This document shows, in pieces, positions 1-64,000 of a stretch of DNA of 64,000 nt (the stretch's first letter is position 1; each line of letters begins with the position of its first letter). Source of the stretch: Niabella agricola (lineage in GTDB: Bacteria; Bacteroidota; Bacteroidia; Chitinophagales; Chitinophagaceae); the NCBI RefSeq assembly GCF_021538615.1, contig NZ_JAJHIZ010000003.1, positions 2,542,001-2,606,000 of the forward strand, given 5' to 3'. Both the position numbers and the translations under genes were made by a program. The notes below the pieces were generated by a model. That model saw nothing but the letters and a program-made list of their open reading frames with translations. It had not been told where the DNA came from and did not search any database.

Positions 1-58
1 ATAGTACCCCAAGCAGCAATCAATTTGCAGATACTATATTTACTTTTTACAGCTCCTT

Positions 59-201
59 TCAATCATTTGGTTTCAACTGATATAGATCGGCAGGATTGTA
101 ATCCATCTGCCGCGCAAACCTCTTATTTCATATATGCTTTGCTGAATAACAGTTAATTGCATGATGTTTTCATCTTTTAGTGATTCACCTGTTTTCAACA
201 T
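59..201 (-). pseudogene. ORF6N-domain protein remnant, frameshifted and truncated
   Basis: Reading the minus strand from the ATG at 201 gives MLKTGESLKDENIMQL and then TVIQQSIYEIRG, which resembles the opening of ORF6N domains (phage-type DNA-binding domain common in Bacteroidota, usually '..IxxxIYxIRGxRVMLDxDLAxLY'). The frame then ends at 73-75. A neighbouring minus-strand frame continues the expected pattern as RQMDYNPADLYQ and stops at 59-61, so one frameshift near 110-120 separates the two halves. Everything after the LYQ region is missing; a full protein has roughly 150-300 residues. The resemblance is by eye only and the match is short, so identity is moderate. It is a dead fragment in either case. 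Confidence 0.45.
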
Positions 202-348
202 CAACTTACGCCATTTTATTATACCGAAAAACCGAAACACATGCAGGAACCAGGCCCGTTGCCCGCGGTATCAGCCAGATGATCCCCGGCCACAAAAAAT
301 GGTTTCATCTCCCCAAAATTACCGGTATCCTGCCTCCTTCATTTTAGT

Positions 349-356
349 TATCTTTG
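349..356 (+). promoter_or_regulatory. Bacteroidota -7 element (TATCTTTG) of pheS
   Basis: TATCTTTG matches TAnnTTTG exactly. It ends only 6 nt before the pheS ATG at 363, which places the expected transcription start at or next to the start codon. No clear -33 TTG is visible. Confidence 0.6.
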
Positions 357-362
357 CCCGCT

Positions 363-1403
363 ATGCAGGATTTGATTCAAAAATTAGACGCTTATAAACA
401 GGAAATTGCCGCTTTCTCCGGCTCCGGCGAACAGGCTGCGGAAGCATTCCGCATTCAATGGCTCGGTTCCAAAGGCCGGGTAAAAGAAGCAATGGCTGAA
501 ATGAAACATGTACCCGTAGAACAAAAGAAGGAAGCGGGGCAGCTGCTGAATGAATTTAAACTATTTGCTGAGCAGAAGTATGCCGAACTGAAAGAAACAG
601 CCGGTGCCGGCGCAGCAGATCAGTCCCGGCCGGATCTTTCCCTGCCGGGCGATGCCGTTCCCCTGGGCAGCCGTCATCCTATTTCCCTGATGCGTCATAA
701 GATCATTTCCATTTTTCAGCGACTCGGATTTGCCGTAGCTGAAGGCCCCGAGATCGAAGATGACTGGCACAACTTTACCGCCCTGAATATGCCGGCACAC
801 CACCCTGCGCGCGACATGCAGGATACTTTTTATGTAGATGCCGGTGAAAATACCGCGGTTGACTGGCTGCTGCGTACCCATACCAGCAATACCCAGATCC
901 GGGAGATGGAAAAAGGAAAACTTCCGATCCGCGTAATCTGCCCGGGAAGGGTATACCGGAATGAAACCATCAGCGCGCGCAGCCATTGCTTTTTTCACCA
1001 GGTAGAAGGATTGTATATTGACGAGAATGTATCTTTTGCTGATCTGAAGCAAACCCTTTATTTCTTCGTACGCGAAATGTATGGTAAAGATGTACGGGTG
1101 CGGTTCCGCCCCTCTTATTTTCCCTTTACCGAGCCCAGCGCCGAAATGGATGTCAGCTGCTTTATTTGCGGGGGCAAAGGATGTAATATTTGTAAAAAAA
1201 CGGGATGGGTGGAAATCCTAGGTTGTGGTATGGTGCATCCCAACGTATTGCGGAACTGTAATATCGATCCCGAAAAATACACGGGCTTCGCCTTTGGTAT
1301 GGGTGTAGAACGGCCTGCAATGTTAAAATACGGCATCAACGATATCCGCCTGTTCAGTGAAAACGATGTGCGTTTTCTAAAACAGTTTACGGCCGCAACG
1401 TAA
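363..1403 (+). CDS. pheS: phenylalanine--tRNA ligase alpha subunit
   Basis: Charges tRNA-Phe with phenylalanine in the cytoplasm as the catalytic half of the alpha2beta2 enzyme. The protein is 346 residues, normal for the family. A helical N-terminal tRNA-binding arm (about 1-90) precedes the class II catalytic core. Core motifs include GPEIEDDWHNFTALN, LLRTHTS, FHQVEGLY and the motif-3 stretch FAFGMGVERPAML near the C-terminus. A cysteine cluster CFICGGKGCNIC lies at roughly 260-275. The open frame extends upstream to a TTG at 354, but that codon overlaps the -7 element, so I take the ATG at 363. pheT is not adjacent. Confidence 0.97.
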   Translation: MQDLIQKLDAYKQEIAAFSGSGEQAAEAFRIQWLGSKGRVKEAMAEMKHVPVEQKKEAGQLLNEFKLFAEQKYAELKETAGAGAADQSRPDLSLPGDAVPLGSRHPISLMRHKIISIFQRLGFAVAEGPEIEDDWHNFTALNMPAHHPARDMQDTFYVDAGENTAVDWLLRTHTSNTQIREMEKGKLPIRVICPGRVYRNETISARSHCFFHQVEGLYIDENVSFADLKQTLYFFVREMYGKDVRVRFRPSYFPFTEPSAEMDVSCFICGGKGCNICKKTGWVEILGCGMVHPNVLRNCNIDPEKYTGFAFGMGVERPAMLKYGINDIRLFSENDVRFLKQFTAAT

Positions 1404-1459
1404 TAGGCATTGCCCCGCATCTTTTAAGAAAACCGGTGGGTACAACCATCCGTGATACT

Positions 1460-1467
1460 TATTTTTG
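1460..1467 (+). promoter_or_regulatory. -7 element (TATTTTTG) of the ACP/ketosynthase pair
   Basis: Exact TAnnTTTG match, 26 nt upstream of the acyl carrier protein ATG at 1494. Its position argues against the earlier in-frame ATG at 1452 as the real start. Confidence 0.5.
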
Positions 1468-1493
1468 ATAACTATTATATAGAACTCATAACA

Positions 1494-1757
1494 ATGGAAA
1501 AAGAACAACTGAAACAGCAGGTAAAAGAACAGATTATTAAGTTTTTAAACCTGAATAATGTAAAACCTGAAGATATCAAGGATGAAGAGCCCTTGTTTGG
1601 AGAAGGCCTCGGACTGGACTCCATTGATTCCATTGAACTGATCGTGATGCTTTCCCGTGAATATGGTATTAATATCCAGGACCCCAAAGAAGGAAGGAAA
1701 ATCTTAACTACCGTTAATACAATGGTGGATTATATCGAACAGCATCGTACAAAATAA
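1494..1757 (+). CDS. acyl carrier protein
   Basis: Small acidic 87-residue carrier of acyl or polyketide chains on a 4'-phosphopantetheine arm. The attachment motif is DSID at residues 42-45 with Ser43 as the modified serine, inside GLGLDSIDSIELIVML. The open frame starts 14 codons earlier (ATG 1452), but that ATG lies upstream of the -7 element. The ketosynthase begins 9 nt after the stop, so the two are co-transcribed. It is more divergent from E. coli AcpP than a housekeeping ACP would be, and no fab genes flank it, so a dedicated pathway is more likely. That last point is inference. Confidence 0.9.
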   Translation: MEKEQLKQQVKEQIIKFLNLNNVKPEDIKDEEPLFGEGLGLDSIDSIELIVMLSREYGINIQDPKEGRKILTTVNTMVDYIEQHRTK

Positions 1758-1766
1758 AATTCCGTT

Positions 1767-2963
1767 TTGGGCAGGATTTTAGTTACAGGCGTCGGGCTTA
1801 TTTCCTCAATCGGCAATACGGTGGCAGCAAACCGGAAATCGCTTACAGAAGCGCACTCTGGTATTGAAAAGGCTTCGTTTTTGCAATCGAGATATACCTC
1901 CCTGCTTCCTTTCGGTGAAATAAAACAAAGTACGGAAGTGCTGGCCGGTTTGATGCCCATAACCCAACCACAGGTTACCCGTACTGATCTGATAGCTTTA
2001 CATGCGTTAAAGGAGGCAATTGACGATGCACAGCTTTCCGAACAGGAACTGCGTAAACATTCCACAGCGCTGATCAGCGCCAGTACTGTGGGGGGCATGT
2101 GTCTGACGGATCATATGTATGCCGATGCCAACGCGCCTGTGCCTACCGGCAGCCCTTACCTCTCGTCTTATTCAAACAGCGCCAGCACCCTGTTTCTTCA
2201 ATCTTTTTTTAATATCGGCGGTATCGTCAATACCTTCAATACGGCTTGCTCTTCTTCGGCCAATGCTATTATGTACGGGGCGCGCCTGCTGCAGAACGGA
2301 CTGGCTGAACGCGCGATTGTAGGGGGTACCGATAGTCTTGCGAAATTTACCATTAACGGGTTCAATGCGCTGATGATCCTCTCCGATGCCCCCTGCCGGC
2401 CTTTTGATGTGGCCCGGAAAGGCCTGAACCTGGGCGAGGCCGGAGCGTTTATCATTTTGGAAAAAGAGGAAAACATTGCACCCTCCCAAAAGGTCTACGC
2501 CGAACTAAAGGGATATGGCAACAGCAATGATGCCTATCACCCTTCTTCCACCTCAGAAAATGCCGACGGCCCCTTTCTTTGCATGCAGGAAGCTTTGCAA
2601 ACCGCAGGCCTGCAGCCGGACGACATTGATTTTATCAATGCGCATGGAACGGCTACTGAAAACAATGATGAAACGGAAAGCGTAGCCATGCTGCGTTTGT
2701 TTGACAAGGTGCCAGCCTTTGCCAGCACCAAATCTTATACCGGCCACACGCTGGGAGCCGCCGGTGCGGTAGAAGCCATTTATAGCATTCTCAATCTGCA
2801 CCACCAGGAAATATACCCATCCCTGAACTTTGAAACCCCCATTGAAAAAACCGGGCTTATCCCGGTGCAGGCTTACGAAAAACGCTCCCTCCATTATGTA
2901 ATGTCCAATTCATTTGGATTTGGAGGTAATTGCAGTTCCCTGATCTTCGGGCAATATCGGTAA
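1767..2963 (+). CDS. beta-ketoacyl-ACP synthase (KAS I/II-type)
   Basis: Thiolase-fold condensing enzyme of 398 residues that joins an acyl group on its cysteine to a malonyl unit on an ACP. The triad is visible: Cys161 in NTACSSSANA, His293 in NAHGTATENND and His327 in TGHTLGAAG. The start must be the TTG at 1767, because the ACP stop at 1755-1757 is in the same frame and no ATG or GTG lies between. Paired with the ACP upstream (9 nt gap). In Bacteroidota such pairs occur in aryl-polyene/flexirubin clusters and in isolated lipid-modifying loci; here no further pathway gene follows, so the product is unknown. Confidence 0.9.
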   Translation: MGRILVTGVGLISSIGNTVAANRKSLTEAHSGIEKASFLQSRYTSLLPFGEIKQSTEVLAGLMPITQPQVTRTDLIALHALKEAIDDAQLSEQELRKHSTALISASTVGGMCLTDHMYADANAPVPTGSPYLSSYSNSASTLFLQSFFNIGGIVNTFNTACSSSANAIMYGARLLQNGLAERAIVGGTDSLAKFTINGFNALMILSDAPCRPFDVARKGLNLGEAGAFIILEKEENIAPSQKVYAELKGYGNSNDAYHPSSTSENADGPFLCMQEALQTAGLQPDDIDFINAHGTATENNDETESVAMLRLFDKVPAFASTKSYTGHTLGAAGAVEAIYSILNLHHQEIYPSLNFETPIEKTGLIPVQAYEKRSLHYVMSNSFGFGGNCSSLIFGQYR

Positions 2964-3041
2964 ACCCGGATAGAGCGATTCCCTTGTATTGGGCAAAATG
3001 AAAAAAAATCCCGGTATTCCTGCGAAAAACAATCTTTCAGA

Positions 3042-3314
3042 AGCTTTTTTCATATTGCTGAATACAGTAACCTTACAAAAGAGGAAAAGATGCTTCACGA
3101 TAAGCGCTTAAAACATAAATGGGACCAGGCCAATGTGCTGAGTTATGCACGGGAAGAAGGCATCAGCATTGGCGAAGAAAAGGGCCGGGAAGAACGAAAT
3201 TTCGAATTCGTGGTGAGCCTTCTTACCCATACCGATTTTGACATACCTAAAATTGCAGCTCTGGCCCGGGTTTCTGCTACCTATGTAAAGCAGGTAACGA
3301 AAAAGATCAGCTGA
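3042..3314 (+). pseudogene. Rpn / PD-(D/E)XK nuclease-family transposase, C-terminal remnant
   Basis: The frame reads FFHIAEYSNLTKEEK from 3045, then MLHDKRLKHKWD and a helical tail with EEGISIGEEKGREE and a terminal helix-turn-helix-like DIPKIAALARVS. This is the layout of the C-terminal third of Rpn/PDDEXK transposase-family proteins. The nuclease domain is absent. The frame is open back to the ketosynthase stop at 2961 but has no start codon before the internal ATG at 3090, so I call a decayed fragment rather than a 74-residue gene. Confidence 0.6.
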
Positions 3315-3320
3315 ATCATT

Positions 3321-3347
3321 TTCACATTCTCAAATTTCAAATTATCC
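3321..3347. repeat. heptanucleotide-periodic tract 1
   Basis: Units such as TTCTCAA and ATTTCAA follow each other at a 7-nt step between the transposase remnant and the convergent kinase gene. Confidence 0.5.
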
Positions 3348-3348
3348 G

Positions 3349-4404
3349 TCAATCCTTCTTCGCCGCCAGGGTAAACCCTATGGTAGTACCTACCCCCTCC
3401 GTGCTGCGGATGTGGATGGTTTGCTGATGGGCTTCAATAATGTGCTTGCAGATCGCCAGGCCTAACCCGCTGCCTGTAACATCCATACTGCGACCGGTTT
3501 CGGTACGGAAAAACCGTTCAAAGATCCGGGGCAGGCTTTTTTCAGCAATCCCAACCCCATCGTCGCTGATCTCCACCAAGATCCGCTTATCATCGGTTTT
3601 ATAGATTCCAGCCTTGATGCTGCCATTTATTTTTCCGTACTTAATCGCATTCTCCAGGAGGTTAATCACCACCTGCCGGATCTTTTCCTTGTCGGCATTC
3701 ACCATAATCGGCGCCTCACAGCCTTTTTTAATACTGAAATGGATGTTCTTCTGTTCTGCTTTTATCGAAATTCCTTCAAAGGAATCCTTCAACAGGTCCT
3801 GTATAATAAAATTCCGTTTTACAATAGTAATTTCCCCGCGCTCCAGGCTGGAGATCTCATCCAGGTCCTGCAACAGGTTGGTGAGCCGCTCCACATTCGT
3901 AGCTGTTTTTTCCAGGAATTTCCGGCTGATCACCGGGTCTACCATATCGCCGGCCAGAAGTGTTTCCACATAGCTTTGGATAGCAAACACGGGGGTTTTG
4001 AATTCATGGGAAAGATTTTGCAGGAATTCACGTCTGAACTCTTCATTGGCCTGAAGCGTGGCCACTTTCTGTTGATTTTCTTGTGCCCAGGTCTCCACAT
4101 CCACCGCTACTTCATCCAGGCTTTTTTTGGGAAGAATGTATTTGTAATAGGTTTCCTGCCGCCGGGTGGCCTTGGTTTGGTAAATGAACTTGTAAATAAC
4201 CTTGATCTTCCGGTAGATGAACCGTTCCAGCACAAAACTCACCAGCAGGAACCCGCCGATAAGCACCACGAAAAATGACGCTACGGCAGGCTGCCATTTT
4301 TGTTCAAATACATAATCGATCAGGCTGATGGGAGCTGCCAGACCCAATGCCGTGTAAAAAGATAATTTTCTTGGTGAAAGGTTCTTCGGGTCAAACATGC
4401 TCAA
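3349..4404 (-). CDS. sensor histidine kinase (PhoR/RprX-like)
   Basis: Inner-membrane kinase of 351 residues. Two membrane helices lie at about 14-32 and 40-60 with almost no periplasmic loop, so it probably senses within the membrane or through partners. A dimerisation/phosphoacceptor domain carries His133 in LSHEFKTP. The ATPase domain shows NLLENAIKYG (N box), DDGVGI (G1) and GSGLGLAICKHI (G2). It follows its response regulator by 32 nt on the same strand, so the pair form one transcription unit driven from 5132-5139. Confidence 0.93.
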   Translation of the reverse strand: MSMFDPKNLSPRKLSFYTALGLAAPISLIDYVFEQKWQPAVASFFVVLIGGFLLVSFVLERFIYRKIKVIYKFIYQTKATRRQETYYKYILPKKSLDEVAVDVETWAQENQQKVATLQANEEFRREFLQNLSHEFKTPVFAIQSYVETLLAGDMVDPVISRKFLEKTATNVERLTNLLQDLDEISSLERGEITIVKRNFIIQDLLKDSFEGISIKAEQKNIHFSIKKGCEAPIMVNADKEKIRQVVINLLENAIKYGKINGSIKAGIYKTDDKRILVEISDDGVGIAEKSLPRIFERFFRTETGRSMDVTGSGLGLAICKHIIEAHQQTIHIRSTEGVGTTIGFTLAAKKD

Positions 4405-4436
4405 TCCATTAAAATCATTCCGGAAATCGATATCGG

Positions 4437-5114
4437 CTACACTTCAAATTTGTAGCCCACCCCTTTTACCGTTGTAATGCAATCCAGCTCCAGCTTTTGC
4501 CGTATTTTCCGGATGTGCACATCAATGGTTCGGTCGCCCACGATTACATCATTGCCCCAGATCGCGTTCAGGATCTCGTTCCTCAAAAACACGCGGCCGG
4601 GCTTTAAGGCCAGCAGGTACAGCAATTCAAACTCTTTTTTTGCCAGGATGATCTCCTTGTCTCCATTCAGCACCACAAATTTCTCGGGATCGATGGTTAC
4701 CGGTCCTACCTTGATCACTTTATTATCTTCTTTATGAATGCGGCGCAAGAGCGCACTCACCCGGCTTAACAGCACTTTCGGGCTCACCGGTTTATTTACA
4801 TAATCATCCGCACCGGTTTCCAGTCCGCGGATCTGCGTAGATTCATCATTCAGTGCTGTAAGAAACATGATCAGAGTGTCTTTGAAAGCCGATTGGGCCC
4901 GCAACACCTGGCATACCTGCACACCGGTTTTCTTCGGCATCATCATATCCAGGATGATCAGATGTGGTTTCACCTTGTTTGCCAGGTCAATGGCCTCCTC
5001 GCCATCCTTGGCAGTGGTTACATCGTAGCCCTCTTTTATCAGGTTATAAGATAAAATGTCGAGGATGTCGGGTTCGTCATCCGCAACGAGAATTTTATAC
5101 CCTTTATTATCCAT
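4437..5114 (-). CDS. OmpR/PhoB-family response regulator
   Basis: DNA-binding partner of the adjacent kinase, 225 residues. The receiver domain (about 6-120) has the acidic pair DDE at 12-14, phosphoacceptor Asp56 in LIILDMMMP, and the conserved Lys in DDYVNKPVSP. The C-terminal winged helix (about 130-225) contains VGDRTIDVHIRKIRQKL. The order regulator then kinase is typical of RprY/RprX pairs in Bacteroidota. A -7 element lies 17 nt upstream. The target genes are not evident from the neighbours. Confidence 0.93.
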   Translation of the reverse strand: MDNKGYKILVADDEPDILDILSYNLIKEGYDVTTAKDGEEAIDLANKVKPHLIILDMMMPKKTGVQVCQVLRAQSAFKDTLIMFLTALNDESTQIRGLETGADDYVNKPVSPKVLLSRVSALLRRIHKEDNKVIKVGPVTIDPEKFVVLNGDKEIILAKKEFELLYLLALKPGRVFLRNEILNAIWGNDVIVGDRTIDVHIRKIRQKLELDCITTVKGVGYKFEV

Positions 5115-5131
5115 TTAACAGAAATTTAAAG

Positions 5132-5139
5132 CAAACCTA
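5132..5139 (-). promoter_or_regulatory. -7 element (TAGGTTTG) of the two-component operon
   Basis: Read on the minus strand it is an exact TAnnTTTG, 17 nt before the regulator's ATG. Confidence 0.5.
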
Positions 5140-5242
5140 ACCGTATTTTTTTGATATATGGCTTTTCCGCGAGCCGGTTACAGAGAGTTAATAATAAATT
5201 AATCTAATCATCATCATAAAATTACGTTGAAATCCGCCTGGT

Positions 5243-5274
5243 TTTGCCTGCCGGATATCATGGTATAAATTTTG
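5243..5274 (+). promoter_or_regulatory. candidate promoter, TTTG-N20-AAATTTTG
   Basis: A -33-like TTTG (5243-5246) stands 20 nt before AAATTTTG (5267-5274), a near match to TAnnTTTG. It lies 50 nt upstream of the first large paralogue. Confidence 0.35.
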
Positions 5275-5324
5275 CATGATTTTTAACCAAATATTCTTAC
5301 CCAGGCTATGTAACTTGTGACTTA

Positions 5325-7574
5325 ATGTATATGAAGAAGCTTTTACCGTTCCTTTTACTGCTGTTGTTATCGGTGCAGGCAGATGCACAAAGAAGATCCA
5401 AAAGAAAAAAAAAGCGGGAGCTGACCCCTGTTGAGGTGGTGGATACCGTTCCGGCCTATACGCCTGCCATGATCCGGTTAAAGCTTCATGAAACGGTAGA
5501 TGCCGACCAAAAAGCATTAATGGCCAGTGATGGTAAGGCGGACGCCCAACTGAACGTTTCTGCAGATGGACAGGTAAACGCCGCGGTGAGCGATGCGGCG
5601 ATGAAACGGGTAGACTGGCTGCAGTATGAAATAGAGACAGATCCAACTATGGATCAACGACTTAAAGCAAATTATCTTTCCGGCCTTTCGGAGATCCTCC
5701 GGTATATAAAAACCGGCTGGAGACGGGGTGAAGTAGATGCCGCCTACCTGCCGCAGATCATTGCCACCTATAAAAAATGTATTGAAGCCGACCGCAACAA
5801 ACGGTCCATAGCCCCCGTAATCGACCATCTTCCCTATGATGTTGCTTACACGGCCATTCTGCCGCGGGTTTTTAAGGACAATGTTGGCTATAAGGACACC
5901 CGGGATGTGCTCCTGCTGAAATTAAGCGAGCGGTATCCGCACAAAACCTTTGCCTCGCTGAGAACCAACCCCGAATCGCCCTATGCCGACAGTCTGATAC
6001 GGGTAATGGCGCATAAATACCCCCAGCAATTGTACGATTACGCCCAGGCCAATAATAAACTTAGCTATAAGATCCAGAATATTGAAGACGATGCGCTGAT
6101 CAAAAGCATTGTGGGTATGGCGCGAAGCGATAACAAAAGCGGGCAATTCTATTTTCCGTTCCTGGACCTCATCTCTTCTGAAAAACTGACCATCAGGGAT
6201 ATCGATGCTGTAAAAGATGATCCCGTAAAATATTTCCGTCTGTTGGTAAAAACCCAGATCGAATACTCCAGGCGGGCATCGGCAGGCGATACGGCCATCG
6301 GCTACCGCAGCCTTTTAAGTAAACTGGAACAAAAGGCCAAAGACGAATTTGTAGCCCCTATCAACGGGTTGCATGAACGGCCGGATGCCATCCGTTTCCG
6401 CGTCCTGCAACCGCTGAGCGCAGAAGAACTGTACTACGTGGCAGTACTTACCAACGGATTGATCTATACCAGCAGCTATACCAATGGTGTATATCCGCTG
6501 ATGATGCGGAAAGCCCGCAACAGAGGCGACGAATTGCTGAAAAACCTCAACTTTGATCATTATCGCAAATTTATCAGCCAGGCAGCCTCCTATAATACCC
6601 TCAAAAATTTCCTCAGCACATTCGCCGATAAAGAAGACACGAAAAAACTGATGACCTCCTTTGTGAGCAACCTGGAAAAAACAGAAGGACTGGAAGACGG
6701 AGTGGATGTGGCGGACTCGTACGCGAGCGTTTACGAAACCCTTCCGGACCTGGCCAGCCAAATGCTGAACGATGTAAAGGCAAACCTGGACCGTAACAAA
6801 CAGGCGGGCAACCAGAAAGGGGTAGCCATTTACAGTATCCTCAACAATCTTTTTCTTTCCGCGGACTCCTCCAATCATATTGATCTGACCAAGGAATTAC
6901 ACATTCCACCAGTGTATGATATCAGCTTTGGCTCGCTGGCAAACGAAAAAGGCGAAGTGATCAGCCAGGTATTCTTTTATGGCGACCAGGATGGGCGCAA
7001 TATTTTCAACGGCTTTCTGAATATGTTTAACCCCTCCAACTGGAAGATCGATCGCAGCAACAAGCAATGGGTAGTGATCAAATCCACCAAAGGCAACCCG
7101 GTTTCCATTTATGCCAACCGGCCGCTGGATGAAACAAAGGGCGAGGATGATAAAGCCCAGCGGGCATTGAATGCCTATCTGGAAGAGCATGAGCTTTTTC
7201 CTACGGTAACCATTCACCGGGGGCATAGTTACTACGCACCCACAACCATCGACTATATGTCGCCTACTTCAAAACTGGTTTTTATGGGCTCCTGCGGTGG
7301 TTTTAACCTCATCGACTCCATTTTAAGGAAATCGGAAGATGCCCATATCATCGCTTCCAAACAGATCGGAAAAACGGCCATCAACAAACCCTTCTTTTTA
7401 TTGTTAACAGAGAAGCTCCGTACAGGAAAGGATATCGAATGGATCCCCTTCTGGAAGGAATTTAAAGGCCGGGCTAATGTTCCGGGGTTTGAAGATTATA
7501 TCCCTCCTTATAAAAACCTGGGAGCCATTTTCATAAAAGCCTATAAAAAAGAAACCGGGGAAACCGATATCTGA
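5325..7574 (+). CDS. large secreted protein of unknown function, paralogue A
   Basis: 749 residues that I do not recognise as a named family. A signal peptide ends at about residue 22 (core LLPFLLLLLLS, then ADAQ) and is followed by a basic stretch RRSKRKKKRE. Residues 50-560 are probably mostly helical. The last 119 residues hold two short motifs after predicted beta strands, HRGHS (631-635) and FMGSCGGFN (C657). A His motif followed by a Gly-x-Cys-Gly motif recalls clan CD cysteine peptidases, but the spacing of 23 residues is short for that clan, so peptidase activity is only a hypothesis. The paralogue follows 101 nt downstream. A second ATG at 5331 would work equally well. Confidence 0.85.
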   Translation: MYMKKLLPFLLLLLLSVQADAQRRSKRKKKRELTPVEVVDTVPAYTPAMIRLKLHETVDADQKALMASDGKADAQLNVSADGQVNAAVSDAAMKRVDWLQYEIETDPTMDQRLKANYLSGLSEILRYIKTGWRRGEVDAAYLPQIIATYKKCIEADRNKRSIAPVIDHLPYDVAYTAILPRVFKDNVGYKDTRDVLLLKLSERYPHKTFASLRTNPESPYADSLIRVMAHKYPQQLYDYAQANNKLSYKIQNIEDDALIKSIVGMARSDNKSGQFYFPFLDLISSEKLTIRDIDAVKDDPVKYFRLLVKTQIEYSRRASAGDTAIGYRSLLSKLEQKAKDEFVAPINGLHERPDAIRFRVLQPLSAEELYYVAVLTNGLIYTSSYTNGVYPLMMRKARNRGDELLKNLNFDHYRKFISQAASYNTLKNFLSTFADKEDTKKLMTSFVSNLEKTEGLEDGVDVADSYASVYETLPDLASQMLNDVKANLDRNKQAGNQKGVAIYSILNNLFLSADSSNHIDLTKELHIPPVYDISFGSLANEKGEVISQVFFYGDQDGRNIFNGFLNMFNPSNWKIDRSNKQWVVIKSTKGNPVSIYANRPLDETKGEDDKAQRALNAYLEEHELFPTVTIHRGHSYYAPTTIDYMSPTSKLVFMGSCGGFNLIDSILRKSEDAHIIASKQIGKTAINKPFFLLLTEKLRTGKDIEWIPFWKEFKGRANVPGFEDYIPPYKNLGAIFIKAYKKETGETDI

Positions 7575-7636
7575 TTTTTTGCGTCTTGGTTTTGTTAAAA
7601 GATCAGCGTAAGCTCCCTTCCTGTACAAAAAGGGGG

Positions 7637-7644
7637 TAGTTTTG
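7637..7644 (+). promoter_or_regulatory. -7 element (TAGTTTTG) upstream of paralogue B
   Basis: Exact TAnnTTTG match 31 nt before the ATG at 7676. It suggests that the second copy can be transcribed independently of the first. Confidence 0.5.
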
Positions 7645-7675
7645 CGCATCGCATGAATTTTTAGTACGTTTTTTT

Positions 7676-9877
7676 ATGAAAAGATCGGCTTTTGTTTTAG
7701 GATTGGTAGTGGCATCCGTAACCCAGGCATTTTCACAGACCGAAAATGGGAATATACCCGAATACACCGTTCCCATTACCCGGCAGCTTGCTCACGACAA
7801 TGTGAACAAGCAGCAGAAACTGTTGCTGGGCAGTGATGGCAAGGCCAACGACAGCTTTACCATCGACAATAATGAAAGTGCCAGCCAGATTGCCACGAAG
7901 GCGATTACCACAAAGGTAGATTGGCTCCAGTATCAAATTGAAACCGATCCCAGCATTGATAATCGGATGAAAACCGGCTATCTTTCCGGATTAGTGGCTA
8001 TTTTAAGCCATATGCGTACCGGATGGTTGAAAAAAGAGGTACGACCGACTCATTTTGACCAGATCATTGCACTTTATAAAAAACTGATCGACGCCAATCA
8101 GAAAAAAGAATCGCTGGTGCCTTATGTATCGTATTTCCCCTACGATATTGTGTACACCGCCACCCTGCCCCGTATTTTTGACGAAAACCCCAGTTATAAA
8201 CAAATAAAGGATATCCTGCTGGTAAAATATTGTACCCAATATCCTCATAAAACTTTTGCAGCGCTTACAGACTACCCGGATGCGCCTGCAGCAGACAGCC
8301 TGATCAAAGCCGTTGGGAAACAGTTCCCCGAGCAGCTATACTCTTATGCCCAGGCCAATAACAAACTGGGCTATAAGATCCGGTCTATACAAAACGATGA
8401 ATTTGTAAAAACGGTGGTTGCCTTGTCCCAGCAAAAAAGCGGGCAGATCTATTTTCCTTTCCTGGACAATCTGGTAAAAGGGAAGATCACAACCGCCCAG
8501 CTGGATGCCGCCAAGGATGACCGCTATAAATATTACCGCCTGTTGGTAAATACGCAAATCGATTACACAAAACGGGCGCTTGCCGGAGACACGGCCATTG
8601 GATACGCCGAGCTTACCAAACGCCTGGAGCGAAAGGCTGCGGAAGATTTTGTTTCTGAAATTAATGGTTTGCATGAGTCGCCGAATGCCGTTCGCTTTAA
8701 ATGTTTGCAACCGCTGAATGCGCAGGAACTGTACTACCTGGCCGTATTAACGGATGGGCTGATCTATACCAGCAGTTATGTAAGCGGTGTATATCCCCTG
8801 ATGATGAGCAAAATCAACAACCGGGGCGATTCGCTGCTGGTAAGCGTCACTTTTGATCATTACCGGAAATTCATCAGCCAGGCAGCCTCCTATAATACCC
8901 TTAAGAATTTTTTCACCACTTTTAAAAGTGAAGCACACGCCCGTGACCTGATGACGGCTTTTGCCAGCGGACTGGAAAAATCAAAAGGCCTGGAAGACGG
9001 CGTGGATGTGGCAGATTCCTATGCCAGTCTTTATGAAACCCTGCCCGACCTGGCCCGGCAGATGCTGGCTAATATCAAAAGAAACCTGGAAATAAACCGG
9101 CGCAGCGGCAATCAACGTGGTATTGCTATTTATACCATTCTTTCAAAACTGTTTATGTCGGCCAACCCGGCAAATAATATCGACCTTACAAAAGAACTGG
9201 GTATTCCTCCGGTTTATATGGTGCCTTTTTCGAATCTTACCAATGAAAAAGGAGAAGTGATCACCCAAATGTTCTTTTACGGAGATGAGGACGGCAGAAT
9301 GGACTTTGACATTTTCGTGCGCACATTTGCCAATGATCCCAAATGGAAGGTAGACCAGAGCAACAGCAAGTTCGTGGTGGCAAAAACTACCAGCGGCGTT
9401 CCGGTTTATGTATATGCCAACCGGCCCCTGCCCAATGAAGACGACCAGGATTATGTGGCGCAAACAGCAATGGAGGAATACCTTGAGAAAAATAACCAGT
9501 CACCTACTGTTACCTTTCACCGGGGGCATAGCTACCATGCCATGACCAGCGTAGGCTATGTAAGCCCCACCAACCGGGTGGTATTTATGGGCTCCTGCGG
9601 TGGTTTTAACCTGATCGATTCTATTTTAAGAAGGTCGTCCGACGCACATATCATTTCATCAAAACAAACAGGTTACAGGGATATCAACCTGCCCTTTATC
9701 CGGATTTTCCTGGAAACATTGAGGAATAAAAAAGATATCGACTGGATTCCCTTCTGGAAAGAGTTTAGGGCAGCAGCGCATATTACCGGAATGGAAGACT
9801 ACATTCCTCCATATAAAAACCTGGGCGCTTTATTCATCAAAGCCTATAAAAAAGAAACCGGCGAAGAGGATATTTAG
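7676..9877 (+). CDS. large secreted protein of unknown function, paralogue B
   Basis: 733 residues and a clear tandem duplicate of the preceding gene. It has a signal peptide (core FVLGLVVASV, ending FSQ), the shared segment SDGKA near residue 55, and the same C-terminal motifs HRGHS (615-619) and FMGSCGGFN (C641). The last 119 residues align without a gap, and both copies end in NLGA-IFIKAYKKETGE-type tails. DNA-level identical runs of close to 30 nt occur at about 6573/8873 and 7282/9585, so the copies are fairly young or homogenised. The basic linker of copy A is missing here. No function can be assigned. Confidence 0.85.
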   Translation: MKRSAFVLGLVVASVTQAFSQTENGNIPEYTVPITRQLAHDNVNKQQKLLLGSDGKANDSFTIDNNESASQIATKAITTKVDWLQYQIETDPSIDNRMKTGYLSGLVAILSHMRTGWLKKEVRPTHFDQIIALYKKLIDANQKKESLVPYVSYFPYDIVYTATLPRIFDENPSYKQIKDILLVKYCTQYPHKTFAALTDYPDAPAADSLIKAVGKQFPEQLYSYAQANNKLGYKIRSIQNDEFVKTVVALSQQKSGQIYFPFLDNLVKGKITTAQLDAAKDDRYKYYRLLVNTQIDYTKRALAGDTAIGYAELTKRLERKAAEDFVSEINGLHESPNAVRFKCLQPLNAQELYYLAVLTDGLIYTSSYVSGVYPLMMSKINNRGDSLLVSVTFDHYRKFISQAASYNTLKNFFTTFKSEAHARDLMTAFASGLEKSKGLEDGVDVADSYASLYETLPDLARQMLANIKRNLEINRRSGNQRGIAIYTILSKLFMSANPANNIDLTKELGIPPVYMVPFSNLTNEKGEVITQMFFYGDEDGRMDFDIFVRTFANDPKWKVDQSNSKFVVAKTTSGVPVYVYANRPLPNEDDQDYVAQTAMEEYLEKNNQSPTVTFHRGHSYHAMTSVGYVSPTNRVVFMGSCGGFNLIDSILRRSSDAHIISSKQTGYRDINLPFIRIFLETLRNKKDIDWIPFWKEFRAAAHITGMEDYIPPYKNLGALFIKAYKKETGEEDI

Positions 9878-9910
9878 GAGTTCGTACCGCTTTGGAACTG
9901 CTCCCTTTGG

Positions 9911-9952
9911 GAATGTAAAATAACCAATGCAAAATATTAAATGTAAAAATGG
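9911..9952. repeat. heptanucleotide-periodic tract 2
   Basis: Six 7-nt units including GAATGTA, CAATGCA and AAATGTA in the convergent gap 9878-10095. Nothing else is recognisable in that gap: no hairpin terminator and no coding frame. Confidence 0.5.
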
Positions 9953-10095
9953 AGATGCCGTTCCTGCTCAACGACCTATCTCATTTCTGTAAAAGATGGT
10001 ACGATCCGTGAATTGAGCAGCTTACTCCAGGCATAAACGGATCTAACCCGTCACGGCGGGCATGTCTGAAACTTTGAATGCTACCCTGAAACAAA

Positions 10096-10788
10096 CTATT
10101 GTTTCCACAACTGCACGCCACCATCAATGCCATCGATATTGGAAACGATGGTCATATTTTCCTTCAAATCAAGCGTTATTTTTTTGGCCAGTCCCCCTCC
10201 GATGAACAAATGATCATAATTAAAAGTGGTCTGCAATATTTTTAATACCGTCTGCAGCCGCTTGTTCCATTCCTTCTTACCCAGGTCGTCGTAGGCCCGC
10301 TGACCAATATACTGATCATAGGTTTTGTTATTAATACAGGGATGTTGCCCGATTTCCAGGTGCGGCAACAGCTTTCCATCCAGAAAGAACGCCGTTCCAA
10401 AGCCGGTGCCCAGGGTAATCATCATCTCAAACCCCTTGCCGGCAATACAGCCCAGCCCCAGCATATCTGCATCATTCACCACCCTTGCCGGTTTACCCAA
10501 GGCCTTTGAGAGAAGGGCTGCCAGGTCTACTTTATTCCAGTACTGGGAGCCCAGGTTGGGCGCCGTATACACGATATTATTCCGTACATAACCGGGAAAG
10601 CCGGCGGATACCTGGTCGTAGCGGAAATCTTTCACCAGCTCTTTAATGGTATGCACCAGGTTTTCCGGTGTTGCCGGCACAGGGGTGGGTTGTTTAATAT
10701 AATCCTGCACCATTTCGCCCTGCGCATTGAGGGTACACCCTTTTACCTTGGAACCGCCAATATCAATAGCCAATGTGATGGATGCCAT
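10096..10788 (-). CDS. ROK-family sugar kinase, polyphosphate-glucokinase-like
   Basis: Cytoplasmic 230-residue kinase expected to phosphorylate glucose or a related hexose. The phosphate-1 loop is AIDIGGSKVKG (7-17), the catalytic Asp106 sits in VVNDADML, and the second phosphate loop is LGTGFGTAFF. The sugar-contacting segment HLEIGQHP is present. The Zn-binding CxCGxxGCxE motif of ROK regulators and classical glucokinases is absent, and the short length matches polyphosphate glucokinases. The phosphoryl donor (polyphosphate or ATP) cannot be read from sequence. Divergent from the ABC exporter. Confidence 0.85.
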   Translation of the reverse strand: MASITLAIDIGGSKVKGCTLNAQGEMVQDYIKQPTPVPATPENLVHTIKELVKDFRYDQVSAGFPGYVRNNIVYTAPNLGSQYWNKVDLAALLSKALGKPARVVNDADMLGLGCIAGKGFEMMITLGTGFGTAFFLDGKLLPHLEIGQHPCINNKTYDQYIGQRAYDDLGKKEWNKRLQTVLKILQTTFNYDHLFIGGGLAKKITLDLKENMTIVSNIDGIDGGVQLWKQ

Positions 10789-10875
10789 ATCGTTTTCTTT
10801 TTAGAAGCATGAAAGATAGATAAGTTTGCGGGTCTTAAAAAAAAATTGTCTCCAGAATAATTATCTTGCAGGTTC

Positions 10876-12657
10876 ATGGCAGATTCAAAAAAGGCATTTT
10901 TTGACGTTTCGAAAGTCAGGCGGGTATTTCAATACGCAGCACCGTATAAGAAAAAATTCTACCTGTCTGTTGTGTTGGCCATCCTCCTGGCCCTTATTAC
11001 GCCTGTGCGACCGATGCTGATCCAGCTTACGGTAGATGATTATATAACCCATTCCGTTCCCCGGATGGTGGTGTATGTAACAGTGATCCAACTGGTGATT
11101 ATCCTGATTGAGACCGCCATGCGCTTTTCTTTTTCCTTTACTACAGCCTGGCTGGGACAAGCAGTGGTAAAAGATATGCGGGATGCCATCTACAAAAAGA
11201 TCCTCCGGCTGAACCTGCGGCAATTTGACCGTACGCCCATCGGCACCCTTACTACCCGCACCATCAATGATATTGAATCGATCAACGAGATTTTCTCCGA
11301 TGGCCTGATCCCGATTATCGCCGATCTGCTCTCGATCCTTTGCGTGTTGCTGTATATGTTCTGGATCGACTGGCGGCTGACCCTGATCGCATTGATCCCT
11401 TTTCCGATCATGATCATTGCTACCTATTATTTTAAGGAAAGCATTAACCGCTCGTTTTTTAAGGTACGCAATGCCGTTGCAGCACTCAATGCCTTTGTTC
11501 AGGAGCATTTGTCTGGCATGAGCGTGGTACAGGCCTTTCATGCGGAGAAAAAAGAGTTTGAAAAATTCAATACCATCAACAAACAACACCGCGATGCCAA
11601 CATCCGCTCGATTTTTGCCTATTCCGTCTTTTTCCCGGTAATTGAGATCGTACTCGCCCTGTCTATCGGGCTCATTATATGGTACACCGCCCGTGAAGCG
11701 CTGGATTTAAAACAGGGTCAGCAAGGGGTGATTGTATCTTTCATTCTTTGTCTGAACCTGCTGTTTCGCCCGTTGCGGATGCTGGCAGATAAATTCAATA
11801 CGGTGCAGATGGGCATTATTGCCAGCGACCGGGTGTTTACGGTAATGGACAATCCCGATACGGACCAGCCACCACCCGGAGGATACCAGGATCCCGCTCA
11901 GCGGGTGGCCGGTACGGTTGATTTTGAAGCAGTATCCTTTGCTTATATCGACGACAAATGGGTACTCAAAAACCTGAGTTTTCACATCCGGCAAGGGGAA
12001 ACCGTCGCCATCGTAGGGCATACCGGCAGTGGCAAAACCACTATTACCAACCTGCTGAACCGCTTTTATACCATCCAGCAAGGAACCATCAGGATAGACG
12101 GCCGGGATATTCAGTCCTTATCGCCCGAATATCTTCGTAAAAATATTGGGGTGGTGCTTCAGGATGTATTCCTGTTCTCCGGATCTGTCATGGACAATAT
12201 CACGCTCCGGAACCCGGATATCTCAAAAGAACAGGTGATCGCGGCGGCTAAAATGATCGATATGCATGATTTTATCATGCGGCTGCCGGGGGGGTACGAT
12301 TACAATGTTAAGGAGCGGGGGGCCACATTATCGCTGGGGCAGCGGCAACTGCTTTCTTTTATCCGGGCGCTGTTGTATGATCCTTCCATCCTGATCCTGG
12401 ATGAAGCCACATCCTCCATTGATACCGAAAGTGAACTGCTCATCCAGAAAGCTACAGAAACGCTTGTAAAGGACCGCACCTCAATCGTTATTGCACACCG
12501 GCTGAGTACCATCCGCAAGGCAGATAAAATCATTGTGCTGGACAAAGGAGTGCTGGCAGAGATGGGTACGCATGAGGAGCTGATGCAAAAGAACGGGTTT
12601 TATGCCCGTTTACACAAAATGCAGTTTGAACAGCAGGCCGGGCAGGTTTCTGCCTGA
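10876..12657 (+). CDS. ABC exporter, MsbA/multidrug-type half transporter
   Basis: 593-residue fused permease-ATPase that works as a homo- or heterodimer in the inner membrane. Six membrane helices fill about 28-320. The nucleotide-binding domain has Walker A GHTGSGKTT (381-389), signature LSLGQRQL (485-492), Walker B ILILDEATSSID (505-516) and the switch His541 in IAHRLSTI. All catalytic residues are present, so it should be an active pump. The substrate (lipid, drug or peptide) is not indicated by context. Confidence 0.93.
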   Translation: MADSKKAFFDVSKVRRVFQYAAPYKKKFYLSVVLAILLALITPVRPMLIQLTVDDYITHSVPRMVVYVTVIQLVIILIETAMRFSFSFTTAWLGQAVVKDMRDAIYKKILRLNLRQFDRTPIGTLTTRTINDIESINEIFSDGLIPIIADLLSILCVLLYMFWIDWRLTLIALIPFPIMIIATYYFKESINRSFFKVRNAVAALNAFVQEHLSGMSVVQAFHAEKKEFEKFNTINKQHRDANIRSIFAYSVFFPVIEIVLALSIGLIIWYTAREALDLKQGQQGVIVSFILCLNLLFRPLRMLADKFNTVQMGIIASDRVFTVMDNPDTDQPPPGGYQDPAQRVAGTVDFEAVSFAYIDDKWVLKNLSFHIRQGETVAIVGHTGSGKTTITNLLNRFYTIQQGTIRIDGRDIQSLSPEYLRKNIGVVLQDVFLFSGSVMDNITLRNPDISKEQVIAAAKMIDMHDFIMRLPGGYDYNVKERGATLSLGQRQLLSFIRALLYDPSILILDEATSSIDTESELLIQKATETLVKDRTSIVIAHRLSTIRKADKIIVLDKGVLAEMGTHEELMQKNGFYARLHKMQFEQQAGQVSA

Positions 12658-12804
12658 TGCACGGCGTTCCGGTGATCTTACCATCTGATTGAACCTGCCT
12701 GTATTTCCCCGCTTAAAAAAAATTTCTAACCGAGGCAACCCGCCGCCGGAAATTACTGTATGTACTCATATATATAAACCATTTCGTAACCTTATTCATA
12801 GTGT

Positions 12805-13380
12805 TTGTCAGTACCGCCGAAGACCGAGTATAGCCTGTCAAGTATGGTAGGTGGCTGTAAGTTGGGTATACCCTCCTGGCAGCGGCGGCTGTATGAGCAA
12901 TACTTTGGATTCGCGCTCTCGGTATGCCTGCGCTATACCGCATCACGGGAGGAGGCGCTTGAAATAATGAACGACGGATTTGTTAGGGTATTCAGGGGTA
13001 TTGTACATTTTCAGGAGCCCGATAACCAGGAACATTTATCAAAAATTTTCATGAGCTGGTTAAAAAAAATAATGATCCATACAAGCATCAACCACTACCA
13101 ATCTGCAAAAAGAAAGGCAGAACGGGTTGCAGGCGGCTCCGAACAGCCGGAGATCGACACCTCAGGGAACGTGGTTGATGACTTGGCCTACCTCGATCTG
13201 GTAAAGCTGATCCAGCAATTAAGCCCGGCTTACCGGGCCACCTTCAGCTTATTTGCCATTGAAGGGTTCAGTCATGAAGAAATCGCACAAACATTAGGCA
13301 TATCGGTAGGTACATCAAAATCCAACCTGATGAAGGCCCGTAAAAATCTCAGGGAAATGCTGGAGCAGTTAAATGAGTAA
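12805..13380 (+). CDS. ECF-type RNA polymerase sigma factor
   Basis: Sigma-70 family protein of 191 residues, or 178 if it starts at the ATG 12844. Region 2 contains RRLYEQYFGFALSV and the -7-recognition segment EIMNDGFVRVF; region 4 contains YRATFSLFAIEGFSHEEIA and GTSKSNLMKARK. The conserved N-terminal helix ('..LxxGCxxG') starts before the internal ATG, so I keep the TTG at 12805, with low certainty. The stop overlaps the next gene by 8 nt, the usual sigma/anti-sigma linkage. It probably controls the operon that it heads. Confidence 0.9.
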   Translation: MSVPPKTEYSLSSMVGGCKLGIPSWQRRLYEQYFGFALSVCLRYTASREEALEIMNDGFVRVFRGIVHFQEPDNQEHLSKIFMSWLKKIMIHTSINHYQSAKRKAERVAGGSEQPEIDTSGNVVDDLAYLDLVKLIQQLSPAYRATFSLFAIEGFSHEEIAQTLGISVGTSKSNLMKARKNLREMLEQLNE

Positions 13381-14575
13381 AAAATTTTCAAATATGGACG
13401 ATGAAGCGTTAGATAAACTCTTTCGCGACGCAGCCAGCCGCTTTCAGCCTCCGGATGCCCCGGAAGGTGCTTGGGATGCGTTTTATGAAACGAAAATGCT
13501 TCCCAACGAAAAAAACACTAACCCGCGCCGGTTCCTGATATTGCGGCGCTTCTGGCTACCGGCCGCCGCCTGCCTGCTATTGGCATTGGCCGGGCTGGTG
13601 TGGGTCCTTCAGCGGCATCCGCTGCCGGGGCTTACCGGAAGCGCATCTGTTGCCGGCATCGCTCCGGAGATCATTAAAAAAGAAGCCGCTCCGCCGGTCC
13701 GAACCGGCCCTGTGCCGGAACAGGAAGGAAAAGATTTTCGTTCTTTGAATACCACCATACCGGGGGCCGGAACGATTCTTTTAGAAAAGAAGGACTCTCT
13801 GGCAGCCAACAACGGACCGGTATTTTTTGATGCGGCTAAAAATGCAGAAACAGAACGGGAACATCGCCCGGCTGATACCATACAGCGGAAACCTTATTTT
13901 TCGCTGCGCGATAAAGCAGAAAACGGTTATCCGGCTGTTCCGGGAAATTATAACCCATATTTTACAGAAGGATCTTCCGCTGCCAGAGCCGCCAACAGCC
14001 GCTGGCAGGTAGGACTGATTGCCGGCTCCAACCTGGGGATGGTGCGGGGCGATGTATCCAAAAAGCCGGGACTGAATGCAGGGTTGCTGGTGCAGCGGAA
14101 ACTGGGCGGGTCGCGCTTTTCTGTAGAATCGGGTGTGGTGTATGAATCCATGACCTATGACGTGAACAATGCTGATTTCAACCCCAATGGAAATCCGGTA
14201 TCTTCCAGGGTCTCCAATATTGAAGGCTCCTGTACCATGATTGATGTGCCGGTAAATGTCCGGTACGATGTGGTGGCCTCCAAAAAGAACAAGGCCTTTG
14301 TAAGTACCGGCGTATCGCCAACGGTGATCGTAAAACAGAGCTATATCTACGATTTTGACCGGGGCGACGGACCGGTGTCTATAAACCGGGATGTTTCCGG
14401 CAAGGGAAAAAGTGTTTATGCAGTAGCCAATCTTTCCATAGGCTACGAACAAAAATGGGAACATGTATCTGTACAGATTGCTCCTTATGTAAAAATCCCG
14501 ATGGGTGAGATCGGGTATGGCAACCTGAGTTTAGGCGGAGTGGGTACCCAGATTTCTATTAAAAAAGATCTGTAA
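13373..14575 (+). CDS. anti-sigma-like N-terminus fused through one TM helix to a PorT-type beta-barrel domain
   Basis: 400 residues. Residues 1-55 are hydrophilic with MDDEALDKLFRDAA, like cytoplasmic anti-sigma segments. One membrane helix lies at 58-76 (AACLLLALAGLVWVL) after a basic FLILRRFWLPA. A Pro/Lys-rich linker follows to about 200. The C-terminal 200 residues have alternating beta strands with WQVGLIAGSNLGMVRG and end in a typical outer-membrane strand, as in OMP_b-brl_2 proteins. An inner-membrane helix and an outer-membrane barrel in one chain is odd, but I have seen this layout behind ECF sigma genes in Bacteroidota. Anti-sigma function is inferred from position. Confidence 0.75.
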   Translation: MSKKFSNMDDEALDKLFRDAASRFQPPDAPEGAWDAFYETKMLPNEKNTNPRRFLILRRFWLPAAACLLLALAGLVWVLQRHPLPGLTGSASVAGIAPEIIKKEAAPPVRTGPVPEQEGKDFRSLNTTIPGAGTILLEKKDSLAANNGPVFFDAAKNAETEREHRPADTIQRKPYFSLRDKAENGYPAVPGNYNPYFTEGSSAARAANSRWQVGLIAGSNLGMVRGDVSKKPGLNAGLLVQRKLGGSRFSVESGVVYESMTYDVNNADFNPNGNPVSSRVSNIEGSCTMIDVPVNVRYDVVASKKNKAFVSTGVSPTVIVKQSYIYDFDRGDGPVSINRDVSGKGKSVYAVANLSIGYEQKWEHVSVQIAPYVKIPMGEIGYGNLSLGGVGTQISIKKDL

Positions 14576-14628
14576 ATGCAGTAGCGTACAAACATATCAT
14601 CCTTTTATTCAACTTAAAAACTGTAATC

Positions 14629-15012
14629 ATGAAAAAAAAGAACCTTTTTTCTACAGGGATCCTATTGGCTTTTGTGGCCCTGATATCTGTCCATTGCGGC
14701 GGCGATAAAAAAGACTCCGTTAATAATCCTCCACCGCAGGGAAATGATTGCTCCAACGTACAGGCCAAATTTACAGCGAATGTACTGCCGATTATCCAGG
14801 GGCGCTGTGCCACCAATTCCGGTTGCCACGGAAGCGGCAGCACCAACGGGCCCGGAGAACTGATCACGTATGCTCAAATATCTTCCAAGGCTTCCGCTAT
14901 CAATGATGCTGCGGTGGTCAACAGCAGGATGCCGAAAACAGGAGGCGCCCTTACCGCCGATCAGAAGGCGACCTTAAGATGTTGGATCTCCTCCGGAACT
15001 CCTAACAACTAA
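14629..15012 (+). CDS. cytochrome-c-like lipoprotein
   Basis: 127 residues with a lipoprotein-type signal (LLAFVALISVHC; Cys about 23). The mature part opens with FTANVLPIIQGRC and holds CATNSGCH, a spaced variant of the haem c motif with five residues between the cysteines instead of two. A possible axial Met follows in SRMPKTGG, and the C-terminal helix is QKATLRCWISSGTP. This is the shape of short c-type cytochrome-like proteins common in Bacteroidota. Whether haem is attached with such spacing is uncertain. Third gene of the sigma operon. Confidence 0.7.
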   Translation: MKKKNLFSTGILLAFVALISVHCGGDKKDSVNNPPPQGNDCSNVQAKFTANVLPIIQGRCATNSGCHGSGSTNGPGELITYAQISSKASAINDAAVVNSRMPKTGGALTADQKATLRCWISSGTPNN

Positions 15013-15022
15013 ATACTTAAAA

Positions 15023-15445
15023 ATGCCTACCTGGAAAAAAATTACATTGGCGGTTGTCGTCCTTGTTGTAGCTGCGATACTTTATGGATGGTATTTGTAT
15101 AACAAGAAACCACCGGATATAAAGCAGGCCCGCTCGCAATTCGAAATAACCGCTTCCGGTTTAACGGCGGCCTTCAATGCAGATGAAGCAAATGCCACAA
15201 AGCAATATGCAGATAAAATCGTTTCCGTTACCGGTGCTGTTAAGGAGATAAAAATCGAGCAGGGGACTGCTGCAACTGTTTTTTTGGACAGCGGAGATCC
15301 CATGACTTCAGTTACCTGCAGTTTTTATGACACCGAAGCGGCAGCAGTAAAAAAACTGAAAACCGGTCAACAGGTTACCATTAAAGGGGTATGCACCGGC
15401 AAACTGATGGATGTGATCCTTAACAAATGCAGTATCGTTCAATAA
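15023..15445 (+). CDS. membrane-anchored OB-fold (tRNA_anti-like) protein
   Basis: 140 residues. One N-terminal helix (ITLAVVVLVVAAILYGWYLY, residues 7-26) anchors it to the inner membrane, facing the periplasm. Residues 45-140 read as a five-stranded OB fold, with YADKIVSVTGAVKEI, TVFLDSG and TGQQVTIKGVCTG, matching the tRNA_anti-like/OB-fold lipoprotein family. Despite that name there is no reason to expect RNA binding outside the cytoplasm. Ten nt after the cytochrome-like gene and ten before YceI, so tightly co-transcribed. Confidence 0.75.
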   Translation: MPTWKKITLAVVVLVVAAILYGWYLYNKKPPDIKQARSQFEITASGLTAAFNADEANATKQYADKIVSVTGAVKEIKIEQGTAATVFLDSGDPMTSVTCSFYDTEAAAVKKLKTGQQVTIKGVCTGKLMDVILNKCSIVQ

Positions 15446-15455
15446 AACTCTTATC

Positions 15456-16007
15456 ATGAAAAAAACAGCCCTTGCGCTTTGTATGCTCCTGGTATTGGCA
15501 AAAGCAGGATTTGCACAGAAATATTTTACAAAAAACGGCACCGTTTCATTTGAAGCCGGAACCGCCCTGGAAGATATCATTGCCACCAATAAAACCGCAG
15601 CCAGTGTGCTGGACGCCGCAACCGGACGGATCGAATTTGCCGTATTGGTCAGGGGTTTTGAATTCCGCCGCGCGCTGATGCAGGAACATTTTAATGAAAA
15701 TTATATGGAAAGCAGCAAATACCCCAAATCGGTATTTAAAGGCAAAATTGTTAACCTGGGGGAAATTTCGTTTCAAAAGCCAGGGAATTACCCGGTGACG
15801 GTAAGGGGCACCCTGGAGATCCACGGCGTAAAGAAAGAGATTACCACTACCGGTTCTCTAAGGATTTCCGGCACATCTGTTCTAGCCCTGGCAAAATTTC
15901 CGGTAACCATTGCAGATTATAAAATTTCAATTCCCGGAATCGTCAGCGACAAAATTGCCAAAACCGCAATGATATCGGTAACCTGTAATTACGCTGTTTT
16001 AAAATAA
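15456..16007 (+). CDS. YceI-family periplasmic protein
   Basis: 183 residues with a cleavable signal (ALALCMLLVLAKAGFAQ). The mature part is a lipocalin-like barrel with typical YceI segments: MQEHFNENYMES-KYP, FKGKI, and VRGTLEIHGVKKEI. YceI proteins bind polyisoprenoid lipids or quinones in the periplasm. Its setting between a cytochrome-like protein and a DUF5777 barrel suggests a role in a redox or lipid-carrier pathway, which is inference. Confidence 0.85.
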   Translation: MKKTALALCMLLVLAKAGFAQKYFTKNGTVSFEAGTALEDIIATNKTAASVLDAATGRIEFAVLVRGFEFRRALMQEHFNENYMESSKYPKSVFKGKIVNLGEISFQKPGNYPVTVRGTLEIHGVKKEITTTGSLRISGTSVLALAKFPVTIADYKISIPGIVSDKIAKTAMISVTCNYAVLK

Positions 16008-16032
16008 CACTTCCATCACAAACCCAACTACT

Positions 16033-16932
16033 ATGAAGTATTTAACAACAACGATTTTTCTATTTACAGTCTTTGTTATCCAGGCACAGGAAAAGGACCT
16101 CCTCAACCTGATCGATTCTACAGGAAACGGGCAGAAAACATATGTTACCGGCGCGTTTAAATCGAGCCGGGTGATCAATGGTCATTCCATCGAATTTATT
16201 GGAAAACATGTACTGGATGTGCGCATCCTGCACCGGTTTGGAAGGGTTAACGATGGTATTGGGGAATTTTTCGGGCTTGATCAGGCCGCCATGCGTATGG
16301 GATTTGATTATGGGCTGGGGAAAGACCTTACCATTGGTGTGGGCCGTAGTACAGCAGAGAAAGAGCTGGATGGCTTTATTAAATACCGGCCCATACAGCA
16401 GGCCACAGGAGGTAAAGGTGCATCGCCGGTTTCCGTGGTACTGGCCGCCGGTGCCGCGCTTACCACGCAGAAATTTGCTGCCGATGCGCCATTCACCGAC
16501 ACGAAACACCGGATGGCCTATTACAGCGAGGTCATTATCGGCCGGAAATTTACGGAAGCCTTCAGCTTCCAGGTGTCGCCCACCTATGTGCACCGAAACC
16601 TGGTGGCAGAACGTACCGATGATAATGATACCTATGCTGTAGGATTTGGCGGCCGCCTGAAACTGTCAAAAAGAGTCGCCTTCGTGGCCGATTACCATTA
16701 TGTGATTTCCGGCTTAAATAAGGACATTTATAAAAATCCCCTGTCCCTTGGTTTTGATATTGAAACCGGCGGGCACGTGTTCCAGCTCCATTTCTCCAAC
16801 GCCACCGGCATGAATGAAAAAGCCTTTATCACCAATACCACCGATAGCTGGGGCAGCGGGGAAATACGCTTTGGGTTCAACCTGTCGCGGGTATTTACCA
16901 TTGGAAAAAAGAAAAATAACCCCGGTTCTTAA
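16033..16932 (+). CDS. DUF5777-family beta-barrel protein
   Basis: 299 residues with a signal peptide (YLTTTIFLFTVFVIQAQ). The mature protein is rich in amphipathic strands with family-like stretches FKSSRVINGHSIEF, LDVRILHRFG and MRMGFDYGLGKDLTIGVGRS, and ends in strands NLSRVFTIG. DUF5777 proteins are predicted outer-membrane barrels often found next to YceI and cytochrome genes in Bacteroidota. The biochemical function is unknown. Sixth gene of the sigma operon, 25 nt after YceI. Confidence 0.8.
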   Translation: MKYLTTTIFLFTVFVIQAQEKDLLNLIDSTGNGQKTYVTGAFKSSRVINGHSIEFIGKHVLDVRILHRFGRVNDGIGEFFGLDQAAMRMGFDYGLGKDLTIGVGRSTAEKELDGFIKYRPIQQATGGKGASPVSVVLAAGAALTTQKFAADAPFTDTKHRMAYYSEVIIGRKFTEAFSFQVSPTYVHRNLVAERTDDNDTYAVGFGGRLKLSKRVAFVADYHYVISGLNKDIYKNPLSLGFDIETGGHVFQLHFSNATGMNEKAFITNTTDSWGSGEIRFGFNLSRVFTIGKKKNNPGS

Positions 16933-16964
16933 TCCGTTTTTTTAAACCCTTAAAACAAATAATT

Positions 16965-17858
16965 ATGAGATACTATAACACACACGCACAAAAAAATGTC
17001 CTGACTCCCTGCCTGGCTGCGTTCATCACCCTGCTGGTGATGGGAAGCTGCTCCAGCGACGATAGTTATACCCCACCCGCACCGGTAATGCAGGTAAAAC
17101 TGGCCAACAATGCTACACTTGGTGATTACCTGGTAGACAAAGACGGCCGGACCCTTTACTTTTTTGCCAATGACTCCGCTACTATAAATACCTGTGTTTC
17201 TGCAGGCTGCAAGGCGCTGTGGCCTACCTTCTTTGCAGGCATTACCGCTCAAAATATAGGTAAAGAATTGGATATCAACGATTTTGACACCATTGGCACC
17301 GGAGCTTCCATGCAATTAGCCTATAAAGGGCGGCCTTTATATTATTATGCACCCGTTACCAACGGAACCAATACCCCGGAAGCCGCCGGCCAGGTTTTGG
17401 GAGAGGGCGTAGGAAATAACTGGTTTGTAGCAAAACCCGATTATACCATCACGGTTACCAGCGCGCAGTTAGTAGGTGCCGATGGTAACAAATATGATTC
17501 AACCCTGGCCCTGATCGTCAACAATAGCAAGACCCGCTACCTTACTGATGCGCGGGGTATTACGCTGTATGCCTTTACCATTGACAAATCAAATACCAGC
17601 AATTGTACTTCAGCTGGTTGTTTAGGTACCTGGCCGGTTTATGTAATGGACAAAATTGTGGTGCCCTCCTATCTTAATAAGGCCGATTTTACGGTAATTA
17701 CCCACCCTTCCGGAAGCAAACAACTGACTTATAAGGGATGGCCTCTTTATTACTACATTGGCGATAATATGACCATGGGGCTCAATAAAGGAGTTTCAGT
17801 AAGCTACCCCAGGTGGCCGGTAGTGGTAAGAAGCCGTGCAGCAGCACCCGCTCCATAA
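16965..17858 (+). CDS. secreted-repeat (Lipoprotein_15) lipoprotein, two repeats
   Basis: 297 residues. The lipobox VMGSC lies near residue 27. Two copies of the 'secreted repeat of unknown function' follow: the first with LGDYLVDKDGRTLYFF and CVSAGCKALWP (about 60-150), the second with YLTDARGITLYAF and CTSAGCLGTWP (about 180-290). Each has the same two cysteines five apart and a YKGxPLYYY strand. The family is periplasmic and frequently accompanies redox proteins. Last gene of the operon; a terminator follows at 17891-17930. Confidence 0.88.
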   Translation: MRYYNTHAQKNVLTPCLAAFITLLVMGSCSSDDSYTPPAPVMQVKLANNATLGDYLVDKDGRTLYFFANDSATINTCVSAGCKALWPTFFAGITAQNIGKELDINDFDTIGTGASMQLAYKGRPLYYYAPVTNGTNTPEAAGQVLGEGVGNNWFVAKPDYTITVTSAQLVGADGNKYDSTLALIVNNSKTRYLTDARGITLYAFTIDKSNTSNCTSAGCLGTWPVYVMDKIVVPSYLNKADFTVITHPSGSKQLTYKGWPLYYYIGDNMTMGLNKGVSVSYPRWPVVVRSRAAAPAP

Positions 17859-17890
17859 TTCATCACGCTGAGGTTCGATAGGTTTATATA

Positions 17891-17930
17891 AAAGCCGTCT
17901 TCTAAAAAAATTGAGGGCGGCTTTATTCAT
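17891..17930 (+). terminator. intrinsic terminator of the sigma operon
   Basis: AAAGCCGTC (17891-17899) pairs with GGCGGCTTT (17916-17924), with one G-U pair and an A-rich loop, followed by a T-rich run. Confidence 0.6.
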
Positions 17931-18141
17931 TTTGGTCCTGGCTCCCAATCCGGACAGCGTTAAAGGGCCTTTTCTCCATATCAACCACTTCATCGCCAGC
18001 AAAAAAGCCGCAAACCGCCCCAAATATCAGATCGATGTCATCGAATTGGAACAGATCAAAAAAAACCAGGAGAGGGATCTGGTTACCGCTAAAAACTTTA
18101 AATACCCGCTCGTAAATTCCCTTTTTTATCTGTTTCAGCCT
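17925..18141 (+). other. gap with an open frame in phase with atpB, no gene called
   Basis: The frame of atpB is open for 86 codons upstream of its start and reads like protein (for example NHFIASKKAANRPKYQ). It begins inside the terminator, passes through the atpB promoter and has no recognisable domain. I regard it as a decayed fragment or chance frame. Confidence 0.4.
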
Positions 18142-18149
18142 TATCTTTG
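18142..18149 (+). promoter_or_regulatory. -7 element (TATCTTTG) of the ATP synthase operon
   Basis: Exact TAnnTTTG match, 19 nt before the atpB ATG at 18169. Confidence 0.55.
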
Positions 18150-18168
18150 CCGCAAATTTCAGAGCAGT

Positions 18169-19281
18169 ATGGGTTTTAAATGGTTCAAATCCTTTATGGT
18201 AGCGGCTTTAAGCCTTTTTTTGGTGTTTTTGGCACAATCCGTTTTTGCGCAACATGAGGAGCATACAGAAGGTGTTGCTACTGAAGAAAAATTTAACCCG
18301 GGCGAAGCCATCCTGCATCACATTGCCGATGCGCATGAATGGCATTTTTTCTCTCTGAAAAACGCAGATGGAACTGAATTTCACGGTACTATTCCCCTGC
18401 CGGTGATCCTTTACTCGCCTCAGCGCGGCTTTAGTGCGTTTATGTCGTCCGCCTTTCATCATGGAACAGAAGCGCATAACGGGTACAAGCTGGAGCATGG
18501 CAAGGTTGTAGCAGTAGACGAAGCCGGAAACCCGGATGAAACCGTAAAAGTGTACGACTTCTCCATGACCAAGAACGTAGTACAGATGCTGATTGCGCTG
18601 ATTGTGCTGGTATGGTTGCTGACTGCAATGGCAAAAAAATACAAAACCGGCCAGGGTGTTACCTCTGCTCCTAAAGGCATGCAGAACGCTATTGAACCCG
18701 TGATCACCTTTGTACGGGACGATGTGGCGAAACCCAATCTGGGACCCAAGTACCAGAAGTTCCTGCCTTATTTATTAACGGTATTCTTCTTTATCCTGAT
18801 CAACAATATTTTCGGATTGCTGCCCGGAGCTGCCAACGTAACCGGGAACATTGCCTTTACAGCAATGCTGGGGATCATTTCCTTCTTTGTAATCCTGTTC
18901 AACACAAACGGGCATTACTGGCAGCACATTTTCTGGTTCCCGGGCGTACCACTGCCGGTGAAACTGCTGATGATGCCCGTGGAGCTGCTGGGCGTATTTA
19001 CCAAGCCCTTCGCACTCATTATCCGTTTGTTTGCCAACATGACCGCAGGACACATCATTATCCTGAGTTTTGTAAGCTTGATATTCATTTTTACCGAAAT
19101 GTCGAAAACCGCCGGTGTACTGTTTACCCCGGTATCGATCGCCTTTGCGGTATTCATTTATTTAATTGAAATTCTGGTAGCGTTCATCCAGGCATATATC
19201 TTTACCAACCTTACAGCCGTATTTATCGGCGGGGCTATTGGTGATCATCATTATGAGGAAGACGTGGTTGCCCATCATTAA
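18169..19281 (+). CDS. atpB: F0F1 ATP synthase subunit a
   Basis: Proton-channel subunit of the membrane rotor-stator, 370 residues. The long N-terminus with a signal-like segment (FMVAALSLFLVFLAQSVFAQ) and a His-rich extracytoplasmic part (to about 130) is usual in Bacteroidota and explains the length relative to E. coli (271). The essential arginine is in LIIRLFANMTAGH, and the C-terminal helices carry YLIEILVAFIQAYIF. The start is set by the signal segment and by the promoter just upstream. First gene of atpB-E-F-H. Confidence 0.95.
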   Translation: MGFKWFKSFMVAALSLFLVFLAQSVFAQHEEHTEGVATEEKFNPGEAILHHIADAHEWHFFSLKNADGTEFHGTIPLPVILYSPQRGFSAFMSSAFHHGTEAHNGYKLEHGKVVAVDEAGNPDETVKVYDFSMTKNVVQMLIALIVLVWLLTAMAKKYKTGQGVTSAPKGMQNAIEPVITFVRDDVAKPNLGPKYQKFLPYLLTVFFFILINNIFGLLPGAANVTGNIAFTAMLGIISFFVILFNTNGHYWQHIFWFPGVPLPVKLLMMPVELLGVFTKPFALIIRLFANMTAGHIIILSFVSLIFIFTEMSKTAGVLFTPVSIAFAVFIYLIEILVAFIQAYIFTNLTAVFIGGAIGDHHYEEDVVAHH

Positions 19282-19297
19282 TACGTTTTTATTTTAA

Positions 19298-19570
<273 letters not shown>

Positions 19571-19593
19571 GATCAGCGTTCACAAACAAAACA

Positions 19594-19630
19594 TTACTGT
19601 ACCTGGCGCAAAGGGCAAAGGGTACAGTAA
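19594..19630 (+). other. atpE-atpF intercistronic hairpin
   Basis: TTACTGTACC (19594-19603) and GGTACAGTAA (19621-19630) form a perfect 10-bp stem with a 17-nt loop. The run after it is A/T-mixed, not a clean U tract. It may be an mRNA-stability or partial-termination element. Confidence 0.55.
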
Positions 19631-19646
19631 ATTTTAAAAATTATTC

Positions 19647-19681
19647 GTTTCTGGTTTGAAGTTTTTAGTTTGAGGTGTAAG
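19647..19681. repeat. heptanucleotide-periodic tract 3
   Basis: Five 7-nt units (GTTTCTG, GTTTGAA, GTTTGAG types) between atpE and atpF. Confidence 0.6.
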
Positions 19682-19718
19682 CCCCAGGCAAGAAACCAAA
19701 AACAATAAATAGATCAAA

Positions 19719-20213
19719 ATGGAATTATTAACTCCCAACCTCGGTTATTTTGTATGGGCACTGGTTGCCTTTATTGTAGTATTCCTCATCCTGAAAAAGT
19801 TTGCCTGGAAGCCCATCATCAAATCCCTGAATGAGCGGGAACAAAATATAGCCGGCGCTATTGCTTCTGCGGAAAAGGTAAAGGCAGAAATGGCCCAGTT
19901 ACAAAACGAAAACGAAGCGTTGCTGGCGAAAGCACGTGAAGAACGGGCTCAACTGCTGAAAGAAGCCCGTGAAACAAAAGATAAGATCGTTAACGAAGCC
20001 AAAGAGCAGGCGAAAGCGGAAGCCAGCAAAATCATTGCAGATGCCCAGCAGGCCATCAACGCACAAAAAATGGCTGCCCTTACCGATGTGAAGAACGAAG
20101 TAGGTAAAATGGTGATCGAGGTAAGCGAAAAAGTACTGAAGCAACAACTGGCCGGTCAGGACAAACAGGAAGAGTATATCAACAGCCTGGTTCATTCGAT
20201 TAAACTGAACTAA
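19719..20213 (+). CDS. atpF: F0F1 ATP synthase subunit b
   Basis: Peripheral-stalk subunit, 164 residues. One N-terminal membrane helix (YFVWALVAFIVVFLIL, about 9-24) is followed by the conserved WKPIIKSLNER and a long charged coiled coil (40-150) rich in Ala, Lys and Glu that dimerises and reaches up to F1. Length is normal. It lies between atpE and atpH as in other bacteria. Confidence 0.95.
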   Translation: MELLTPNLGYFVWALVAFIVVFLILKKFAWKPIIKSLNEREQNIAGAIASAEKVKAEMAQLQNENEALLAKAREERAQLLKEARETKDKIVNEAKEQAKAEASKIIADAQQAINAQKMAALTDVKNEVGKMVIEVSEKVLKQQLAGQDKQEEYINSLVHSIKLN

Positions 20214-20228
20214 ACGGTTCCGGAGTCG

Positions 20229-20270
20229 TTCTACATTTCACATTTCATATTCGTTATTCTACATTTAAGT
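20229..20270. repeat. heptanucleotide-periodic tract 4, abutting the atpH start
   Basis: Six 7-nt units (TTCTACA twice, TTTCACA, TTTCATA, TTCGTTA, TTTAAGT). The array ends one base before the atpH ATG at 20272, so it forms the whole translation-initiation region, which has no Shine-Dalgarno sequence. Confidence 0.65.
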
Positions 20271-20271
20271 T

Positions 20272-20835
20272 ATGCCCAATCCTCGTTTAGCCTCCCGATA
20301 TGCAAAAGCCCTGTTAGACCTGGCGAAAGAAAAAAACCAGGTAGCAGCTGTATTTGCTGATGTACAGTGGCTGCAGGCTGTATGCAAAGAAAGCAGGGAT
20401 TTTGTTAACCTGCTGCGCAGTCCCATTATCAAGGCCGATAAGAAAAAGAGCATTGTAAACGCTATTACCGGCGATCATATCGGGGCCCTTACCAAAGGAT
20501 TTGCCAACCTGCTGGTTTCAAAGAACCGGGAAGCCATCCTTCCGGAGATCCTGCCAGCTTTTATTGAGCAATACAAGGTGCTGAACAATATTCACACAGT
20601 AAAACTGACTACAGCGGTCCCTGTTAGCGATGCGGTGAAAACCAATATCATCGAGCAGGTAAAAAAAGCATCCGGTCAGCAGAACATCGAACTGGAAGCT
20701 ACGGTGAACCCTGATATTATTGGCGGATTTGTGCTGGAGATGGGCGATAAAATGGTAGACGCGAGCATCAGCTACGACCTTAAAGCGATCGCCAAGCAGT
20801 TTAAGAATAACGATTTTATCTATAAGGTACGGTAA
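20272..20835 (+). CDS. atpH: F0F1 ATP synthase subunit delta
   Basis: 187-residue subunit linking F1 to the peripheral stalk (OSCP fold). Family features are the N-terminal LASRYAKALLDLAKEK, the FVNLLRSPII segment, and the C-terminal two-strand motif NPDIIGGFVLEMGDKMVDASI. Last ATP synthase gene here; a strong terminator begins 22 nt after the stop, whereas in most bacteria atpA and atpG follow directly. Confidence 0.95.
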   Translation: MPNPRLASRYAKALLDLAKEKNQVAAVFADVQWLQAVCKESRDFVNLLRSPIIKADKKKSIVNAITGDHIGALTKGFANLLVSKNREAILPEILPAFIEQYKVLNNIHTVKLTTAVPVSDAVKTNIIEQVKKASGQQNIELEATVNPDIIGGFVLEMGDKMVDASISYDLKAIAKQFKNNDFIYKVR

Positions 20836-20857
20836 AAGCCCTCCTTTTTAAAAATAC

Positions 20858-20894
20858 AAAGCCCTTTTCCAAAAGAACGGGGCTTTTCTTTTTA
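20858..20894 (+). terminator. intrinsic terminator after atpH
   Basis: AAAGCCC (20858-20864) pairs with GGGCTTT (20880-20886), followed by TTCTTTTT. Confidence 0.75.
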
Positions 20895-20936
20895 AAACTT
20901 AAAATACCCAATGTAAAATATAGAATGCAAAAGTAA
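20895..20936. repeat. heptanucleotide-periodic tract 5
   Basis: Six 7-nt units (AAATACC, CAATGTA, AAATATA, GAATGCA types), closely related to tract 2. It starts at the end of the atpH terminator and ends where the META remnant begins. Confidence 0.6.
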
Positions 20937-21433
20937 TGGACCCATTACCGCCCGGGGCCTTTTCGGGCAGGCTATCATCCAATATAACACCAATGTACCA
21001 AATCTAAAAAAAGAAGCAATCCCAAACCTCGAACCCGAAAAAGAAACAGGTTATCAGCTAAAAGAAAGCCTGCTTTTACCAGAGTCTGGAACTACAGCAA
21101 ATACGGCTTTATTAGATGGAGAATGGCGGATTGCTTATATCGCCGGAGAAAAACGTATTTATAAATCCAAACCATTTAACCGTCTTTAATTCCGGAAGCG
21201 ATATGGCTGCGCGGGCCGGGTGTAATTACATGCTGGTGCGCTTTACACTTGCAGCAGGTAAGCTACAACCGATCCATACTCAAATGACAGCTCTCGGATG
21301 CCTGGGAAATGTAGACAATGACAAAGCGCTTTGGGAAGCTATGCAAAAGTTCAGGCGTTATTCCGTAAACACGTCAGGGGTGTGGCTGAAAGACAGCCTC
21401 GGAAATATTCTGGTATTTGCTCAAAGACCTTAA
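20937..21433 (+). pseudogene. META-domain (HslJ-like) protein remnant, 5' truncated and frameshifted
   Basis: The upstream frame has no start codon and reads to TALLDGEWRIAYIAGEK at 21150, the usual opening of a META domain. At an A5 run (21149-21153) the reading must change frame; the second frame gives PNHLTVFNSGSDMAARAGCN, then MTALGCLGN and a C-terminal SLGNILVFAQ, which are the central and final META strands. Proteins of this family are usually lipoproteins or periplasmic; the signal peptide is missing here. The gene is therefore broken at both the 5' end and the middle. A free-standing 105-residue ORF from 21116 is not credible because it lacks the first strands. Confidence 0.65.
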
Positions 21434-21441
21434 GGGAACTG

Positions 21442-22056
21442 CTACCGCAACTGCTCCAAATGCTCTATCCGCTCCTCCGGCAGCAATAAATGCGTTTGGA
21501 TACCCAGCTCCTGTGCCGTAGGCAGGTTGGTAAAACTATCGTCGATGAACAGCGTTTCAGAAGCCTCGATGCCGGCATCTTTCAATACAAAAGCATAGGT
21601 ATCTGCATCCGGTTTCCGGCGTTTGATATCATGAGAATAATAGGCCTTTTTGAAAAAAGACTCCAGCGAGGGATATGCCGTTTCTTCCTTCAGTGTTTTT
21701 GAAAAATGATCATAATGGATCTGGTTGGTGTTGCTCAGCAAAAACAGGTTGTATTCGCTGCCAAGCGGTACCAAAAAATCAAGGCTGGATTTGCGGTAGT
21801 CCAGCAGCATGGCATTCCAGGCCTGTTCCAGCTGTACATCCGGAATGGGTTTTCCCAACAGCGCCCGGAGTCCTTCATAAAATACGGGCGCCGCAATCCG
21901 TCCCTTCTCCAGCTCCTGGAAGATCGGTGCGGCCGTATACTGTGAAAACTTATCCTCAAAATCATCAAACCCCAGGGCCTCAAATGCGGCAAAAGATCTT
22001 TTAAAATCGAGATTCAGCAATACGCCCCCAAAATCAAAAATTACATTTTTAATCAT
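21442..22056 (-). CDS. HAD-superfamily phosphatase (YihX-like)
   Basis: Cytoplasmic 204-residue hydrolase of small phosphorylated metabolites. Motif I is FDFGGVL with the nucleophile Asp8; the usual second Asp is Gly10, as in the YihX/epoxide-hydrolase-N subgroup. Motif II is LLSNTN, motif III the Lys in KRRKPD, and motif IV FIDDS. A helical cap lies at about 15-85. Natural substrate unknown; sugar phosphates are the usual guess for this subgroup. Its ATG is 4 nt after a perfect -7 element. Confidence 0.88.
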   Translation of the reverse strand: MIKNVIFDFGGVLLNLDFKRSFAAFEALGFDDFEDKFSQYTAAPIFQELEKGRIAAPVFYEGLRALLGKPIPDVQLEQAWNAMLLDYRKSSLDFLVPLGSEYNLFLLSNTNQIHYDHFSKTLKEETAYPSLESFFKKAYYSHDIKRRKPDADTYAFVLKDAGIEASETLFIDDSFTNLPTAQELGIQTHLLLPEERIEHLEQLR

Positions 22057-22060
22057 GATT

Positions 22061-22068
22061 CAAAGATA
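22061..22068 (-). promoter_or_regulatory. -7 element (TATCTTTG) of the HAD phosphatase gene
   Basis: Exact match on the minus strand, ending 4 nt before the ATG (22056-22054). The transcript is probably leaderless. Confidence 0.6.
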
Positions 22069-22109
22069 GGTTTTTGTAAGAGTGAAACATTTTTCGCCCC
22101 TGCGGTCCC

Positions 22110-22117
22110 TATCTTTG
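22110..22117 (+). promoter_or_regulatory. -7 element (TATCTTTG) of the CDGSH gene
   Basis: Exact TAnnTTTG match 17 nt before the ATG at 22135. Confidence 0.55.
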
Positions 22118-22134
22118 CCGCCTAATAAAAAATT

Positions 22135-22362
22135 ATGGCTACAACAAAAATTACAGTAAACAATAATGGTTCATTGCGGATCGAAGGCGATTTTGAAATT
22201 GTAGATAAGGAAGGTACCCCTTACGACCTGGGTGGAAGGACCGTGATATCCCTTTGCCGTTGCGGAAAATCGGTGAATAAACCGTTTTGCGATGGCAGCC
22301 ATAAAGGACATTTTGAGCATGAGGCGGTTGCCTTTGCCCTGCCCCCAAAAAAAACGGATTAA
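22135..22362 (+). CDS. CDGSH iron-sulfur domain protein
   Basis: 75-residue protein built around one CDGSH finger that binds a [2Fe-2S] cluster through three Cys and one His: CRCGKSVNKPFCDGSHK, with Cys at about 41, 43 and 52 and His at 56. Single-finger bacterial members are cytoplasmic and may transfer electrons or clusters; the partner is unknown. It has its own promoter, and rsmA follows 25 nt downstream with a separate promoter. Confidence 0.93.
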   Translation: MATTKITVNNNGSLRIEGDFEIVDKEGTPYDLGGRTVISLCRCGKSVNKPFCDGSHKGHFEHEAVAFALPPKKTD

Positions 22363-22375
22363 GCTGCGGGGCGCC

Positions 22376-22383
22376 TAATTTTG
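22376..22383 (+). promoter_or_regulatory. -7 element (TAATTTTG) of rsmA
   Basis: Exact TAnnTTTG, ending 4 nt before the rsmA ATG; again consistent with a leaderless mRNA. Confidence 0.55.
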
Positions 22384-22387
22384 CAAT

Positions 22388-23140
22388 ATGTATACCCTAA
22401 AAAAATCATTGGGGCAGCATTTTCTGAAAGATGACAACATCTGCAGGAAAATTGTGGCCGCTGTTGCCGCTGAAAAGCCGGAGCAACTGCTGGAAGTAGG
22501 GCCCGGTGGTGGTGCCATTACCCGTTACCTGGTGCAGCTGCCGGGTGTATCCTTCAAGGCTGTGGAACTGGATGCCGAAAAAGTACAATACCTCGCAGCC
22601 ACCTTTCCGGAGCTAAAGGACAAAATCATCCACGAAAGCATACTGGACACTGCCGCTCCCTTTGAGGGGGCTTTTCATATCGTGGGCAATTTTCCTTATA
22701 ATATTTCCACGCAGATCCTTTTTAAGATCCTCAACTGGAAAGAGCAGGTTCCGGTCATTACCGGCATGTTTCAAAAAGAAGTGGCACAGCGGGTGGCCGC
22801 CACACCTGGTTCCAAAATTTATGGAGTGATCAGCGTATTGATGCAGGCGTTTTATGAAGTAGAATACCTGTTTGATGTCAGCGAGCAGTCGTTCAACCCT
22901 CCGCCCAAGGTGAAAAGTGGCGTAATCCGGCTACGGAGAAAGCAGGACGTAGTACCAATGAAATCGCAGCGTGCCTTTACCGTACTGGTGAAAACTGCGT
23001 TCAATCAAAGAAGAAAAACATTGCGCAATGCAGTAAAGGCTTTGTTTGACGAAACTGCATTGAAAGACGAGCTCTTTAATAAACGTGCCGAGCAATTGTC
23101 GGTCAGCGATTTTGCCGGCCTCAGCTTTAAAATGAAATAA
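22388..23140 (+). CDS. rsmA: 16S rRNA dimethyladenosine transferase
   Basis: KsgA: dimethylates two adjacent adenosines in helix 45 of 16S rRNA during small-subunit assembly, using S-adenosylmethionine. 250 residues. Signature features are [11 protein letters not shown] at the N-terminus, the SAM loop [10 protein letters not shown], the catalytic NFPYNIST (NL/FPY motif), and the C-terminal helical domain with [14 protein letters not shown] and [11 protein letters not shown]. Confidence 0.96.
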
Positions 23141-23178
23141 TCTCCCCCGGTTTTATTTACATTTATCAAAAAATATTG

Positions 23179-24114
23179 ATGAAAGAAAAAGTGATCATTA
23201 CAGGAAATGCACATCCCGTGTTGCAGGAAACCCTGCAACAAAAAGGATTTGAAGTATTCTACCTGCCCAACATTACCTATGAGGAACTGATGACCCAGGC
23301 TCAGGATATCACAGGCCTGGTATTAACCACCCGCATTACGGTAGACAAAGCGCTGATCGATGCCGCACCTTTGCTTAAATGGATCGGACGCCTGGGCAGC
23401 GGCATGGAACTGATCGACGTACCCTACGCTCAAAGCAAGGGTATTCTTTGTGTAAGCAGCCCCGAAGGCAACCGGAATGCCGTTGCAGAACAAAGCCTGG
23501 GCATGCTGCTGATGCTGCTCAATAAAATGAACATCGCCGTTCCGGAGGTGCAACAGTTTATCTGGAAGCGCGAAGAGAACCGGGGTACCGAACTTACCGA
23601 AAAAACGGTGGGTATCATTGGCTACGGTAATACCGGATGGGCCTTTGCCCGCCTGTTACAACCCTTTAATGTAACCGTACTGGCCTACGATAAATTCAAG
23701 CACGATTTTGCACATGATCATGTAAAAGAAGCCTCGCTGGAGCAGGTTTGCCGTTACTCCGATGTGATCAGTTTCAATGTACCGCTAACCGCCGATACAA
23801 AAGGCATGCTTACACTGGAGCTCATGCAGACCATGCAGCAAAAGCCGGTTATCCTCAATGCCAGCCGCGGCAAGGTCATTCATCTGCCTACGCTATCCGA
23901 AGGACTCAAACAGGGCTATATCTCCGGTGCCTGCCTGGATGTACTGGAAAACGAAAAGCTGGACACTTACTCCCCAGAGGAAAAAGAAACATTACAATGG
24001 CTTCTGAATCAACCAAATGTGATCATTACGCCCCATATCGCCGGCTACAGCCATGAAGCTTTTCTAAAAATGGCTACAGTTCTGTTAAAAAAGCTGGGGA
24101 TAAAGGAATTCTAA
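23179..24114 (+). CDS. D-isomer-specific 2-hydroxyacid dehydrogenase
   Basis: 311-residue NAD(P)H-dependent oxidoreductase of the phosphoglycerate dehydrogenase type, without a C-terminal ACT domain. The Rossmann motif is [16 protein letters not shown]. The catalytic Arg is in NASRGKVI, the Glu near CLDVLENEK and the His in TPHIAGYS. Substrate (phosphoglycerate, erythronate-4-phosphate, glyoxylate or another 2-oxoacid) cannot be decided. A TTG one codon upstream (23176) is possible, but the ATG is preferred. Confidence 0.88.
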
Positions 24115-24125
24115 TCCTTTTTAAT

Positions 24126-24133
24126 TATATTTG
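24126..24133 (+). promoter_or_regulatory. -7 element (TATATTTG) upstream of greA
   Basis: Exact TAnnTTTG, 76 nt before the greA ATG. The transcript would start near 24138, just before the hairpin at 24149. Confidence 0.45.
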
Positions 24134-24148
24134 TTTATATAGATAATG

Positions 24149-24187
24149 CAACGCTTCAGTAACGTCTGAGGCGTTGTTATTTTTTTC
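24149..24187 (+). terminator. strong hairpin-plus-U-tract in the greA leader
   Basis: CAACGCTTCAG (24149-24159) pairs with CTGAGGCGTTG (24166-24176), an 11-bp stem with one G-U pair and a 6-nt loop, then TTATTTTTTT. It can end the dehydrogenase transcript, but it also lies between the apparent greA promoter and greA, so it could act as an attenuator. Confidence 0.8.
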
Positions 24188-24209
24188 TGTTTATTCTAAA
24201 GAAACACAT

Positions 24210-24680
24210 ATGACGATACAATATGTAACAAAGGAAACATTGGAGCAAATGAAGGAAGAGCTACAGCACATGAAAGGTGTGGAACGGCCGGCTGCCAGCA
24301 GGGCTATAGCAGAAGCTCGTGAAAAAGGAGACCTGAAAGAAAATGCCGAGTATGATGCTGCAAAGGAAGCCCAGGGCATCCTTGAAGCTAAGATCGCCGC
24401 ACTGGAAGGCGCTCTTGCCAATGCCCGCGTGGTAGATGAGTCTACCATTGACACGAGTAAAGTGTCGATACTGACCAAAGTGAAACTCACCAATCTTAAA
24501 ACAAAAAAACAAGTCATTTACCAGCTGGTCAGCGAACAGGAAGCCGACTTAAAAGCCGGGAAAATATCCATCACCTCTCCCATCGGAAAAGGCATCCTGG
24601 GCAAAGAACCCGGCGATGTGGCCGATGTACAGGCTCCGGCAGGGGTAATCCAGTTTAAGATTGAAGAAATTTCAATCTGA
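24210..24680 (+). CDS. greA: transcription elongation factor GreA
   Basis: Rescues backtracked RNA polymerase by stimulating cleavage of the transcript 3' end. 156 residues: an N-terminal coiled coil (to about 75) with the family motif ARE-KGDLKENAEYDAAKE whose acidic tip (Asp/Glu of DLKENAEYD) reaches the active site, and a C-terminal FKBP-like domain with SPIGKGILGKEPGD. The ATG at 24210 fits the family N-terminus (TKETLEQMKEEL); the open frame upstream runs into the hairpin. Confidence 0.96.
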   Translation: MTIQYVTKETLEQMKEELQHMKGVERPAASRAIAEAREKGDLKENAEYDAAKEAQGILEAKIAALEGALANARVVDESTIDTSKVSILTKVKLTNLKTKKQVIYQLVSEQEADLKAGKISITSPIGKGILGKEPGDVADVQAPAGVIQFKIEEISI

Positions 24681-24758
24681 TTTTTTGGTCGGCTGCAGTA
24701 CAAGCCCCGTCTGTACTTGCGTCGCACATTTATACAGCAGTACTGCTATTAGCTTTTT

Positions 24759-24791
24759 AAGCCGCGCTGGTTGAACCAGAGCGGTTTTTTT
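24759..24791 (+). terminator. intrinsic terminator after greA
   Basis: CCGC-G-CTGG and CCAG-A-GCGG form a stem with one internal mismatch and a short loop, followed by seven T. It overlaps the promoter of the HIT gene. Confidence 0.75.
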
Positions 24792-24800
24792 GTAGCTTTG
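24771..24800 (+). promoter_or_regulatory. promoter of the HIT gene, TTG-N19-TAGCTTTG
   Basis: TTG (24771-24773) lies in the terminator loop and the exact -7 element TAGCTTTG (24793-24800) follows its U tract. Spacing of 19 nt fits Bacteroidota promoters. Confidence 0.55.
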
Positions 24801-24902
24801 GGCAGCGGTTTGAGCGGGTGCCGGGTCTTCCATTCCTGATGCTGGATTTTTTGGATCTCAAACCACAGGAACTTTAAACAATTCACTATAAACCATCTTG
24901 GC

Positions 24903-25292
24903 ATGACCATCTTTTCAAAAATAATCGCGGGCGAAATTCCTTCCTATAAAATTGCAGAAAACGATCAGTTCATCGCATTTTTAGATATCATGCCATTGCG
25001 TAGAGGCCATACCCTGGTAGTACCCAAAATTGAGGTGGATAAATTATTTGATGTGCCGGATGCGTATCTTTCCGGGTTGCTGGTGTTTGCAAAGCCCATT
25101 GCCCGGGCCATTGAAAAAAGTTTCGACTGTAACCGCTGCGGTGTAAGTGTGGTGGGTATCGAGGTACCACATGCACATGTGCACCTTATTCCACTTAACG
25201 ATGCCAATGATGTGAATTTTCTGCAACCCAAACTGAAATTATCTCCCGAAGAGATGAAGGATGTCCAGAAACAGATCGTATCTAATTTGTAA
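24903..25292 (+). CDS. HIT-family nucleotide-binding protein
   Basis: 129-residue nucleotide hydrolase or transferase of the Hint branch. The histidine triad is HAHVHLIPL at about 96-104, whose last triad His acts as nucleophile. The N-terminal FSKIIAGEIPSYKI and the FLDIMPLRRGHTLVVPK strand pair are typical. Convergent with tryptophanase. Likely acts on AMP-linked compounds in the cytoplasm; the exact substrate is unknown. Confidence 0.93.
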   Translation: MTIFSKIIAGEIPSYKIAENDQFIAFLDIMPLRRGHTLVVPKIEVDKLFDVPDAYLSGLLVFAKPIARAIEKSFDCNRCGVSVVGIEVPHAHVHLIPLNDANDVNFLQPKLKLSPEEMKDVQKQIVSNL

Positions 25293-25348
25293 CAGGCGGT
25301 CGTATTTGATTGTTCCAGACCCCTTCGGATACCCGAAACGAAACTGGT

Positions 25349-26725
25349 TTAACCAACTGGTTTTAATTTTGCCGTAAAATGCCGTAACAGGGGCGCTTCA
25401 TAAACAATTTCATACCCTTTGAGTTCCTGCCGCTTCTTAAATACATCGATGATGATCTCTGCTACATAGTCGATATGACTCTGGGTGTACACCCTGCGGG
25501 GCACAGCCAGCCGCACCAGTTCCATCTGCGCAGGAACCAGGGTACCATCTACAGCATACTTCCCAAACATCAGGGAGCCAATCTCTACACTGCGGATACC
25601 GCCTTCTATATACAGCGCATTGCTCAATGCCAGGCCGGGGTACTGATGTAAGGGTATATGCGGCAGAAAAGCTTTTGCATCCAGGTAAACCGCATGGCCC
25701 CCTACCGGTTTTACAAAAGGCACACCCGCCGCTTCCAGCTTTTCACCTATATACTCCATACTGCGGATGCGGTATTTCAGGTAATGCTCATCCATAATTT
25801 CTTCCAAGCCTACGGCAATAGCCTCCAGGTCGCGCCCGGCAAGACCACCGTAAGTGGGAAAACCTTCCGTGATTACCAGCAGGTTCCGGCATTCCCGGGT
25901 TAAGACATCATCATTCAGTGCCAGGAAGCCGCCGATATTGGCAAACGCATCCTTTTTAGCGCTCATGGTACAGCCATCTGCATAGGAAAAAAGCTCGTTA
26001 ACAATTTCGATCATTGTTTTAGCAGCATACCCTTCCTCGCGTTGTTTTATAAAATAGCAGTTCTCCGCAAACCGGCAGGCATCAATAAAAAAAGCGACGC
26101 CATACTTTTTACAGATGCTGCTTGCCTTCCGGATATTTTCCGTACTTACGGGCTGTCCGCCACCGGAGTTATTGGTAACCGTGATGATGCACATGGCAAT
26201 CTGTGTCGGGCCTTTTTCTATTATGGTTTTTTCAAGTAAGTCCAGGTCGATGTTTCCTTTAAAGGGTGCCCGCACTGAGGGCAGTTTCCCCGTTTCCGTT
26301 AACAGATCAATACCCTCGGCACCGGAAAATTCAATATTGGCCCGGGTGGTATCAAACAAGGTGTTACTTAAAAAAGACTTTCCCTTTCCGCCTGTAATGG
26401 TAAACAGTATTTTTTCAGAAGCCCTGCCCTGGTGCGTGGGAATGATGTGCTGCATCCCGGTGATCTTTTTTACTGCCGCTTCAAAACGGTAAAAACTGCG
26501 GCTGCCGGCATAGGATTCATCGCCCTCCATCATAGCCGCCCATTGCCGGCTGCTCATGGCAGAAGTACCGCTGTCGGTAAGCAGATCGATCAGTACATCA
26601 TCTGCATGAATCAAAAAAGGATTATAAAAAGCTTGGGCTAAAATGCCGGCACGTTGTGCCTTTGTGGTGAACCGCAGCGGTTCCACCGACTTAATACGGA
26701 AGGGTTCAATAATGGTAGTTGCCAT
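25349..26725 (-). CDS. tnaA: tryptophanase
   Basis: PLP enzyme that cleaves L-tryptophan to indole, pyruvate and ammonia. 458 residues. The cofactor lysine is Lys258 in TMSAKKDAFANIGG. Two features favour tryptophanase over tyrosine phenol-lyase: SAKKDAF instead of SGKKDC, and the C-terminal LLRHFTAKLK, whose His449 corresponds to the histidine near the C-terminus of E. coli TnaA. No tnaC-like leader peptide is evident upstream, and no tryptophan permease is adjacent. Indole would be a plausible signal molecule. Confidence 0.92.
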   Translation of the reverse strand: MATTIIEPFRIKSVEPLRFTTKAQRAGILAQAFYNPFLIHADDVLIDLLTDSGTSAMSSRQWAAMMEGDESYAGSRSFYRFEAAVKKITGMQHIIPTHQGRASEKILFTITGGKGKSFLSNTLFDTTRANIEFSGAEGIDLLTETGKLPSVRAPFKGNIDLDLLEKTIIEKGPTQIAMCIITVTNNSGGGQPVSTENIRKASSICKKYGVAFFIDACRFAENCYFIKQREEGYAAKTMIEIVNELFSYADGCTMSAKKDAFANIGGFLALNDDVLTRECRNLLVITEGFPTYGGLAGRDLEAIAVGLEEIMDEHYLKYRIRSMEYIGEKLEAAGVPFVKPVGGHAVYLDAKAFLPHIPLHQYPGLALSNALYIEGGIRSVEIGSLMFGKYAVDGTLVPAQMELVRLAVPRRVYTQSHIDYVAEIIIDVFKKRQELKGYEIVYEAPLLRHFTAKLKPVG

Positions 26726-26872
26726 ACACTGTTTTTGAGAATGATCAATAAAAAATAAAGAATGCTATATATGGAAGCACCCCAAAAACAGGCAATGCTT
26801 CCCGCAGGAATGCGGAGCGCTAAGTAGGACTTTTTATTACTTTTTGCCAAAGCGGAAGCATACACAATATTA

Positions 26873-26916
26873 AGAAAAAAACAAGACCTATGAGATTTTT
26901 AAAACCTCATAGGTCT
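26873..26916 (-). terminator. intrinsic terminator after the DinB gene (minus strand)
   Basis: AGACCTATGAG (26884-26894) and CTCATAGGTCT (26906-26916) form a perfect 11-bp stem; the adjacent A-rich run at 26873-26883 is the U tract on the minus strand. Confidence 0.8.
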
Positions 26917-26922
26917 GCCGGA

Positions 26923-27420
26923 TTAAAACTGCTCATCCGCACTGGGGCCATAACTGCCCGGAATAGGAATATCCAGGAGGCGCAAGAACACGCCCAGCTG
27001 CGCGCGGTGATGGATGGTTTGATTAATGCTCATCCGGATCACTTCCAGTTTGGGATTTACACCATAGATCTTATCGCCCTCCCGGAGTGTCCAGGTATCA
27101 TCCAGTTTTTTTTCATTTTCGGGATCGTTGAGGTACTTACCTGTTTTTTCCACTTCTCTTTCAAAAATGTCCAGCAATTCCTTCCGGTCTTTTACTACCG
27201 TAGGCTGGTAAGGGAATGCCGCAAAGTCCAGTTCGGATGTTTCAAACACCATTGCCGGCCATCCGGGCAGTTCGGCAATATGGGTGGTCAGCTGCATCAG
27301 GCTCATACTTTTGGGATGTGGTTTCCAGTCCCATTTATCTTCGGGGATAATATTCAGGAATTTCCGGGTGGTTACCACTTCATTTTCAAAATCCTTTTTT
27401 AAAATTTCCAATCTTGTCAT
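26923..27420 (-). CDS. DinB-family four-helix-bundle protein
   Basis: 165 residues with the DinB/YfiT metal-binding pattern: His in LTTHIAELPGW (about 47) and the late pair in SINQTIHHRAQLGVFLRLL (about 140). Members are cytoplasmic metalloproteins, some acting as thiol-dependent S-transferases or hydrolases; the role here is not known. Closed by a strong terminator. Confidence 0.88.
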   Translation of the reverse strand: MTRLEILKKDFENEVVTTRKFLNIIPEDKWDWKPHPKSMSLMQLTTHIAELPGWPAMVFETSELDFAAFPYQPTVVKDRKELLDIFEREVEKTGKYLNDPENEKKLDDTWTLREGDKIYGVNPKLEVIRMSINQTIHHRAQLGVFLRLLDIPIPGSYGPSADEQF

Positions 27421-27466
27421 GATTCTATGTTTATTGAGTAAAAAATAATTTTCAGGGTATTACCGG

Positions 27467-27688
27467 CTATTGCAGCGGCTCCGCCTTATAGCCATGGTGC
27501 GCGATACAGTTTCGGACCAACGTTGCGTCAATCGTTTCCGGAGTCTCTACGCGCAATATATGATCACAATCTTCCAGGTCAAAATTCACTTTTGCCTCCA
27601 GCAAAAGTGCTTCCAGGCATTGTACCAGCTTTGCCGCCACGGGCCGGTTCAGCACATTGGTTTTAAAAATTTCTATAGACGTTTTCAT
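27467..27688 (-). CDS. small HMA-like protein without the CXXC metal site
   Basis: 73 residues starting at the second Met (the first is at 27691). The predicted beta-alpha-beta-beta-alpha-beta order (SIEIFKTNV, AAKLVQCLEALL, VNFDLED, ILRVET, TLVRNCIAHHGYKAEPL) resembles heavy-metal-associated ferredoxin-like domains, but the metal-binding CXXC loop is replaced by LNRPVAA. Such degenerate copies are frequent in Bacteroidota. Function unknown. Confidence 0.6.
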   Translation of the reverse strand: MKTSIEIFKTNVLNRPVAAKLVQCLEALLLEAKVNFDLEDCDHILRVETPETIDATLVRNCIAHHGYKAEPLQ

Positions 27689-27800
27689 CATCGTATAAAG
27701 GGCTTTCCCGCCGCTGATACAAAGTAAAACAGGGCCGGTGACAGCTGTATGTCAGGAGTTCTGTGACCAGTCTTGGATAATGGAACGACCTGGCAGCTTT

Positions 27801-28544
27801 TTATCCCGCCAATGCCCGCTTCACGGCATCTCTTTTGGCCTTGGATACCGGAACTTTTTCGCCATTGGCTAGCAGTAAACTACCACCGTCTTCTTTTAGC
27901 AGGCTTTTTACAAACAGGGGGTTTACCAGGTGCGTTTGATGACACCGGATAAAACCACAGGGAGCCAGTAATTCATCATATTCTTTAAGCGGGCGGGAAA
28001 CCAGAACCTTTTCTCCATCATCCAGGTGAAAATAAACATAGGTATTCTGCGCTTCGCAACGGACGATGCTGCTTACCGACACATAGCGCGTTTCCTGGAA
28101 TAATGGGAGGGCGATCTTTTCCGGCACCTTTCCCATGCCTTTAAGATAATTGATTAAAAAATCGAGCTGGCTATACCCTTGCTTCCTGCGCCATTTTTCC
28201 ATGGCTCTTTCAATAGCCGCCTGCAGGTCATTTTCATCAATGGGTTTCAGGATATAATCCAGAGCAGCAAACTTAATTGCCTGTATACCGTACTGGTCAT
28301 AGGCCGTTACGAAAATCACGTCAAACCCTCTTTTAGGAAGCCGCTTTAGCAGGTCAAACCCCGTTTCCTTTCCCATTTGGATATCCAGGAATACCAGGTC
28401 CGGATTTTGAAGCCGCACCAGCGCCGCTGCCGCATCAATGGTGGAAGCGGTGCCCAAAATGGTTACTCCGGGGAAATTCCTGCAAAGGATTCCTCTCAGG
28501 TTTTCAATATTATGTTGTTCATCATCAACAATTACAGCCCTCAT
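27801..28544 (-). CDS. LytTR-family response regulator
   Basis: 247 residues. The receiver domain has IVDDE near the start, the phosphoacceptor Asp54 in DLVFLDIQMG, and the switch Lys in LDYILKPID. The C-terminal LytTR DNA-binding domain (about 145-245) includes IVRCEAQNTYVYF and FIRCHQTHLVNP. Its ATG (28544-28542) overlaps the kinase stop TGA (28543-28541) as ATGA, so I prefer it to the ATG three codons upstream. It is translationally coupled to the kinase. Confidence 0.93.
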   Translation of the reverse strand: MRAVIVDDEQHNIENLRGILCRNFPGVTILGTASTIDAAAALVRLQNPDLVFLDIQMGKETGFDLLKRLPKRGFDVIFVTAYDQYGIQAIKFAALDYILKPIDENDLQAAIERAMEKWRRKQGYSQLDFLINYLKGMGKVPEKIALPLFQETRYVSVSSIVRCEAQNTYVYFHLDDGEKVLVSRPLKEYDELLAPCGFIRCHQTHLVNPLFVKSLLKEDGGSLLLANGEKVPVSKAKRDAVKRALAG

Positions 28545-30304
28545 GCCAGCCATTCTTTTAAAGTAAGCAATACGGTGGTACCGCTTTCACCCGAACGCAG
28601 ATCCAATAAAACGGGCGTATCCACATATACCTTATTTAATAAAGATATCCTGTTTTTTGATAACCAGGAGCCTGTTCCGGAAGCGGCAGCTACATTAAAT
28701 CCCTTTCCATTATCCCTGATCCTGACCAGTACGCTTTTATCCGTTCTTTCAAACCTTATCCCGATGCATCCACCGTCAACTTCCGGCATGGCGTGCTTTA
28801 CCGCATTTTCCACAAAAGGTTGCAAAAGCATAGCAGGGATCTCGGTGTTTGTCTGATCAATGGTTTCATCTACATATATAGAGTATGCAAATCCAAAACG
28901 CATTTGCTCCATCTGTAAATAATCGTTCAGCAATCCAACCTCATCTTCAATAGTAATCAGGTCCTTTTCCGCATCCTCCAGTACTTTTCGGGATAACCTG
29001 GAAAAACGGGTGAGATAATCATTGGCGCTTTTGTTATCCTTTTTGTTTAAAAGATTCTGGATACCTGCCAGCGCATTATATACAAAATGAGGATCGAGCT
29101 GGTTTCGCACCGATTGCAGGCGCAGTTTACTCATTTGCTTTTCCATCTCTATCCCCGCAATTTTTCGCCTACTTCTCCTGTAATACAGGTAAAATACAAA
29201 AGCAGCTAAGAGAATAGCTGCTGCGGCATAGGGAACAATTTGACGGATGGTAAACGCCTTCCCCTTTTCGGGAGGCGAAAAAACTTCTATTGGTATAGTG
29301 ATGTATTCTTTTTTATTTCCTTCATCATCTTCATCGCCCTTTGTGTTGTATATCTTAATCTCATATTTGCCAGGGGTAGATAACATATATTCATTTACCT
29401 CAAACCAGGACTGGAAGCGTTGTTGATCGAAGTGGCGGTATTCACGGGTGCTATCATTGGTAATTTTTGTAACTTCTGCATTGTAATATGTACCTGGATC
29501 TATATTAAACCGGAAAACGATATTCGCAAACTCTCCGTAGCGGTAGTGCAGGTTTTCAGGAAAGTTATAGATAGTATTGAACCCGGAAAAATAAGGGCTG
29601 CCTACCGAATCTTTACTAAAATAATATTGCCTTAATACCCGGTTACCCTTTTCAAATGTCCCCGCCGAGCCATCGATACCTTCTATTTTGGGAAGCTCCT
29701 TTGTTTTTAAGTTCCAGTTCAGCATAACACCTTCCCTGGTGTCGTAATTTCTTGTATCGTGGGCTTCGATATAGATTTGATTACCCAGCGATTTACCATT
29801 CCATAATACGGCATAAGGATGTTCTGCATCAAATTTTTGTTCAAAGACCGTCGGCGTTGCCCATTGAGTAAGTGCTGTTTCATCATTCAAAATAATGTGA
29901 TACCTGAAAAACTCTTTGTCCTCTGGAGTGATTCCATAAGCGATTACCTGTATATCCGAACTATCCGAAACGGATGCTATCCTGTATCTTTTTGACAAAG
30001 ACTGAATATGACCCGGCCCAACTGTTATCTTGCTTCTTTTTTTATATACAATACCCAAAAGGACCCCTCCATATTGTGTCTGTGTATCTTTCATTGAAGT
30101 GATATCTCTTCTAAACACAAAGCGGGTTAAATAAGGGGTGCTGATACTTGTACTGCCAAGCCGGCTGTTTATTTCAAAATCGATGTAATGTTCATATCCA
30201 TATTTATATTTATTAATTAGGTCTTCACCCCTGGAAATTTTCCGCTGTGCAAAAAGCGAAAGTGTCAAAAAAGACAGGAGCAGTATTGTGTAGATTGCTT
30301 TCAT
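28541..30304 (-). CDS. LytS-type sensor histidine kinase with a large periplasmic domain
   Basis: 587 residues. A signal peptide (IYTILLLSFLTLSLFAQ) precedes about 330 residues of beta-rich extracytoplasmic domain, then one membrane helix at 357-375 and a His_kinase domain with His406 in LDPHFVYNAL. The ATPase part shows LLQPFVENAVKHA and IRDNGKGF. The sensing domain is not one I recognise; it ends in a possible Ig-like strand region before the membrane. Pairs with the LytTR regulator downstream. Confidence 0.9.
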   Translation of the reverse strand: MKAIYTILLLSFLTLSLFAQRKISRGEDLINKYKYGYEHYIDFEINSRLGSTSISTPYLTRFVFRRDITSMKDTQTQYGGVLLGIVYKKRSKITVGPGHIQSLSKRYRIASVSDSSDIQVIAYGITPEDKEFFRYHIILNDETALTQWATPTVFEQKFDAEHPYAVLWNGKSLGNQIYIEAHDTRNYDTREGVMLNWNLKTKELPKIEGIDGSAGTFEKGNRVLRQYYFSKDSVGSPYFSGFNTIYNFPENLHYRYGEFANIVFRFNIDPGTYYNAEVTKITNDSTREYRHFDQQRFQSWFEVNEYMLSTPGKYEIKIYNTKGDEDDEGNKKEYITIPIEVFSPPEKGKAFTIRQIVPYAAAAILLAAFVFYLYYRRSRRKIAGIEMEKQMSKLRLQSVRNQLDPHFVYNALAGIQNLLNKKDNKSANDYLTRFSRLSRKVLEDAEKDLITIEDEVGLLNDYLQMEQMRFGFAYSIYVDETIDQTNTEIPAMLLQPFVENAVKHAMPEVDGGCIGIRFERTDKSVLVRIRDNGKGFNVAAASGTGSWLSKNRISLLNKVYVDTPVLLDLRSGESGTTVLLTLKEWLA

Positions 30305-30408
30305 TTCATTGATTTATAACACAAATATTGCCTAGTAAAAAGGGCAAAGTCAATGATCTGTTAGTATTCGTCGAAGATCAATTAGTAAACGTTCAATCGG
30401 GGCAAGAA

Positions 30409-30990
30409 TTATTTCTTTATCTTATCCGGATTCTTCTTTATGAAATCTTCCCAGCCCTTAAACCCCGCAGCAGCTTTTATAGGACTGCTGATCTGGTAAT
30501 GATGGCAGAGCGCTACGGCCAGCGCATCCGTAGCATCAAAATATTCCGGCGCTTCTTTCAACGAAAGGATCTGCTGCAACATTTTCCATACCTGTTCTTT
30601 TGCTGCGTTGCCGTTACCGGTTACCGCCTGTTTAATTTTACGGGGCGAATATTCCGTAACCGGAATATTAAAATGCATGGCTGCGGCAATAGCCACGCCC
30701 TGCGCCCGCCCCAGTTTAAGCATACTCTGCACATTCTTTCCAAAAAACGGCGCTTCGATGGCAAATTCATGCGGCTGGTACACCTGGATCAGTTCCGTTA
30801 CTTTTTCATGGATCCGGCTCAGGCGTTCATAGCCGTCCAGCCGGGCGGAAAATTTTATGGCATGCATTTCGCGCATTTGTATCTTCTGCCGGGTACATGC
30901 AATAATGCTATATCCCATGATCACAGTACCAGGGTCAATACCAAGGATTATTTTAGCGGCTGTTTGCAAAGGGGATGCTATTTTTACCAA
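30409..30990 (-). CDS. ruvC: crossover junction endodeoxyribonuclease RuvC
   Basis: Resolves Holliday junctions together with RuvAB. The acidic tetrad is visible: Asp in LGIDPGTVIMG, Glu in FAIEAPFFGKN, and two Asp in FDATDALAVALCHH. 193 residues from the TTG at 30990, or 186 from a second TTG at 30969, which would give the N-terminus MQTAAKIILGIDPGT, closer to the family. No ATG is available. Only 6 nt separate it from the divergent membrane-protein gene. Confidence 0.93.
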   Translation of the reverse strand: MVKIASPLQTAAKIILGIDPGTVIMGYSIIACTRQKIQMREMHAIKFSARLDGYERLSRIHEKVTELIQVYQPHEFAIEAPFFGKNVQSMLKLGRAQGVAIAAAMHFNIPVTEYSPRKIKQAVTGNGNAAKEQVWKMLQQILSLKEAPEYFDATDALAVALCHHYQISSPIKAAAGFKGWEDFIKKNPDKIKK

Positions 30991-30996
30991 GGATTC

Positions 30997-31998
30997 ATGA
31001 AGATCAACAAAAATATCAAAATATTCTTCAATTATTTCTTAGGTCCACTGCTGTTTATCTGGCTGTGCTGGTCTATTTACAACCAGGTACGTCAGCAGGA
31101 AGGCTTAACAGACTCCTGGACACAGATCAAAGCCTCGCTTAACAGCTCAAAGATCATATACCTGGCAGCGGTGATCGTTTTAATGGCGGTTAACTGGATG
31201 GTGGAGGCCTGCAAATGGCGCCTGGCGGTCAAAAGCGTACAGCAACTGTCTTTTATCCGTGCGCTCAAGGCTACTTTATCGGGCGTATCCTTTTCTGTAT
31301 CTACTCCCAACAGCATTGGTGATTATGTAGGGCGGATGCTGTATGTAGATGAGGGCAAGCGCATTAAAGCTGCCACACTTACGGTGGTCAGCAATATCAG
31401 CCAGTTGCTGGTTACGGTATGGGTGGGTCTTTTTTCCTTTTATTTCCTAAAAGGGCCGATTGTTGCAGCGGGTATCATTTCTGTTTTATGGTTTGATGCC
31501 CTGTTTTACATTGTGGCATTCTGTGCCCTGTTTTTATTGCTTTTTTATTTCCGTATTTCCTGGATGGCCAAATGGATCAGCCGTATTCCCCCGGGAAAAA
31601 GATTCTCCTGGTCGATAGAGGCCCTGGAGCATTTTAATGCAACGGTCCTGCTCCGATTATTGTCTTTATCTGTAACACGGTTTTTTATCTTTATATTGCA
31701 ATATTTTTTACTATTTCAGTTGTTTGAAGTAACGATTTCCTTTTGGCAGGCCTTGACCGGGGTGAGCGTATTGTTTTTGATTCTGGCCATTATTCCCACT
31801 ATTGCGCTCTTTACAGACCTGAGTGTGCGGGGAAGCCTGAGCCTGACAATATTAGGATTATTTAACGCCAATCAATTGGGTATTAGCTTAACTTCGGCAA
31901 GCATTTGGTTAATTAACCTGGTGATACCGGCACTGATCGGAAGCGTGCTGGTGCTGGGTATTAAACGTATATTTAAAAGCAAAAATGAAAACGCTTAG
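30997..31998 (+). CDS. flippase-like membrane protein (LPG_synthase_TM/UPF0104 type)
   Basis: 333 residues with about eight membrane helices. It opens with KIFFNYFLGPLLFIWLCWSIY and carries the family-like SFSVSTPNSIGDYVGRML between helices. This membrane domain occurs alone in lipid-flippase-like proteins and fused to a synthase in MprF; no synthase domain is present. The open frame reaches far upstream through ruvC but that part is antisense to ruvC; the ATG at 30997 gives the correct N-terminus. Its end overlaps the next gene by 14 nt. Confidence 0.82.
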   Translation: MKINKNIKIFFNYFLGPLLFIWLCWSIYNQVRQQEGLTDSWTQIKASLNSSKIIYLAAVIVLMAVNWMVEACKWRLAVKSVQQLSFIRALKATLSGVSFSVSTPNSIGDYVGRMLYVDEGKRIKAATLTVVSNISQLLVTVWVGLFSFYFLKGPIVAAGIISVLWFDALFYIVAFCALFLLLFYFRISWMAKWISRIPPGKRFSWSIEALEHFNATVLLRLLSLSVTRFFIFILQYFLLFQLFEVTISFWQALTGVSVLFLILAIIPTIALFTDLSVRGSLSLTILGLFNANQLGISLTSASIWLINLVIPALIGSVLVLGIKRIFKSKNENA

Positions 31999-32812
31999 TT
32001 TATTTCTGGTTCCGTTCTTTATGTTATTTGCGGATGGCAACAAGAAGGCCGTTGCACCTGTTGCAACAGAAGCATTTGCAGCGGCGGCTTGTTCCATTCC
32101 CAATACGGCTTTTCAGGCTGGCGAAAAAGTGGGGTTTACCGTTGGCTATAGTGTTGCAGGTGCTTTTGTTCCGGCTGGAACAGGATCGTTTTTTACTGCA
32201 ATGGAAAAACTGAACGGCCGTTCTGTATATCATATTACAGGAACCGGTCGTACGCTTTCGTCTTACGAGTGGGCGTATAAGGCAAATGACACTTATGAAA
32301 CCTATATTGATGTGGAAAGTTTTCAGCCCCTGCAGTTTATCCGTAATATCAATGAAGGCGGCTATAAAAAATACCAAAAGGTCAGCTTTAACAAAGCGGC
32401 CAATACGGCCATCAGCAATGAAGGAGTATTCAAGGTGCCCGCCTGTGTGCATGACGTAGTAAGTTCTGTATTCTATGCCCGTAACGTTGATTATAACAGT
32501 CTGAAACCCGGTGACAAAGTGCCCTTTAGTGTGTTCCTGGACAACGAGATCTTCGGCATGTACATCCGGTTTATGGGCAAGGAAACCATTACCACTAAAT
32601 ACGGTAAGTTCAAAGCGATAAAGATTAAGCCGCTGACTATTAAAGGAACCATCTTTGAAGGCGGTGAAAAGATGACGGTTTGGGTTACGGATGATGCCAA
32701 CCGGGTACCTATCCGCGTGGAAAGCCCCATTATTGTAGGAAAGGTGAAAATTGAAATGACGAGCTTTGAAGGATTGAAGAACCCGATGACGGCGTTAATA
32801 AAGAAGCATTAA
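31985..32812 (+). CDS. DUF3108 domain protein, secreted
   Basis: 275 residues with a short signal (LFLVPFFMLFADG). The rest is a beta-rich DUF3108 domain: FQAGEKVGFTVGYSVAG, YHITGTGRTLSSYEWAYKAND and a late VWVTDDANRVPIRVES. The family is periplasmic or outer-membrane associated and of unknown function. It overlaps the membrane-protein gene by 14 nt, which suggests that both act on the same envelope lipid or polysaccharide process (inference). Confidence 0.85.
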   Translation: MKTLSLFLVPFFMLFADGNKKAVAPVATEAFAAAACSIPNTAFQAGEKVGFTVGYSVAGAFVPAGTGSFFTAMEKLNGRSVYHITGTGRTLSSYEWAYKANDTYETYIDVESFQPLQFIRNINEGGYKKYQKVSFNKAANTAISNEGVFKVPACVHDVVSSVFYARNVDYNSLKPGDKVPFSVFLDNEIFGMYIRFMGKETITTKYGKFKAIKIKPLTIKGTIFEGGEKMTVWVTDDANRVPIRVESPIIVGKVKIEMTSFEGLKNPMTALIKKH

Positions 32813-32821
32813 TTGCCGCAC

Positions 32822-32874
32822 GGAGCCCTGGCCTCGGAAGTTTCAGGTTCAACGTTCCTGGTTGGCTCCTTTTA
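32822..32874 (+). terminator. possible terminator after the DUF3108 gene, containing a repeat tract
   Basis: GGAGCC (32822-32827) pairs with GGCTCC (32864-32869), followed by TTTTA. The long loop is mostly heptanucleotide tract 6. Confidence 0.45.
32839..32866. repeat. heptanucleotide-periodic tract 6
   Basis: Units AGTTTCA, GGTTCAA and CGTTCCT at a 7-nt step. Confidence 0.5.
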
Positions 32875-32891
32875 TTCAGAAGTTTATTTGG

Positions 32892-32926
32892 CCATTCACC
32901 ATTAACTATTCACCATTCCCCATCTT
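32892..32926. repeat. heptanucleotide-periodic tract 7
   Basis: Five 7-nt units (CCATTCA, CCATTAA, CTATTCA, CCATTCC types) in the convergent gap before the MBL gene. Confidence 0.6.
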
Positions 32927-32946
32927 TTATTTACCCTCAAAAAGCG

Positions 32947-33840
32947 CTAAAGGTCACTCAGCTTAAAAAACTGGTCCGGACGAATGCCCCGTTCTGTGTT
33001 CTTCAGCGTACAACATTCCAGTTTCGGGTCATGTTCAAAAAAAAGGATGTATTCCTTTTCCAGCGCCTCCCGTAAAAAGGCCTCTTTTTCGCTCATCGTT
33101 ATCAAAGGCCGGGTATCGTAAGCCATCACATAAGGCAGCGGAATATGGCCCGGAGAAGGCAGGAGGTCTGCCATAAACACAACCGTCTTTCCATTATACC
33201 GAACCTGGGGCAACATCATAGCATCTGTATGACCATGTGCGTATCGCACCAAAAAATCTTCCCCAAACAACACCTCGGGAAGCTTACGATCTATTACAAC
33301 GTGCCAGTCGGACTGGCCGTCATTTTTTGAAGACCAATGATCTACAAATTTTAATTGGCCGCTTTCCTTTATGGGCAGGATGTTCTCTGAAAGGAATGAA
33401 GCCTTTTCCCTCGGGTTGGGATGCGTCGCCCATTTCCAATGCGCCTCATTGCTCCAGTAAACGGCCTTCTTAAAAGCAGGCAGCAGTTTGTCACCCTCCT
33501 TTTTTATGGCGCCCCCACAATGATCAAAATGCAGGTGTGTTAAGAACACATCGGTAATATCATCCCGGTGAAACCCGTATTGCGCCAGCGATTTATCCAG
33601 GTTGTCATCCCCATGCAGGTAATAATACCCAAAGAATTTTTCGCTTTGTTTGTCACCCATTCCGCAATCTACTAAAATCAGACGTCCTTCCGTTTCGATC
33701 AGCAGACTGCGGGTGGCCCAACTGCACATATTATTCTCGTCTGCAGGGTTTAAACCATTCCAGATGCTCTTGGGTACCACACCATACATAGCACCCCCGT
33801 CTAATTTAAAATGACCGCAATTGATTGTGTAAAGGTTCAC
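32947..33840 (-). CDS. MBL-fold metallo-hydrolase
   Basis: 297 residues, cytoplasmic. The metal motif HLHFDHCGG lies at about 101-109 after VFLTH, with further ligands in ARYAHGHTDAM-like (YAHGHTDAM) and the late FFEHDP. This is the lactonase/AHL-lactonase-like branch by overall layout, but no specific substrate is supported. The start is GTG at 33840; repeat tract 8 begins at the very next base upstream. Confidence 0.88.
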   Translation of the reverse strand: MNLYTINCGHFKLDGGAMYGVVPKSIWNGLNPADENNMCSWATRSLLIETEGRLILVDCGMGDKQSEKFFGYYYLHGDDNLDKSLAQYGFHRDDITDVFLTHLHFDHCGGAIKKEGDKLLPAFKKAVYWSNEAHWKWATHPNPREKASFLSENILPIKESGQLKFVDHWSSKNDGQSDWHVVIDRKLPEVLFGEDFLVRYAHGHTDAMMLPQVRYNGKTVVFMADLLPSPGHIPLPYVMAYDTRPLITMSEKEAFLREALEKEYILFFEHDPKLECCTLKNTERGIRPDQFFKLSDL

Positions 33841-33889
33841 AGATTTCAGATTTGAGATTTGAGTAACCAGCGTTCAGTGCTCAGGTTAA
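33841..33889. repeat. heptanucleotide-periodic tract 8, abutting the MBL start codon
   Basis: Seven 7-nt units, each beginning AG (AGATTTC, AGATTTG twice, AGTAACC, AGCGTTC, AGTGCTC, AGGTTAA). Confidence 0.7.
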
Positions 33890-33921
33890 ATCCGCTGCTG
33901 ATAACTGATTGCTGCAGCCGG

Positions 33922-35217
33922 TTATGCCTTCCGTTGCTTTACCAGTGCGGAATACAGCCAGAAGAACCCGATAGCAAAGAAAACGATCAGTGACAAGATG
34001 GAATTTTTCATGCTGCCTGTTTGTTCTTCAATAAATCCAAACGCAAAGATACCAATTACAATGGCCAACTTTTCTGTAAAATCATAATAACTGAAGAAAG
34101 AAGCCGTATCCTTTGTTTGAGGCATTAACTTGGCGTAGGTAGACCGGCTGAGCGACTGGATGCCACCCATCACCAGGCCTACGGCAACTGCCAGCCCGTA
34201 AAACAGGAACTCTCCATTGCCTCCGCCTTCCGCTACCGCGGCCGTCAAATAGGCTGCGATGCAGATCAATATCCAAAAAACGACCACCCCCATTAATACT
34301 GTAAGATTTCCGTACCGGGCCGAAAGCCTTGACATATACCAGGCGCCGGCAACCGCCACCAGCTGTATCATTACCACCGATATGATCAGCCGGTCATCCG
34401 GAAGTCGCAGCAGCTTGCTGCCAAAGAGGGTAGCCGCCAGCATTACGGTTTGCACGCCCATGCTGTAAAAAAAGAAGCCGCGCAGGTATCGTTTGAGCAC
34501 GGGCATTTGTTTTACCTGCTGGTATACTTTTTTTATCTCAATGAACCCATCCTGCAGGACCCGTCCGCCGATCTTACCCGTTTGTACCGATTGAGGCAAT
34601 CTTGCGAAAGTGATCTGTGCAAAACAAAACCACCAGATGCCCACCAATAAAAAGGTAAGCCGCGTTGCCAATCCTTTATCCTCCATTAACATGATCAGTA
34701 AAAACCCTACCAGCTGCATGATTACGCTGCCTACATACCCATAAGAAAAACCACGTGCACTGATCCGGTCCCGGTCTTCGGGGGCCGCTATTTCCGGCAG
34801 ATAGGCATTGTAAAACACCAGGCTGCCTACATATCCCATGGCAGCCAGCATAAAGGCAACAACACCCAGGCCCAGCGTATCGCTTGTAAAGAAAAACAGA
34901 ATAGCAGAACCCAATGCGCCCATATAACAGAAAAAACGCATAAAGTTCTTCTTGTTTCCCCGGGTATCTGCGATCGATGTAAGGATGGGATACAGGATGG
35001 CTACAAACAGGTAGGCCGCCGCCAGCACATAATCGTACAGGCTTGAGTTTATAAACTGCCTTCCCAGGAAACGCACATTATGATCGCTGGTACTACTTCC
35101 GGTAACCGCCAAAAAATAGATTGGGAAGAAGGTTGTGGTAATAACCAGGTTGTACACCGAATTGGCCCAATCGTACATGGCCCACCCGTTGATCACTTTC
35201 TTAGAAGCCGTTTGCAT
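33922..35217 (-). CDS. MFS transporter, UMF1/Atg22-like
   Basis: 431 residues with about 12 membrane helices. The N-terminus KKVINGWAMYDWANSVYN is characteristic of the UMF1 (Vacuole effluxer Atg22-like) branch of the major facilitator superfamily. Also typical are the loop AAPEDRDRISARGFSYGYVGS and the SLSRSTYAKLMPQ segment. Substrate unknown; amino-acid efflux is known for the yeast relative. I use the ATG at 35217; the open frame upstream runs into repeat tract 9. Confidence 0.88.
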   Translation of the reverse strand: MQTASKKVINGWAMYDWANSVYNLVITTTFFPIYFLAVTGSSTSDHNVRFLGRQFINSSLYDYVLAAAYLFVAILYPILTSIADTRGNKKNFMRFFCYMGALGSAILFFFTSDTLGLGVVAFMLAAMGYVGSLVFYNAYLPEIAAPEDRDRISARGFSYGYVGSVIMQLVGFLLIMLMEDKGLATRLTFLLVGIWWFCFAQITFARLPQSVQTGKIGGRVLQDGFIEIKKVYQQVKQMPVLKRYLRGFFFYSMGVQTVMLAATLFGSKLLRLPDDRLIISVVMIQLVAVAGAWYMSRLSARYGNLTVLMGVVVFWILICIAAYLTAAVAEGGGNGEFLFYGLAVAVGLVMGGIQSLSRSTYAKLMPQTKDTASFFSYYDFTEKLAIVIGIFAFGFIEEQTGSMKNSILSLIVFFAIGFFWLYSALVKQRKA

Positions 35218-35253
35218 GGAATTTGTTTGTATAAAAATAAGGGATTTGGAGCG

Positions 35254-35323
35254 AGCTTTGAGATTTGAGAACACAGATTTGAGAATCCGGATTTGAGAGG
35301 TGAGAAGCGAGAAATCAGAAGCG
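35254..35323. repeat. heptanucleotide-periodic tract 9, ten units
   Basis: Exactly 70 nt of ten consecutive 7-nt units of type AGATTTG (AGCTTTG, AGAACAC, AGAATCC, GGATTTG, AGAAGCG and others). Confidence 0.75.
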
Positions 35324-35650
35324 CGGGCCTGTATATTCGTTTCAGAGCTACGTTAACTGCCGGTAACCGGTGGTGTTCCTGACAAAGGGCGACCGGGAAA
35401 CCGGTTACTGCTGAAGGGTACATGGAATACGTTGAGCCTCATTTCAGCGCCGGATCCGGTTTAATACCCAATGTGCGGTCCGGGTGCCTGACGCTGAAAT
35501 CTTGTCTCCATGTTGTTTCATTAAGGCCACAAATGTGCAGATCTGGTACGGCTTTTAATAGTAGTAAAAAAAACATAACGAAAGCGCCGCAGGTGCAATC
35601 AGCGTATCTGCGGCAATTATAAAAAAACTTAAGTAAACGACCTTGGAGCT
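35324..35650. other. gap without a recognisable gene
   Basis: About 330 nt between the MFS gene and the STM3941 gene. The plus-strand frame 35422-35622 has no domain or credible start signal. A small inverted repeat GCCGCAG/CTGCGGC lies near 35585-35613. I see nothing else. Confidence 0.5.
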
Positions 35651-35699
35651 CGCTTCTCAAATCTGAAATCTGGATGCCTGGTTTCAACGCTGATCTGGC
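35651..35699. repeat. heptanucleotide-periodic tract 10
   Basis: Units CAAATCT and GAAATCT at a 7-nt step, then a less regular part. The orientation is opposite to tract 9. Confidence 0.5.
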
Positions 35700-35702
35700 T
35701 CC

Positions 35703-36233
35703 TTATTTACCTTTGAAATCCTTAAAAGCCGCTTCCAGCAAGGGCAACAATTGTTCAGACCCGATATTTAAAAACTGCGCTGAAATGGCCACCGGTGTTT
35801 TGTACAGCTGATATGTCAATTCCATTGCTCGTTTCTTTACCGGGTTTTGCTGCCGTTGTAAATAGGCCAAGGGATCTTTTACGTCCAGCATAATGATTGG
35901 TTGATCCGATACCTGTTCCACCCGGATGTTTTTTACGTCCCGCCATAAGATCCTTCCGGCCGATATACCACTGGAATTATCGGTAATGCCTTCTGCATCT
36001 ATGAACAGCCCTTCTTTTTTATTCGCTAGTTTCTGAATAAAAACGATGATCCCGATTCCGAAGAACCCGGTGCAGATGTACCCGATGATCCGGATCATGG
36101 TGGGGTCATCGCTTCTTATAAATAAGAAGGGTTTTATCACAAAAAGCACCCCAAGTAATACAAACAGTATTGCTCCGATCAGGTAGCGTACCGTCTTTTT
36201 TTTATTTATCGGGATGGTTATCGTTTGCGTCAT
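35703..36233 (-). CDS. STM3941-family membrane protein
   Basis: 176 residues. Two membrane helices (YLIGAILFVLLGVLFVI, about 16-32, and IIGYICTGFFGIGIIVFI, about 49-66) precede a cytoplasmic beta-rich part with GLFIDAEGITDNSSG and ILWRDVKNIRVEQ, the PH-like layout of STM3941 proteins. Function unknown. It begins 35 nt after hemN on the same strand and may be the last gene of the haem operon. Confidence 0.75.
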   Translation of the reverse strand: MTQTITIPINKKKTVRYLIGAILFVLLGVLFVIKPFLFIRSDDPTMIRIIGYICTGFFGIGIIVFIQKLANKKEGLFIDAEGITDNSSGISAGRILWRDVKNIRVEQVSDQPIIMLDVKDPLAYLQRQQNPVKKRAMELTYQLYKTPVAISAQFLNIGSEQLLPLLEAAFKDFKGK

Positions 36234-36268
36234 TATTATCTTATTCTTTAAACATATACAGGCGCTGC

Positions 36269-37633
36269 TTATACAGTCATGGAGAAGATACGGGTATCCG
36301 GTTGTTTGCGGATCAGCCGCAGATCAAATGCCATCGCAATATTACGTACAAATGCACGGCCTGCTGCTGTAACCGTCAATCCCGTACTGGAAATTTCCAG
36401 TAATCCGTCGCGCTCCATTTCCCGGAGACGAGCTATAATTTCGGGTAGTTCCTGCACCTGCATCGCAGGCTCCGACCAAGAAGTATGAAACCGGCACATC
36501 AGGTTTAAAATATGTTTCCGGATCTTCAGATCTTCTTCATTCAGCAGATGCCCTTTAACCACGGGCAAGCGGCCTGCATGCACCTGTTCCGTGTATGCTT
36601 CCACCGATTTTTCGTTTTGCGCAAACGCATACCAGGCATCGGAGATTGCCGACATACCCAGTCCGATCATTACCTGGGTGGCCGATGAAGAGTACCCCAT
36701 AAAATTGCGATGCAGACGACCATCGAGTAAGGACTGGTGCAAACGGTCTCCGGGCAATGCGAAATGGTCCATTCCAACCTCAATATATCCCGACCGTTCC
36801 AGTAATGCCTTGCCCTCTTCATATAACTTTCGCTTCAGTTCGGGAGCGGGAAGATCTGCCTCCCGGAATCCCCGCTGTCCTACACCTTTTACCCAGGGCA
36901 CATGGGCATAGGAATAAAAAGCGATCCGGTCCGGCCTTAATTCGATGGTACGTTCAATCGTAGCCTGCATGGATGCCCAGGTTTGAAAGGGCAGCCCGAA
37001 AACCAGGTCATGGCTGATGCTTTCATATCCGGCGCTGCGGGCACCATCCGTTGCAGCTGCCACCCGCTCAAACGGCTGGATCCGATGTATGGCTTTCTGT
37101 ACTACCGGATCATAATCCTGTACACCAAAACTTACCCGCCGGAACCCCAGGTTCGATAAGGTTTGCAGATGAGCCGCCGTGGTATTATTCGGGTGTCCCT
37201 CAAAACTGAATTCGGGTGAAGGCGCGATAACGGCCCTTGAGAACAGCCCTTTTAATAACAGCTCCAGATGGTGCGGACTAAAAAACGTAGGTGTACCGCC
37301 CCCCAGGTGCAACTCCTTGATGACCGGTGGCTCCGGAAGTAATGCACAGTTCAGTTCCCACTCTTTCAGGACCGCTTCTATATAGGGCTGTTCCACATCA
37401 TGCCGGCGGGTAATGCGCTTATGACAGGCACAAAAAGTACAGAGACTTTCACAAAACGGCAAATGAATATAAACGCTGATTCCCTGTGTTGCATTGGTTT
37501 CCCGGAAGCTGCGTATCAGCGCCTCCTTCCACCCTCCGGCAGTGAAATGTTCCGGCTCCCAGTACGGCACCGTAGGATAACTGGTGTACCGGGGGCCCTG
37601 TATATTGTATTTCTGTACAAGACTTTGCTGCAT
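36269..37633 (-). CDS. hemN: oxygen-independent coproporphyrinogen III oxidase
   Basis: Radical-SAM enzyme that decarboxylates two propionates of coproporphyrinogen III without O2. 454 residues. The 4Fe-4S motif is CESLCTFCAC (about 60-69) after ISVYIHLPF; GGGTPTF follows. N-terminal VQKYNIQGPRYTSYP is the true HemN signature, separating it from HemW. hemF is also present four genes upstream in transcription order, so the cell can perform this step with or without oxygen. hemB ends 3 nt before its start. Confidence 0.95.
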   Translation of the reverse strand: MQQSLVQKYNIQGPRYTSYPTVPYWEPEHFTAGGWKEALIRSFRETNATQGISVYIHLPFCESLCTFCACHKRITRRHDVEQPYIEAVLKEWELNCALLPEPPVIKELHLGGGTPTFFSPHHLELLLKGLFSRAVIAPSPEFSFEGHPNNTTAAHLQTLSNLGFRRVSFGVQDYDPVVQKAIHRIQPFERVAAATDGARSAGYESISHDLVFGLPFQTWASMQATIERTIELRPDRIAFYSYAHVPWVKGVGQRGFREADLPAPELKRKLYEEGKALLERSGYIEVGMDHFALPGDRLHQSLLDGRLHRNFMGYSSSATQVMIGLGMSAISDAWYAFAQNEKSVEAYTEQVHAGRLPVVKGHLLNEEDLKIRKHILNLMCRFHTSWSEPAMQVQELPEIIARLREMERDGLLEISSTGLTVTAAGRAFVRNIAMAFDLRLIRKQPDTRIFSMTV

Positions 37634-37636
37634 GCA

Positions 37637-38632
<996 letters not shown>

Positions 38633-38658
38633 TTAATTCAAAAATTTCAGTTCCGGTA

Positions 38659-39532
38659 TCAGCATCCGCCATAGGCGTATATAATTTCAACGCCTCCGTT
38701 CTTTTTGATGAACGAAGCACCGCTCGATCCGCCCTCGGCGTAGTATTCAAAATCGATCCGGTTTTTATCTTTTATGCGGTTGCCTTTTTCATCATACTGG
38801 TTGGGCTGATACCACCAGGAAAAAAAAATCATACCGGCTTTTAACAGAATTTACACTTTTTCTATCCTCCGGCCGGAAAGTTTGTGCCCGGGTGATTTCC
38901 AGCAAGAACAAAACAGCTTCCGGAATAGAAGCATCCGGCAAAAAGATCCGGTGCTCTTCTCCACCAGGGCCATCCTTTTCTACATACTGTTGCAGGGCGC
39001 TGTAGGTAATACCTCCTGTAAACCGGTATTGTTCTACAAAATGAATCTCTTCCTTCGTCTCTTTTTTCAACTCCTGCTTGCGGTAGAACACCGGCTTCCC
39101 AAAAAAAGTGCTCAGTGCTTCTGCCAGGGGAACCTCCGTGTAGTCATCTGCTTCATTACCCTTAGATAATTTTTTGTAAGGGATGCGCGACAGGAAACCC
39201 AGGGGAGTATACCCCGTAGCCTGCCTGCCGGTTACCTTAACCCAGGAGGTCTTTAACGGGTAAAAATTACCAGCGCTGGTTTCCGCTTCCCCTACTCCTG
39301 TCATCCGCGTTGTATCTCCGTAATAGCTGAGGTAAATGGTATATCCCGGATCACTCAGACTGGAAATGATCTTAACCGTTTGGCCGGCTGGTACTTTTTC
39401 CAGGACCCTTGCCTTTACAGAAGGTTGCTCATAAATGGCCAATGGATAACCGCTCCAGTTGTAATACGGTGTTGTTTGCGCACTAACTGCCGCCGGCATC
39501 AAAAAACAGTATATCAGAAAAAGAAGTTTCAC
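38659..39532 (-). pseudogene. secreted SH3-like protein gene, frameshifted at an A9/T9 run
   Basis: From the ATG at 39532 the frame gives a signal peptide (LFLIYCFLMPAAVSAQ), an SH3-like region (YPLAIYEQPSVKARVLEKVP) and continues to about residue 235 (SRYDFFF), then ends at 38792. In the adjacent frame the sequence goes on in credible protein: WWYQPNQYDEKGNRIKDK, RIDFEYYAEGGSSG and a stop at 38659-38661, 32 nt before hemB. The frame change falls in a run of nine A (38820-38828, plus strand). One base less would give an intact 290-residue protein. It could be a real mutation, slippage or a sequencing error. Function unknown. Confidence 0.75.
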
Positions 39533-39534
39533 CG

Positions 39535-39583
39535 GAGATTTGGGTTTTGAGATTTGAGACTTGAGATTTAGGATTTAGCATTT
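39535..39583. repeat. heptanucleotide-periodic tract 11
   Basis: Seven units (GAGATTT three times, GGGTTTT, GAGACTT, AGGATTT, AGCATTT) filling the whole 52-nt gap between hemF and the frameshifted gene. Confidence 0.7.
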
Positions 39584-39584
39584 A

Positions 39585-40523
39585 TTACACCCACTCCCGC
39601 GGATGTTTACAGGCCTGCAGTAATTTATCTTCCAGGCTCCCGGGCTCCGGCTCATAATTATAAACAAACCGGACCGTAGGGGGCAGACTCATTAAAATGC
39701 TTTCGGTTCGACCATTTGTTTTTAACCCGAAAATAGTTCCCCGGTCATGGAGCAGGTTAAACTCTACGTACCGGCCGCGCCGGATCTCCTGCCATCTTTT
39801 ATTTTCGGAGTTCCAGGACGTGTTCTTTCTTTTTTGTACCAGGGGAAGATACGCCTCCAGGAATGCATCCCCGTTGGCCTTTTGAAAGGCCAGCAAACGG
39901 GCAGCCTCTTCTTCGCTGCTCAGATAAAGATGATCATAAAATACCCCTCCTACCCCGCGCATCTCATTTTCGCGGTGCTTGTTGGAAAAATATTCGTCAC
40001 ACTGCTTTTTATATTTCGGATACAATTCCTGTCCAAACGGATCGATGGCCTGTTTTAACATGGTATGAAAGTGTATCACATCCTCTTCAAATAAATAATA
40101 AGGGGTTAGATCTGCGCCGCCACCAAACCAGCGATGGGTAACCGTGCCTTCGTTATCATGTGCCTCAAAATAGCGCCAGTTTGCATGTGTGGTAGGCACA
40201 AAGGGATTTTCGGGATGCAGCACCAGGCTGATGCCACAGGCGAACCAGGTTCCTTCATTTACGGGCAGCACCTGTTTCATTTTTTCAGTAATATGCCCGT
40301 ACACAACGGAAACGTTTACGCCTGCTTTTTCAAAAACGCCCCCATTCTCCATAATGCGCGAATGGCCGCCGCCGCCCTTGCCATTTTCACCGCGCTGCCA
40401 GTTGTCTTCCTTAAAAACGGCCCGGCCGTCTTCTTTCTCGAGGGCTTTGCAAATGCGATCCTGCAATCCGTAAACGTATTCGATCCATTGCTGGCGGAAT
40501 GCGTTTGTTGCTTCTTTTTTCAT
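39585..40523 (-). CDS. hemF: oxygen-dependent coproporphyrinogen III oxidase
   Basis: Cofactor-free aerobic enzyme converting coproporphyrinogen III to protoporphyrinogen IX. 312 residues. Family signatures are GGGGHSRIMENGGVFEKAGVN, split here as GHSRIMENGGVFEKAG, then HANWRYFE, WFGGGADLTPYYL, GVGGVFYDHLYL and RRGRYVEFNLLHDRGTIFGL. All expected segments are present and in order. Co-oriented with the rest of the haem operon; 132 nt separate it from the M1 peptidase, long enough for its own promoter. Confidence 0.96.
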   Translation of the reverse strand: MKKEATNAFRQQWIEYVYGLQDRICKALEKEDGRAVFKEDNWQRGENGKGGGGHSRIMENGGVFEKAGVNVSVVYGHITEKMKQVLPVNEGTWFACGISLVLHPENPFVPTTHANWRYFEAHDNEGTVTHRWFGGGADLTPYYLFEEDVIHFHTMLKQAIDPFGQELYPKYKKQCDEYFSNKHRENEMRGVGGVFYDHLYLSSEEEAARLLAFQKANGDAFLEAYLPLVQKRKNTSWNSENKRWQEIRRGRYVEFNLLHDRGTIFGLKTNGRTESILMSLPPTVRFVYNYEPEPGSLEDKLLQACKHPREWV

Positions 40524-40655
40524 CCGTATGCGTTTTGTTTGCCCCGCTTTGCGGAACGATTTTGTTGGTCGGATGTAACATTACGTCGTAAAATTTTCAT
40601 TCATCTCTATGCTTAGTCCCGATACTTACCGGGAGAAAATTTTATATCGAACGTT

Positions 40656-42533
40656 TCATAACCGATAAATATTGTCATCAGGAGTGGCATCCATAAAAAT
40701 GCCCCCGTCAATTTCAACCTGCTCTATTTTCCCATTGCTGGGGACGGTAAAGGTGACGGTCCTTTCCTTTTTCTTCCAGATCTCCGGGGTATAGTGGTAT
40801 CTTTTTTCTTTTCCGTCTGCCGGTTTCAGGACCACATCAAAGGGCACCGCAAACCCGCCGGTATTCTCCAGCGTTATCGTGGTATTGTTGGTACCCTGCC
40901 GGGCTTCTTTTATTTTAAGATCGATATAATGATTGCTAAAGAACCAGTTCTCCCAAAACCAGGTAAGATCCTGCCTGGCGCCCGCATTGATGGAATAAAA
41001 ATAATCCCAGGGTGTCGGATGTTTTCCGCTCCAGGTATTTATATAATGAAGCAGGGCCTTTTTGAAAGGCATATCTCCCAACAGGTCTTTTAAAGCCAGA
41101 TAGGAAAGGGAAGCCTTGCCATAAGAATTTCTTCCATATCCAGCTCCCGACAATTGAGACGACATAGTGATAAGGGGCTGGTCCATTTCTGTTGCAGGAT
41201 TATTGATCCAGTTCTTTATCCGGAAACTTTTATAGGCACTATCTGCCATATGCTTTCCATTTTCGGAAATACCGATGAGGTATTCAAAGGTAGTAGCCCA
41301 TCCTTCGTCCATAAATGCATAGCGGGTTTCATTGATACCCATATAAAAGGGGAAGTAGGTATGTGCTACTTCATGATCCACCGTCAGCCGGGAGTCCATC
41401 AGATCCCTTAATGAGGCATCGTTCACCATCATGGGATATTCCATATCCGCATATCCCTGGATGGCCGTCATGGTGGGATACGGGTAGTTAACGCCGGGGA
41501 GGTGATCCGAATACCAGCGGATGGCATACCGGGTCCATTCTACATAGTTTTTGAAATCGGCAGCAGTATCCTTGTAGGCGGCCTGAATGCTGACTCTTTT
41601 TAGTCCGTTACCATCAGCGAGGGCCACATTGCCCGCATCCCATACAAAATGATTGCTGGTAGCAAAGGTGAAGTCGGTTACATTCTTTGCTGTAAATTTC
41701 CACTCATTCCATTCGCTGAAATTGGTTACCGCTCCCTGTTCCATGTCTTTGGCTGTGGCCACATGAATAATTTTATTACCGGAGAGCGATTCCCGGAAGC
41801 GCCGGAACGCCGCCGGCTGCAGCACCTCCTTTGCATTGTCCAGGGTGCCCGTCGCCCAAACCACATAGTTGGTCGGCACCTTAATAGAAACGAAGTAGTC
41901 ATTAAAATCATTATAAAACTCACCGCCATCGGTGTGCGGCAGCAGGTCCCATCCGTTGTAATCGTCATACACGGAGATCCGTGGATAGGAATAAGCGCAG
42001 AAAAAGGTATTGGGATCAATCTGCCCTTCACGGCCGCTGAGCTTCGACAAGGGGTAGGTCCATTCGATCTCAAATTCGGCTTTCGACCGCGGCGGCAACG
42101 GCGTATTCAGGTCTACTTTATTTGCCGTGCCCCAGTTATCACTGTCGATCGAATAATGTTCCCCATTCACCACAAATCCAAGGATCTTTAATCCGGAGGT
42201 CAGGAAGTCTTTTGGCACCTGCCCCGCTCTCGGGGCTTCCGGTTTGTGAATATTATTTACAAACCGGATTACTACCGATCTCAAAGTATCCGGACTGTTA
42301 TTTGCATAGGAGATCTTTTCCCTGCCCGAAACAGATTTTTCCGCCGTATTCACCGTAGTGTTGATCACATACACACCCCGGTTCTGCCAGTAATTGGTTC
42401 CCGGCAAACCATTGGTAGTGCGGGTTCCTTTTTTAACGGCATTCTGAATATTCCGGGGCATGTAAAGTCCCTGCGCCGCAACAGCCGCATATTGAAGTAC
42501 AAATGCCGCAATAAAAAAAGGTATTTTACTCAC
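40656..42533 (-). CDS. M1-family zinc metallopeptidase, secreted
   Basis: 625 residues with a signal peptide (FFIAAFVLQYAAVAAQ). The zinc motif is HEVAH at 387-391 with the third ligand Glu410 in FMDEGWATTFEYL. The substrate motif GxMEN is replaced by GYADMEYPMM (360-369), so N-terminal amine recognition may differ from classical aminopeptidases. An N-terminal beta domain covers about 50-300. It lies inside the haem operon, 10 nt upstream of nothing but hemE's end, yet has no known role in haem synthesis. Confidence 0.9.
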   Translation of the reverse strand: MSKIPFFIAAFVLQYAAVAAQGLYMPRNIQNAVKKGTRTTNGLPGTNYWQNRGVYVINTTVNTAEKSVSGREKISYANNSPDTLRSVVIRFVNNIHKPEAPRAGQVPKDFLTSGLKILGFVVNGEHYSIDSDNWGTANKVDLNTPLPPRSKAEFEIEWTYPLSKLSGREGQIDPNTFFCAYSYPRISVYDDYNGWDLLPHTDGGEFYNDFNDYFVSIKVPTNYVVWATGTLDNAKEVLQPAAFRRFRESLSGNKIIHVATAKDMEQGAVTNFSEWNEWKFTAKNVTDFTFATSNHFVWDAGNVALADGNGLKRVSIQAAYKDTAADFKNYVEWTRYAIRWYSDHLPGVNYPYPTMTAIQGYADMEYPMMVNDASLRDLMDSRLTVDHEVAHTYFPFYMGINETRYAFMDEGWATTFEYLIGISENGKHMADSAYKSFRIKNWINNPATEMDQPLITMSSQLSGAGYGRNSYGKASLSYLALKDLLGDMPFKKALLHYINTWSGKHPTPWDYFYSINAGARQDLTWFWENWFFSNHYIDLKIKEARQGTNNTTITLENTGGFAVPFDVVLKPADGKEKRYHYTPEIWKKKERTVTFTVPSNGKIEQVEIDGGIFMDATPDDNIYRL

Positions 42534-42543
42534 GGTTATTTTT

Positions 42544-43584
42544 TTAAATGCTAAACCGGTATTCCTTTACCGTATTTACAAAAGCTTTTGCATGGTCTAC
42601 GGGCACATTGGGCAGGATGCCATGTCCCAGATTGGCAATATGGCGGTCCTTTCCAAATGCCTGCAGCATCGCTTTTGTTTCTTTTTCGATCTGCGGAATG
42701 GGAGCCAGCAATTTTGCAGGATCAAAGTTTCCTTGCAGGGTTATATTATTACCGGCCATGCTGCGGGCTACCTGCGGCTCTATACACCAGTCGATGCCCA
42801 GTCCGGAAGCTCCTGTTGCCGCCATTTCTGCCAGTGATCCCCAGGCGCCTTTTGCAAAAACGATCACCGGAACACTTTCTTTCAACGCCGCCACGATCTG
42901 GCGGATGTAGCGGAGTGAAAATGTTTCAAAATCGTGTTTGCTCAGCAATCCGCCCCAACTGTCAAACACCTGCAATACATCGGCACCGGCAGCCACCTGT
43001 CCTTTCAGGTATGCAATAGTGGTATCGGTGATCATTTGGAGCAAGACATGGGCCGTTTCCGGCTGCTGGTAACAAAAGGCCTTTGCTTCATCAAAGGTTT
43101 TGCTGCCTTTTCCCTGAACCATATAGCATAACAACGTCCAGGGCGCTCCGGCAAACCCAATCAGCGGCACACGTCCGTTCAGTTCCTTTTTGATCAGTTT
43201 TATCGCATCGAATACGTAGTTCAATGTTTCATTCACATCGGGTACCCGGAGCCGCTGCAGATCGCCAACGCTCTTTACAGGTTCTGGCAGCAGCGGGCCC
43301 AGTTTTTCAACCAGCTGTACTTCCATTCCCATCGCCTGTGGTACCACCAGGATGTCTGAAAACAGGATGGCCGCATCCACACCCACAATGTCTACCGGTT
43401 GCAAGGTAATTTCGCAGGCCAGCTCGGGGTTCTGGCACCGTTCAAAAAAGGAATACTTTTCTCTGAGTTGGATGTATTCCGGCAAGTATCTTCCTGCCTG
43501 ACGCATCATCCATACCGGGGTACGTTCCGTGGCTTCTCCGCGAAGCGTTCTTAAAATCAAGTCGTTTTTTATTTCCTGTTGCAT
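42544..43584 (-). CDS. hemE: uroporphyrinogen decarboxylase
   Basis: Removes four acetate carboxyls from uroporphyrinogen III to give coproporphyrinogen III. 346 residues, TIM barrel. N-terminal signature [19 protein letters not shown] contains the arginines that hold the substrate, and the catalytic Asp lies in [17 protein letters not shown]. Later conserved parts are [13 protein letters not shown] and [13 protein letters not shown] with [11 protein letters not shown]. Two nt separate it from hemD. Confidence 0.96.
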
Positions 43585-43586
43585 AT

Positions 43587-44303
43587 TTAAAAATCTTTGG
43601 ATCCCCGGGCCGACCGTCGGGTACTGTCGGCAATCATTCCGATCATCTGCTCCACATCGGGCTGTGCTGCTTCTACAATATTTGAGGTATATTTTTTCAA
43701 GGCCCTGGTTGTAGACGGGCCAATAGAAAATGCGCTCGTTTCCGGGCTGATCTTATTTAGTGAAAAAAAACTCTCCACGCCACTCGGGCTATAGAACAGG
43801 ATCCCGTCATAGTGCTGGTCAATGTGTACCGGTGTTTTTATAGTTTTATAAACCACTTTTTCCCGGCAGGAAATGGCGTTCTGTTTCAAACCGTCGGGAA
43901 TCGTATCCAGGCGCAGGTTTCCACAAAAAAAAACCACCGGGTCTGGTGCATGCCCGATAATCTGTTTTACCAGTTGTGCTCCGTTGGGTGCCGAAGCGCT
44001 GATTGTGGTGCCGGGCAATAATTCCTGCACTTTTTTACGGGTGGCCGCTTCAATACAGAACACCCTCCACCGGGGCTGGTTTGTAAGCGCTGCGGCTACT
44101 GCCGTTACGGCATTGGCACTGGTGAAAATAACCGCTTGATCCAAAAGCGGCACGTCGGCCAGCAGTGCTGTTACCTGTTCCGGTGCTACCGGTTGCGTTT
44201 GCAGAAAAGAGCGGCAATCGAGCTGTACCTGGTCCCCGGCCTTCCGGATGAGCGCATCATCCAATAGCTTTGTACTTAAAATATGAAGCAGTTTATTGCG
44301 CAT
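43587..44303 (-). CDS. hemD: uroporphyrinogen-III synthase
   Basis: Closes the linear tetrapyrrole made by HemC while inverting ring D. 238 residues, two-lobed fold. Sequence conservation in this family is weak; support comes from [12 protein letters not shown], the late [16 protein letters not shown] and [13 protein letters not shown] segments, and from its position overlapping hemC by 11 nt and followed by hemE. Confidence 0.88.
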
Positions 44304-45267
44304 GGTTCATTTTCGCAATTAACGGCCCTGCTCCTTTTTCCAAAATCTTCGCAGCGGCGGCTTTCCCGGCTGCGTTGGCTGCATCGATTGCATAGGTTTC
44401 ATCCATTTCTATTTTTTGCCAACCATCGGGTGTAACAATACTTCCTTTGAAATGCAGGTTGTTTTGATGAATGGTTGCCAGCGCGCTGATCGGTGTGGCA
44501 CAGCCCCCCATGAGCGCGCTTAAAAAATCTCTTTCGGCTTTTACACAATACGCCGTTTCTGCATGATTGATGCGGCTGCATGCACGCAGTACTGCTGTAT
44601 CTCCTTTCCGGGCGGTGATCATGATGGCACCCTGGGCGGGGGCGGGCAGCATCCAGTTAAGGCTGATGCTGTTGGCCGGTTTCAATCCAATACGATCCAG
44701 ACCTGCTTCGGCAAAAATGGCTCCGAACCAATTGCTTTCGGCAAGCTTGCGCAGCCGTGTATTTACGTTTCCACGGATATTTTCGATGGTATGACCCGGG
44801 AACCGGTGCAGCCATTGCGCTTTACGACGTACACTGCTGGTGGCGATAGTTAGGGGAAATGTTTCAGTTTCAACGTTTAAAGTTTCAAGACCTGAGATCT
44901 GAGATCTCAAATCTGAAATCTGAGATTTGTCATCCGGCGCCTGCCAGTTGGGATTTAAGACCAGGATATCGTTATAGGAGGCGCGTTCCAGAACAGCAGT
45001 TTCTACAATTCCTTCGGGCAATTGAACAGGCACATCTTTCATGCTGTGCACCGCCACATCAATCCGGTTATTCAGTAAAGCGGTGTCCAGTACTCTGGTA
45101 AAAACACCCTGAACCCCCATGGAATAAAGAGGGGTTACCTGGTCAAGGTCTCCTTCGCTTTTAACCAATTCCAACGCTGCGGGGGTGCCTAAATTTTCCA
45201 GGAGGTTTTTTACCTGGGTGGCCTGCCAAACGGCCAGCTGACTGTCTCGGGTGCCAATACGGATCAT
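44293..45267 (-). CDS. hemC: hydroxymethylbilane synthase with an extra repeat-encoded segment
   Basis: Polymerises four porphobilinogens to hydroxymethylbilane. 324 residues, about 15-20 above the usual length. Catalytic Asp78 is in VAVHSMKDVP, the phosphate-binding arginines in IATSSVRRKAQ (141-151) and the dipyrromethane-binding Cys in MGGCATPISAL. Residues about 113-136 (KSQISDLRSQISG and on) are not part of the family and are encoded exactly by heptanucleotide tract 12. The frame stays open through it. The insertion lies in a surface loop between domain strands before the ATSSVRR motif, so activity is probably kept. Confidence 0.94.
   Translation of the reverse strand: MIRIGTRDSQLAVWQATQVKNLLENLGTPAALELVKSEGDLDQVTPLYSMGVQGVFTRVLDTALLNNRIDVAVHSMKDVPVQLPEGIVETAVLERASYNDILVLNPNWQAPDDKSQISDLRSQISGLETLNVETETFPLTIATSSVRRKAQWLHRFPGHTIENIRGNVNTRLRKLAESNWFGAIFAEAGLDRIGLKPANSISLNWMLPAPAQGAIMITARKGDTAVLRACSRINHAETAYCVKAERDFLSALMGGCATPISALATIHQNNLHFKGSIVTPDGWQKIEMDETYAIDAANAAGKAAAAKILEKGAGPLIAKMNHAQ
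44860..44929. repeat. heptanucleotide-periodic tract 12, inside hemC
   Basis: Ten consecutive 7-nt units, 70 nt. Units of the GTTTCAA type are joined directly to units of the AGATCTG type, so two tract flavours meet here within coding sequence. Confidence 0.8.
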
Positions 45268-45283
45268 AATAAAATATCCGGGG

Positions 45284-46534
45284 TCAGAGAAGCTGCAGGT
45301 AATCGTTGATACTGCTGATAAACTGGCAGCCTTTATCGTGCCGCACTTTGAGGTTTACCGCCAGCTGCTTTACCGCCTTTTGGGCGCGCATTACCCGCTC
45401 TGTTTCGCTGATCAGTTCTTTATCCTTATAAAATTCGCAAACACCTGTTTGCATTAAATCAATTTCACGTAGTTTGTTTTTCCAGGTTTTCAGGTGAAGG
45501 GCATAATGATAATCTCTCAGCCAGCCCAGAAACTCCTTTTTGAAATACTCAATAATATTGAGTGCCCGGGGCACTTCTGCTTTGCGCTTCGCCAGGGTTT
45601 TATCCAGTATGGTATTCGAAATCTCATCCACGTCAATTACCGTAACCTGATCCATGTTCCGGATAGCCGGATGTACATTCACCGGCACAGAAAGATCCAG
45701 GAATAATTGCTTTGCGCCGGGTGCCACATGCGCTGGTACCACCATGGGCTCGCTGGCATTCGTACATACAATTACAATATCGGAAGCACGAATTGCAGCA
45801 GCTTTATCCGCATAGGAAGCAAACCGGATCCCATGATCTGCAGCGATCTGTTCTGCAACGGCATCCGTACGGTTCATAATCGTAACAGAAGTATGCGGCA
45901 AATAGGTGTTCAGGTTTTTGCAAACGTTTACTCCAAATTTTCCGGCACCGATGATCAGCACTTTTTTCTGCGCGATGTCTTTTATATTCTGTAATAATTC
46001 AATCGCAGCAAATGAAACAGAAACAGTTCCGTCGCTGAGATTGGTTTCTGTTTTTATTTTTTTTGAAGCCTGGAATGCAAAACTCAGCATCCGGTCCATT
46101 ACCGGGCCAATCAGTTGCTGACCACGAGCCGTGTCCACCGCTCTTTTCAGCTGCCCCAGGATTTCATAGTCGCCCAGTATCTGCGAATCAAGACCTGCTG
46201 CTACATTGAACAGGTGCTGCAGTGCTTCCTCACCATTCTTAAAATAACCGCACTCGTAAAAAGCTGCTTTATCGCCATGCGTGTGAGGCACCAGCAACTC
46301 CACCAACTGCATTACCGATTCTGCAAATCCGTAGATCTCCGTCCGGTTGCAGGTAGATACCACAAATACACTTTTTAGGCCTGCCGCCTTTGCACTTTTT
46401 CCTAACGTGACAAATGCCTCATTTGTAATGGAAAACAGTCCTCTGGTTGCTGCGTCGGCCTTATGATAGTTAATGCCCGCAATGCAAAAACGATCTAAAA
46501 CCTGCTTTGAAATATGAAATTCTTCTAACGACAT
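45284..46534 (-). CDS. hemA: glutamyl-tRNA reductase
   Basis: First committed step of the C5 haem pathway: reduces glutamyl-tRNA to glutamate-1-semialdehyde with NADPH. 416 residues. The catalytic Cys62 sits in VVSTCNRTEIYG; the NADPH domain carries VLIIGAGKFGVNVCKNL, and the C-terminal helical dimerisation domain follows. First gene of the minus-strand haem operon, with a -7 element 10 nt upstream. The next enzyme, hemL, is not in this window. Confidence 0.96.
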   Translation of the reverse strand: MSLEEFHISKQVLDRFCIAGINYHKADAATRGLFSITNEAFVTLGKSAKAAGLKSVFVVSTCNRTEIYGFAESVMQLVELLVPHTHGDKAAFYECGYFKNGEEALQHLFNVAAGLDSQILGDYEILGQLKRAVDTARGQQLIGPVMDRMLSFAFQASKKIKTETNLSDGTVSVSFAAIELLQNIKDIAQKKVLIIGAGKFGVNVCKNLNTYLPHTSVTIMNRTDAVAEQIAADHGIRFASYADKAAAIRASDIVIVCTNASEPMVVPAHVAPGAKQLFLDLSVPVNVHPAIRNMDQVTVIDVDEISNTILDKTLAKRKAEVPRALNIIEYFKKEFLGWLRDYHYALHLKTWKNKLREIDLMQTGVCEFYKDKELISETERVMRAQKAVKQLAVNLKVRHDKGCQFISSINDYLQLL

Positions 46535-46544
46535 AATTCAGGCG

Positions 46545-46552
46545 CAAATGTA
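46545..46552 (-). promoter_or_regulatory. -7 element (TACATTTG) of the hemA operon
   Basis: Exact TAnnTTTG on the minus strand, 10 nt before the hemA ATG. Confidence 0.55.
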
Positions 46553-46605
46553 TAAAGGATAAGTGGTAGTATCGTCATACTTTTGTCACCGGGGCCTAAA
46601 AAAAG

Positions 46606-46621
46606 CATGATTTTTATCATG
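46606..46621. promoter_or_regulatory. palindrome CATGAT-N4-ATCATG, Crp/Fnr-like site
   Basis: A perfect 16-bp inverted repeat with half-sites TGAT/ATCA separated by four T, the same arrangement as Fnr-type boxes. It lies between the hemA and hemH promoters, centred about 64 nt before the predicted hemH transcript start. Confidence 0.5.
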
Positions 46622-46632
46622 ATTTTTCATTA

Positions 46633-46661
46633 TTACAGACAGTATGATTGTCTGACTGTAA
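46633..46661. promoter_or_regulatory. inverted repeat next to the hemH promoter
   Basis: TTACAGACA (46633-46641) and, after 7 nt, TGTCTG-AC-TGTAA (46649-46661). It is palindromic apart from a two-base insertion and covers the -33 zone of the hemH promoter, as a repressor site would. Confidence 0.45.
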
Positions 46662-46665
46662 CCTG

Positions 46666-46673
46666 TATCTTTG
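46666..46673 (+). promoter_or_regulatory. -7 element (TATCTTTG) toward hemH
   Basis: Exact TAnnTTTG. It implies a leader of about 220 nt before hemH. Confidence 0.5.
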
Positions 46674-46679
46674 CCGGTT

Positions 46680-46902
46680 GTTATCCTTTTATCTCATGGG
46701 TTCAAAACGGCCCTTTTAAAGGCGCGTACCATTTTTTAACGCTGCGCTAAAAAAAAGCAAAGGTTAGGTGAAGGAATGACCGGAACCGTAAAAATTTCAA
46801 CCAGATTTTTTTGCAACGGTAAAAAGAATAACATAAAAACAGGCAGCACTTCCTGTAAGCACCATTGCAGACGGAAGCGCTCATTTTTTATATAAGAAAG
46901 CA
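46680..46902 (+). other. long untranslated leader of hemH
   Basis: No gene is recognisable. A seven-codon frame (ATG 46696, stop 46717-46719) is the only upstream reading frame near the transcript start. The minus-strand frame 46736-46951 overlaps hemH and has no domain. No known riboswitch fold is apparent by eye. Confidence 0.4.
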
Positions 46903-47928
46903 ATGCGTAAAACAGGAGTAATATTAATGAATCTGGGATCTCCGGATTCAACCGAGGTAAAGGATGTGAAACGATACCTGGACGAGTTTTTAATGGACAA
47001 ACGGGTAATTGACAAGCCCTGGTTGTTACGGTTCCTTCTCATCAAAGGCATTATTGTTCCGTTCAGGGCCCCGAAATCGGCAGAGGCCTACAAGGCCATC
47101 TGGTGGAAGGAAGGCTCACCACTAATCGTGTTATCAAAACAACTGCAGGAAGCCGTTCAGAAAAAGACGGATCTTCCGGTTGAACTCTCCATGCGCTATG
47201 GAAACCCAACACCGGAAGCAGCCTATGCCGCCCTGCTGAAACGTATGCCGGACATAGAAGAAGTAATCCTGATGCCTTTGTATCCGCATTACGCCATGAG
47301 CAGTTTTGAAACGGCGGTGGAGCATATGAAAGATGCTTACAAAAAAAAGAATTATCCGTTCAAACTAAAGGTGGTCCCTCCTTTCTATAAACATCCTTCC
47401 TATATCCATGCATTGGCTGAAAGCATGCGGCCTTACCTGCAGGACGATTTTGACCAGTTGTTATTCAGCTATCACGGTATTCCCGAACGGCATGTGCTGA
47501 AGAGCGATCCTACCAAGCAACACTGTATGCAGGTAGAGAATTGCTGCTTTAAATCGAGCCCATCACACCCTACCTGCTACCGGCACCAGGTAACCATTAC
47601 CAGTGAGCTGGTGGCTAAAAAACTGGGATTGCGTAAAGATCAATGGCAGCAAAGCTACCAGAGCCGCCTGGGGCGCGATCCCTGGCTATTGCCCAATACA
47701 CAGGTCCGCCTGCCGGAGCTGCCGAAAGAGCAGGTTAAAAAGCTGGTAGTAGTGTGCCCCTCATTTGTTAGTGATTGCCTGGAAACGCTGGAAGAAATTG
47801 AAATGCGGGGCAAGGAAGAATTTATCGAAAACGGCGGTGAGCGTTATACCTATATTCCCTGCATGAATACCAGCGCGCTTTGGGTGGATGCCGTGCTGCA
47901 GTTGATTGAAGAAACCCGGCAGGCATAG
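46903..47928 (+). CDS. hemH: ferrochelatase
   Basis: Inserts Fe2+ into protoporphyrin IX (or coproporphyrin) as the final haem step. 341 residues. N-terminal VILMNLGSPDS, the active-site FSYHGIPERHV with its metal-binding His, and a late FVSDCLETLEEIEMRG with conserved Glu. Between about 205 and 230 a cluster of four cysteines (HCMQVENCCFK and HPTCYRHQ) may hold an Fe-S cluster or zinc, seen in some bacterial ferrochelatases. Divergent from hemA. Confidence 0.95.
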   Translation: MRKTGVILMNLGSPDSTEVKDVKRYLDEFLMDKRVIDKPWLLRFLLIKGIIVPFRAPKSAEAYKAIWWKEGSPLIVLSKQLQEAVQKKTDLPVELSMRYGNPTPEAAYAALLKRMPDIEEVILMPLYPHYAMSSFETAVEHMKDAYKKKNYPFKLKVVPPFYKHPSYIHALAESMRPYLQDDFDQLLFSYHGIPERHVLKSDPTKQHCMQVENCCFKSSPSHPTCYRHQVTITSELVAKKLGLRKDQWQQSYQSRLGRDPWLLPNTQVRLPELPKEQVKKLVVVCPSFVSDCLETLEEIEMRGKEEFIENGGERYTYIPCMNTSALWVDAVLQLIEETRQA

Positions 47929-47938
47929 GGAAATGGAG

Positions 47939-48011
47939 GGTTGAGGTTTGAATTCAGATGTCAGACGTCAGAGGTCAGAAATACAACCACATCTCCACAT
48001 TTTCAAATTCC
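47939..48011. repeat. heptanucleotide-periodic tract 13
   Basis: 47939-47980 has six units (GGTTGAG, GTTTGAA, GTCAGAC, GTCAGAG, GTCAGAA types); after 10 nt three more follow at 47991-48011 (ATCTCCA, CATTTTC, AAATTCC). It fills the convergent gap after hemH. Confidence 0.65.
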
Positions 48012-48017
48012 CCTTTT

Positions 48018-48935
48018 TTATAAACCGTTCAGGTCCGGCAATACCGTCCAATAGCTCAGCACGATACGCCTGCGCTCATCGGTGGGTTTATAATCGGTGA
48101 TCCGTGGAGAAGGATATTCTTCTCCTTTTCCATAAGCCACATACCCGACTTTAAGTGTATTAAAATTTTTGAACTTGCCCGTATTGTTTCCCAGTACGAT
48201 TTTCATATTACGCACCATTTCTTTTGCCCGCAGATCGGATAGTAACTGGTTCATTAGTTTTTGTGATGGATTATCACTATCCAGAATCTTCGTCATCTCT
48301 TTATAGAGTTGGCCGTTCCGGGCTACCGGCGTAGAATCTGAATACCCCACAAATACAATACGGGCTTCGCGCGCGATGCCAGCGTATTTATTGGAGAGGT
48401 AAGACAATGAATCGATAATGGGCGTAAAATGGGCACGGATAGAAGGCATGGCCGATTGCGGAATCCGGTATACACCTGGGTCAAAAAACGCCGCGTAATG
48501 AAACATCTGGTATTTGGCGGTACTTACCGATTCTTTCAGCATGCGATACACTTCCTCGCGCTTTTTTTGCGCCGTATTAAAGGAATCCAGGATGATGAGT
48601 TTTGCCAGAATATCAGAGGAGTTGATCCCCTTTTTGAACGAAGTCCTGCTTTTGGTAGCCGCGTCCATAATCAGCGCAAGCTCCTGGACGCTGTTCAGCC
48701 GGCCGTTAAGTTTGTCAAGGATCCGCTGAACATCATTGTTTAAAACACTGTCGATGCTATGGTTGCCTGCTTTAACATCCAGGATCTTTTTTATGGAATC
48801 CAGCTTAACGGACTCTGCATTTACTATTTTTTTGGTTTTTTCACTGGTGGCCCGGGCGGTTGTCAGCTGTTTTTGCGAGCCGCAGGAAAATAACATCAGA
48901 AGGGTGAAAACAAAAGGATAAAATTTCATAGTCAA
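48018..48935 (-). CDS. OmpA-like peptidoglycan-associated lipoprotein
   Basis: 305 residues. Lipobox LMLFSC at about 14-19. The middle (40-150) is helical and possibly coiled. The C-terminal 110 residues fit the OmpA-like fold: ARIVFVGYSDSTPV, LSDLRAKEMVRNMK and the final PTDERRRIVLSYW. Expected to be anchored to the outer membrane and to touch the cell wall. The start is directly next to the stop of the preceding gene; an ATG two codons later is equally possible. Third gene of the hybrid-kinase operon. Confidence 0.8.
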   Translation of the reverse strand: MTMKFYPFVFTLLMLFSCGSQKQLTTARATSEKTKKIVNAESVKLDSIKKILDVKAGNHSIDSVLNNDVQRILDKLNGRLNSVQELALIMDAATKSRTSFKKGINSSDILAKLIILDSFNTAQKKREEVYRMLKESVSTAKYQMFHYAAFFDPGVYRIPQSAMPSIRAHFTPIIDSLSYLSNKYAGIAREARIVFVGYSDSTPVARNGQLYKEMTKILDSDNPSQKLMNQLLSDLRAKEMVRNMKIVLGNNTGKFKNFNTLKVGYVAYGKGEEYPSPRITDYKPTDERRRIVLSYWTVLPDLNGL

Positions 48936-49352
48936 TTATTGAGGTACCGGCTTAATGGTAAAGCCCCCTTGTTTGTCGGGCTTACGGGTTTTAATTTTTT
49001 CTTCCAGTATCCGGTCATAAATTTTCTTCCGGTAGTCAGCTATTATTTCTTTGTTCGCTGTATCGGTGTTGCTTTTTTTCTGGGAGATCTGAGATATTTC
49101 CTTTAATTGTAAATTGATCAAAGTAGTATTGTTACCGAGTTTTAATTCATTAAACGACAACAGCATTTCATCAAGGGATGGATGCCGATGAGCATCAGCG
49201 CTGCGCTCTGAATCTTCCTGGAGCTGCCAGTTGAGCACCAGCCCAAGGACCAGGGCAATTGAAACCACCCATAATCCTGCAAGCATCATCCATATGGTCT
49301 TATTCAAACCCTCCTGCCTTAAGGTATCTTTTATACGCTGTTGGGATGCCAT
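48936..49352 (-). CDS. small single-pass membrane protein, unknown
   Basis: 138 residues. One membrane helix (WMMLAGLWVVSIALVLGLVL, about 21-40) with a short cytoplasmic N-terminus and a hydrophilic, probably coiled extracytoplasmic part. No family recognised. It lies between the hybrid kinase (17 nt gap) and the OmpA-like lipoprotein (no gap), so it may connect the kinase with the envelope lipoprotein (inference). Confidence 0.7.
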   Translation of the reverse strand: MASQQRIKDTLRQEGLNKTIWMMLAGLWVVSIALVLGLVLNWQLQEDSERSADAHRHPSLDEMLLSFNELKLGNNTTLINLQLKEISQISQKKSNTDTANKEIIADYRKKIYDRILEEKIKTRKPDKQGGFTIKPVPQ

Positions 49353-49369
49353 TGCTTTTGGATTATTTT

Positions 49370-51532
49370 TTATGATGTAAATACGGCTCCTGTTTTATCT
49401 ACCTGTTGAATGAACGCTTCACATTCCCGGATCATTGTTTCGGCACTGCTATCTGCCGTTATGGTATGTTTTTTTAACAATTCCAGTATCGGATGGTTGG
49501 GGCCAAACGCGGAAAAGGTAGATTTAACACGATGCAGGATGCGCGCCAGCTCCTGGGCGTTACCCGCCGTGGCAGATGCGCGCAGGGCTTCTTTATCCAG
49601 TTCCCATTGCTTCCCGATTTCCGATAACAGTTCCTTCATCACCGCTTCATCGCCGCCTACCAGCTCCATAAAAAATTCCATACCACCGGTTGTATCCGTT
49701 ACAGAAGCATGTGATTCTGCACCAGACCGCAGCGGCATCCATTTTAGTATCTTGCCGATAATATCGGGTTCCTCAATGGGTTTTGAAATATAGTCATTAA
49801 AACCTGCCGCAAAGCACCGCTTGATTTCATTTTCCATAACATAAGCAGTCATCGCAATGGCGGGTGTATGAATATGCAATTCATCCCGGATGATGGATAT
49901 AGCTTTATAACCATTCATATGGGGCATCTGGATATCCATCAGAATCAGATCATAATGCTGCTCCTGTATCCGTTCCAGGGCCTCCAGGCCATTCTCGGCT
50001 ACTTCTATATTGAGATGGTACTTTTTTAAAAGGTGCTTCAGCAACACCCGGTTGGCCGCATTGTCTTCTACTACCAATGCTGTATGTCCCGAAAAATCGG
50101 CGGTTGGTTTACCCGCTTTTTTGTGGGTTATTACAGGGGCATCTGTTACCTTTTCAAAAATAGCCGTAAACGTAAACTTGGATCCCAGCCCTATTTCGCT
50201 GTTTACAGAAACCGATCCTCCCATATGCTCTACCAGGCTTTTTACAATGCTCAAACCCAGGCCAGTGCCGCCATGCTGGCGGGTGGTCATTTGTTCCAGT
50301 TGCTCAAACCGGTCAAAAATAAGATCCACTTTTTCCTTCGGAATGCCTTCGCCGGTATCTTTTACACTAAATACCAGCTTATAAGCATCTTCCTTTTCAA
50401 ACGGTAATATGCCCACGTGAATATGCACACCCCCATAAGATGTAAACTTAATGGCGTTGTTGATCAGGTTCACCAGCACTTGCTTCAGCCGCTCCGGATC
50501 CCCTTTTATAAATGTAGGTGTTTGCGGATCGATATCCCAGTGATAAGTCAGCTTCTTTTCATTTACAAGGGCCGAAAACATGCGTTTCAGGTCTTCAAAT
50601 AATTCCGGCAGATTAAAGGGAATGCGTTTGATGCGAAGCTTGCCCGCTTCTATAGAGGAAAAGTCGAGTATATCATTTACAATATGCAGGAGGTTATACC
50701 CATTGGAAATAATGGTAGTTGTATATTCTTTTTGAGTCGGATTGAGCGGTGTATCAGATAGCAGATTTCCAAACCCGATGAGCGAATTTAAGGGAGTGCG
50801 CAGCTCATGACTCATATTTGCCAGGAATTCATCCTTGGCATTTTTGCTTTTGACGGCGGCCTCTCTCGCCAGGCGCAGTTCTTTTATCAGCACCTGCTGC
50901 TGCCACTGGCGGATTACGATAATCGTTGTAAAGATCAGCACGGCAATAATTGCCGCAATGGATAATACTCGGTTATACGCCGAAAGCTGACTGGCATGTG
51001 CTGAATTGGTAACCAGCGTTTGCTGTAATTGATTTTCCAGGAATTTTTCAACCAGTACTCCGTAGCGGTATACATTTTCACCGGGCTTTGATTTCCGGAG
51101 AGAGTCCGTCAGGTTATTCAGCAAATGGGCATCATTCTGTTGCCGGGCGTCTAAAACGGCATAGGAAAGATTCAACTGGGCATTTACCGCATCCATGAGG
51201 CTTTTCAGGTTAGGGATATGCCCTTTTCTGCCAATAGCTTCGTTCAGAATGTTTGCATTGTATCCAAACAATGTTAGGGAATCGCCCAATACGTCGGAAG
51301 AGTCCGCCCGGGTAATAGTGCTTATCTGACTAAATCGGGATTGCAATGTAAACGACATGTTTACGAGGTGTTGCATTTCATTGTTGGTCTTAAAGGTTTC
51401 AACCGCTTCAATATTTCCCTTTTGCAACGCCTGTGTAGCTTTATCGGTAAGTGTTTGCGTAAAGATGATGCTAGCAACGAGTAAAAAAGCAAAGAAAATA
51501 AGCAAAAAATAGTTATAGTTTCTTTTTTGCAT
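49370..51532 (-). CDS. hybrid sensor kinase with receiver and HPt domains
   Basis: 720 residues. Membrane helices at about 9-26 and 189-207 flank a 160-residue helical periplasmic sensor. The kinase core has His242 in ANMSHELRTPLN, NLINNAIKFT, KDTGEGIP and GGTGLGLSIV. The receiver domain carries Asp533 in LILMDIQMP. A C-terminal HPt domain has His667 in ILHRVKSTFSAFG. A complete His-Asp-His relay is therefore in one protein, and an output regulator must be encoded elsewhere. First gene of a three-gene operon. Confidence 0.93.
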   Translation of the reverse strand: MQKRNYNYFLLIFFAFLLVASIIFTQTLTDKATQALQKGNIEAVETFKTNNEMQHLVNMSFTLQSRFSQISTITRADSSDVLGDSLTLFGYNANILNEAIGRKGHIPNLKSLMDAVNAQLNLSYAVLDARQQNDAHLLNNLTDSLRKSKPGENVYRYGVLVEKFLENQLQQTLVTNSAHASQLSAYNRVLSIAAIIAVLIFTTIIVIRQWQQQVLIKELRLAREAAVKSKNAKDEFLANMSHELRTPLNSLIGFGNLLSDTPLNPTQKEYTTTIISNGYNLLHIVNDILDFSSIEAGKLRIKRIPFNLPELFEDLKRMFSALVNEKKLTYHWDIDPQTPTFIKGDPERLKQVLVNLINNAIKFTSYGGVHIHVGILPFEKEDAYKLVFSVKDTGEGIPKEKVDLIFDRFEQLEQMTTRQHGGTGLGLSIVKSLVEHMGGSVSVNSEIGLGSKFTFTAIFEKVTDAPVITHKKAGKPTADFSGHTALVVEDNAANRVLLKHLLKKYHLNIEVAENGLEALERIQEQHYDLILMDIQMPHMNGYKAISIIRDELHIHTPAIAMTAYVMENEIKRCFAAGFNDYISKPIEEPDIIGKILKWMPLRSGAESHASVTDTTGGMEFFMELVGGDEAVMKELLSEIGKQWELDKEALRASATAGNAQELARILHRVKSTFSAFGPNHPILELLKKHTITADSSAETMIRECEAFIQQVDKTGAVFTS

Positions 51533-51933
51533 GATTTACATATAATATTATATTTAAGTGCCGGGCACTGGTTTACTAACCTCCCCAAATACAGCATTTA
51601 CCAGCAATGCCTTACTTCCCAAGGATACGGTTCATGATTTCGGGAGTCCAAAATTATATATATTCTCATTCTAATGCAAAAAGAAGGCCGGTATTTCGGA
51701 CTTTGTGGTGAGCGCCGTTGGGTTTTGGTTTTGGCTACAACCAGCGCTGCGCCCTGATTCTTGACATAAAAACGAATATATCTGACTGATATCGAACACG
51801 TTGTGTTTTCAAGTGCTGAGGTATCGCTAAAGGCACCGCAAAAAAACCGTCATTTTTACAGAAACTGTTCCCCGGTATACAGAAAGCTGGTATCTTAGTC
51901 ATCTGAATCGGTTTGTCTTAAATATACATCCCC
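51533..51933. other. divergent gap without a recognisable gene
   Basis: About 400 nt between the hybrid kinase and hemJ. It is A/T-rich around 51640-51680, with no exact TAnnTTTG in either direction and no coding frame of note. A stretch resembling a sigma70 -35 (TTGACA at 51761) is not meaningful in this phylum. Confidence 0.45.
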
Positions 51934-52494
51934 TTGACTTATTTATATTTAAAAGCAGTTCATATTATTTTTGTGGTTACCTGGTTTGCAGGACTTTTTT
52001 ACATGCCGCGGTTGTTCATTTACAACGTGGAAGCCAATGAACAGCCACAGCCGGCGCAGGAATTGCTGCACCGCCAGTTCACCAAAATGATGAAGCCGCT
52101 CTGGTATGGTATTACCTGGCCTTCGGCGATCATTACACTGATTATGGGGCTTTCCGTATTGTTTAAGGGCTCCTGGGCACAAACGCTTTTAAAACCCGAA
52201 GGTTTCTGGCTCCTGCTGAAGCTGATCCTGGTGTTGTTTTTATACGCCTACCATTACTCGCTGCACCGGATTTTTAAACAGCAAATGGCTGGAATTTATA
52301 AATACAACTCCGACCAGTTGCGGATGTGGAACGAGGTGGCCACCATCTTCCTGGTTGCGATTGTTATGCTGGTTGTGGTAAAAAAAGAGATCAGTGTTAT
52401 CTGGGGCTTGGTGGGTATGCTCCTGCTGATCTTTATCCTGATGCTGGCCATCCGCATTTATAAACGGGTGCGCAATAGAAAAACAAGGGGTTGA
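51934..52494 (+). CDS. hemJ: protoporphyrinogen IX oxidase HemJ
   Basis: Membrane enzyme (UPF0093/HemJ) that oxidises protoporphyrinogen IX to protoporphyrin IX. 186 residues with about five membrane helices. The signature YLYLKAVHIIFVVTWFAGLFY contains the haem-ligating His10, and FWLLLKLILVLFLYAYHYSL follows. The in-frame stop at 51919-51921 and absence of ATG leave the TTG at 51934 as the only sensible start. It supplies the step between HemF/HemN and HemH. Confidence 0.9.
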   Translation: MTYLYLKAVHIIFVVTWFAGLFYMPRLFIYNVEANEQPQPAQELLHRQFTKMMKPLWYGITWPSAIITLIMGLSVLFKGSWAQTLLKPEGFWLLLKLILVLFLYAYHYSLHRIFKQQMAGIYKYNSDQLRMWNEVATIFLVAIVMLVVVKKEISVIWGLVGMLLLIFILMLAIRIYKRVRNRKTRG

Positions 52495-52510
52495 GATCTT
52501 TTTTTGAAGG

Positions 52511-52578
52511 TTCTATTCGTTTCAAATTTAATATCCTGACAATTCGGAAGCGTTCCAGGTTTAACGTTTCAGTTTAGG
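52511..52578. repeat. heptanucleotide-periodic tract 14, two blocks
   Basis: 52511-52531 (TTCTATT, CGTTTCA, AATTTAA) and 52551-52578 (CGTTCCA, GGTTTAA, CGTTTCA, GTTTAGG), downstream of hemJ. Confidence 0.55.
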
Positions 52579-52683
52579 TTCGGCTTTACGCCTGATGCAC
52601 TTCTCCCAATTCGTTAATGGGCATTCCCTGTTTCCTGTGTAATATTGACCAAAGGAAGATCATTGCGCATAAGGGCAGCTTCA

Positions 52684-52718
52684 CTTTTACATTTAATATT
52701 TCTCATTGGTCATGTTAT
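52684..52718. repeat. heptanucleotide-periodic tract 15
   Basis: Units CTTTTAC, ATTTAAT, ATTTCTC and ATTGGTC, the reverse-strand relative of tracts 2 and 5. The surrounding gap 52495-52811 has no gene I can support. Confidence 0.5.
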
Positions 52719-52811
52719 ATTCCCGCTGTGCGAGATCTGGCTTGATACACCATTCGCACATTCTCAAATTATAAAGTTACCCTATTCCTCCATCCTGCAT
52801 TTTGCCAAATG

Positions 52812-52850
52812 AAAAGAGGGTATTCCGGAATCCGGAACACCCTCTTTTTA
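52812..52850. terminator. bidirectional terminator between hemJ and the oxidase operon
   Basis: AAGAGGGT...ACCCTCTT with an inner TCCGGA/TCCGGA palindrome gives a long stem flanked by A on one side and T on the other, able to end both convergent units. Confidence 0.75.
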
Positions 52851-52865
52851 TGTAATGAGTTTTTG

Positions 52866-53360
52866 TTATTGTCTTTGCCCTTTCTGACTGCTGAATTTAT
52901 GCGCGTCGGAAGGAATTACCGGATGACCGGAAGGTGTGGTACTTTCCTTGAAATAAGGATCATACTGGTTCCGCATATTCTTGTAAGAATGGCCGTCTGC
53001 CAGGAAGGCTATGATAAACCAGATGAACAACAGCAAGGGAACCACGATGGTCATAATAAAGTTGCGGATCTCATCACCGAGGTGCATAAACACAGAAACA
53101 ATGTAATAGGCTTTTGCCAGCGTTAAGATACAAACGACTCCTTTTATGAAAAGCAGCAGGGCGTGACTGGGTTCTCCTTTATGCAGGGCATAGATCGAAA
53201 AACCGAGGATTAGCTCTGCAATGGTCAACAGTGTAAGAATAATGGTGGTTTTTCGCACCCTGCGCTTAAACGTAGCGTCATCGGTATGATGCGCGAAGCT
53301 TACTTCCGGATAGGCTGCAGATGGTGAAATATCTTTTGTTGGATCGTAATGTTGTGACAT
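52866..53360 (-). CDS. cytochrome c oxidase subunit IV
   Basis: 164-residue accessory subunit of the terminal oxidase with three membrane helices (about 39-58, 68-88 and 102-121). The family segment LTIAELILGFSIYALHKGE and KAYYIVSVFMHLGDEIRNF are typical of the COX4/CtaF-like proteins that end oxidase operons in Bacteroidota. Both termini are hydrophilic. Last gene of the operon. Confidence 0.88.
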   Translation of the reverse strand: MSQHYDPTKDISPSAAYPEVSFAHHTDDATFKRRVRKTTIILTLLTIAELILGFSIYALHKGEPSHALLLFIKGVVCILTLAKAYYIVSVFMHLGDEIRNFIMTIVVPLLLFIWFIIAFLADGHSYKNMRNQYDPYFKESTTPSGHPVIPSDAHKFSSQKGQRQ

Positions 53361-53362
53361 AA

Positions 53363-53397
53363 TTCTTTAAATTTCAAATATCAAATTCCAAATACAA
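53363..53397. repeat. heptanucleotide-periodic tract 16
   Basis: Units TTCTTTA, AATTTCA, AATATCA, AATTCCA and AATACAA directly upstream of the subunit IV start codon. Confidence 0.65.
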
Positions 53398-53437
53398 GTC
53401 TGTTTTATTTCCCCTCGCCCAGGAGCGGGTTGCGGTT

Positions 53438-54310
53438 TTAAATAAGATAAAAACAAAGGAATACAAATACCCAAACCAGGTCTACAAAGTGCCAGTATAA
53501 CCCGATTTTTTCGATCATCAGGTAATGTCCTCTGCGCTCGTATACGCCCATTTTTGTCTGGATCAGCATAATAATCAGCAGGATTACCCCAACAGATACG
53601 TGAAATCCATGGAAGCCGGTAATGCCATAGAAAAATCCGCCGAACGCGGCAGGTCCGCCTTTGCGCACCACCATTTCGCTGTTTGAAAGCATCTGGATCA
53701 GCTGGTCTTTAGGTGTTTGCAATAATTCGGCATGGCTTGCATGAGAAAGATGCTGCTCGTGTACCAGGGTGGCCAGGGTTTCGGTAGAAGATTTTGCCAG
53801 CGCCGGAGCTACCTCCTGCGGCAATACGATCTCACCCCAGGGATTGGAGCCATTCCGCTGTGCCAGCAGTTCAATATGATCACCAACCAGTGTAGGATGC
53901 TGACCGGTTAACAGGTGGTGCCATTCCCAGGCCTGGCACCCCAGGAAGATCAAACCTCCGATGATGGTAAAAATAAGGTACTTTTCTACGCCTTTCCGGT
54001 CGCGGTTATGCCCTGCGTGTACGGCCAGTACCATGGTAACAGAACTGATGATGAGCACGAAGGTCATTACACTCACAAAGGCCAGCGGAAGATTGGCGTG
54101 TCCAGCAAACGGGAAAGCGTTGAACACAACACTTGGCTCCGGCCAGTAGTTCAGCCCAAAACGTACGGTACCCAATGAGATGAGGAAGGCTCCAAATGTA
54201 AAGGAGTCGCTCAGCAGGAAATACCACATCATTATCTTTCCATACTCTATGTTAAACGGACTTTTTCCCCCGCTCCACCACTTGGTATTATGTGTTACTG
54301 TCTGTTCCAT
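53438..54310 (-). CDS. cytochrome c oxidase subunit III (long form)
   Basis: 290 residues from the ATG at 54310 (MEQTVTHN); an ATG five codons earlier exists. Core segments: KIMMWYFLLSDSFTFGAFLI, FLGCQAWEWHHLL, FFYGITGFHGFHVSVGVILL and GLYWHFVDLVWVFVFLCFYL. An insertion of about 75 residues lies in the middle loop. Second of two subunit III genes in tandem, a normal arrangement in ACIII-linked oxidases. Confidence 0.92.
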   Translation of the reverse strand: MEQTVTHNTKWWSGGKSPFNIEYGKIMMWYFLLSDSFTFGAFLISLGTVRFGLNYWPEPSVVFNAFPFAGHANLPLAFVSVMTFVLIISSVTMVLAVHAGHNRDRKGVEKYLIFTIIGGLIFLGCQAWEWHHLLTGQHPTLVGDHIELLAQRNGSNPWGEIVLPQEVAPALAKSSTETLATLVHEQHLSHASHAELLQTPKDQLIQMLSNSEMVVRKGGPAAFGGFFYGITGFHGFHVSVGVILLIIMLIQTKMGVYERRGHYLMIEKIGLYWHFVDLVWVFVFLCFYLI

Positions 54311-54340
54311 ATTTGATTCGATCAATTTTGTAAAAGTTGT

Positions 54341-54916
54341 TTATCCCAGAATTATGAAAAATATCATTAAATACAGCCAAAGCAGGTCTACGAAATGCCA
54401 GTACATGCCCATTACCTCAACGGGCACCGCATCATAAGACTTTGTTTTTCCGGCAATTGATTTCAGAAAGATCACCAGGAGTGCAATTACACCGCCGATC
54501 ACGTGCACCGCGTGCAGGCCGGCGATGGCATAAAAGAACTGCCCCGCTCCCGAAGCACCCTTAAACTGCACATTATTGTTCCAAAGCTGGTTAAAACCGA
54601 TCACCTGGCAGATCACAAAAGCTGCACCCAACAGGAAGGTGATACCCAGCAGTCCACGATATTGCCCCATTCCCCGGCTTTTAAAGGCCTTTATGGCCAT
54701 GAGCATGGTAAGGCTGCTGGCTAATATCAGCACTGTAGACACCCAGAAAATATTGGGCAATACAAAGGTTCTCCAGCCGGCCTGATTGCTTTTTACGATA
54801 AAAGCGCTGGTAAGCCCGGCAAACATCATCAGTATACTGGCAATAGCCACCCATAGCGCAAACTTATGCGGATGCAGTTTTCTATGTTGCTGTTCACTCA
54901 CGATACTTGTGTTCAT
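54341..54916 (-). CDS. cytochrome c oxidase subunit III (short form)
   Basis: 191 residues, five membrane helices. Typical are FALWVAIASILMMFAGLTSA, FFYAIAGLHAVHVIGG and MGMYWHFVDLLWLYLMIFF. Its stop lies 15-30 nt before the next subunit III gene. The two proteins probably occupy related but separate positions in the oxidase. Confidence 0.93.
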   Translation of the reverse strand: MNTSIVSEQQHRKLHPHKFALWVAIASILMMFAGLTSAFIVKSNQAGWRTFVLPNIFWVSTVLILASSLTMLMAIKAFKSRGMGQYRGLLGITFLLGAAFVICQVIGFNQLWNNNVQFKGASGAGQFFYAIAGLHAVHVIGGVIALLVIFLKSIAGKTKSYDAVPVEVMGMYWHFVDLLWLYLMIFFIILG

Positions 54917-54950
54917 ATATAATTTCTTATCAATAACCGTCTGTCAAAAA

Positions 54951-55868
54951 TCAGGCTTTCGCCAGTAAAAGTGCCAGCAGTACTACCGGCAGATGAATAT
55001 AACTTCCAAACATCACCTTTCTTGCAGAAGGCACATCCATTTTATTATAAAGCGCAATGGCCCTTCCGATCAGAAAAAGATTGGCCACAATGATCAACAC
55101 CCCTCCAATCATTCCTTTCACCGTACTATATTCACAGATTCCCACAAAAAAAGGCGCAATGGTAATGGGCAGCATCAGCAGCGAATATACTACTGTTTGC
55201 AAGGCCGTAAACCGGGTTGGTCCTTTATCACTGGGCAGTAGCTTAAAACCAACACTGCTGTAATCCTTGTGCGCTACCCAGGCAATGGCCCAGAAATGGG
55301 GAAACTGCCAGAGGAACTGGATTCCGAACAACACGATCCCCCCCAACCAGTTGATCTGCTGACCCGGAACAAAGCCGGCCACCCAGCCGATCAAACAGGG
55401 AAAAGCCCCGGGGAAAGCGCCCACCAAAACAGCTACAGAGTTTACCTTTTTTAAAGGGGTATATACAAAGGCATAGAGGAAGAGGCTAAACGCCGCCAAT
55501 GCACCTGCCGTCCAGTTAAAATAATACCCCAAAATAAAGATACCTACCGCGCCACTGAAAATGGCAAATCCCCAGCCCTGTTCAGGCGTTAGCCGTCCGG
55601 CAGCAACCGGACGTTTTGCTGTCCTTTTCATTTGGGCATCTGTATCCCTTTCTACAACCTGGTTGATGGTGTTGGCACTACCTGTTACCAGCAATCCACC
55701 TACAAAGAGCAAAACGATCCTCCACCAATCATACATCACATCTGGCACCAGCAGGTAACTGATCACGCTGCTGAAAACCACCATTATACTTAATGAGGGC
55801 TTCATCAACTGGAGAAAATCCCTCACTCCACCCTCTTCTGCTTTTTTCAATTTTTTATATTTAGTCAA
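54951..55868 (-). CDS. ctaB: protohaem IX farnesyltransferase (haem O synthase)
   Basis: UbiA-type prenyltransferase that makes haem O for the oxidase. 305 residues, about nine membrane helices. The first Asp-rich motif is NTINQVVERDTDAQMKRT and the second region contains WAIAWVAHKDYSSVGFK. The start is TTG at 55868 unless translation begins at an internal GTG (GGVRDF). The TTG lies within repeat tract 17. It sits between subunits I and III and supplies their cofactor. Confidence 0.94.
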   Translation of the reverse strand: MTKYKKLKKAEEGGVRDFLQLMKPSLSIMVVFSSVISYLLVPDVMYDWWRIVLLFVGGLLVTGSANTINQVVERDTDAQMKRTAKRPVAAGRLTPEQGWGFAIFSGAVGIFILGYYFNWTAGALAAFSLFLYAFVYTPLKKVNSVAVLVGAFPGAFPCLIGWVAGFVPGQQINWLGGIVLFGIQFLWQFPHFWAIAWVAHKDYSSVGFKLLPSDKGPTRFTALQTVVYSLLMLPITIAPFFVGICEYSTVKGMIGGVLIIVANLFLIGRAIALYNKMDVPSARKVMFGSYIHLPVVLLALLLAKA

Positions 55869-55911
55869 TAGGCAATGGTCAATGGTATTTCCTATTGAAT
55901 CCTCACCATTC
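55863..55911. repeat. heptanucleotide-periodic tract 17, across the ctaB start
   Basis: Seven units (AGTCAAT, AGGCAAT, GGTCAAT, GGTATTT, CCTATTG types) covering the TTG start of ctaB and ending 4 nt from the ctaD stop. Confidence 0.6.
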
Positions 55912-55915
55912 CCTT

Positions 55916-57721
55916 CTAATGTGTGCTTTCATTTTCACCCACTGGCTCGGTTTGCGGAATGAAATCTCTTCCGTCTTTACCATAATCATATGCCCAACGG
56001 TGCACCTCAGGAATTTCTCCGTCCCAGTTACCATGCCCGGGATGAATGGGTGTAGTCCACTCCAGGGTTGTTGCACCCCAGGGGTTTTGCGTACGCACCC
56101 TTCTTCCTTTATACATTGAATAGAAATAGTTGAACACAAACATCAGCTGCACTGCAAACACAATGATCGTAGCAACAGTAATCATAGCATCCAGGCTGTG
56201 GAACTGACTAAAGCTTACCCAGCTGCTCTTGTCCAGATAACGCCGCGGCATTCCTGCAAATCCCTGATAGTGCATGGGCCAGAAGATCAGGTAGGCACAA
56301 ACGATGGTTACCCAGAAGTGGATATAACCCAGCGTATTGTTCATATACCGTCCGAACATTTTAGGGAACCAGTGATAGATCCCTGCAAACATTCCAAAGA
56401 AGGCCGATACCCCCATCACAATGTGGAAATGGGCAATCACAAACATGGTATCATGCAGGTGAATATCGATGGTAGAGTTTCCCAGGAAGATTCCGGTAAG
56501 ACCACCGGAGATAAAGATGCTCACAAATCCAATAGCAAAGAGCATCGCCGGAGTAAACCGGATATTTCCTCTCCATATGGTGGTAATCCAGTTAAATACC
56601 TTGATGGCCGAAGGAATCGCAATCAGCAGGGTTAACAGTACGAACACCGAACCCAGGAAGGGGTTCAAACCCGTTACAAACATGTGGTGCGCCCAAACCA
56701 GGAAGGCCAGTACGCAGATTGCCATCAGTGAAGCGATCATGGCCATATAACCAAAGATCGGCTTACGGGAATTGATGGCCAGGATCTCAGAGGCCAGTCC
56801 CATTGTTGGCATAATAATAATGTATACCTCCGGGTGCCCCAGGAACCAGAACAGGTGCTGGTACAAGATGGCACTACCGCCTTCATTGGGCAGAGCCTGG
56901 CCTGCTACAAAAATATCGCTGAGATAGAAGCTGGTTCCCAGGTGACGGTCGAACATCAGCAGTACCAAACCAGACAACAGTACCGGGAAGGATAATACCC
57001 CCAGGATGGCAGTAAATAACAGCGCCCAGACAGTCAGTGGCATACGGGTCATCGACATGCCCTTGGTGCGCATATTCAGAATAGTGGAAATATAGTTCAG
57101 ACCACCCAGCAACTGTGACGCAACAAACAGGGTCATGGCAATGATCCAAAGATCCATACCGCTTTTCGAACCCTGAGAAGCCAATCCCAGAGCACTCAAC
57201 GGAGGATAAACCGTCCAACCGCCGGCTGCAGGTCCTGTTTGGGTGAATAAAGAAGATAACATTACAATGCTGGCAGCAAAGAACATCCAGTAAGACAGCA
57301 TGTTCATAAACGGAGAAGCCATATCCCGCGCACCTACCTGCAAAGGAATCAACAGGTTGGCGAAGGTACCGCTCAATCCGGCCGTTAATACAAAGAAGAT
57401 CAGCACGGTTCCGTGCATGGTCGTTAATGCATAATAAAATTCAGGTTTGATCTTTCCCCCCTCAGCCCATCGGCCAAAAAAGGTTTCCAGAATGGGGAAA
57501 GACTGATCAGGAAAACCCAGTTGTAAACGAAACAGCACCGAGAATAAACCACCGATAATCGCCCAGATAATACCCGTTACAAGAAATTGCTTGGCAATCA
57601 TCTTGTGATCCATACTGAAGATATACTTCGATATGAATGTTTCTTTGTGATGATGAACATGCGGCTCTCCGGAATGACCATGACTCGCAACCTCATGCTG
57701 AATATGTAAAGTATCGCTCAT
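55916..57721 (-). CDS. ctaD: cytochrome c oxidase subunit I
   Basis: Catalytic subunit, 601 residues, twelve membrane helices, holding haem a, haem a3 and CuB. Haem a ligand His in TMHGTVLIFF; CuB/Tyr crosslink motif WFLGHPEVYIIIMP with the Glu of A1-type enzymes; CuB histidines in WAHHMF; haem ligands in FVIAHFHIVMG. The HPEVY glutamate assigns it to type A1. A His-rich N-terminus (HGHSGEPHVHHH) precedes the first helix. Confidence 0.96.
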   Translation of the reverse strand: MSDTLHIQHEVASHGHSGEPHVHHHKETFISKYIFSMDHKMIAKQFLVTGIIWAIIGGLFSVLFRLQLGFPDQSFPILETFFGRWAEGGKIKPEFYYALTTMHGTVLIFFVLTAGLSGTFANLLIPLQVGARDMASPFMNMLSYWMFFAASIVMLSSLFTQTGPAAGGWTVYPPLSALGLASQGSKSGMDLWIIAMTLFVASQLLGGLNYISTILNMRTKGMSMTRMPLTVWALLFTAILGVLSFPVLLSGLVLLMFDRHLGTSFYLSDIFVAGQALPNEGGSAILYQHLFWFLGHPEVYIIIMPTMGLASEILAINSRKPIFGYMAMIASLMAICVLAFLVWAHHMFVTGLNPFLGSVFVLLTLLIAIPSAIKVFNWITTIWRGNIRFTPAMLFAIGFVSIFISGGLTGIFLGNSTIDIHLHDTMFVIAHFHIVMGVSAFFGMFAGIYHWFPKMFGRYMNNTLGYIHFWVTIVCAYLIFWPMHYQGFAGMPRRYLDKSSWVSFSQFHSLDAMITVATIIVFAVQLMFVFNYFYSMYKGRRVRTQNPWGATTLEWTTPIHPGHGNWDGEIPEVHRWAYDYGKDGRDFIPQTEPVGENESTH

Positions 57722-57765
57722 AATTAACGTTTAAAAAACTGACCTATCTTTCTTTATCAAAAAAA

Positions 57766-58881
57766 TTACTTCTTGCCCGCTGAATCTTTTTTTACTGCTG
57801 CTGTATCGGTTGCTACCTTAACGGAGTCTTTTACAGCCGGCGCAGCAGCAGTGGAATCTTTAGAAGCAGTAGTTGGCGCTGCAGCCGGAGCTGCCGCTTC
57901 TTTCACTTTTGCATATTGGGGTTTCTGAGAAGCCATCCATTGATCAAACTCCTCCTGGGTTTCCACAATGATTTCCCCACGCATACCGGTATGACCTGCA
58001 CCACACATCTGATCACAGGCGATTTCGTATACAAATTTACTATTTCCGGTTTCTTTAATCATGTCCTTGGTGGTTTTTATTGGTGTAAACCACAGGGTAG
58101 TGGGTGTACCCGGAACCGCATCCATTTTCAGTCGGAAATGCGGCAATCCCACACTGTGTATCACATCCTTGGCACCAATAATCAGTTTTACCGGCTTTCC
58201 AACTACCAGGTGCATGGGAGCAGAGGTTACATAAACATCATCATGGTTGGCTGCATCATCCCAGATCTGTCCCAGGGGGTTATCGTGCGCCTCGTCGATG
58301 TTTTTATAATATTTTTTTCCAAAAACCCCGTCTTTGCCCGGGTAACGGAATTCCCATTTGAACTGGCTTCCGGTAATTTCGATCTGCATGGCATTCTCTG
58401 GCGCTGCTCCGGTAATACGGTACCAGTAAACAATCCCAAAACCAATAAGAATGGTTAACACGATCGCCGGCACCACAGTCCACAGCAGCTCCAGCTTATT
58501 ATTATGCGGGAAATAGTACACCGTACGTTTGTCAGACTCCTGGTATTTAAAGGAGTACCAGAACAACAGGATCTGTGTTCCAAAGAATACCAAACCGGTA
58601 GCAATGATGGTATATTTCAGCATCCGGTCTACCAGGATTCCGTGATCCGAAGCCGAAGTTCCTAATTTCAAAATTTTATCGCCAAGTGTATGGTGTGCCC
58701 AATACACCCCAAACAATCCAACGATCAGAAATACCAGCAACAGAGCGGCATTGATCTTATTGGTTTGTTTCCTGGTTTTTTCTTCCCCCCGGATCACAGA
58801 AACAAATTCGCTTGCCCTTGCAATCTGAAAGGTTATAATAAAACCTAATATTAAAATGGCGAATATTAAAAAGTTTTGCAT
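57766..58881 (-). CDS. ctaC: cytochrome c oxidase subunit II
   Basis: 371 residues with three N-terminal hydrophobic segments (about 1-20, 45-62 and 92-112; one may be a signal) and a CuA cupredoxin domain. CuA ligands are His in DVIHSVGLP and CDQMCGAGHTGM. No cytochrome c domain is fused, so an external donor is needed; ActE or ACIII itself is the likely source. The tail after about 320 is rich in Ala, Pro and Lys. Follows actF by 55 nt. Confidence 0.95.
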   Translation of the reverse strand: MQNFLIFAILILGFIITFQIARASEFVSVIRGEEKTRKQTNKINAALLLVFLIVGLFGVYWAHHTLGDKILKLGTSASDHGILVDRMLKYTIIATGLVFFGTQILLFWYSFKYQESDKRTVYYFPHNNKLELLWTVVPAIVLTILIGFGIVYWYRITGAAPENAMQIEITGSQFKWEFRYPGKDGVFGKKYYKNIDEAHDNPLGQIWDDAANHDDVYVTSAPMHLVVGKPVKLIIGAKDVIHSVGLPHFRLKMDAVPGTPTTLWFTPIKTTKDMIKETGNSKFVYEIACDQMCGAGHTGMRGEIIVETQEEFDQWMASQKPQYAKVKEAAAPAAAPTTASKDSTAAAPAVKDSVKVATDTAAVKKDSAGKK

Positions 58882-58936
58882 ACGATGTTGTTCTAATATT
58901 TATTTCGACTACTATTTTTAAATTTCTGTTTCCCGA

Positions 58937-60175
58937 TTAAGTATGGTGAATCACTGCTTCTTTTACAAACGGATGGTTCCGTGCGGTTAAAGAATGTTTG
59001 CTTAAGGTTTTGCCGGTCACAAACATAATGATACCCACAAAACCCAGCCCGATTCCCATATCAAACAGGATCATTGGTACTTTATTGGGCGACACTGCAG
59101 GGAATACCATCTGGAAAAAGTCGAGCCAGTGCCCGAAGATCACAAGTACAGCCACAATTGTGACAATGGTATAATTTCTTTTAGAGTCCCGGCTCATGAA
59201 GATGAGAATCGGGGCTACAAAGTTGATAATCAGCATCATCCAGAAAATAGCGCTGTAAATACCTTCTGCTCTGGGTTTAAAGTATACGGTTTCCTCAGGA
59301 ATGTTTGCATACCAGATCAGCATGAACTGGGCAAACCACAAATAGGTCCAGAAAATGGAAAAGGCAAAAATGAACTTACCCAGATCGTGCAGGTGCTCTT
59401 TATTTACCAGGGGCAGGTAGCCATTGTTCTTTAGGAATACCACATACAGGGCGATGAGCGACATACCGGCTACAAAAGTGCTGGCAAAGTTATACCAGCT
59501 AAACATGGTGCTGTACCAGTGTGCATCAATACTCATAATCCACAGCCAGGGAACAGAAGACATAACGGTTAATGCAAATACCACGATGTACAGGGCTGCC
59601 ATTACGGTGTTGTTCCAAACAAATTTCTTTCTTTTCTCCAGCGTACTTACTATTTCTCCTTCATCAGTTTTTAAAGACATCTGGCGCATTTTCCAACCCA
59701 AGAATGACCATAATACAACAGTAAGAACAGTAACCGTTGCAAAAAAGCCCTTACTCAGGAAACCGCTTTTATGCTGTAAAACGGGGTCGTGAGCAACATG
59801 CTCCGCATCCGTCCAGTGATAAATGGTATGATGATCTCCAAAACACAACGCCAGTAAAATCACCATGGCAATTACGCCGATTACCGGTACACAGGAAGCA
59901 ATGGCTTCGGTAACACGGGTAAAAGCGATCTGCCATCCGCCCCAAGCCAGGGTGGTAGCACACATAAAGAACATAGCCGCATTTACTACCAGCAGGAAGT
60001 ATACGCTGTTCTGGAGCAAACTGGCCCAAAAGCGTGCACGATTATCGTGATCCCCCTCGCCTCCAGTTGTCACAAACAGGGAAATCGCTGCGATGACACC
60101 CACCACCATTAACGCGAACGCTATCGTGTTATATCTTTTTGCAGGTATGAATTTTTCCGTAGTTGACGTTGACAT
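58937..60175 (-). CDS. actF: alternative complex III subunit ActF
   Basis: 412 residues with about ten membrane helices, related to ActC/NrfD but without obvious cofactor ligands. Characteristic parts are KRYNTIAFALMVVGVIAAISL, WHWSTMFSWYNFAS-like (AHWYSTMFSWYNFASTF) and FWTYLWFAQFMLIWYANIPEE. It forms part of the membrane base of the quinol:cytochrome c oxidoreductase. Order and length fit the Bacteroidota act operon. Confidence 0.9.
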   Translation of the reverse strand: MSTSTTEKFIPAKRYNTIAFALMVVGVIAAISLFVTTGGEGDHDNRARFWASLLQNSVYFLLVVNAAMFFMCATTLAWGGWQIAFTRVTEAIASCVPVIGVIAMVILLALCFGDHHTIYHWTDAEHVAHDPVLQHKSGFLSKGFFATVTVLTVVLWSFLGWKMRQMSLKTDEGEIVSTLEKRKKFVWNNTVMAALYIVVFALTVMSSVPWLWIMSIDAHWYSTMFSWYNFASTFVAGMSLIALYVVFLKNNGYLPLVNKEHLHDLGKFIFAFSIFWTYLWFAQFMLIWYANIPEETVYFKPRAEGIYSAIFWMMLIINFVAPILIFMSRDSKRNYTIVTIVAVLVIFGHWLDFFQMVFPAVSPNKVPMILFDMGIGLGFVGIIMFVTGKTLSKHSLTARNHPFVKEAVIHHT

Positions 60176-60210
60176 TCGAATCTTATATTAATAGTTCTGT
60201 GAATTAGTTA

Positions 60211-60867
60211 TTATTTTTTTGCTGTTGCATCTGCCGCCACTGCTGCTCCGGCTGTTTTTGTGCTGTCAGCTGCGGCTCCTGAAGCAGCGGCACCTCCCCC
60301 CTGCTTAGACTTGATAAATGTGATAATCTCCCATCTTTGTTTAGGGCTCAGCTGAGAAGCGTAACTTCCCATCTGTCCTTTACCATAAGTAACGGAATAA
60401 AACATCGTACCGGCAGGAAGCGCCTTCATATCTGCAGCCATAAAATCCTTTGGCGCTGCGGTATAAGGTCCTTCACCACCATTGAAGAGGGGTCCGTTGC
60501 CATCCAGTTTTGCCCCATGGCAGATGCCGCAGTTTACCAGGTACAAGCGTTCCGCTTCCTTCATATCGATTTTAGTACCAGCAGAATCCAGGGGATTTTT
60601 CAGTTGCGCCGACTGCGCATATCCTATCGAATCATGCGGCAGGTTAAACGCAAACTCCGCATCCTCGCCTCTTGCCACCGTACCGGGCACCGGCTTGCGA
60701 TTGTAGAAAACACCTTCCTTTTCCAGATCGGCGGTGGAAGCATAGGTTTCATAGGCCCTGCTATAGGTCATGTCCGGCATGTATGAACGACCTGGGTTAC
60801 TATCCGCTCCGCAACCTGCCGCTATTGCGCTAAAAGCCACCGTTGCTATAAATATATATTTATTCAT
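60211..60867 (-). CDS. actE: alternative complex III subunit ActE, monohaem cytochrome c lipoprotein
   Basis: 218 residues from the ATG at 60867 (MNKYIFIATV). Lipobox AIAAGC. One haem c motif CGICHGAK at about 112-119 and a Met ligand in GQMGSYASQLSPKQRW. The tail is Ala/Lys-rich. It carries electrons from the ACIII core to the oxidase. The gap upstream to actD holds repeat tract 18. Confidence 0.92.
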   Translation of the reverse strand: MNKYIFIATVAFSAIAAGCGADSNPGRSYMPDMTYSRAYETYASTADLEKEGVFYNRKPVPGTVARGEDAEFAFNLPHDSIGYAQSAQLKNPLDSAGTKIDMKEAERLYLVNCGICHGAKLDGNGPLFNGGEGPYTAAPKDFMAADMKALPAGTMFYSVTYGKGQMGSYASQLSPKQRWEIITFIKSKQGGGAAASGAAADSTKTAGAAVAADATAKK

Positions 60868-60888
60868 GTTTCCTTTTATCAAAATTTG

Positions 60889-60951
60889 TTTGAGATTTGA
60901 GGTTTGAGGTTTGAGATCGGGACAACATCAAACCAAAAACATCAAACTATA
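60889..60951. repeat. heptanucleotide-periodic tract 18, nine units
   Basis: TTTGAGA, TTTGAGG, TTTGAGG, TTTGAGA, then TCGGGAC and units AACATCA, AACCAAA, AACATCA, AACTATA, all in one 7-nt phase, filling the actD-actE gap. Confidence 0.8.
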
Positions 60952-60956
60952 AATGC

Positions 60957-61544
60957 TTATACTGCAGCTACTTTTTTACCAAAACGAACTGTTTCCCGGT
61001 CGTAACGGCCAAACCACCATCCGGTTTCGCGGCTTTGCACCTGTACATCCTGTGCACCAGCCTCTTTCAGAAATGCGATCGCTTCCGCTTCGTTGGTTTT
61101 ATCGGTACATTCAACAGCCATTACAAACGTGTCATCCGTACTGCGCGGGTTAAAATGATCCTTTTTTACAAAAGGCGCCAACTGGCAAAGCCAGCAAAAA
61201 GTCAACACCATTCCAACTGCGGAGAACAACACCGTCAGCTCAAACATGATCGGAATCCAGGCCGGCAGCGAAAAGAAGGGTTTGCCTCCAAAATTGATCT
61301 GCCAGTCGCGCGCCAGCGCCCAGGTAATAAAGCTGATCGCGGTAGTGGTACCGGTAATACCATATATAAAACCGGCAATGTGCAGGTCCGTATCTTTCAT
61401 TCCCAGTTCCTTGTCTAAACCATGGATGGGGAAGGGCGTATACACATCATGTATCTTATAACCGGCGCGACGCACTTTCTTCACTGCAGGAAAAAGTACC
61501 GCTTCCTCGTAAAAATTGCCTGTAATAAACTTCTTGATGGCCAT
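60957..61544 (-). CDS. actD: alternative complex III subunit ActD (DUF3341)
   Basis: 195 residues with two membrane helices (about 57-77 and 97-121) as a hairpin. N-terminal domain KIHDVYTPFPIHGLDKELGM is typical of DUF3341; the C-terminal part ends with CTDKTNEAEAIAFLKEAGA. No cofactor sites. A peripheral-membrane stabilising subunit of ACIII. Confidence 0.93.
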   Translation of the reverse strand: MAIKKFITGNFYEEAVLFPAVKKVRRAGYKIHDVYTPFPIHGLDKELGMKDTDLHIAGFIYGITGTTTAISFITWALARDWQINFGGKPFFSLPAWIPIMFELTVLFSAVGMVLTFCWLCQLAPFVKKDHFNPRSTDDTFVMAVECTDKTNEAEAIAFLKEAGAQDVQVQSRETGWWFGRYDRETVRFGKKVAAV

Positions 61545-61556
61545 ATTTTCTATTTG

Positions 61557-61591
61557 TTTCAGGTTCCAGGTTTAACGCTTCATGTTTATCC
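61557..61591. repeat. heptanucleotide-periodic tract 19
   Basis: Units TTTCAGG, TTCCAGG, TTTAACG, CTTCATG, TTTATCC just upstream of the actD start. Confidence 0.6.
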
Positions 61592-61623
61592 CTCTTACCT
61601 TATTATTTTTTTTCAATTTTACT

Positions 61624-61672
61624 ACTTCAGGTTACAGATATCAACGTGAAACATTGAACGTGCAACCTGAAA
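61624..61672. repeat. heptanucleotide-periodic tract 20
   Basis: Seven units (ACTTCAG, GTTACAG, ATATCAA, CGTGAAA, CATTGAA, CGTGCAA, CCTGAAA) just downstream of the actC stop. With tract 19 it fills most of the actC-actD gap. Confidence 0.65.
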
Positions 61673-61678
61673 CTATTC

Positions 61679-63124
61679 CTAATGGTGTGCATTCGCATGT
61701 TCGAATGCTTCCAGCGATTCGTTCTCGTCTTTCTCCATCTGCTCTTTGAAATTGTCACCACTGCGTTTCAGGATATGCTTGATCTCCGCAATGGCAATAA
61801 CCGGGAAGAATTTAGAGAAGAGGAAGTAACAGGTAAAGAACAGTCCGAATGTACCCATATAGAACCCGATTTCCCAGATGGTAGGTGTATAGTATGTACT
61901 CCAGGAGCTGGGCAGGTAATCGCGGTAGATAGAGGTAACGATGATCACAAAACGCTCGAACCACATACCGATATTTACCAGGATACTCATAAAGAAGGTC
62001 ACCAGCAGGTTGCGGCGCATTTTCTTAAACCAGAAGATCTGCGGAGACAATACGTTACATCCCATCATCAGATAATAACTCCATCCGTAAGGACTGCTGA
62101 GGTTTACCCGATTTTCACGGAATGCGAACCACTCATACTCCACATGGCTGTACCATGCAATAAACAACTCTGTTAAATAGGCGATCCCCACAATCGATCC
62201 CGTCAATACAATTACCTTGTTCATTACATCGATGTGCTCCATGGTGATGTATTCTTCCAGCCCCAGTACCTTACGGGTAATGAGCAGCAGGGTTTGTACC
62301 ATTGCAAAACCGGAGAATACCGCACCCGCAACGAAATAGGGCGGAAAGATCGTGGTGTGCCATCCGGGAATTACCGATGTAGCAAAGTCGAACGATACGA
62401 TGGTGTGTACCGAAAGTACCAGGGGGGTACTTAAACCGGCTAATACGAGTGACAGTGCCTCATGACGCTGCCAGTGCTTGGTGCTTCCCGTCCATCCGAA
62501 AGAAGCCATACCATAAAATAATTTACGCCATTTTAATTTGGCCCGATCTCTTAATGTAGCCAGGTCAGGTAACAGACCGCAATACCAGAACAGGAGCGAA
62601 ACGGTAAAGTACGTAGAGATCGCAAATACGTCCCAAAGCAGTGGGGAGTTAAAGTTCACCCACAGCGGACCCCGGGTATTGGGGTAAGGCATTACGAAGA
62701 AGGCGTTCCATACACGGCCCATGTGCCAGATCGGAAACTGTCCTGCGCACATCACCGCAAAGATCGTCATGGCTTCCGCAGCACGGTTTACCCCGGTTCG
62801 CCATCCCTGGCGGAACAGTAAGAGGATCGCCGAGATCAGGGTTCCTGCGTGACCAATACCCACCCACCATACGAAGTTGGTGATATCCCAGCCCCAACCA
62901 ATGGTTTTATTCAGGTTCCACTGGCCGGTACCATACATCACCTCCATGGTAACGGAAACAATACCAAATATTAATAATCCGACGGAGATGATAAATCCCA
63001 CCCACCAAAGCTTACTTGGAGTGGCCTCCACAGGACGACATATATCTTCTGTAATCTGGTGATAGTCCTTGCTTCCTTCCACCAATGGTCCCCGTACTTG
63101 CGATTCGTATCTGTTTAGTGACAT
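61679..63124 (-). CDS. actC: alternative complex III subunit ActC (NrfD-like)
   Basis: 481 residues with about ten membrane helices in two bundles; contains the proposed quinol site. Recognisable parts are WWVGIGHAGTLISAILLLF, GQFPIWHMGRVWNAFF, VHTIVSFDFATSVIPGWH and MWFERFVIIVTSIYRDYLP. Polysulfide-reductase NrfD family. Length and order (actB-actC-actD) match Bacteroidota ACIII. Confidence 0.94.
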   Translation of the reverse strand: MSLNRYESQVRGPLVEGSKDYHQITEDICRPVEATPSKLWWVGFIISVGLLIFGIVSVTMEVMYGTGQWNLNKTIGWGWDITNFVWWVGIGHAGTLISAILLLFRQGWRTGVNRAAEAMTIFAVMCAGQFPIWHMGRVWNAFFVMPYPNTRGPLWVNFNSPLLWDVFAISTYFTVSLLFWYCGLLPDLATLRDRAKLKWRKLFYGMASFGWTGSTKHWQRHEALSLVLAGLSTPLVLSVHTIVSFDFATSVIPGWHTTIFPPYFVAGAVFSGFAMVQTLLLITRKVLGLEEYITMEHIDVMNKVIVLTGSIVGIAYLTELFIAWYSHVEYEWFAFRENRVNLSSPYGWSYYLMMGCNVLSPQIFWFKKMRRNLLVTFFMSILVNIGMWFERFVIIVTSIYRDYLPSSWSTYYTPTIWEIGFYMGTFGLFFTCYFLFSKFFPVIAIAEIKHILKRSGDNFKEQMEKDENESLEAFEHANAHH

Positions 63125-63136
63125 ACTTTTATTTTG

Positions 63137-63178
63137 TTTGAGGTTTAAAGTTTAAAGCCTGAAATTGCTCGCTCTAAA
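63137..63178. repeat. heptanucleotide-periodic tract 21
   Basis: Units TTTGAGG, TTTAAAG twice, CCTGAAA, TTGCTCG, CTCTAAA between actB and actC. Confidence 0.65.
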
Positions 63179-63213
63179 CTTTTCCGCCCTTTAACTGTAA
63201 TACTTTTCTACTA

Positions 63214-64000
63214 TTAATGATGTGCCGCTTCTTCGTGCTTTTCTGCCGCCGGCACTGTTGCTCCATGATTTTCGCCATGACCGCTCTCCGCTCCATGTCC
63301 TTCTGCTCCATGCGCATTACCTCCGATGATCTCATCCGTATTCCGGATTTTGGAGAAGTAGCTTACATTCGGCAGTACGTGCAGTTGCTCCAGCGAGTAA
63401 AACAAACGCTGCGGGTTGTTTAAGCGTACCTGGCTGATGGCGCTGTGCATATCTCTTGCATCACCAAATACGATCGCATTGGTAGCACAAGCCTGCTGAC
63501 AGGCGGTTTTTGCTTCGCCGTCTTTCAGCGGACGGTTTTCTTTCTTCGCATCCAGTTTTGCATGCTGCAGGCGCTGGATACAGAACGAACATTTCTCCAT
63601 TACCCCTCTGGAACGTACCGTAACATCCGGGTTCAGCACCATGCGGCTTACGGCATCGTTCATCTGGTGTACCACCGGATCCAGCACGCCTACCAGTTTC
63701 TGATCCTGGTTGTTCGGGAAAGAATCCGCACCGGTATAGTCGGCCCAGTTAAAGCGCCGTACTTTAAACGGACAGTTATTCGCGCAGTAACGGGTACCGA
63801 TACAACGGTTGTATGCCATCTGGTTGATCCCTTCCGAGCTGTGGTTGGTGGCTGCCACCGGACAAACGTTCTCACAGGGAGCATTGTCGCAATGCTGACA
63901 AAGCATTGGCTGGAATACCACCCCTTTCAGGTTATCGGGATCTTTTTCATCACTCACAAAGTACCGGTCGATGCGCAGCCAGTGCATATCATGGTAGCGC
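63214..64000 (-). CDS. actB: alternative complex III subunit ActB, C-terminal part (runs off the window)
   Basis: The frame is open to the end of the window (RYHDMHWLRIDRYF at the edge), so this is the C-terminal 262 residues of a protein normally near 1000. It is the ferredoxin-like part: CQHCDNAPCENVCP, CIGTRYCANNCPF, and CSFCIQRLQHAK with a late TACQQACATNAI bind three or four Fe-S clusters. The N-terminal molybdopterin-like domain lies beyond position 64000. The tail is His/Gly/Glu-rich. Confidence 0.95.
   Translation of the reverse strand, partial: RYHDMHWLRIDRYFVSDEKDPDNLKGVVFQPMLCQHCDNAPCENVCPVAATNHSSEGINQMAYNRCIGTRYCANNCPFKVRRFNWADYTGADSFPNNQDQKLVGVLDPVVHQMNDAVSRMVLNPDVTVRSRGVMEKCSFCIQRLQHAKLDAKKENRPLKDGEAKTACQQACATNAIVFGDARDMHSAISQVRLNNPQRLFYSLEQLHVLPNVSYFSKIRNTDEIIGGNAHGAEGHGAESGHGENHGATVPAAEKHEEAAHH

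Follow-up and report, generated by a model that had tools for sequence, protein, structure and literature searches.

In many prokaryotes, heptamers are reported to be the most frequent tandem repeats between genes, and their function is unknown (SPADE, PMC6344855). Neutral slippage with a 7-nt bias has been suggested as their source (Mrazek 2007, as cited in PMC4679880 and PMC4692102). In the passages of PMC4692102 used here, the GGGAATC-type (GGGANTN) heptamers of Xanthomonas and the GGGGA(C/T)T heptamers of Nostoc are portrayed as degenerate and mostly non-coding, lying mostly between the same gene pairs in two related species, where their length and sequence vary, and including some inverted pairs. 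TAACTGA occurs as intergenic heptamer direct repeats in Beggiatoaceae, cyanobacteria and five Bacteroidetes, with other heptamers nearby (MacGregor 2015, PMC4679880), which contradicts the statement of the initial annotation that no counterpart had been described in Bacteroidota.

We analyzed a 64-kb stretch of Niabella agricola DNA (the window) together with related Chitinophagaceae, and found short tracts repeating with a 7-nt step. As far as the cited passages go, these tracts share with the SPADE and Mrazek heptamers a 7-nt tandem period, a mainly intergenic location and an unknown function, but they are strongly degenerate, have period 8 as a second mode in some genomes, use different words in different species at one gap and often have inverted arms. 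The Xanthomonas and Nostoc heptamers resemble them in being degenerate, mostly non-coding, variable at the same gaps and sometimes inverted; however, those words are described as G-rich and quadruplex-forming (PMC4692102), whereas the Niabella tracts comprise many words without G-runs. TAACTGA repeats are likewise intergenic heptamers found in Bacteroidetes, but they consist of one word, placed in the main genome described mostly just before start codons (PMC4679880), whereas the Chitinophagaceae tracts are made of many drifting words and reach their highest density in convergent gaps in five of the six sets sampled. REP elements are also dispersed palindromes, and their dimers have variable spacers (PMC3733652), but the passages used describe no 7-nt step, and no Y1 transposase link was found for the Chitinophagaceae tracts. 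The open-licence literature searched yielded no prior account of period-7 tracts with drifting units in Chitinophagaceae.

Cyanobacterial STRR sequences consist of exact or near-exact heptamer copies, unlike the Chitinophagaceae tracts: in Longitalea and Niastella, the mean identity between a unit and the next is 0.787, and the period-7 rows with at least three copies reported by Tandem Repeats Finder in the window have 78–93% matches. Rickettsia palindromic elements are small palindromic repeats that also occur in frame inside protein-coding genes; to our knowledge, they are not built of heptamers.

Period-7 tracts in the Niabella agricola window

We delimited 51 gaps (4,967 bp) as the intergenic set of the window. 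Self-matching at lag 7 in these gaps was 0.322, compared with 0.268 in dinucleotide shuffles (z = 8.8), with echoes at lag 14 (z = 5.0; 0/300 shuffles) and lag 21 (z = 2.7; 1/300). Lag 6 was also in excess (z = 4.7; 0/300), which had not been predicted. Outside the gaps, lag 7 (0.2475) was like lags 5, 8, 10 and 11 (0.2448–0.2466). The period-7 excess claimed for intergenic DNA was thus recovered, and it withstood the dinucleotide shuffle named as its refutation, with none of 300 shuffles reaching it. The other refutation named, an equal excess in any A/T-rich spacer DNA, found no support in 14 loci without primary tracts (28.9 kb), where residual lag-7 excess was absent (z = −0.8), but these loci were chosen for lacking tracts.

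Scanning the entire window for segments with a score of at least 11 gave nine at lag 7, six at lag 14 and zero or one at each remaining lag from 4 to 21. At a score of at least 9 the scan gave 11 tracts rather than the 21 or more counted initially, although weaker tracts are visible by eye. The longest spans 61 nt (44869–44929), in disagreement with the initial description of two tracts as exactly 70 nt. The tracts, and one inverted pair that falls below the tract threshold because its lag-7 score is only 7.8, are as follows (no strand is assigned to any of them):

20233..20259, ACATTTC/ATATTCG period-7 tract in a co-directional gap, between the genes for F0F1 ATP synthase subunits B and delta
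32892..32923, CCATTCA/CCATTAA/CTATTCA period-7 tract in a convergent gap
33840..33863, CAGATTT/GAGATTT period-7 tract in a co-directional gap
35294..35320, degenerate TGAGAGG TGAGAAG tract, score 9.0, preceded by AGATTTGAG words from 35275
39539..39584, TTTGAGA period-7 tract, score 23.6, with 6.6 units in the gap separating the coproporphyrinogen oxidase gene from the next ORF
44869..44929, period-7 tract within the hemC frame (hemC = 44293–45267, minus strand), score 23.2
47936..47979, GAGGTTT then GTCAGAN period-7 tract in the convergent gap after hemH
53366..53393, TTCAAAT/ATCAAAT period-7 tract in the gap adjoining a cytochrome oxidase subunit III-like gene
55844..55886, TCAATAG/GCAATGG/TCAATGG period-7 tract, score 11.8, straddling the heme o synthase ORF at its start-side edge and the adjoining gap
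60883..60956, two arms, (TTTGAGR)4 at 60889–60915 and an inverted partner with CATCAAAC twice
61545..61678, inverted pair with GTTYCAN-like arms forming a long hairpin (MFE −33 kcal/mol, z = −6.9)
63136..63157, GTTTGAG/GTTTAAA period-7 tract, score 10.6

As initially described, both orientations are represented; the tracts lie in co-directional gaps within the atp, hem and cox regions, and two convergent gaps also hold them (32813–32946 and 47929–48017). Their reported near absence from coding sequence holds in that 9 of the 11 lie in gaps, with another across an ORF edge, but one of the two top-scoring tracts is inside the hemC frame (1/11). None of the 11 has a GGG run at a fixed unit position, which sets them apart from G-quadruplex heptamers. 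Of 12 window stretches that were folded to look for a stable hairpin of the intrinsic terminator kind, one was strong (the hairpin listed above), three were near z = −2 and eight were neither.

The window is atypical of the N. agricola genome, and lag 7 elsewhere is weak. A 400-kb sample of the genome held 12 lag-7 segments at a score of at least 11, compared with nine in the 64-kb window. Lag 21 gave 14 segments in this sample and lags 14, 15, 8 and 9 gave 7, 6, 5 and 5, such that lag 7 is not above lag 21 and is moderately above the others.

Step, placement and turnover among relatives

Some of the Chitinophagaceae stretches are densely populated with degenerate period-7 tracts, and others have none. 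Across 397 kb of Longitalea and Niastella, there were 96 primary tracts at period 7, 63 at period 8, and at most three at each of periods 5, 6 and 9–13. Period 7 exceeded period 8 in six of eight further genomes, with counts of 5 versus 8 in another and negligible period 7 in the last. At hemC, primary period-7 tracts were present in 6 of 20 genomes (one 20-kb stretch each). In Longitalea and Niastella, a tract was present in 27 of 39 gaps between convergent genes, 57 of 153 between co-directional genes and 12 of 39 between divergent genes, and 22 of 311 tracts lay within ORFs when six sets were summed using crude ORF calls.

Unit identity in Longitalea and Niastella was 0.787 between adjacent units (80 tracts) and fell to 0.638 at a distance of six units (53 tracts), compared with 0.725 and 0.687 when unit order was shuffled; the adjacent-unit value is inflated because tract detection favors similar neighbors. 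Since neighboring units are more alike than distant ones and period 8 forms a second step, a generating process is plausible; of the two agents initially proposed to act on the phase, selection or a generating process, these results bear on the second.

Sister species held a tract at score 11 in 11 of 25 gaps, the remaining 14 scoring below. The idea that the unit drifts while the period is kept was borne out at several sites: orthologous gaps and one HemC loop carry period-7 tracts with different words in different species. The HemC tract lies within an insertion of ~22 residues relative to HemC of PDB 1ypn, and other period-7 tracts occupy the loop in some other species. Comparison of sisters revealed word turnover at gaps 60883–60956, 58882–58936 and 39533–39584; two tract-free gaps of the same region are 89–100% identical between sisters. 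At 60883..60956, N. pedocola and BIN29 carry an (AACYATT)n tract instead. The gap at 39539..39584 is 52, 74 and 45 nt long in N. agricola, N. pedocola and BIN29, with a tract in all three (two species lacked an anchor in this comparison). At 35294..35320, the N. pedocola gap scores 19.2 and the unscored BIN29 gap is alike by eye, and lag-7 scores at 61545..61678 reach 20.4 in N. pedocola and 17.4 in N. aurantiaca. A tract similar to 53366..53393 is found in N. pedocola and BIN29 (13.0 each), with low scores in N. drilacis (7) and N. aurantiaca (5.6). The sister gaps at 55844..55886 resemble it in sequence but score only 5.8–10, and the site at 63136..63157 is 89–92% identical in three sisters but differs in N. 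aurantiaca (53% identical, score 9.8). At 47936..47979, no tract was scored in BIN29 or N. drilacis, and the N. pedocola gap is just 22 nt.

Words, inverted arms and the origin of the tracts

Our leading explanation, held tentatively, is that the tracts are satellite-like arrays produced by serial 7-nt (in some genomes 8-nt) tandem duplication combined with exchange or re-seeding between sites, and that they are tolerated rather than useful. It starts from what we observed directly, namely the step, the patchy presence, the similarity of neighbors, the turnover at the same sites and the recurrence of words within and between genomes. Repeated tandem duplication in 7-nt steps, and in some genomes also 8-nt steps, would build the arrays, presumably through slippage. 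Exchange or re-seeding between sites would renew tracts and spread words. Tracts would persist where harm is small, as in gaps of the convergent and co-directional types and, in one case, in a HemC loop that tolerates them, and most copies would be functionless. Inverted arm pairs, strong in some genomes, may have been co-opted as terminator-like hairpins.

Word sharing among genomes is real but modest. A common 9-mer was found in 1307 of 11,689 tract pairs within a genome and 2453 of 42,005 pairs between genomes. N. agricola and three other genomes (G028, G009 and G109) had more words in common with another genome than within their own. The exchange step is weakened because sharing peaked within the own genome for only five of nine genomes; this result and the weak lag 7 in the N. 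agricola sample lowered our confidence in the leading explanation and raised it for plain slippage. The 14 of 25 sister gaps that score below 11 also count against the leading explanation.

Universal words were considered and rejected, with GGTSAAT in 10/296 genomes of the phylum versus 3/296 for the reversed control and TTTGAGN in 18/147 genomes of the family versus 7/147 for its control. AGATTTG showed an apparent strand bias by replichore.

It is also conceivable, if somewhat unlikely, that the tracts are selected binding-site arrays. A nucleoid protein, terminator or mRNA-end factor would bind DNA or RNA at T-S-A-centered words spaced 7 or 8 nt apart, and the word would co-evolve with the protein of each lineage. 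Among 24 columns in which C and G alternated within units between fixed neighbors, 18 had the T-S-A context, across 12 genomes (null 13.9%; reached by 0 of 1000 column shuffles), without a like bias in substitutions between Niabella species: a genome-wide T[C/G]A mutational bias was rejected on C/G changes in T_A of 24/253, 27/283, 20/268 and 13/128, against a background of ~7%. New-word tracts at the same gap or loop are consistent with a binder, as are the arm units of genome G096, which are position-specific across 23 aligned rows (22 distinct copies, picked by likeness to one arm) while the loops differ. A binder accords poorly, however, with the presence of several unrelated words in each genome, with the tract in the hemC coding sequence, and with 14 of 20 relatives having no tract in the sampled stretch. 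Nor was there a motif beyond T-S-A, and T-N-A itself was only 1.2-fold enriched after family collapse. Provision of stop codons in every frame was rejected separately: T-N-A is weak, and transitions keeping a stop are not clearly enriched (R 7/41, reached by 187 of 1000 shuffles; Y 8/35, reached by 18 of 1000).

An origin in neutral slippage alone, biased to 7 nt by a polymerase footprint and without exchange between sites, is unlikely. Heptamers are over-represented in many prokaryotes according to the cited passages (PMC4679880, PMC4692102), and both the similarity of neighboring units and a within-genome word sharing just ~2 times that between genomes agree with it. However, the loci picked for lacking tracts had no residual lag-7 excess, and plain slippage leaves unexplained the finding that sister species have unrelated period-7 words in one and the same gap, the confinement of C/G alternation to T-S-A and the words recurring between genera. 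A distinctly unlikely possibility is a lineage-restricted trans-acting system that writes and rewrites repeats of 7 and 8 nt, centered on a strand-symmetric T-S-A core, at particular sites, using words that recur both within a genome and among related ones, whereby orthologous gaps and the HemC loop would get different words with the same step.

We consider it very unlikely that the tracts are small MITE- or REPIN-like palindromes moved by a transposase that recognizes the heptamer arms as ends. Nearby tract pairs were indeed inverted (61 of 132) more than direct (26) or neither (45), versus 264, 261 and 1575 of 2100 random pairs. One query each from G096 and G055 matched 78 and 99 places in their own genomes in both orientations, the query counted; the genus search for close strains returned one genome each, the query's own. 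In Niastella and Longitalea, a two-armed tract also adjoins a gene for a Y1 transposase. Yet neighboring tracts in G055 were direct in 8 and inverted in 3 of 21 cases, and loops differ among 20 G096 copies, in place of the conserved whole interior of a MITE. The GTAG or CGTC tag expected at one end of REP/REPIN elements was absent from the conserved columns of the G096 arms (23 aligned rows). Only 6 of 30 Y1 loci had a tract inside the fetched flanks, and a Y1/RAYT transposase was rejected as driver, with tracts in 3/10 Y1 group B-positive versus 3/10 negative genomes (p = 1.0; one 20-kb stretch each). The Y1 tree covered 8 of 16 rows, those with an ORF found by script, and its G001 row is uninformative because its ORF is apparently on the wrong strand.

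Telomerase-like addition, with a reverse transcriptase or similar writing repeats from a short RNA, would suit a constant step that takes either of two values, 7 or 8, but is highly implausible given that the array-bearing N. agricola genome (99.98% completeness) has no RVT_1 match and that reverse transcriptases occur in 6/15 array-bearing and 8/14 array-free genomes, a link we rejected. A Y-family polymerase was present in 29/29 genomes and showed no association. No array-linked gene was found among the candidates examined (Y1 transposase, reverse transcriptase and Y-family polymerase).

Meaning for Chitinophagaceae

The Niabella tracts are real and occur also in some relatives, and their step is often kept while the letters change. 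New here are dense degenerate tracts with period 8 in second place, word turnover, alternation at T-S-A and inverted neighbors. The origin of the seven-nucleotide step is testable in Chitinophagaceae, where tract-rich relatives stand beside tract-free ones, orthologous gaps may or may not hold a tract, and the coding case in hemC and the T-S-A signature are available.

Period-7 signal in the window and its genome

The window (G000:C3:2542001-2606000) lies in a 6.26 Mb genome, and we delimited 51 intergenic gaps in it, totaling 4,967 bp. Bases seven positions apart matched at a rate of 0.322 in these gaps versus 0.268 after dinucleotide shuffling (z = 8.8; none of 300 shuffles reached it), with echoes at lags 14 (z = 5.0) and 21 (z = 2.7). 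This bears out the initial annotation, which had proposed a 7-nt step between genes. Lag 6 likewise exceeded the shuffles (z = 4.7), which had not been predicted. Scanning the whole window for segments scoring at least 11 returned nine at lag 7, six at lag 14, and none or one at each remaining lag from 4 to 21. The number of tracts was not confirmed: a scan at score 9 listed 11, compared with the proposed 21 or more.

The window is untypical of its genome. In a 400 kb sample of the Niabella agricola genome, segments scoring at least 11 numbered 12 at lag 7, 14 at lag 21, seven at lag 14, six at lag 15, and five each at lags 8 and 9. Primary tracts at score 13 comprised five of period 7, six of period 21, four of period 15, and three of period 8. 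Because lag 7 hardly exceeds other lags in this sample, the genome beyond the window is a weak case. The pattern AGATTTGAGATTTG had 23 matches in this genome, some overlapping, and its orientation along contig G000:C3 looks strand-biased, being all forward up to 2.6 Mb, all reverse at 3.6-4.0 Mb, and mixed thereafter.

Turnover among Niabella species and a tract inside hemC

We compared orthologous gaps across five Niabella species, scoring those with anchors and lengths of 26-399 nt. At 60883-60956, N. agricola has (TTTGAGR)n, and the tract found in both N. pedocola and BIN29 is (AACYATT)n (identity to N. agricola 0.55 and 0.62; lag-7 scores 14.6 and 19.4); N. aurantiaca is near the N. agricola form (identity 0.80) with a score of only 7.8 and N. 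drilacis scores 8.0. The tract at 58882-58936 is absent from N. agricola, N. pedocola, and BIN29, and scores 12.0 in N. drilacis and 18.2 in N. aurantiaca. At 39533-39584, the three anchored species have lengths of 52, 74, and 45 nt with a tract in each. Scores at 61545-61678 were 20.4 in N. pedocola, 17.4 in N. aurantiaca, 7.8 in N. agricola, 9.4 in BIN29, and 10.0 in N. drilacis. At 63125-63213, identity is 89-92% for three sisters and only 53% for N. aurantiaca; at 53361-53437 the tract is kept in N. pedocola and BIN29, with low scores in N. drilacis and N. aurantiaca; and 55830-55915 scored 11.8 in N. agricola and 5.8-10 in its four sisters. No tract was found at 47929-48017 in BIN29 or N. 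drilacis, and the N. pedocola gap is 22 nt.

The claim that the step is kept while the words change thus applies at some sister gaps but not always: for the eight gaps where N. agricola has a tract or arms, 11 of 25 scored sister gaps reached 11. Two tract-free gaps in the same region are 89-100% identical across all five species, and tracts therefore turn over much faster than neighboring spacers. At 60176-60210 in the cox/act region, a gap of 35 nt is 97-100% identical in the five species, far above its tract-bearing neighbors, and could represent a conserved leader or a control site.

One tract lies within a gene:
44869-44929: tract inside hemC, the longest in the window, with the second-highest score (23.2; best 23.6)

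This hemC matches TIGR00212 above the cut-off, its nearest relative among the matches listed is from N. pedocola (90%), and its frame is without stops and open through the tract. Alignment to the hydroxymethylbilane synthase of E. coli (PDB 1ypn) places the tract in a stretch of about 22 inserted residues that precedes the TSS-R-R motif. With a score of at least 11 at lag 7 or lag 8 as the criterion, the loop held a tract in 8 of 13 same-genus genomes (N. agricola, L025-L035, and L248; 13 out of 17 genomes) and, outside that set, in 5 of 32 loci (L042-L058 and L238-L257 minus L248, with four further loci dropped where the motif was unmatched), always of period 7; L036-L041 duplicate genomes already counted, and some genomes may appear twice. 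Words in the loop vary, with AAATCTC, TTTCAGA, AACCTGA, and AACGTSA in Niabella and CCATTSA types in Niastella, Longitalea, and Lacibacter. A pattern of three CCATTSA units, 19 bases long, had 86 matches in Niastella (reversed control 1), 288 in Longitalea (reversed control 8), and only 3 in Lacibacter.

Composition and arrangement of tracts

Among 331 tracts, collapsed by genome and pattern, 18 of 24 C/G-alternating columns with fixed neighbors stood between T and A (T-S-A), in 12 genomes; column shuffling gave 13.9% and reached the observed value in 0 of 1000 trials. The other five alternation kinds together stood there in 20 of 133 cases, near their nulls except for C/T, where 18 of 1000 shuffles reached the observed 8 of 35. 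Six of the 18 columns are CCATTSA forms, a word used to choose some stretches, and the remaining 12 represent roughly ten distinct words by a hand count. C/G substitutions between Niabella species had no comparable T_A bias (7.5-10% versus a background of ~7%). The signature would fit a strand-symmetric recognition or writing step. That the tracts are selected binding arrays is the best placed of four rival explanations, although we consider it unlikely.

Neighboring units were 0.787 identical (80 tracts with at least five units) and units six apart 0.638 (53 tracts), compared with 0.725 and 0.687 when unit order was shuffled. Plain slippage ranks next among the rivals and is also doubtful. 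A 9-mer was shared by 1307 of 11,689 tract pairs within genomes and 2453 of 42,005 between genomes. Sharing within genomes was highest for Longitalea, Niastella, and three further sampled genomes (G096, G021, G055). N. agricola, G028, G009, and G109 shared more with some other genome than within, and therefore the vocabulary is only partly genome-specific.

A single query in G096 gave 78 matches, and the 20 best matches retrieved have four-unit arms in common and unlike loops. An alignment of such copies has 23 rows, with one copy entered twice; arm likeness is partly due to selection by likeness. Of 132 neighboring tract pairs within 250 bp in seven sampled sets, 61 were inverted, 26 direct, and 45 neither, versus 264, 261, and 1575 of 2100 random pairs; G055 reverses this trend (3 inverted and 8 direct of 21). 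Folding of 12 window stretches gave one strong result and three near z = -2, and 61545-61678 gave z of -2.1, -1.6, -1.4, and -5.1 in four sisters. A hairpin is no general rule for tracts, and we regard a mobile palindrome as improbable. Templated addition is very improbable.

Distribution, placement, and origin

Longitalea and Niastella yielded 96 primary tracts of period 7 and 63 of period 8 in 397 kb, with at most three each at periods 5, 6, and 9-13. Period-7 and period-8 counts in eight further genomes were 36/1 (G055), 19/5 (G096), 10/1 (G028), 21/0 (G021), 3/0 (G183), 6/4 (G009), 5/8 (G109), and 1/0 (G037); all these stretches were partly chosen around word matches, such that densities are not genome averages. 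With one 20 kb stretch at hemC per genome, 6 of 20 genomes had primary period-7 tracts. No residual lag-7 excess was found in 28.9 kb of non-coding DNA from the other 14 (z = -0.8) or in 37 loci, flavobacterial ones among them, that have no lag-7 segments (z = -2.0), using 60 draws of first-order resampling on sets selected for lacking tracts. Hence, no weaker period-7 background underlies tract-free loci, and tracts elsewhere in those genomes are possible. Recurring period-8 AAATCTCR arrays with short spacers occur in Longitalea (L139, 14333-14605), the last three recurring every 60 nt, and Flavobacterium and Polaribacter loci (L091, L070, L080) carry period-7 or period-14 arrays of quite different words.

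By crude ORF calls, Longitalea and Niastella had a tract in 27 of the 39 gaps between convergent genes, in 57 of the 153 co-directional gaps, and in 12 of the 39 divergent ones. Per kb of gap, convergent gaps carried the most tract bases in five of six sets; in the sixth, the N. agricola sample with its 8 tracts, the values were 9 for co-directional, 8 for convergent, and 0 for divergent gaps. This placement fits tolerated DNA and also a 3'-end role. As candidate drivers, we rejected Y1 transposase and reverse transcriptase, whose presence does not track arrays (N. agricola has no reverse transcriptase), and Y-family polymerase, which is present in 29 of 29 genomes searched and does not track them. 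A Y1 transposase gene adjoins a CCATTSA-type two-armed tract at 1340-1461 of L215 and L217 (Niastella, Longitalea), which looks like one locus common to both.

The initial annotation knew of no counterpart in Bacteroidota, yet heptamer repeats are reported for five Bacteroidetes (PMC4679880). Degenerate heptamers in Xanthomonas, mostly between the same genes, varied in sequence, and some inverted, are described in PMC4692102. Repeats of this kind are thus known. In the open-licence literature that we searched, neither the T-S-A signature nor a drifting form with 8 as a second step was described. Serial duplication, plus exchange or re-seeding between sites, would make such tracts, and we tentatively favor it over all four rivals. 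The tracts are a real feature, a variant of known, unexplained heptamer repeats.
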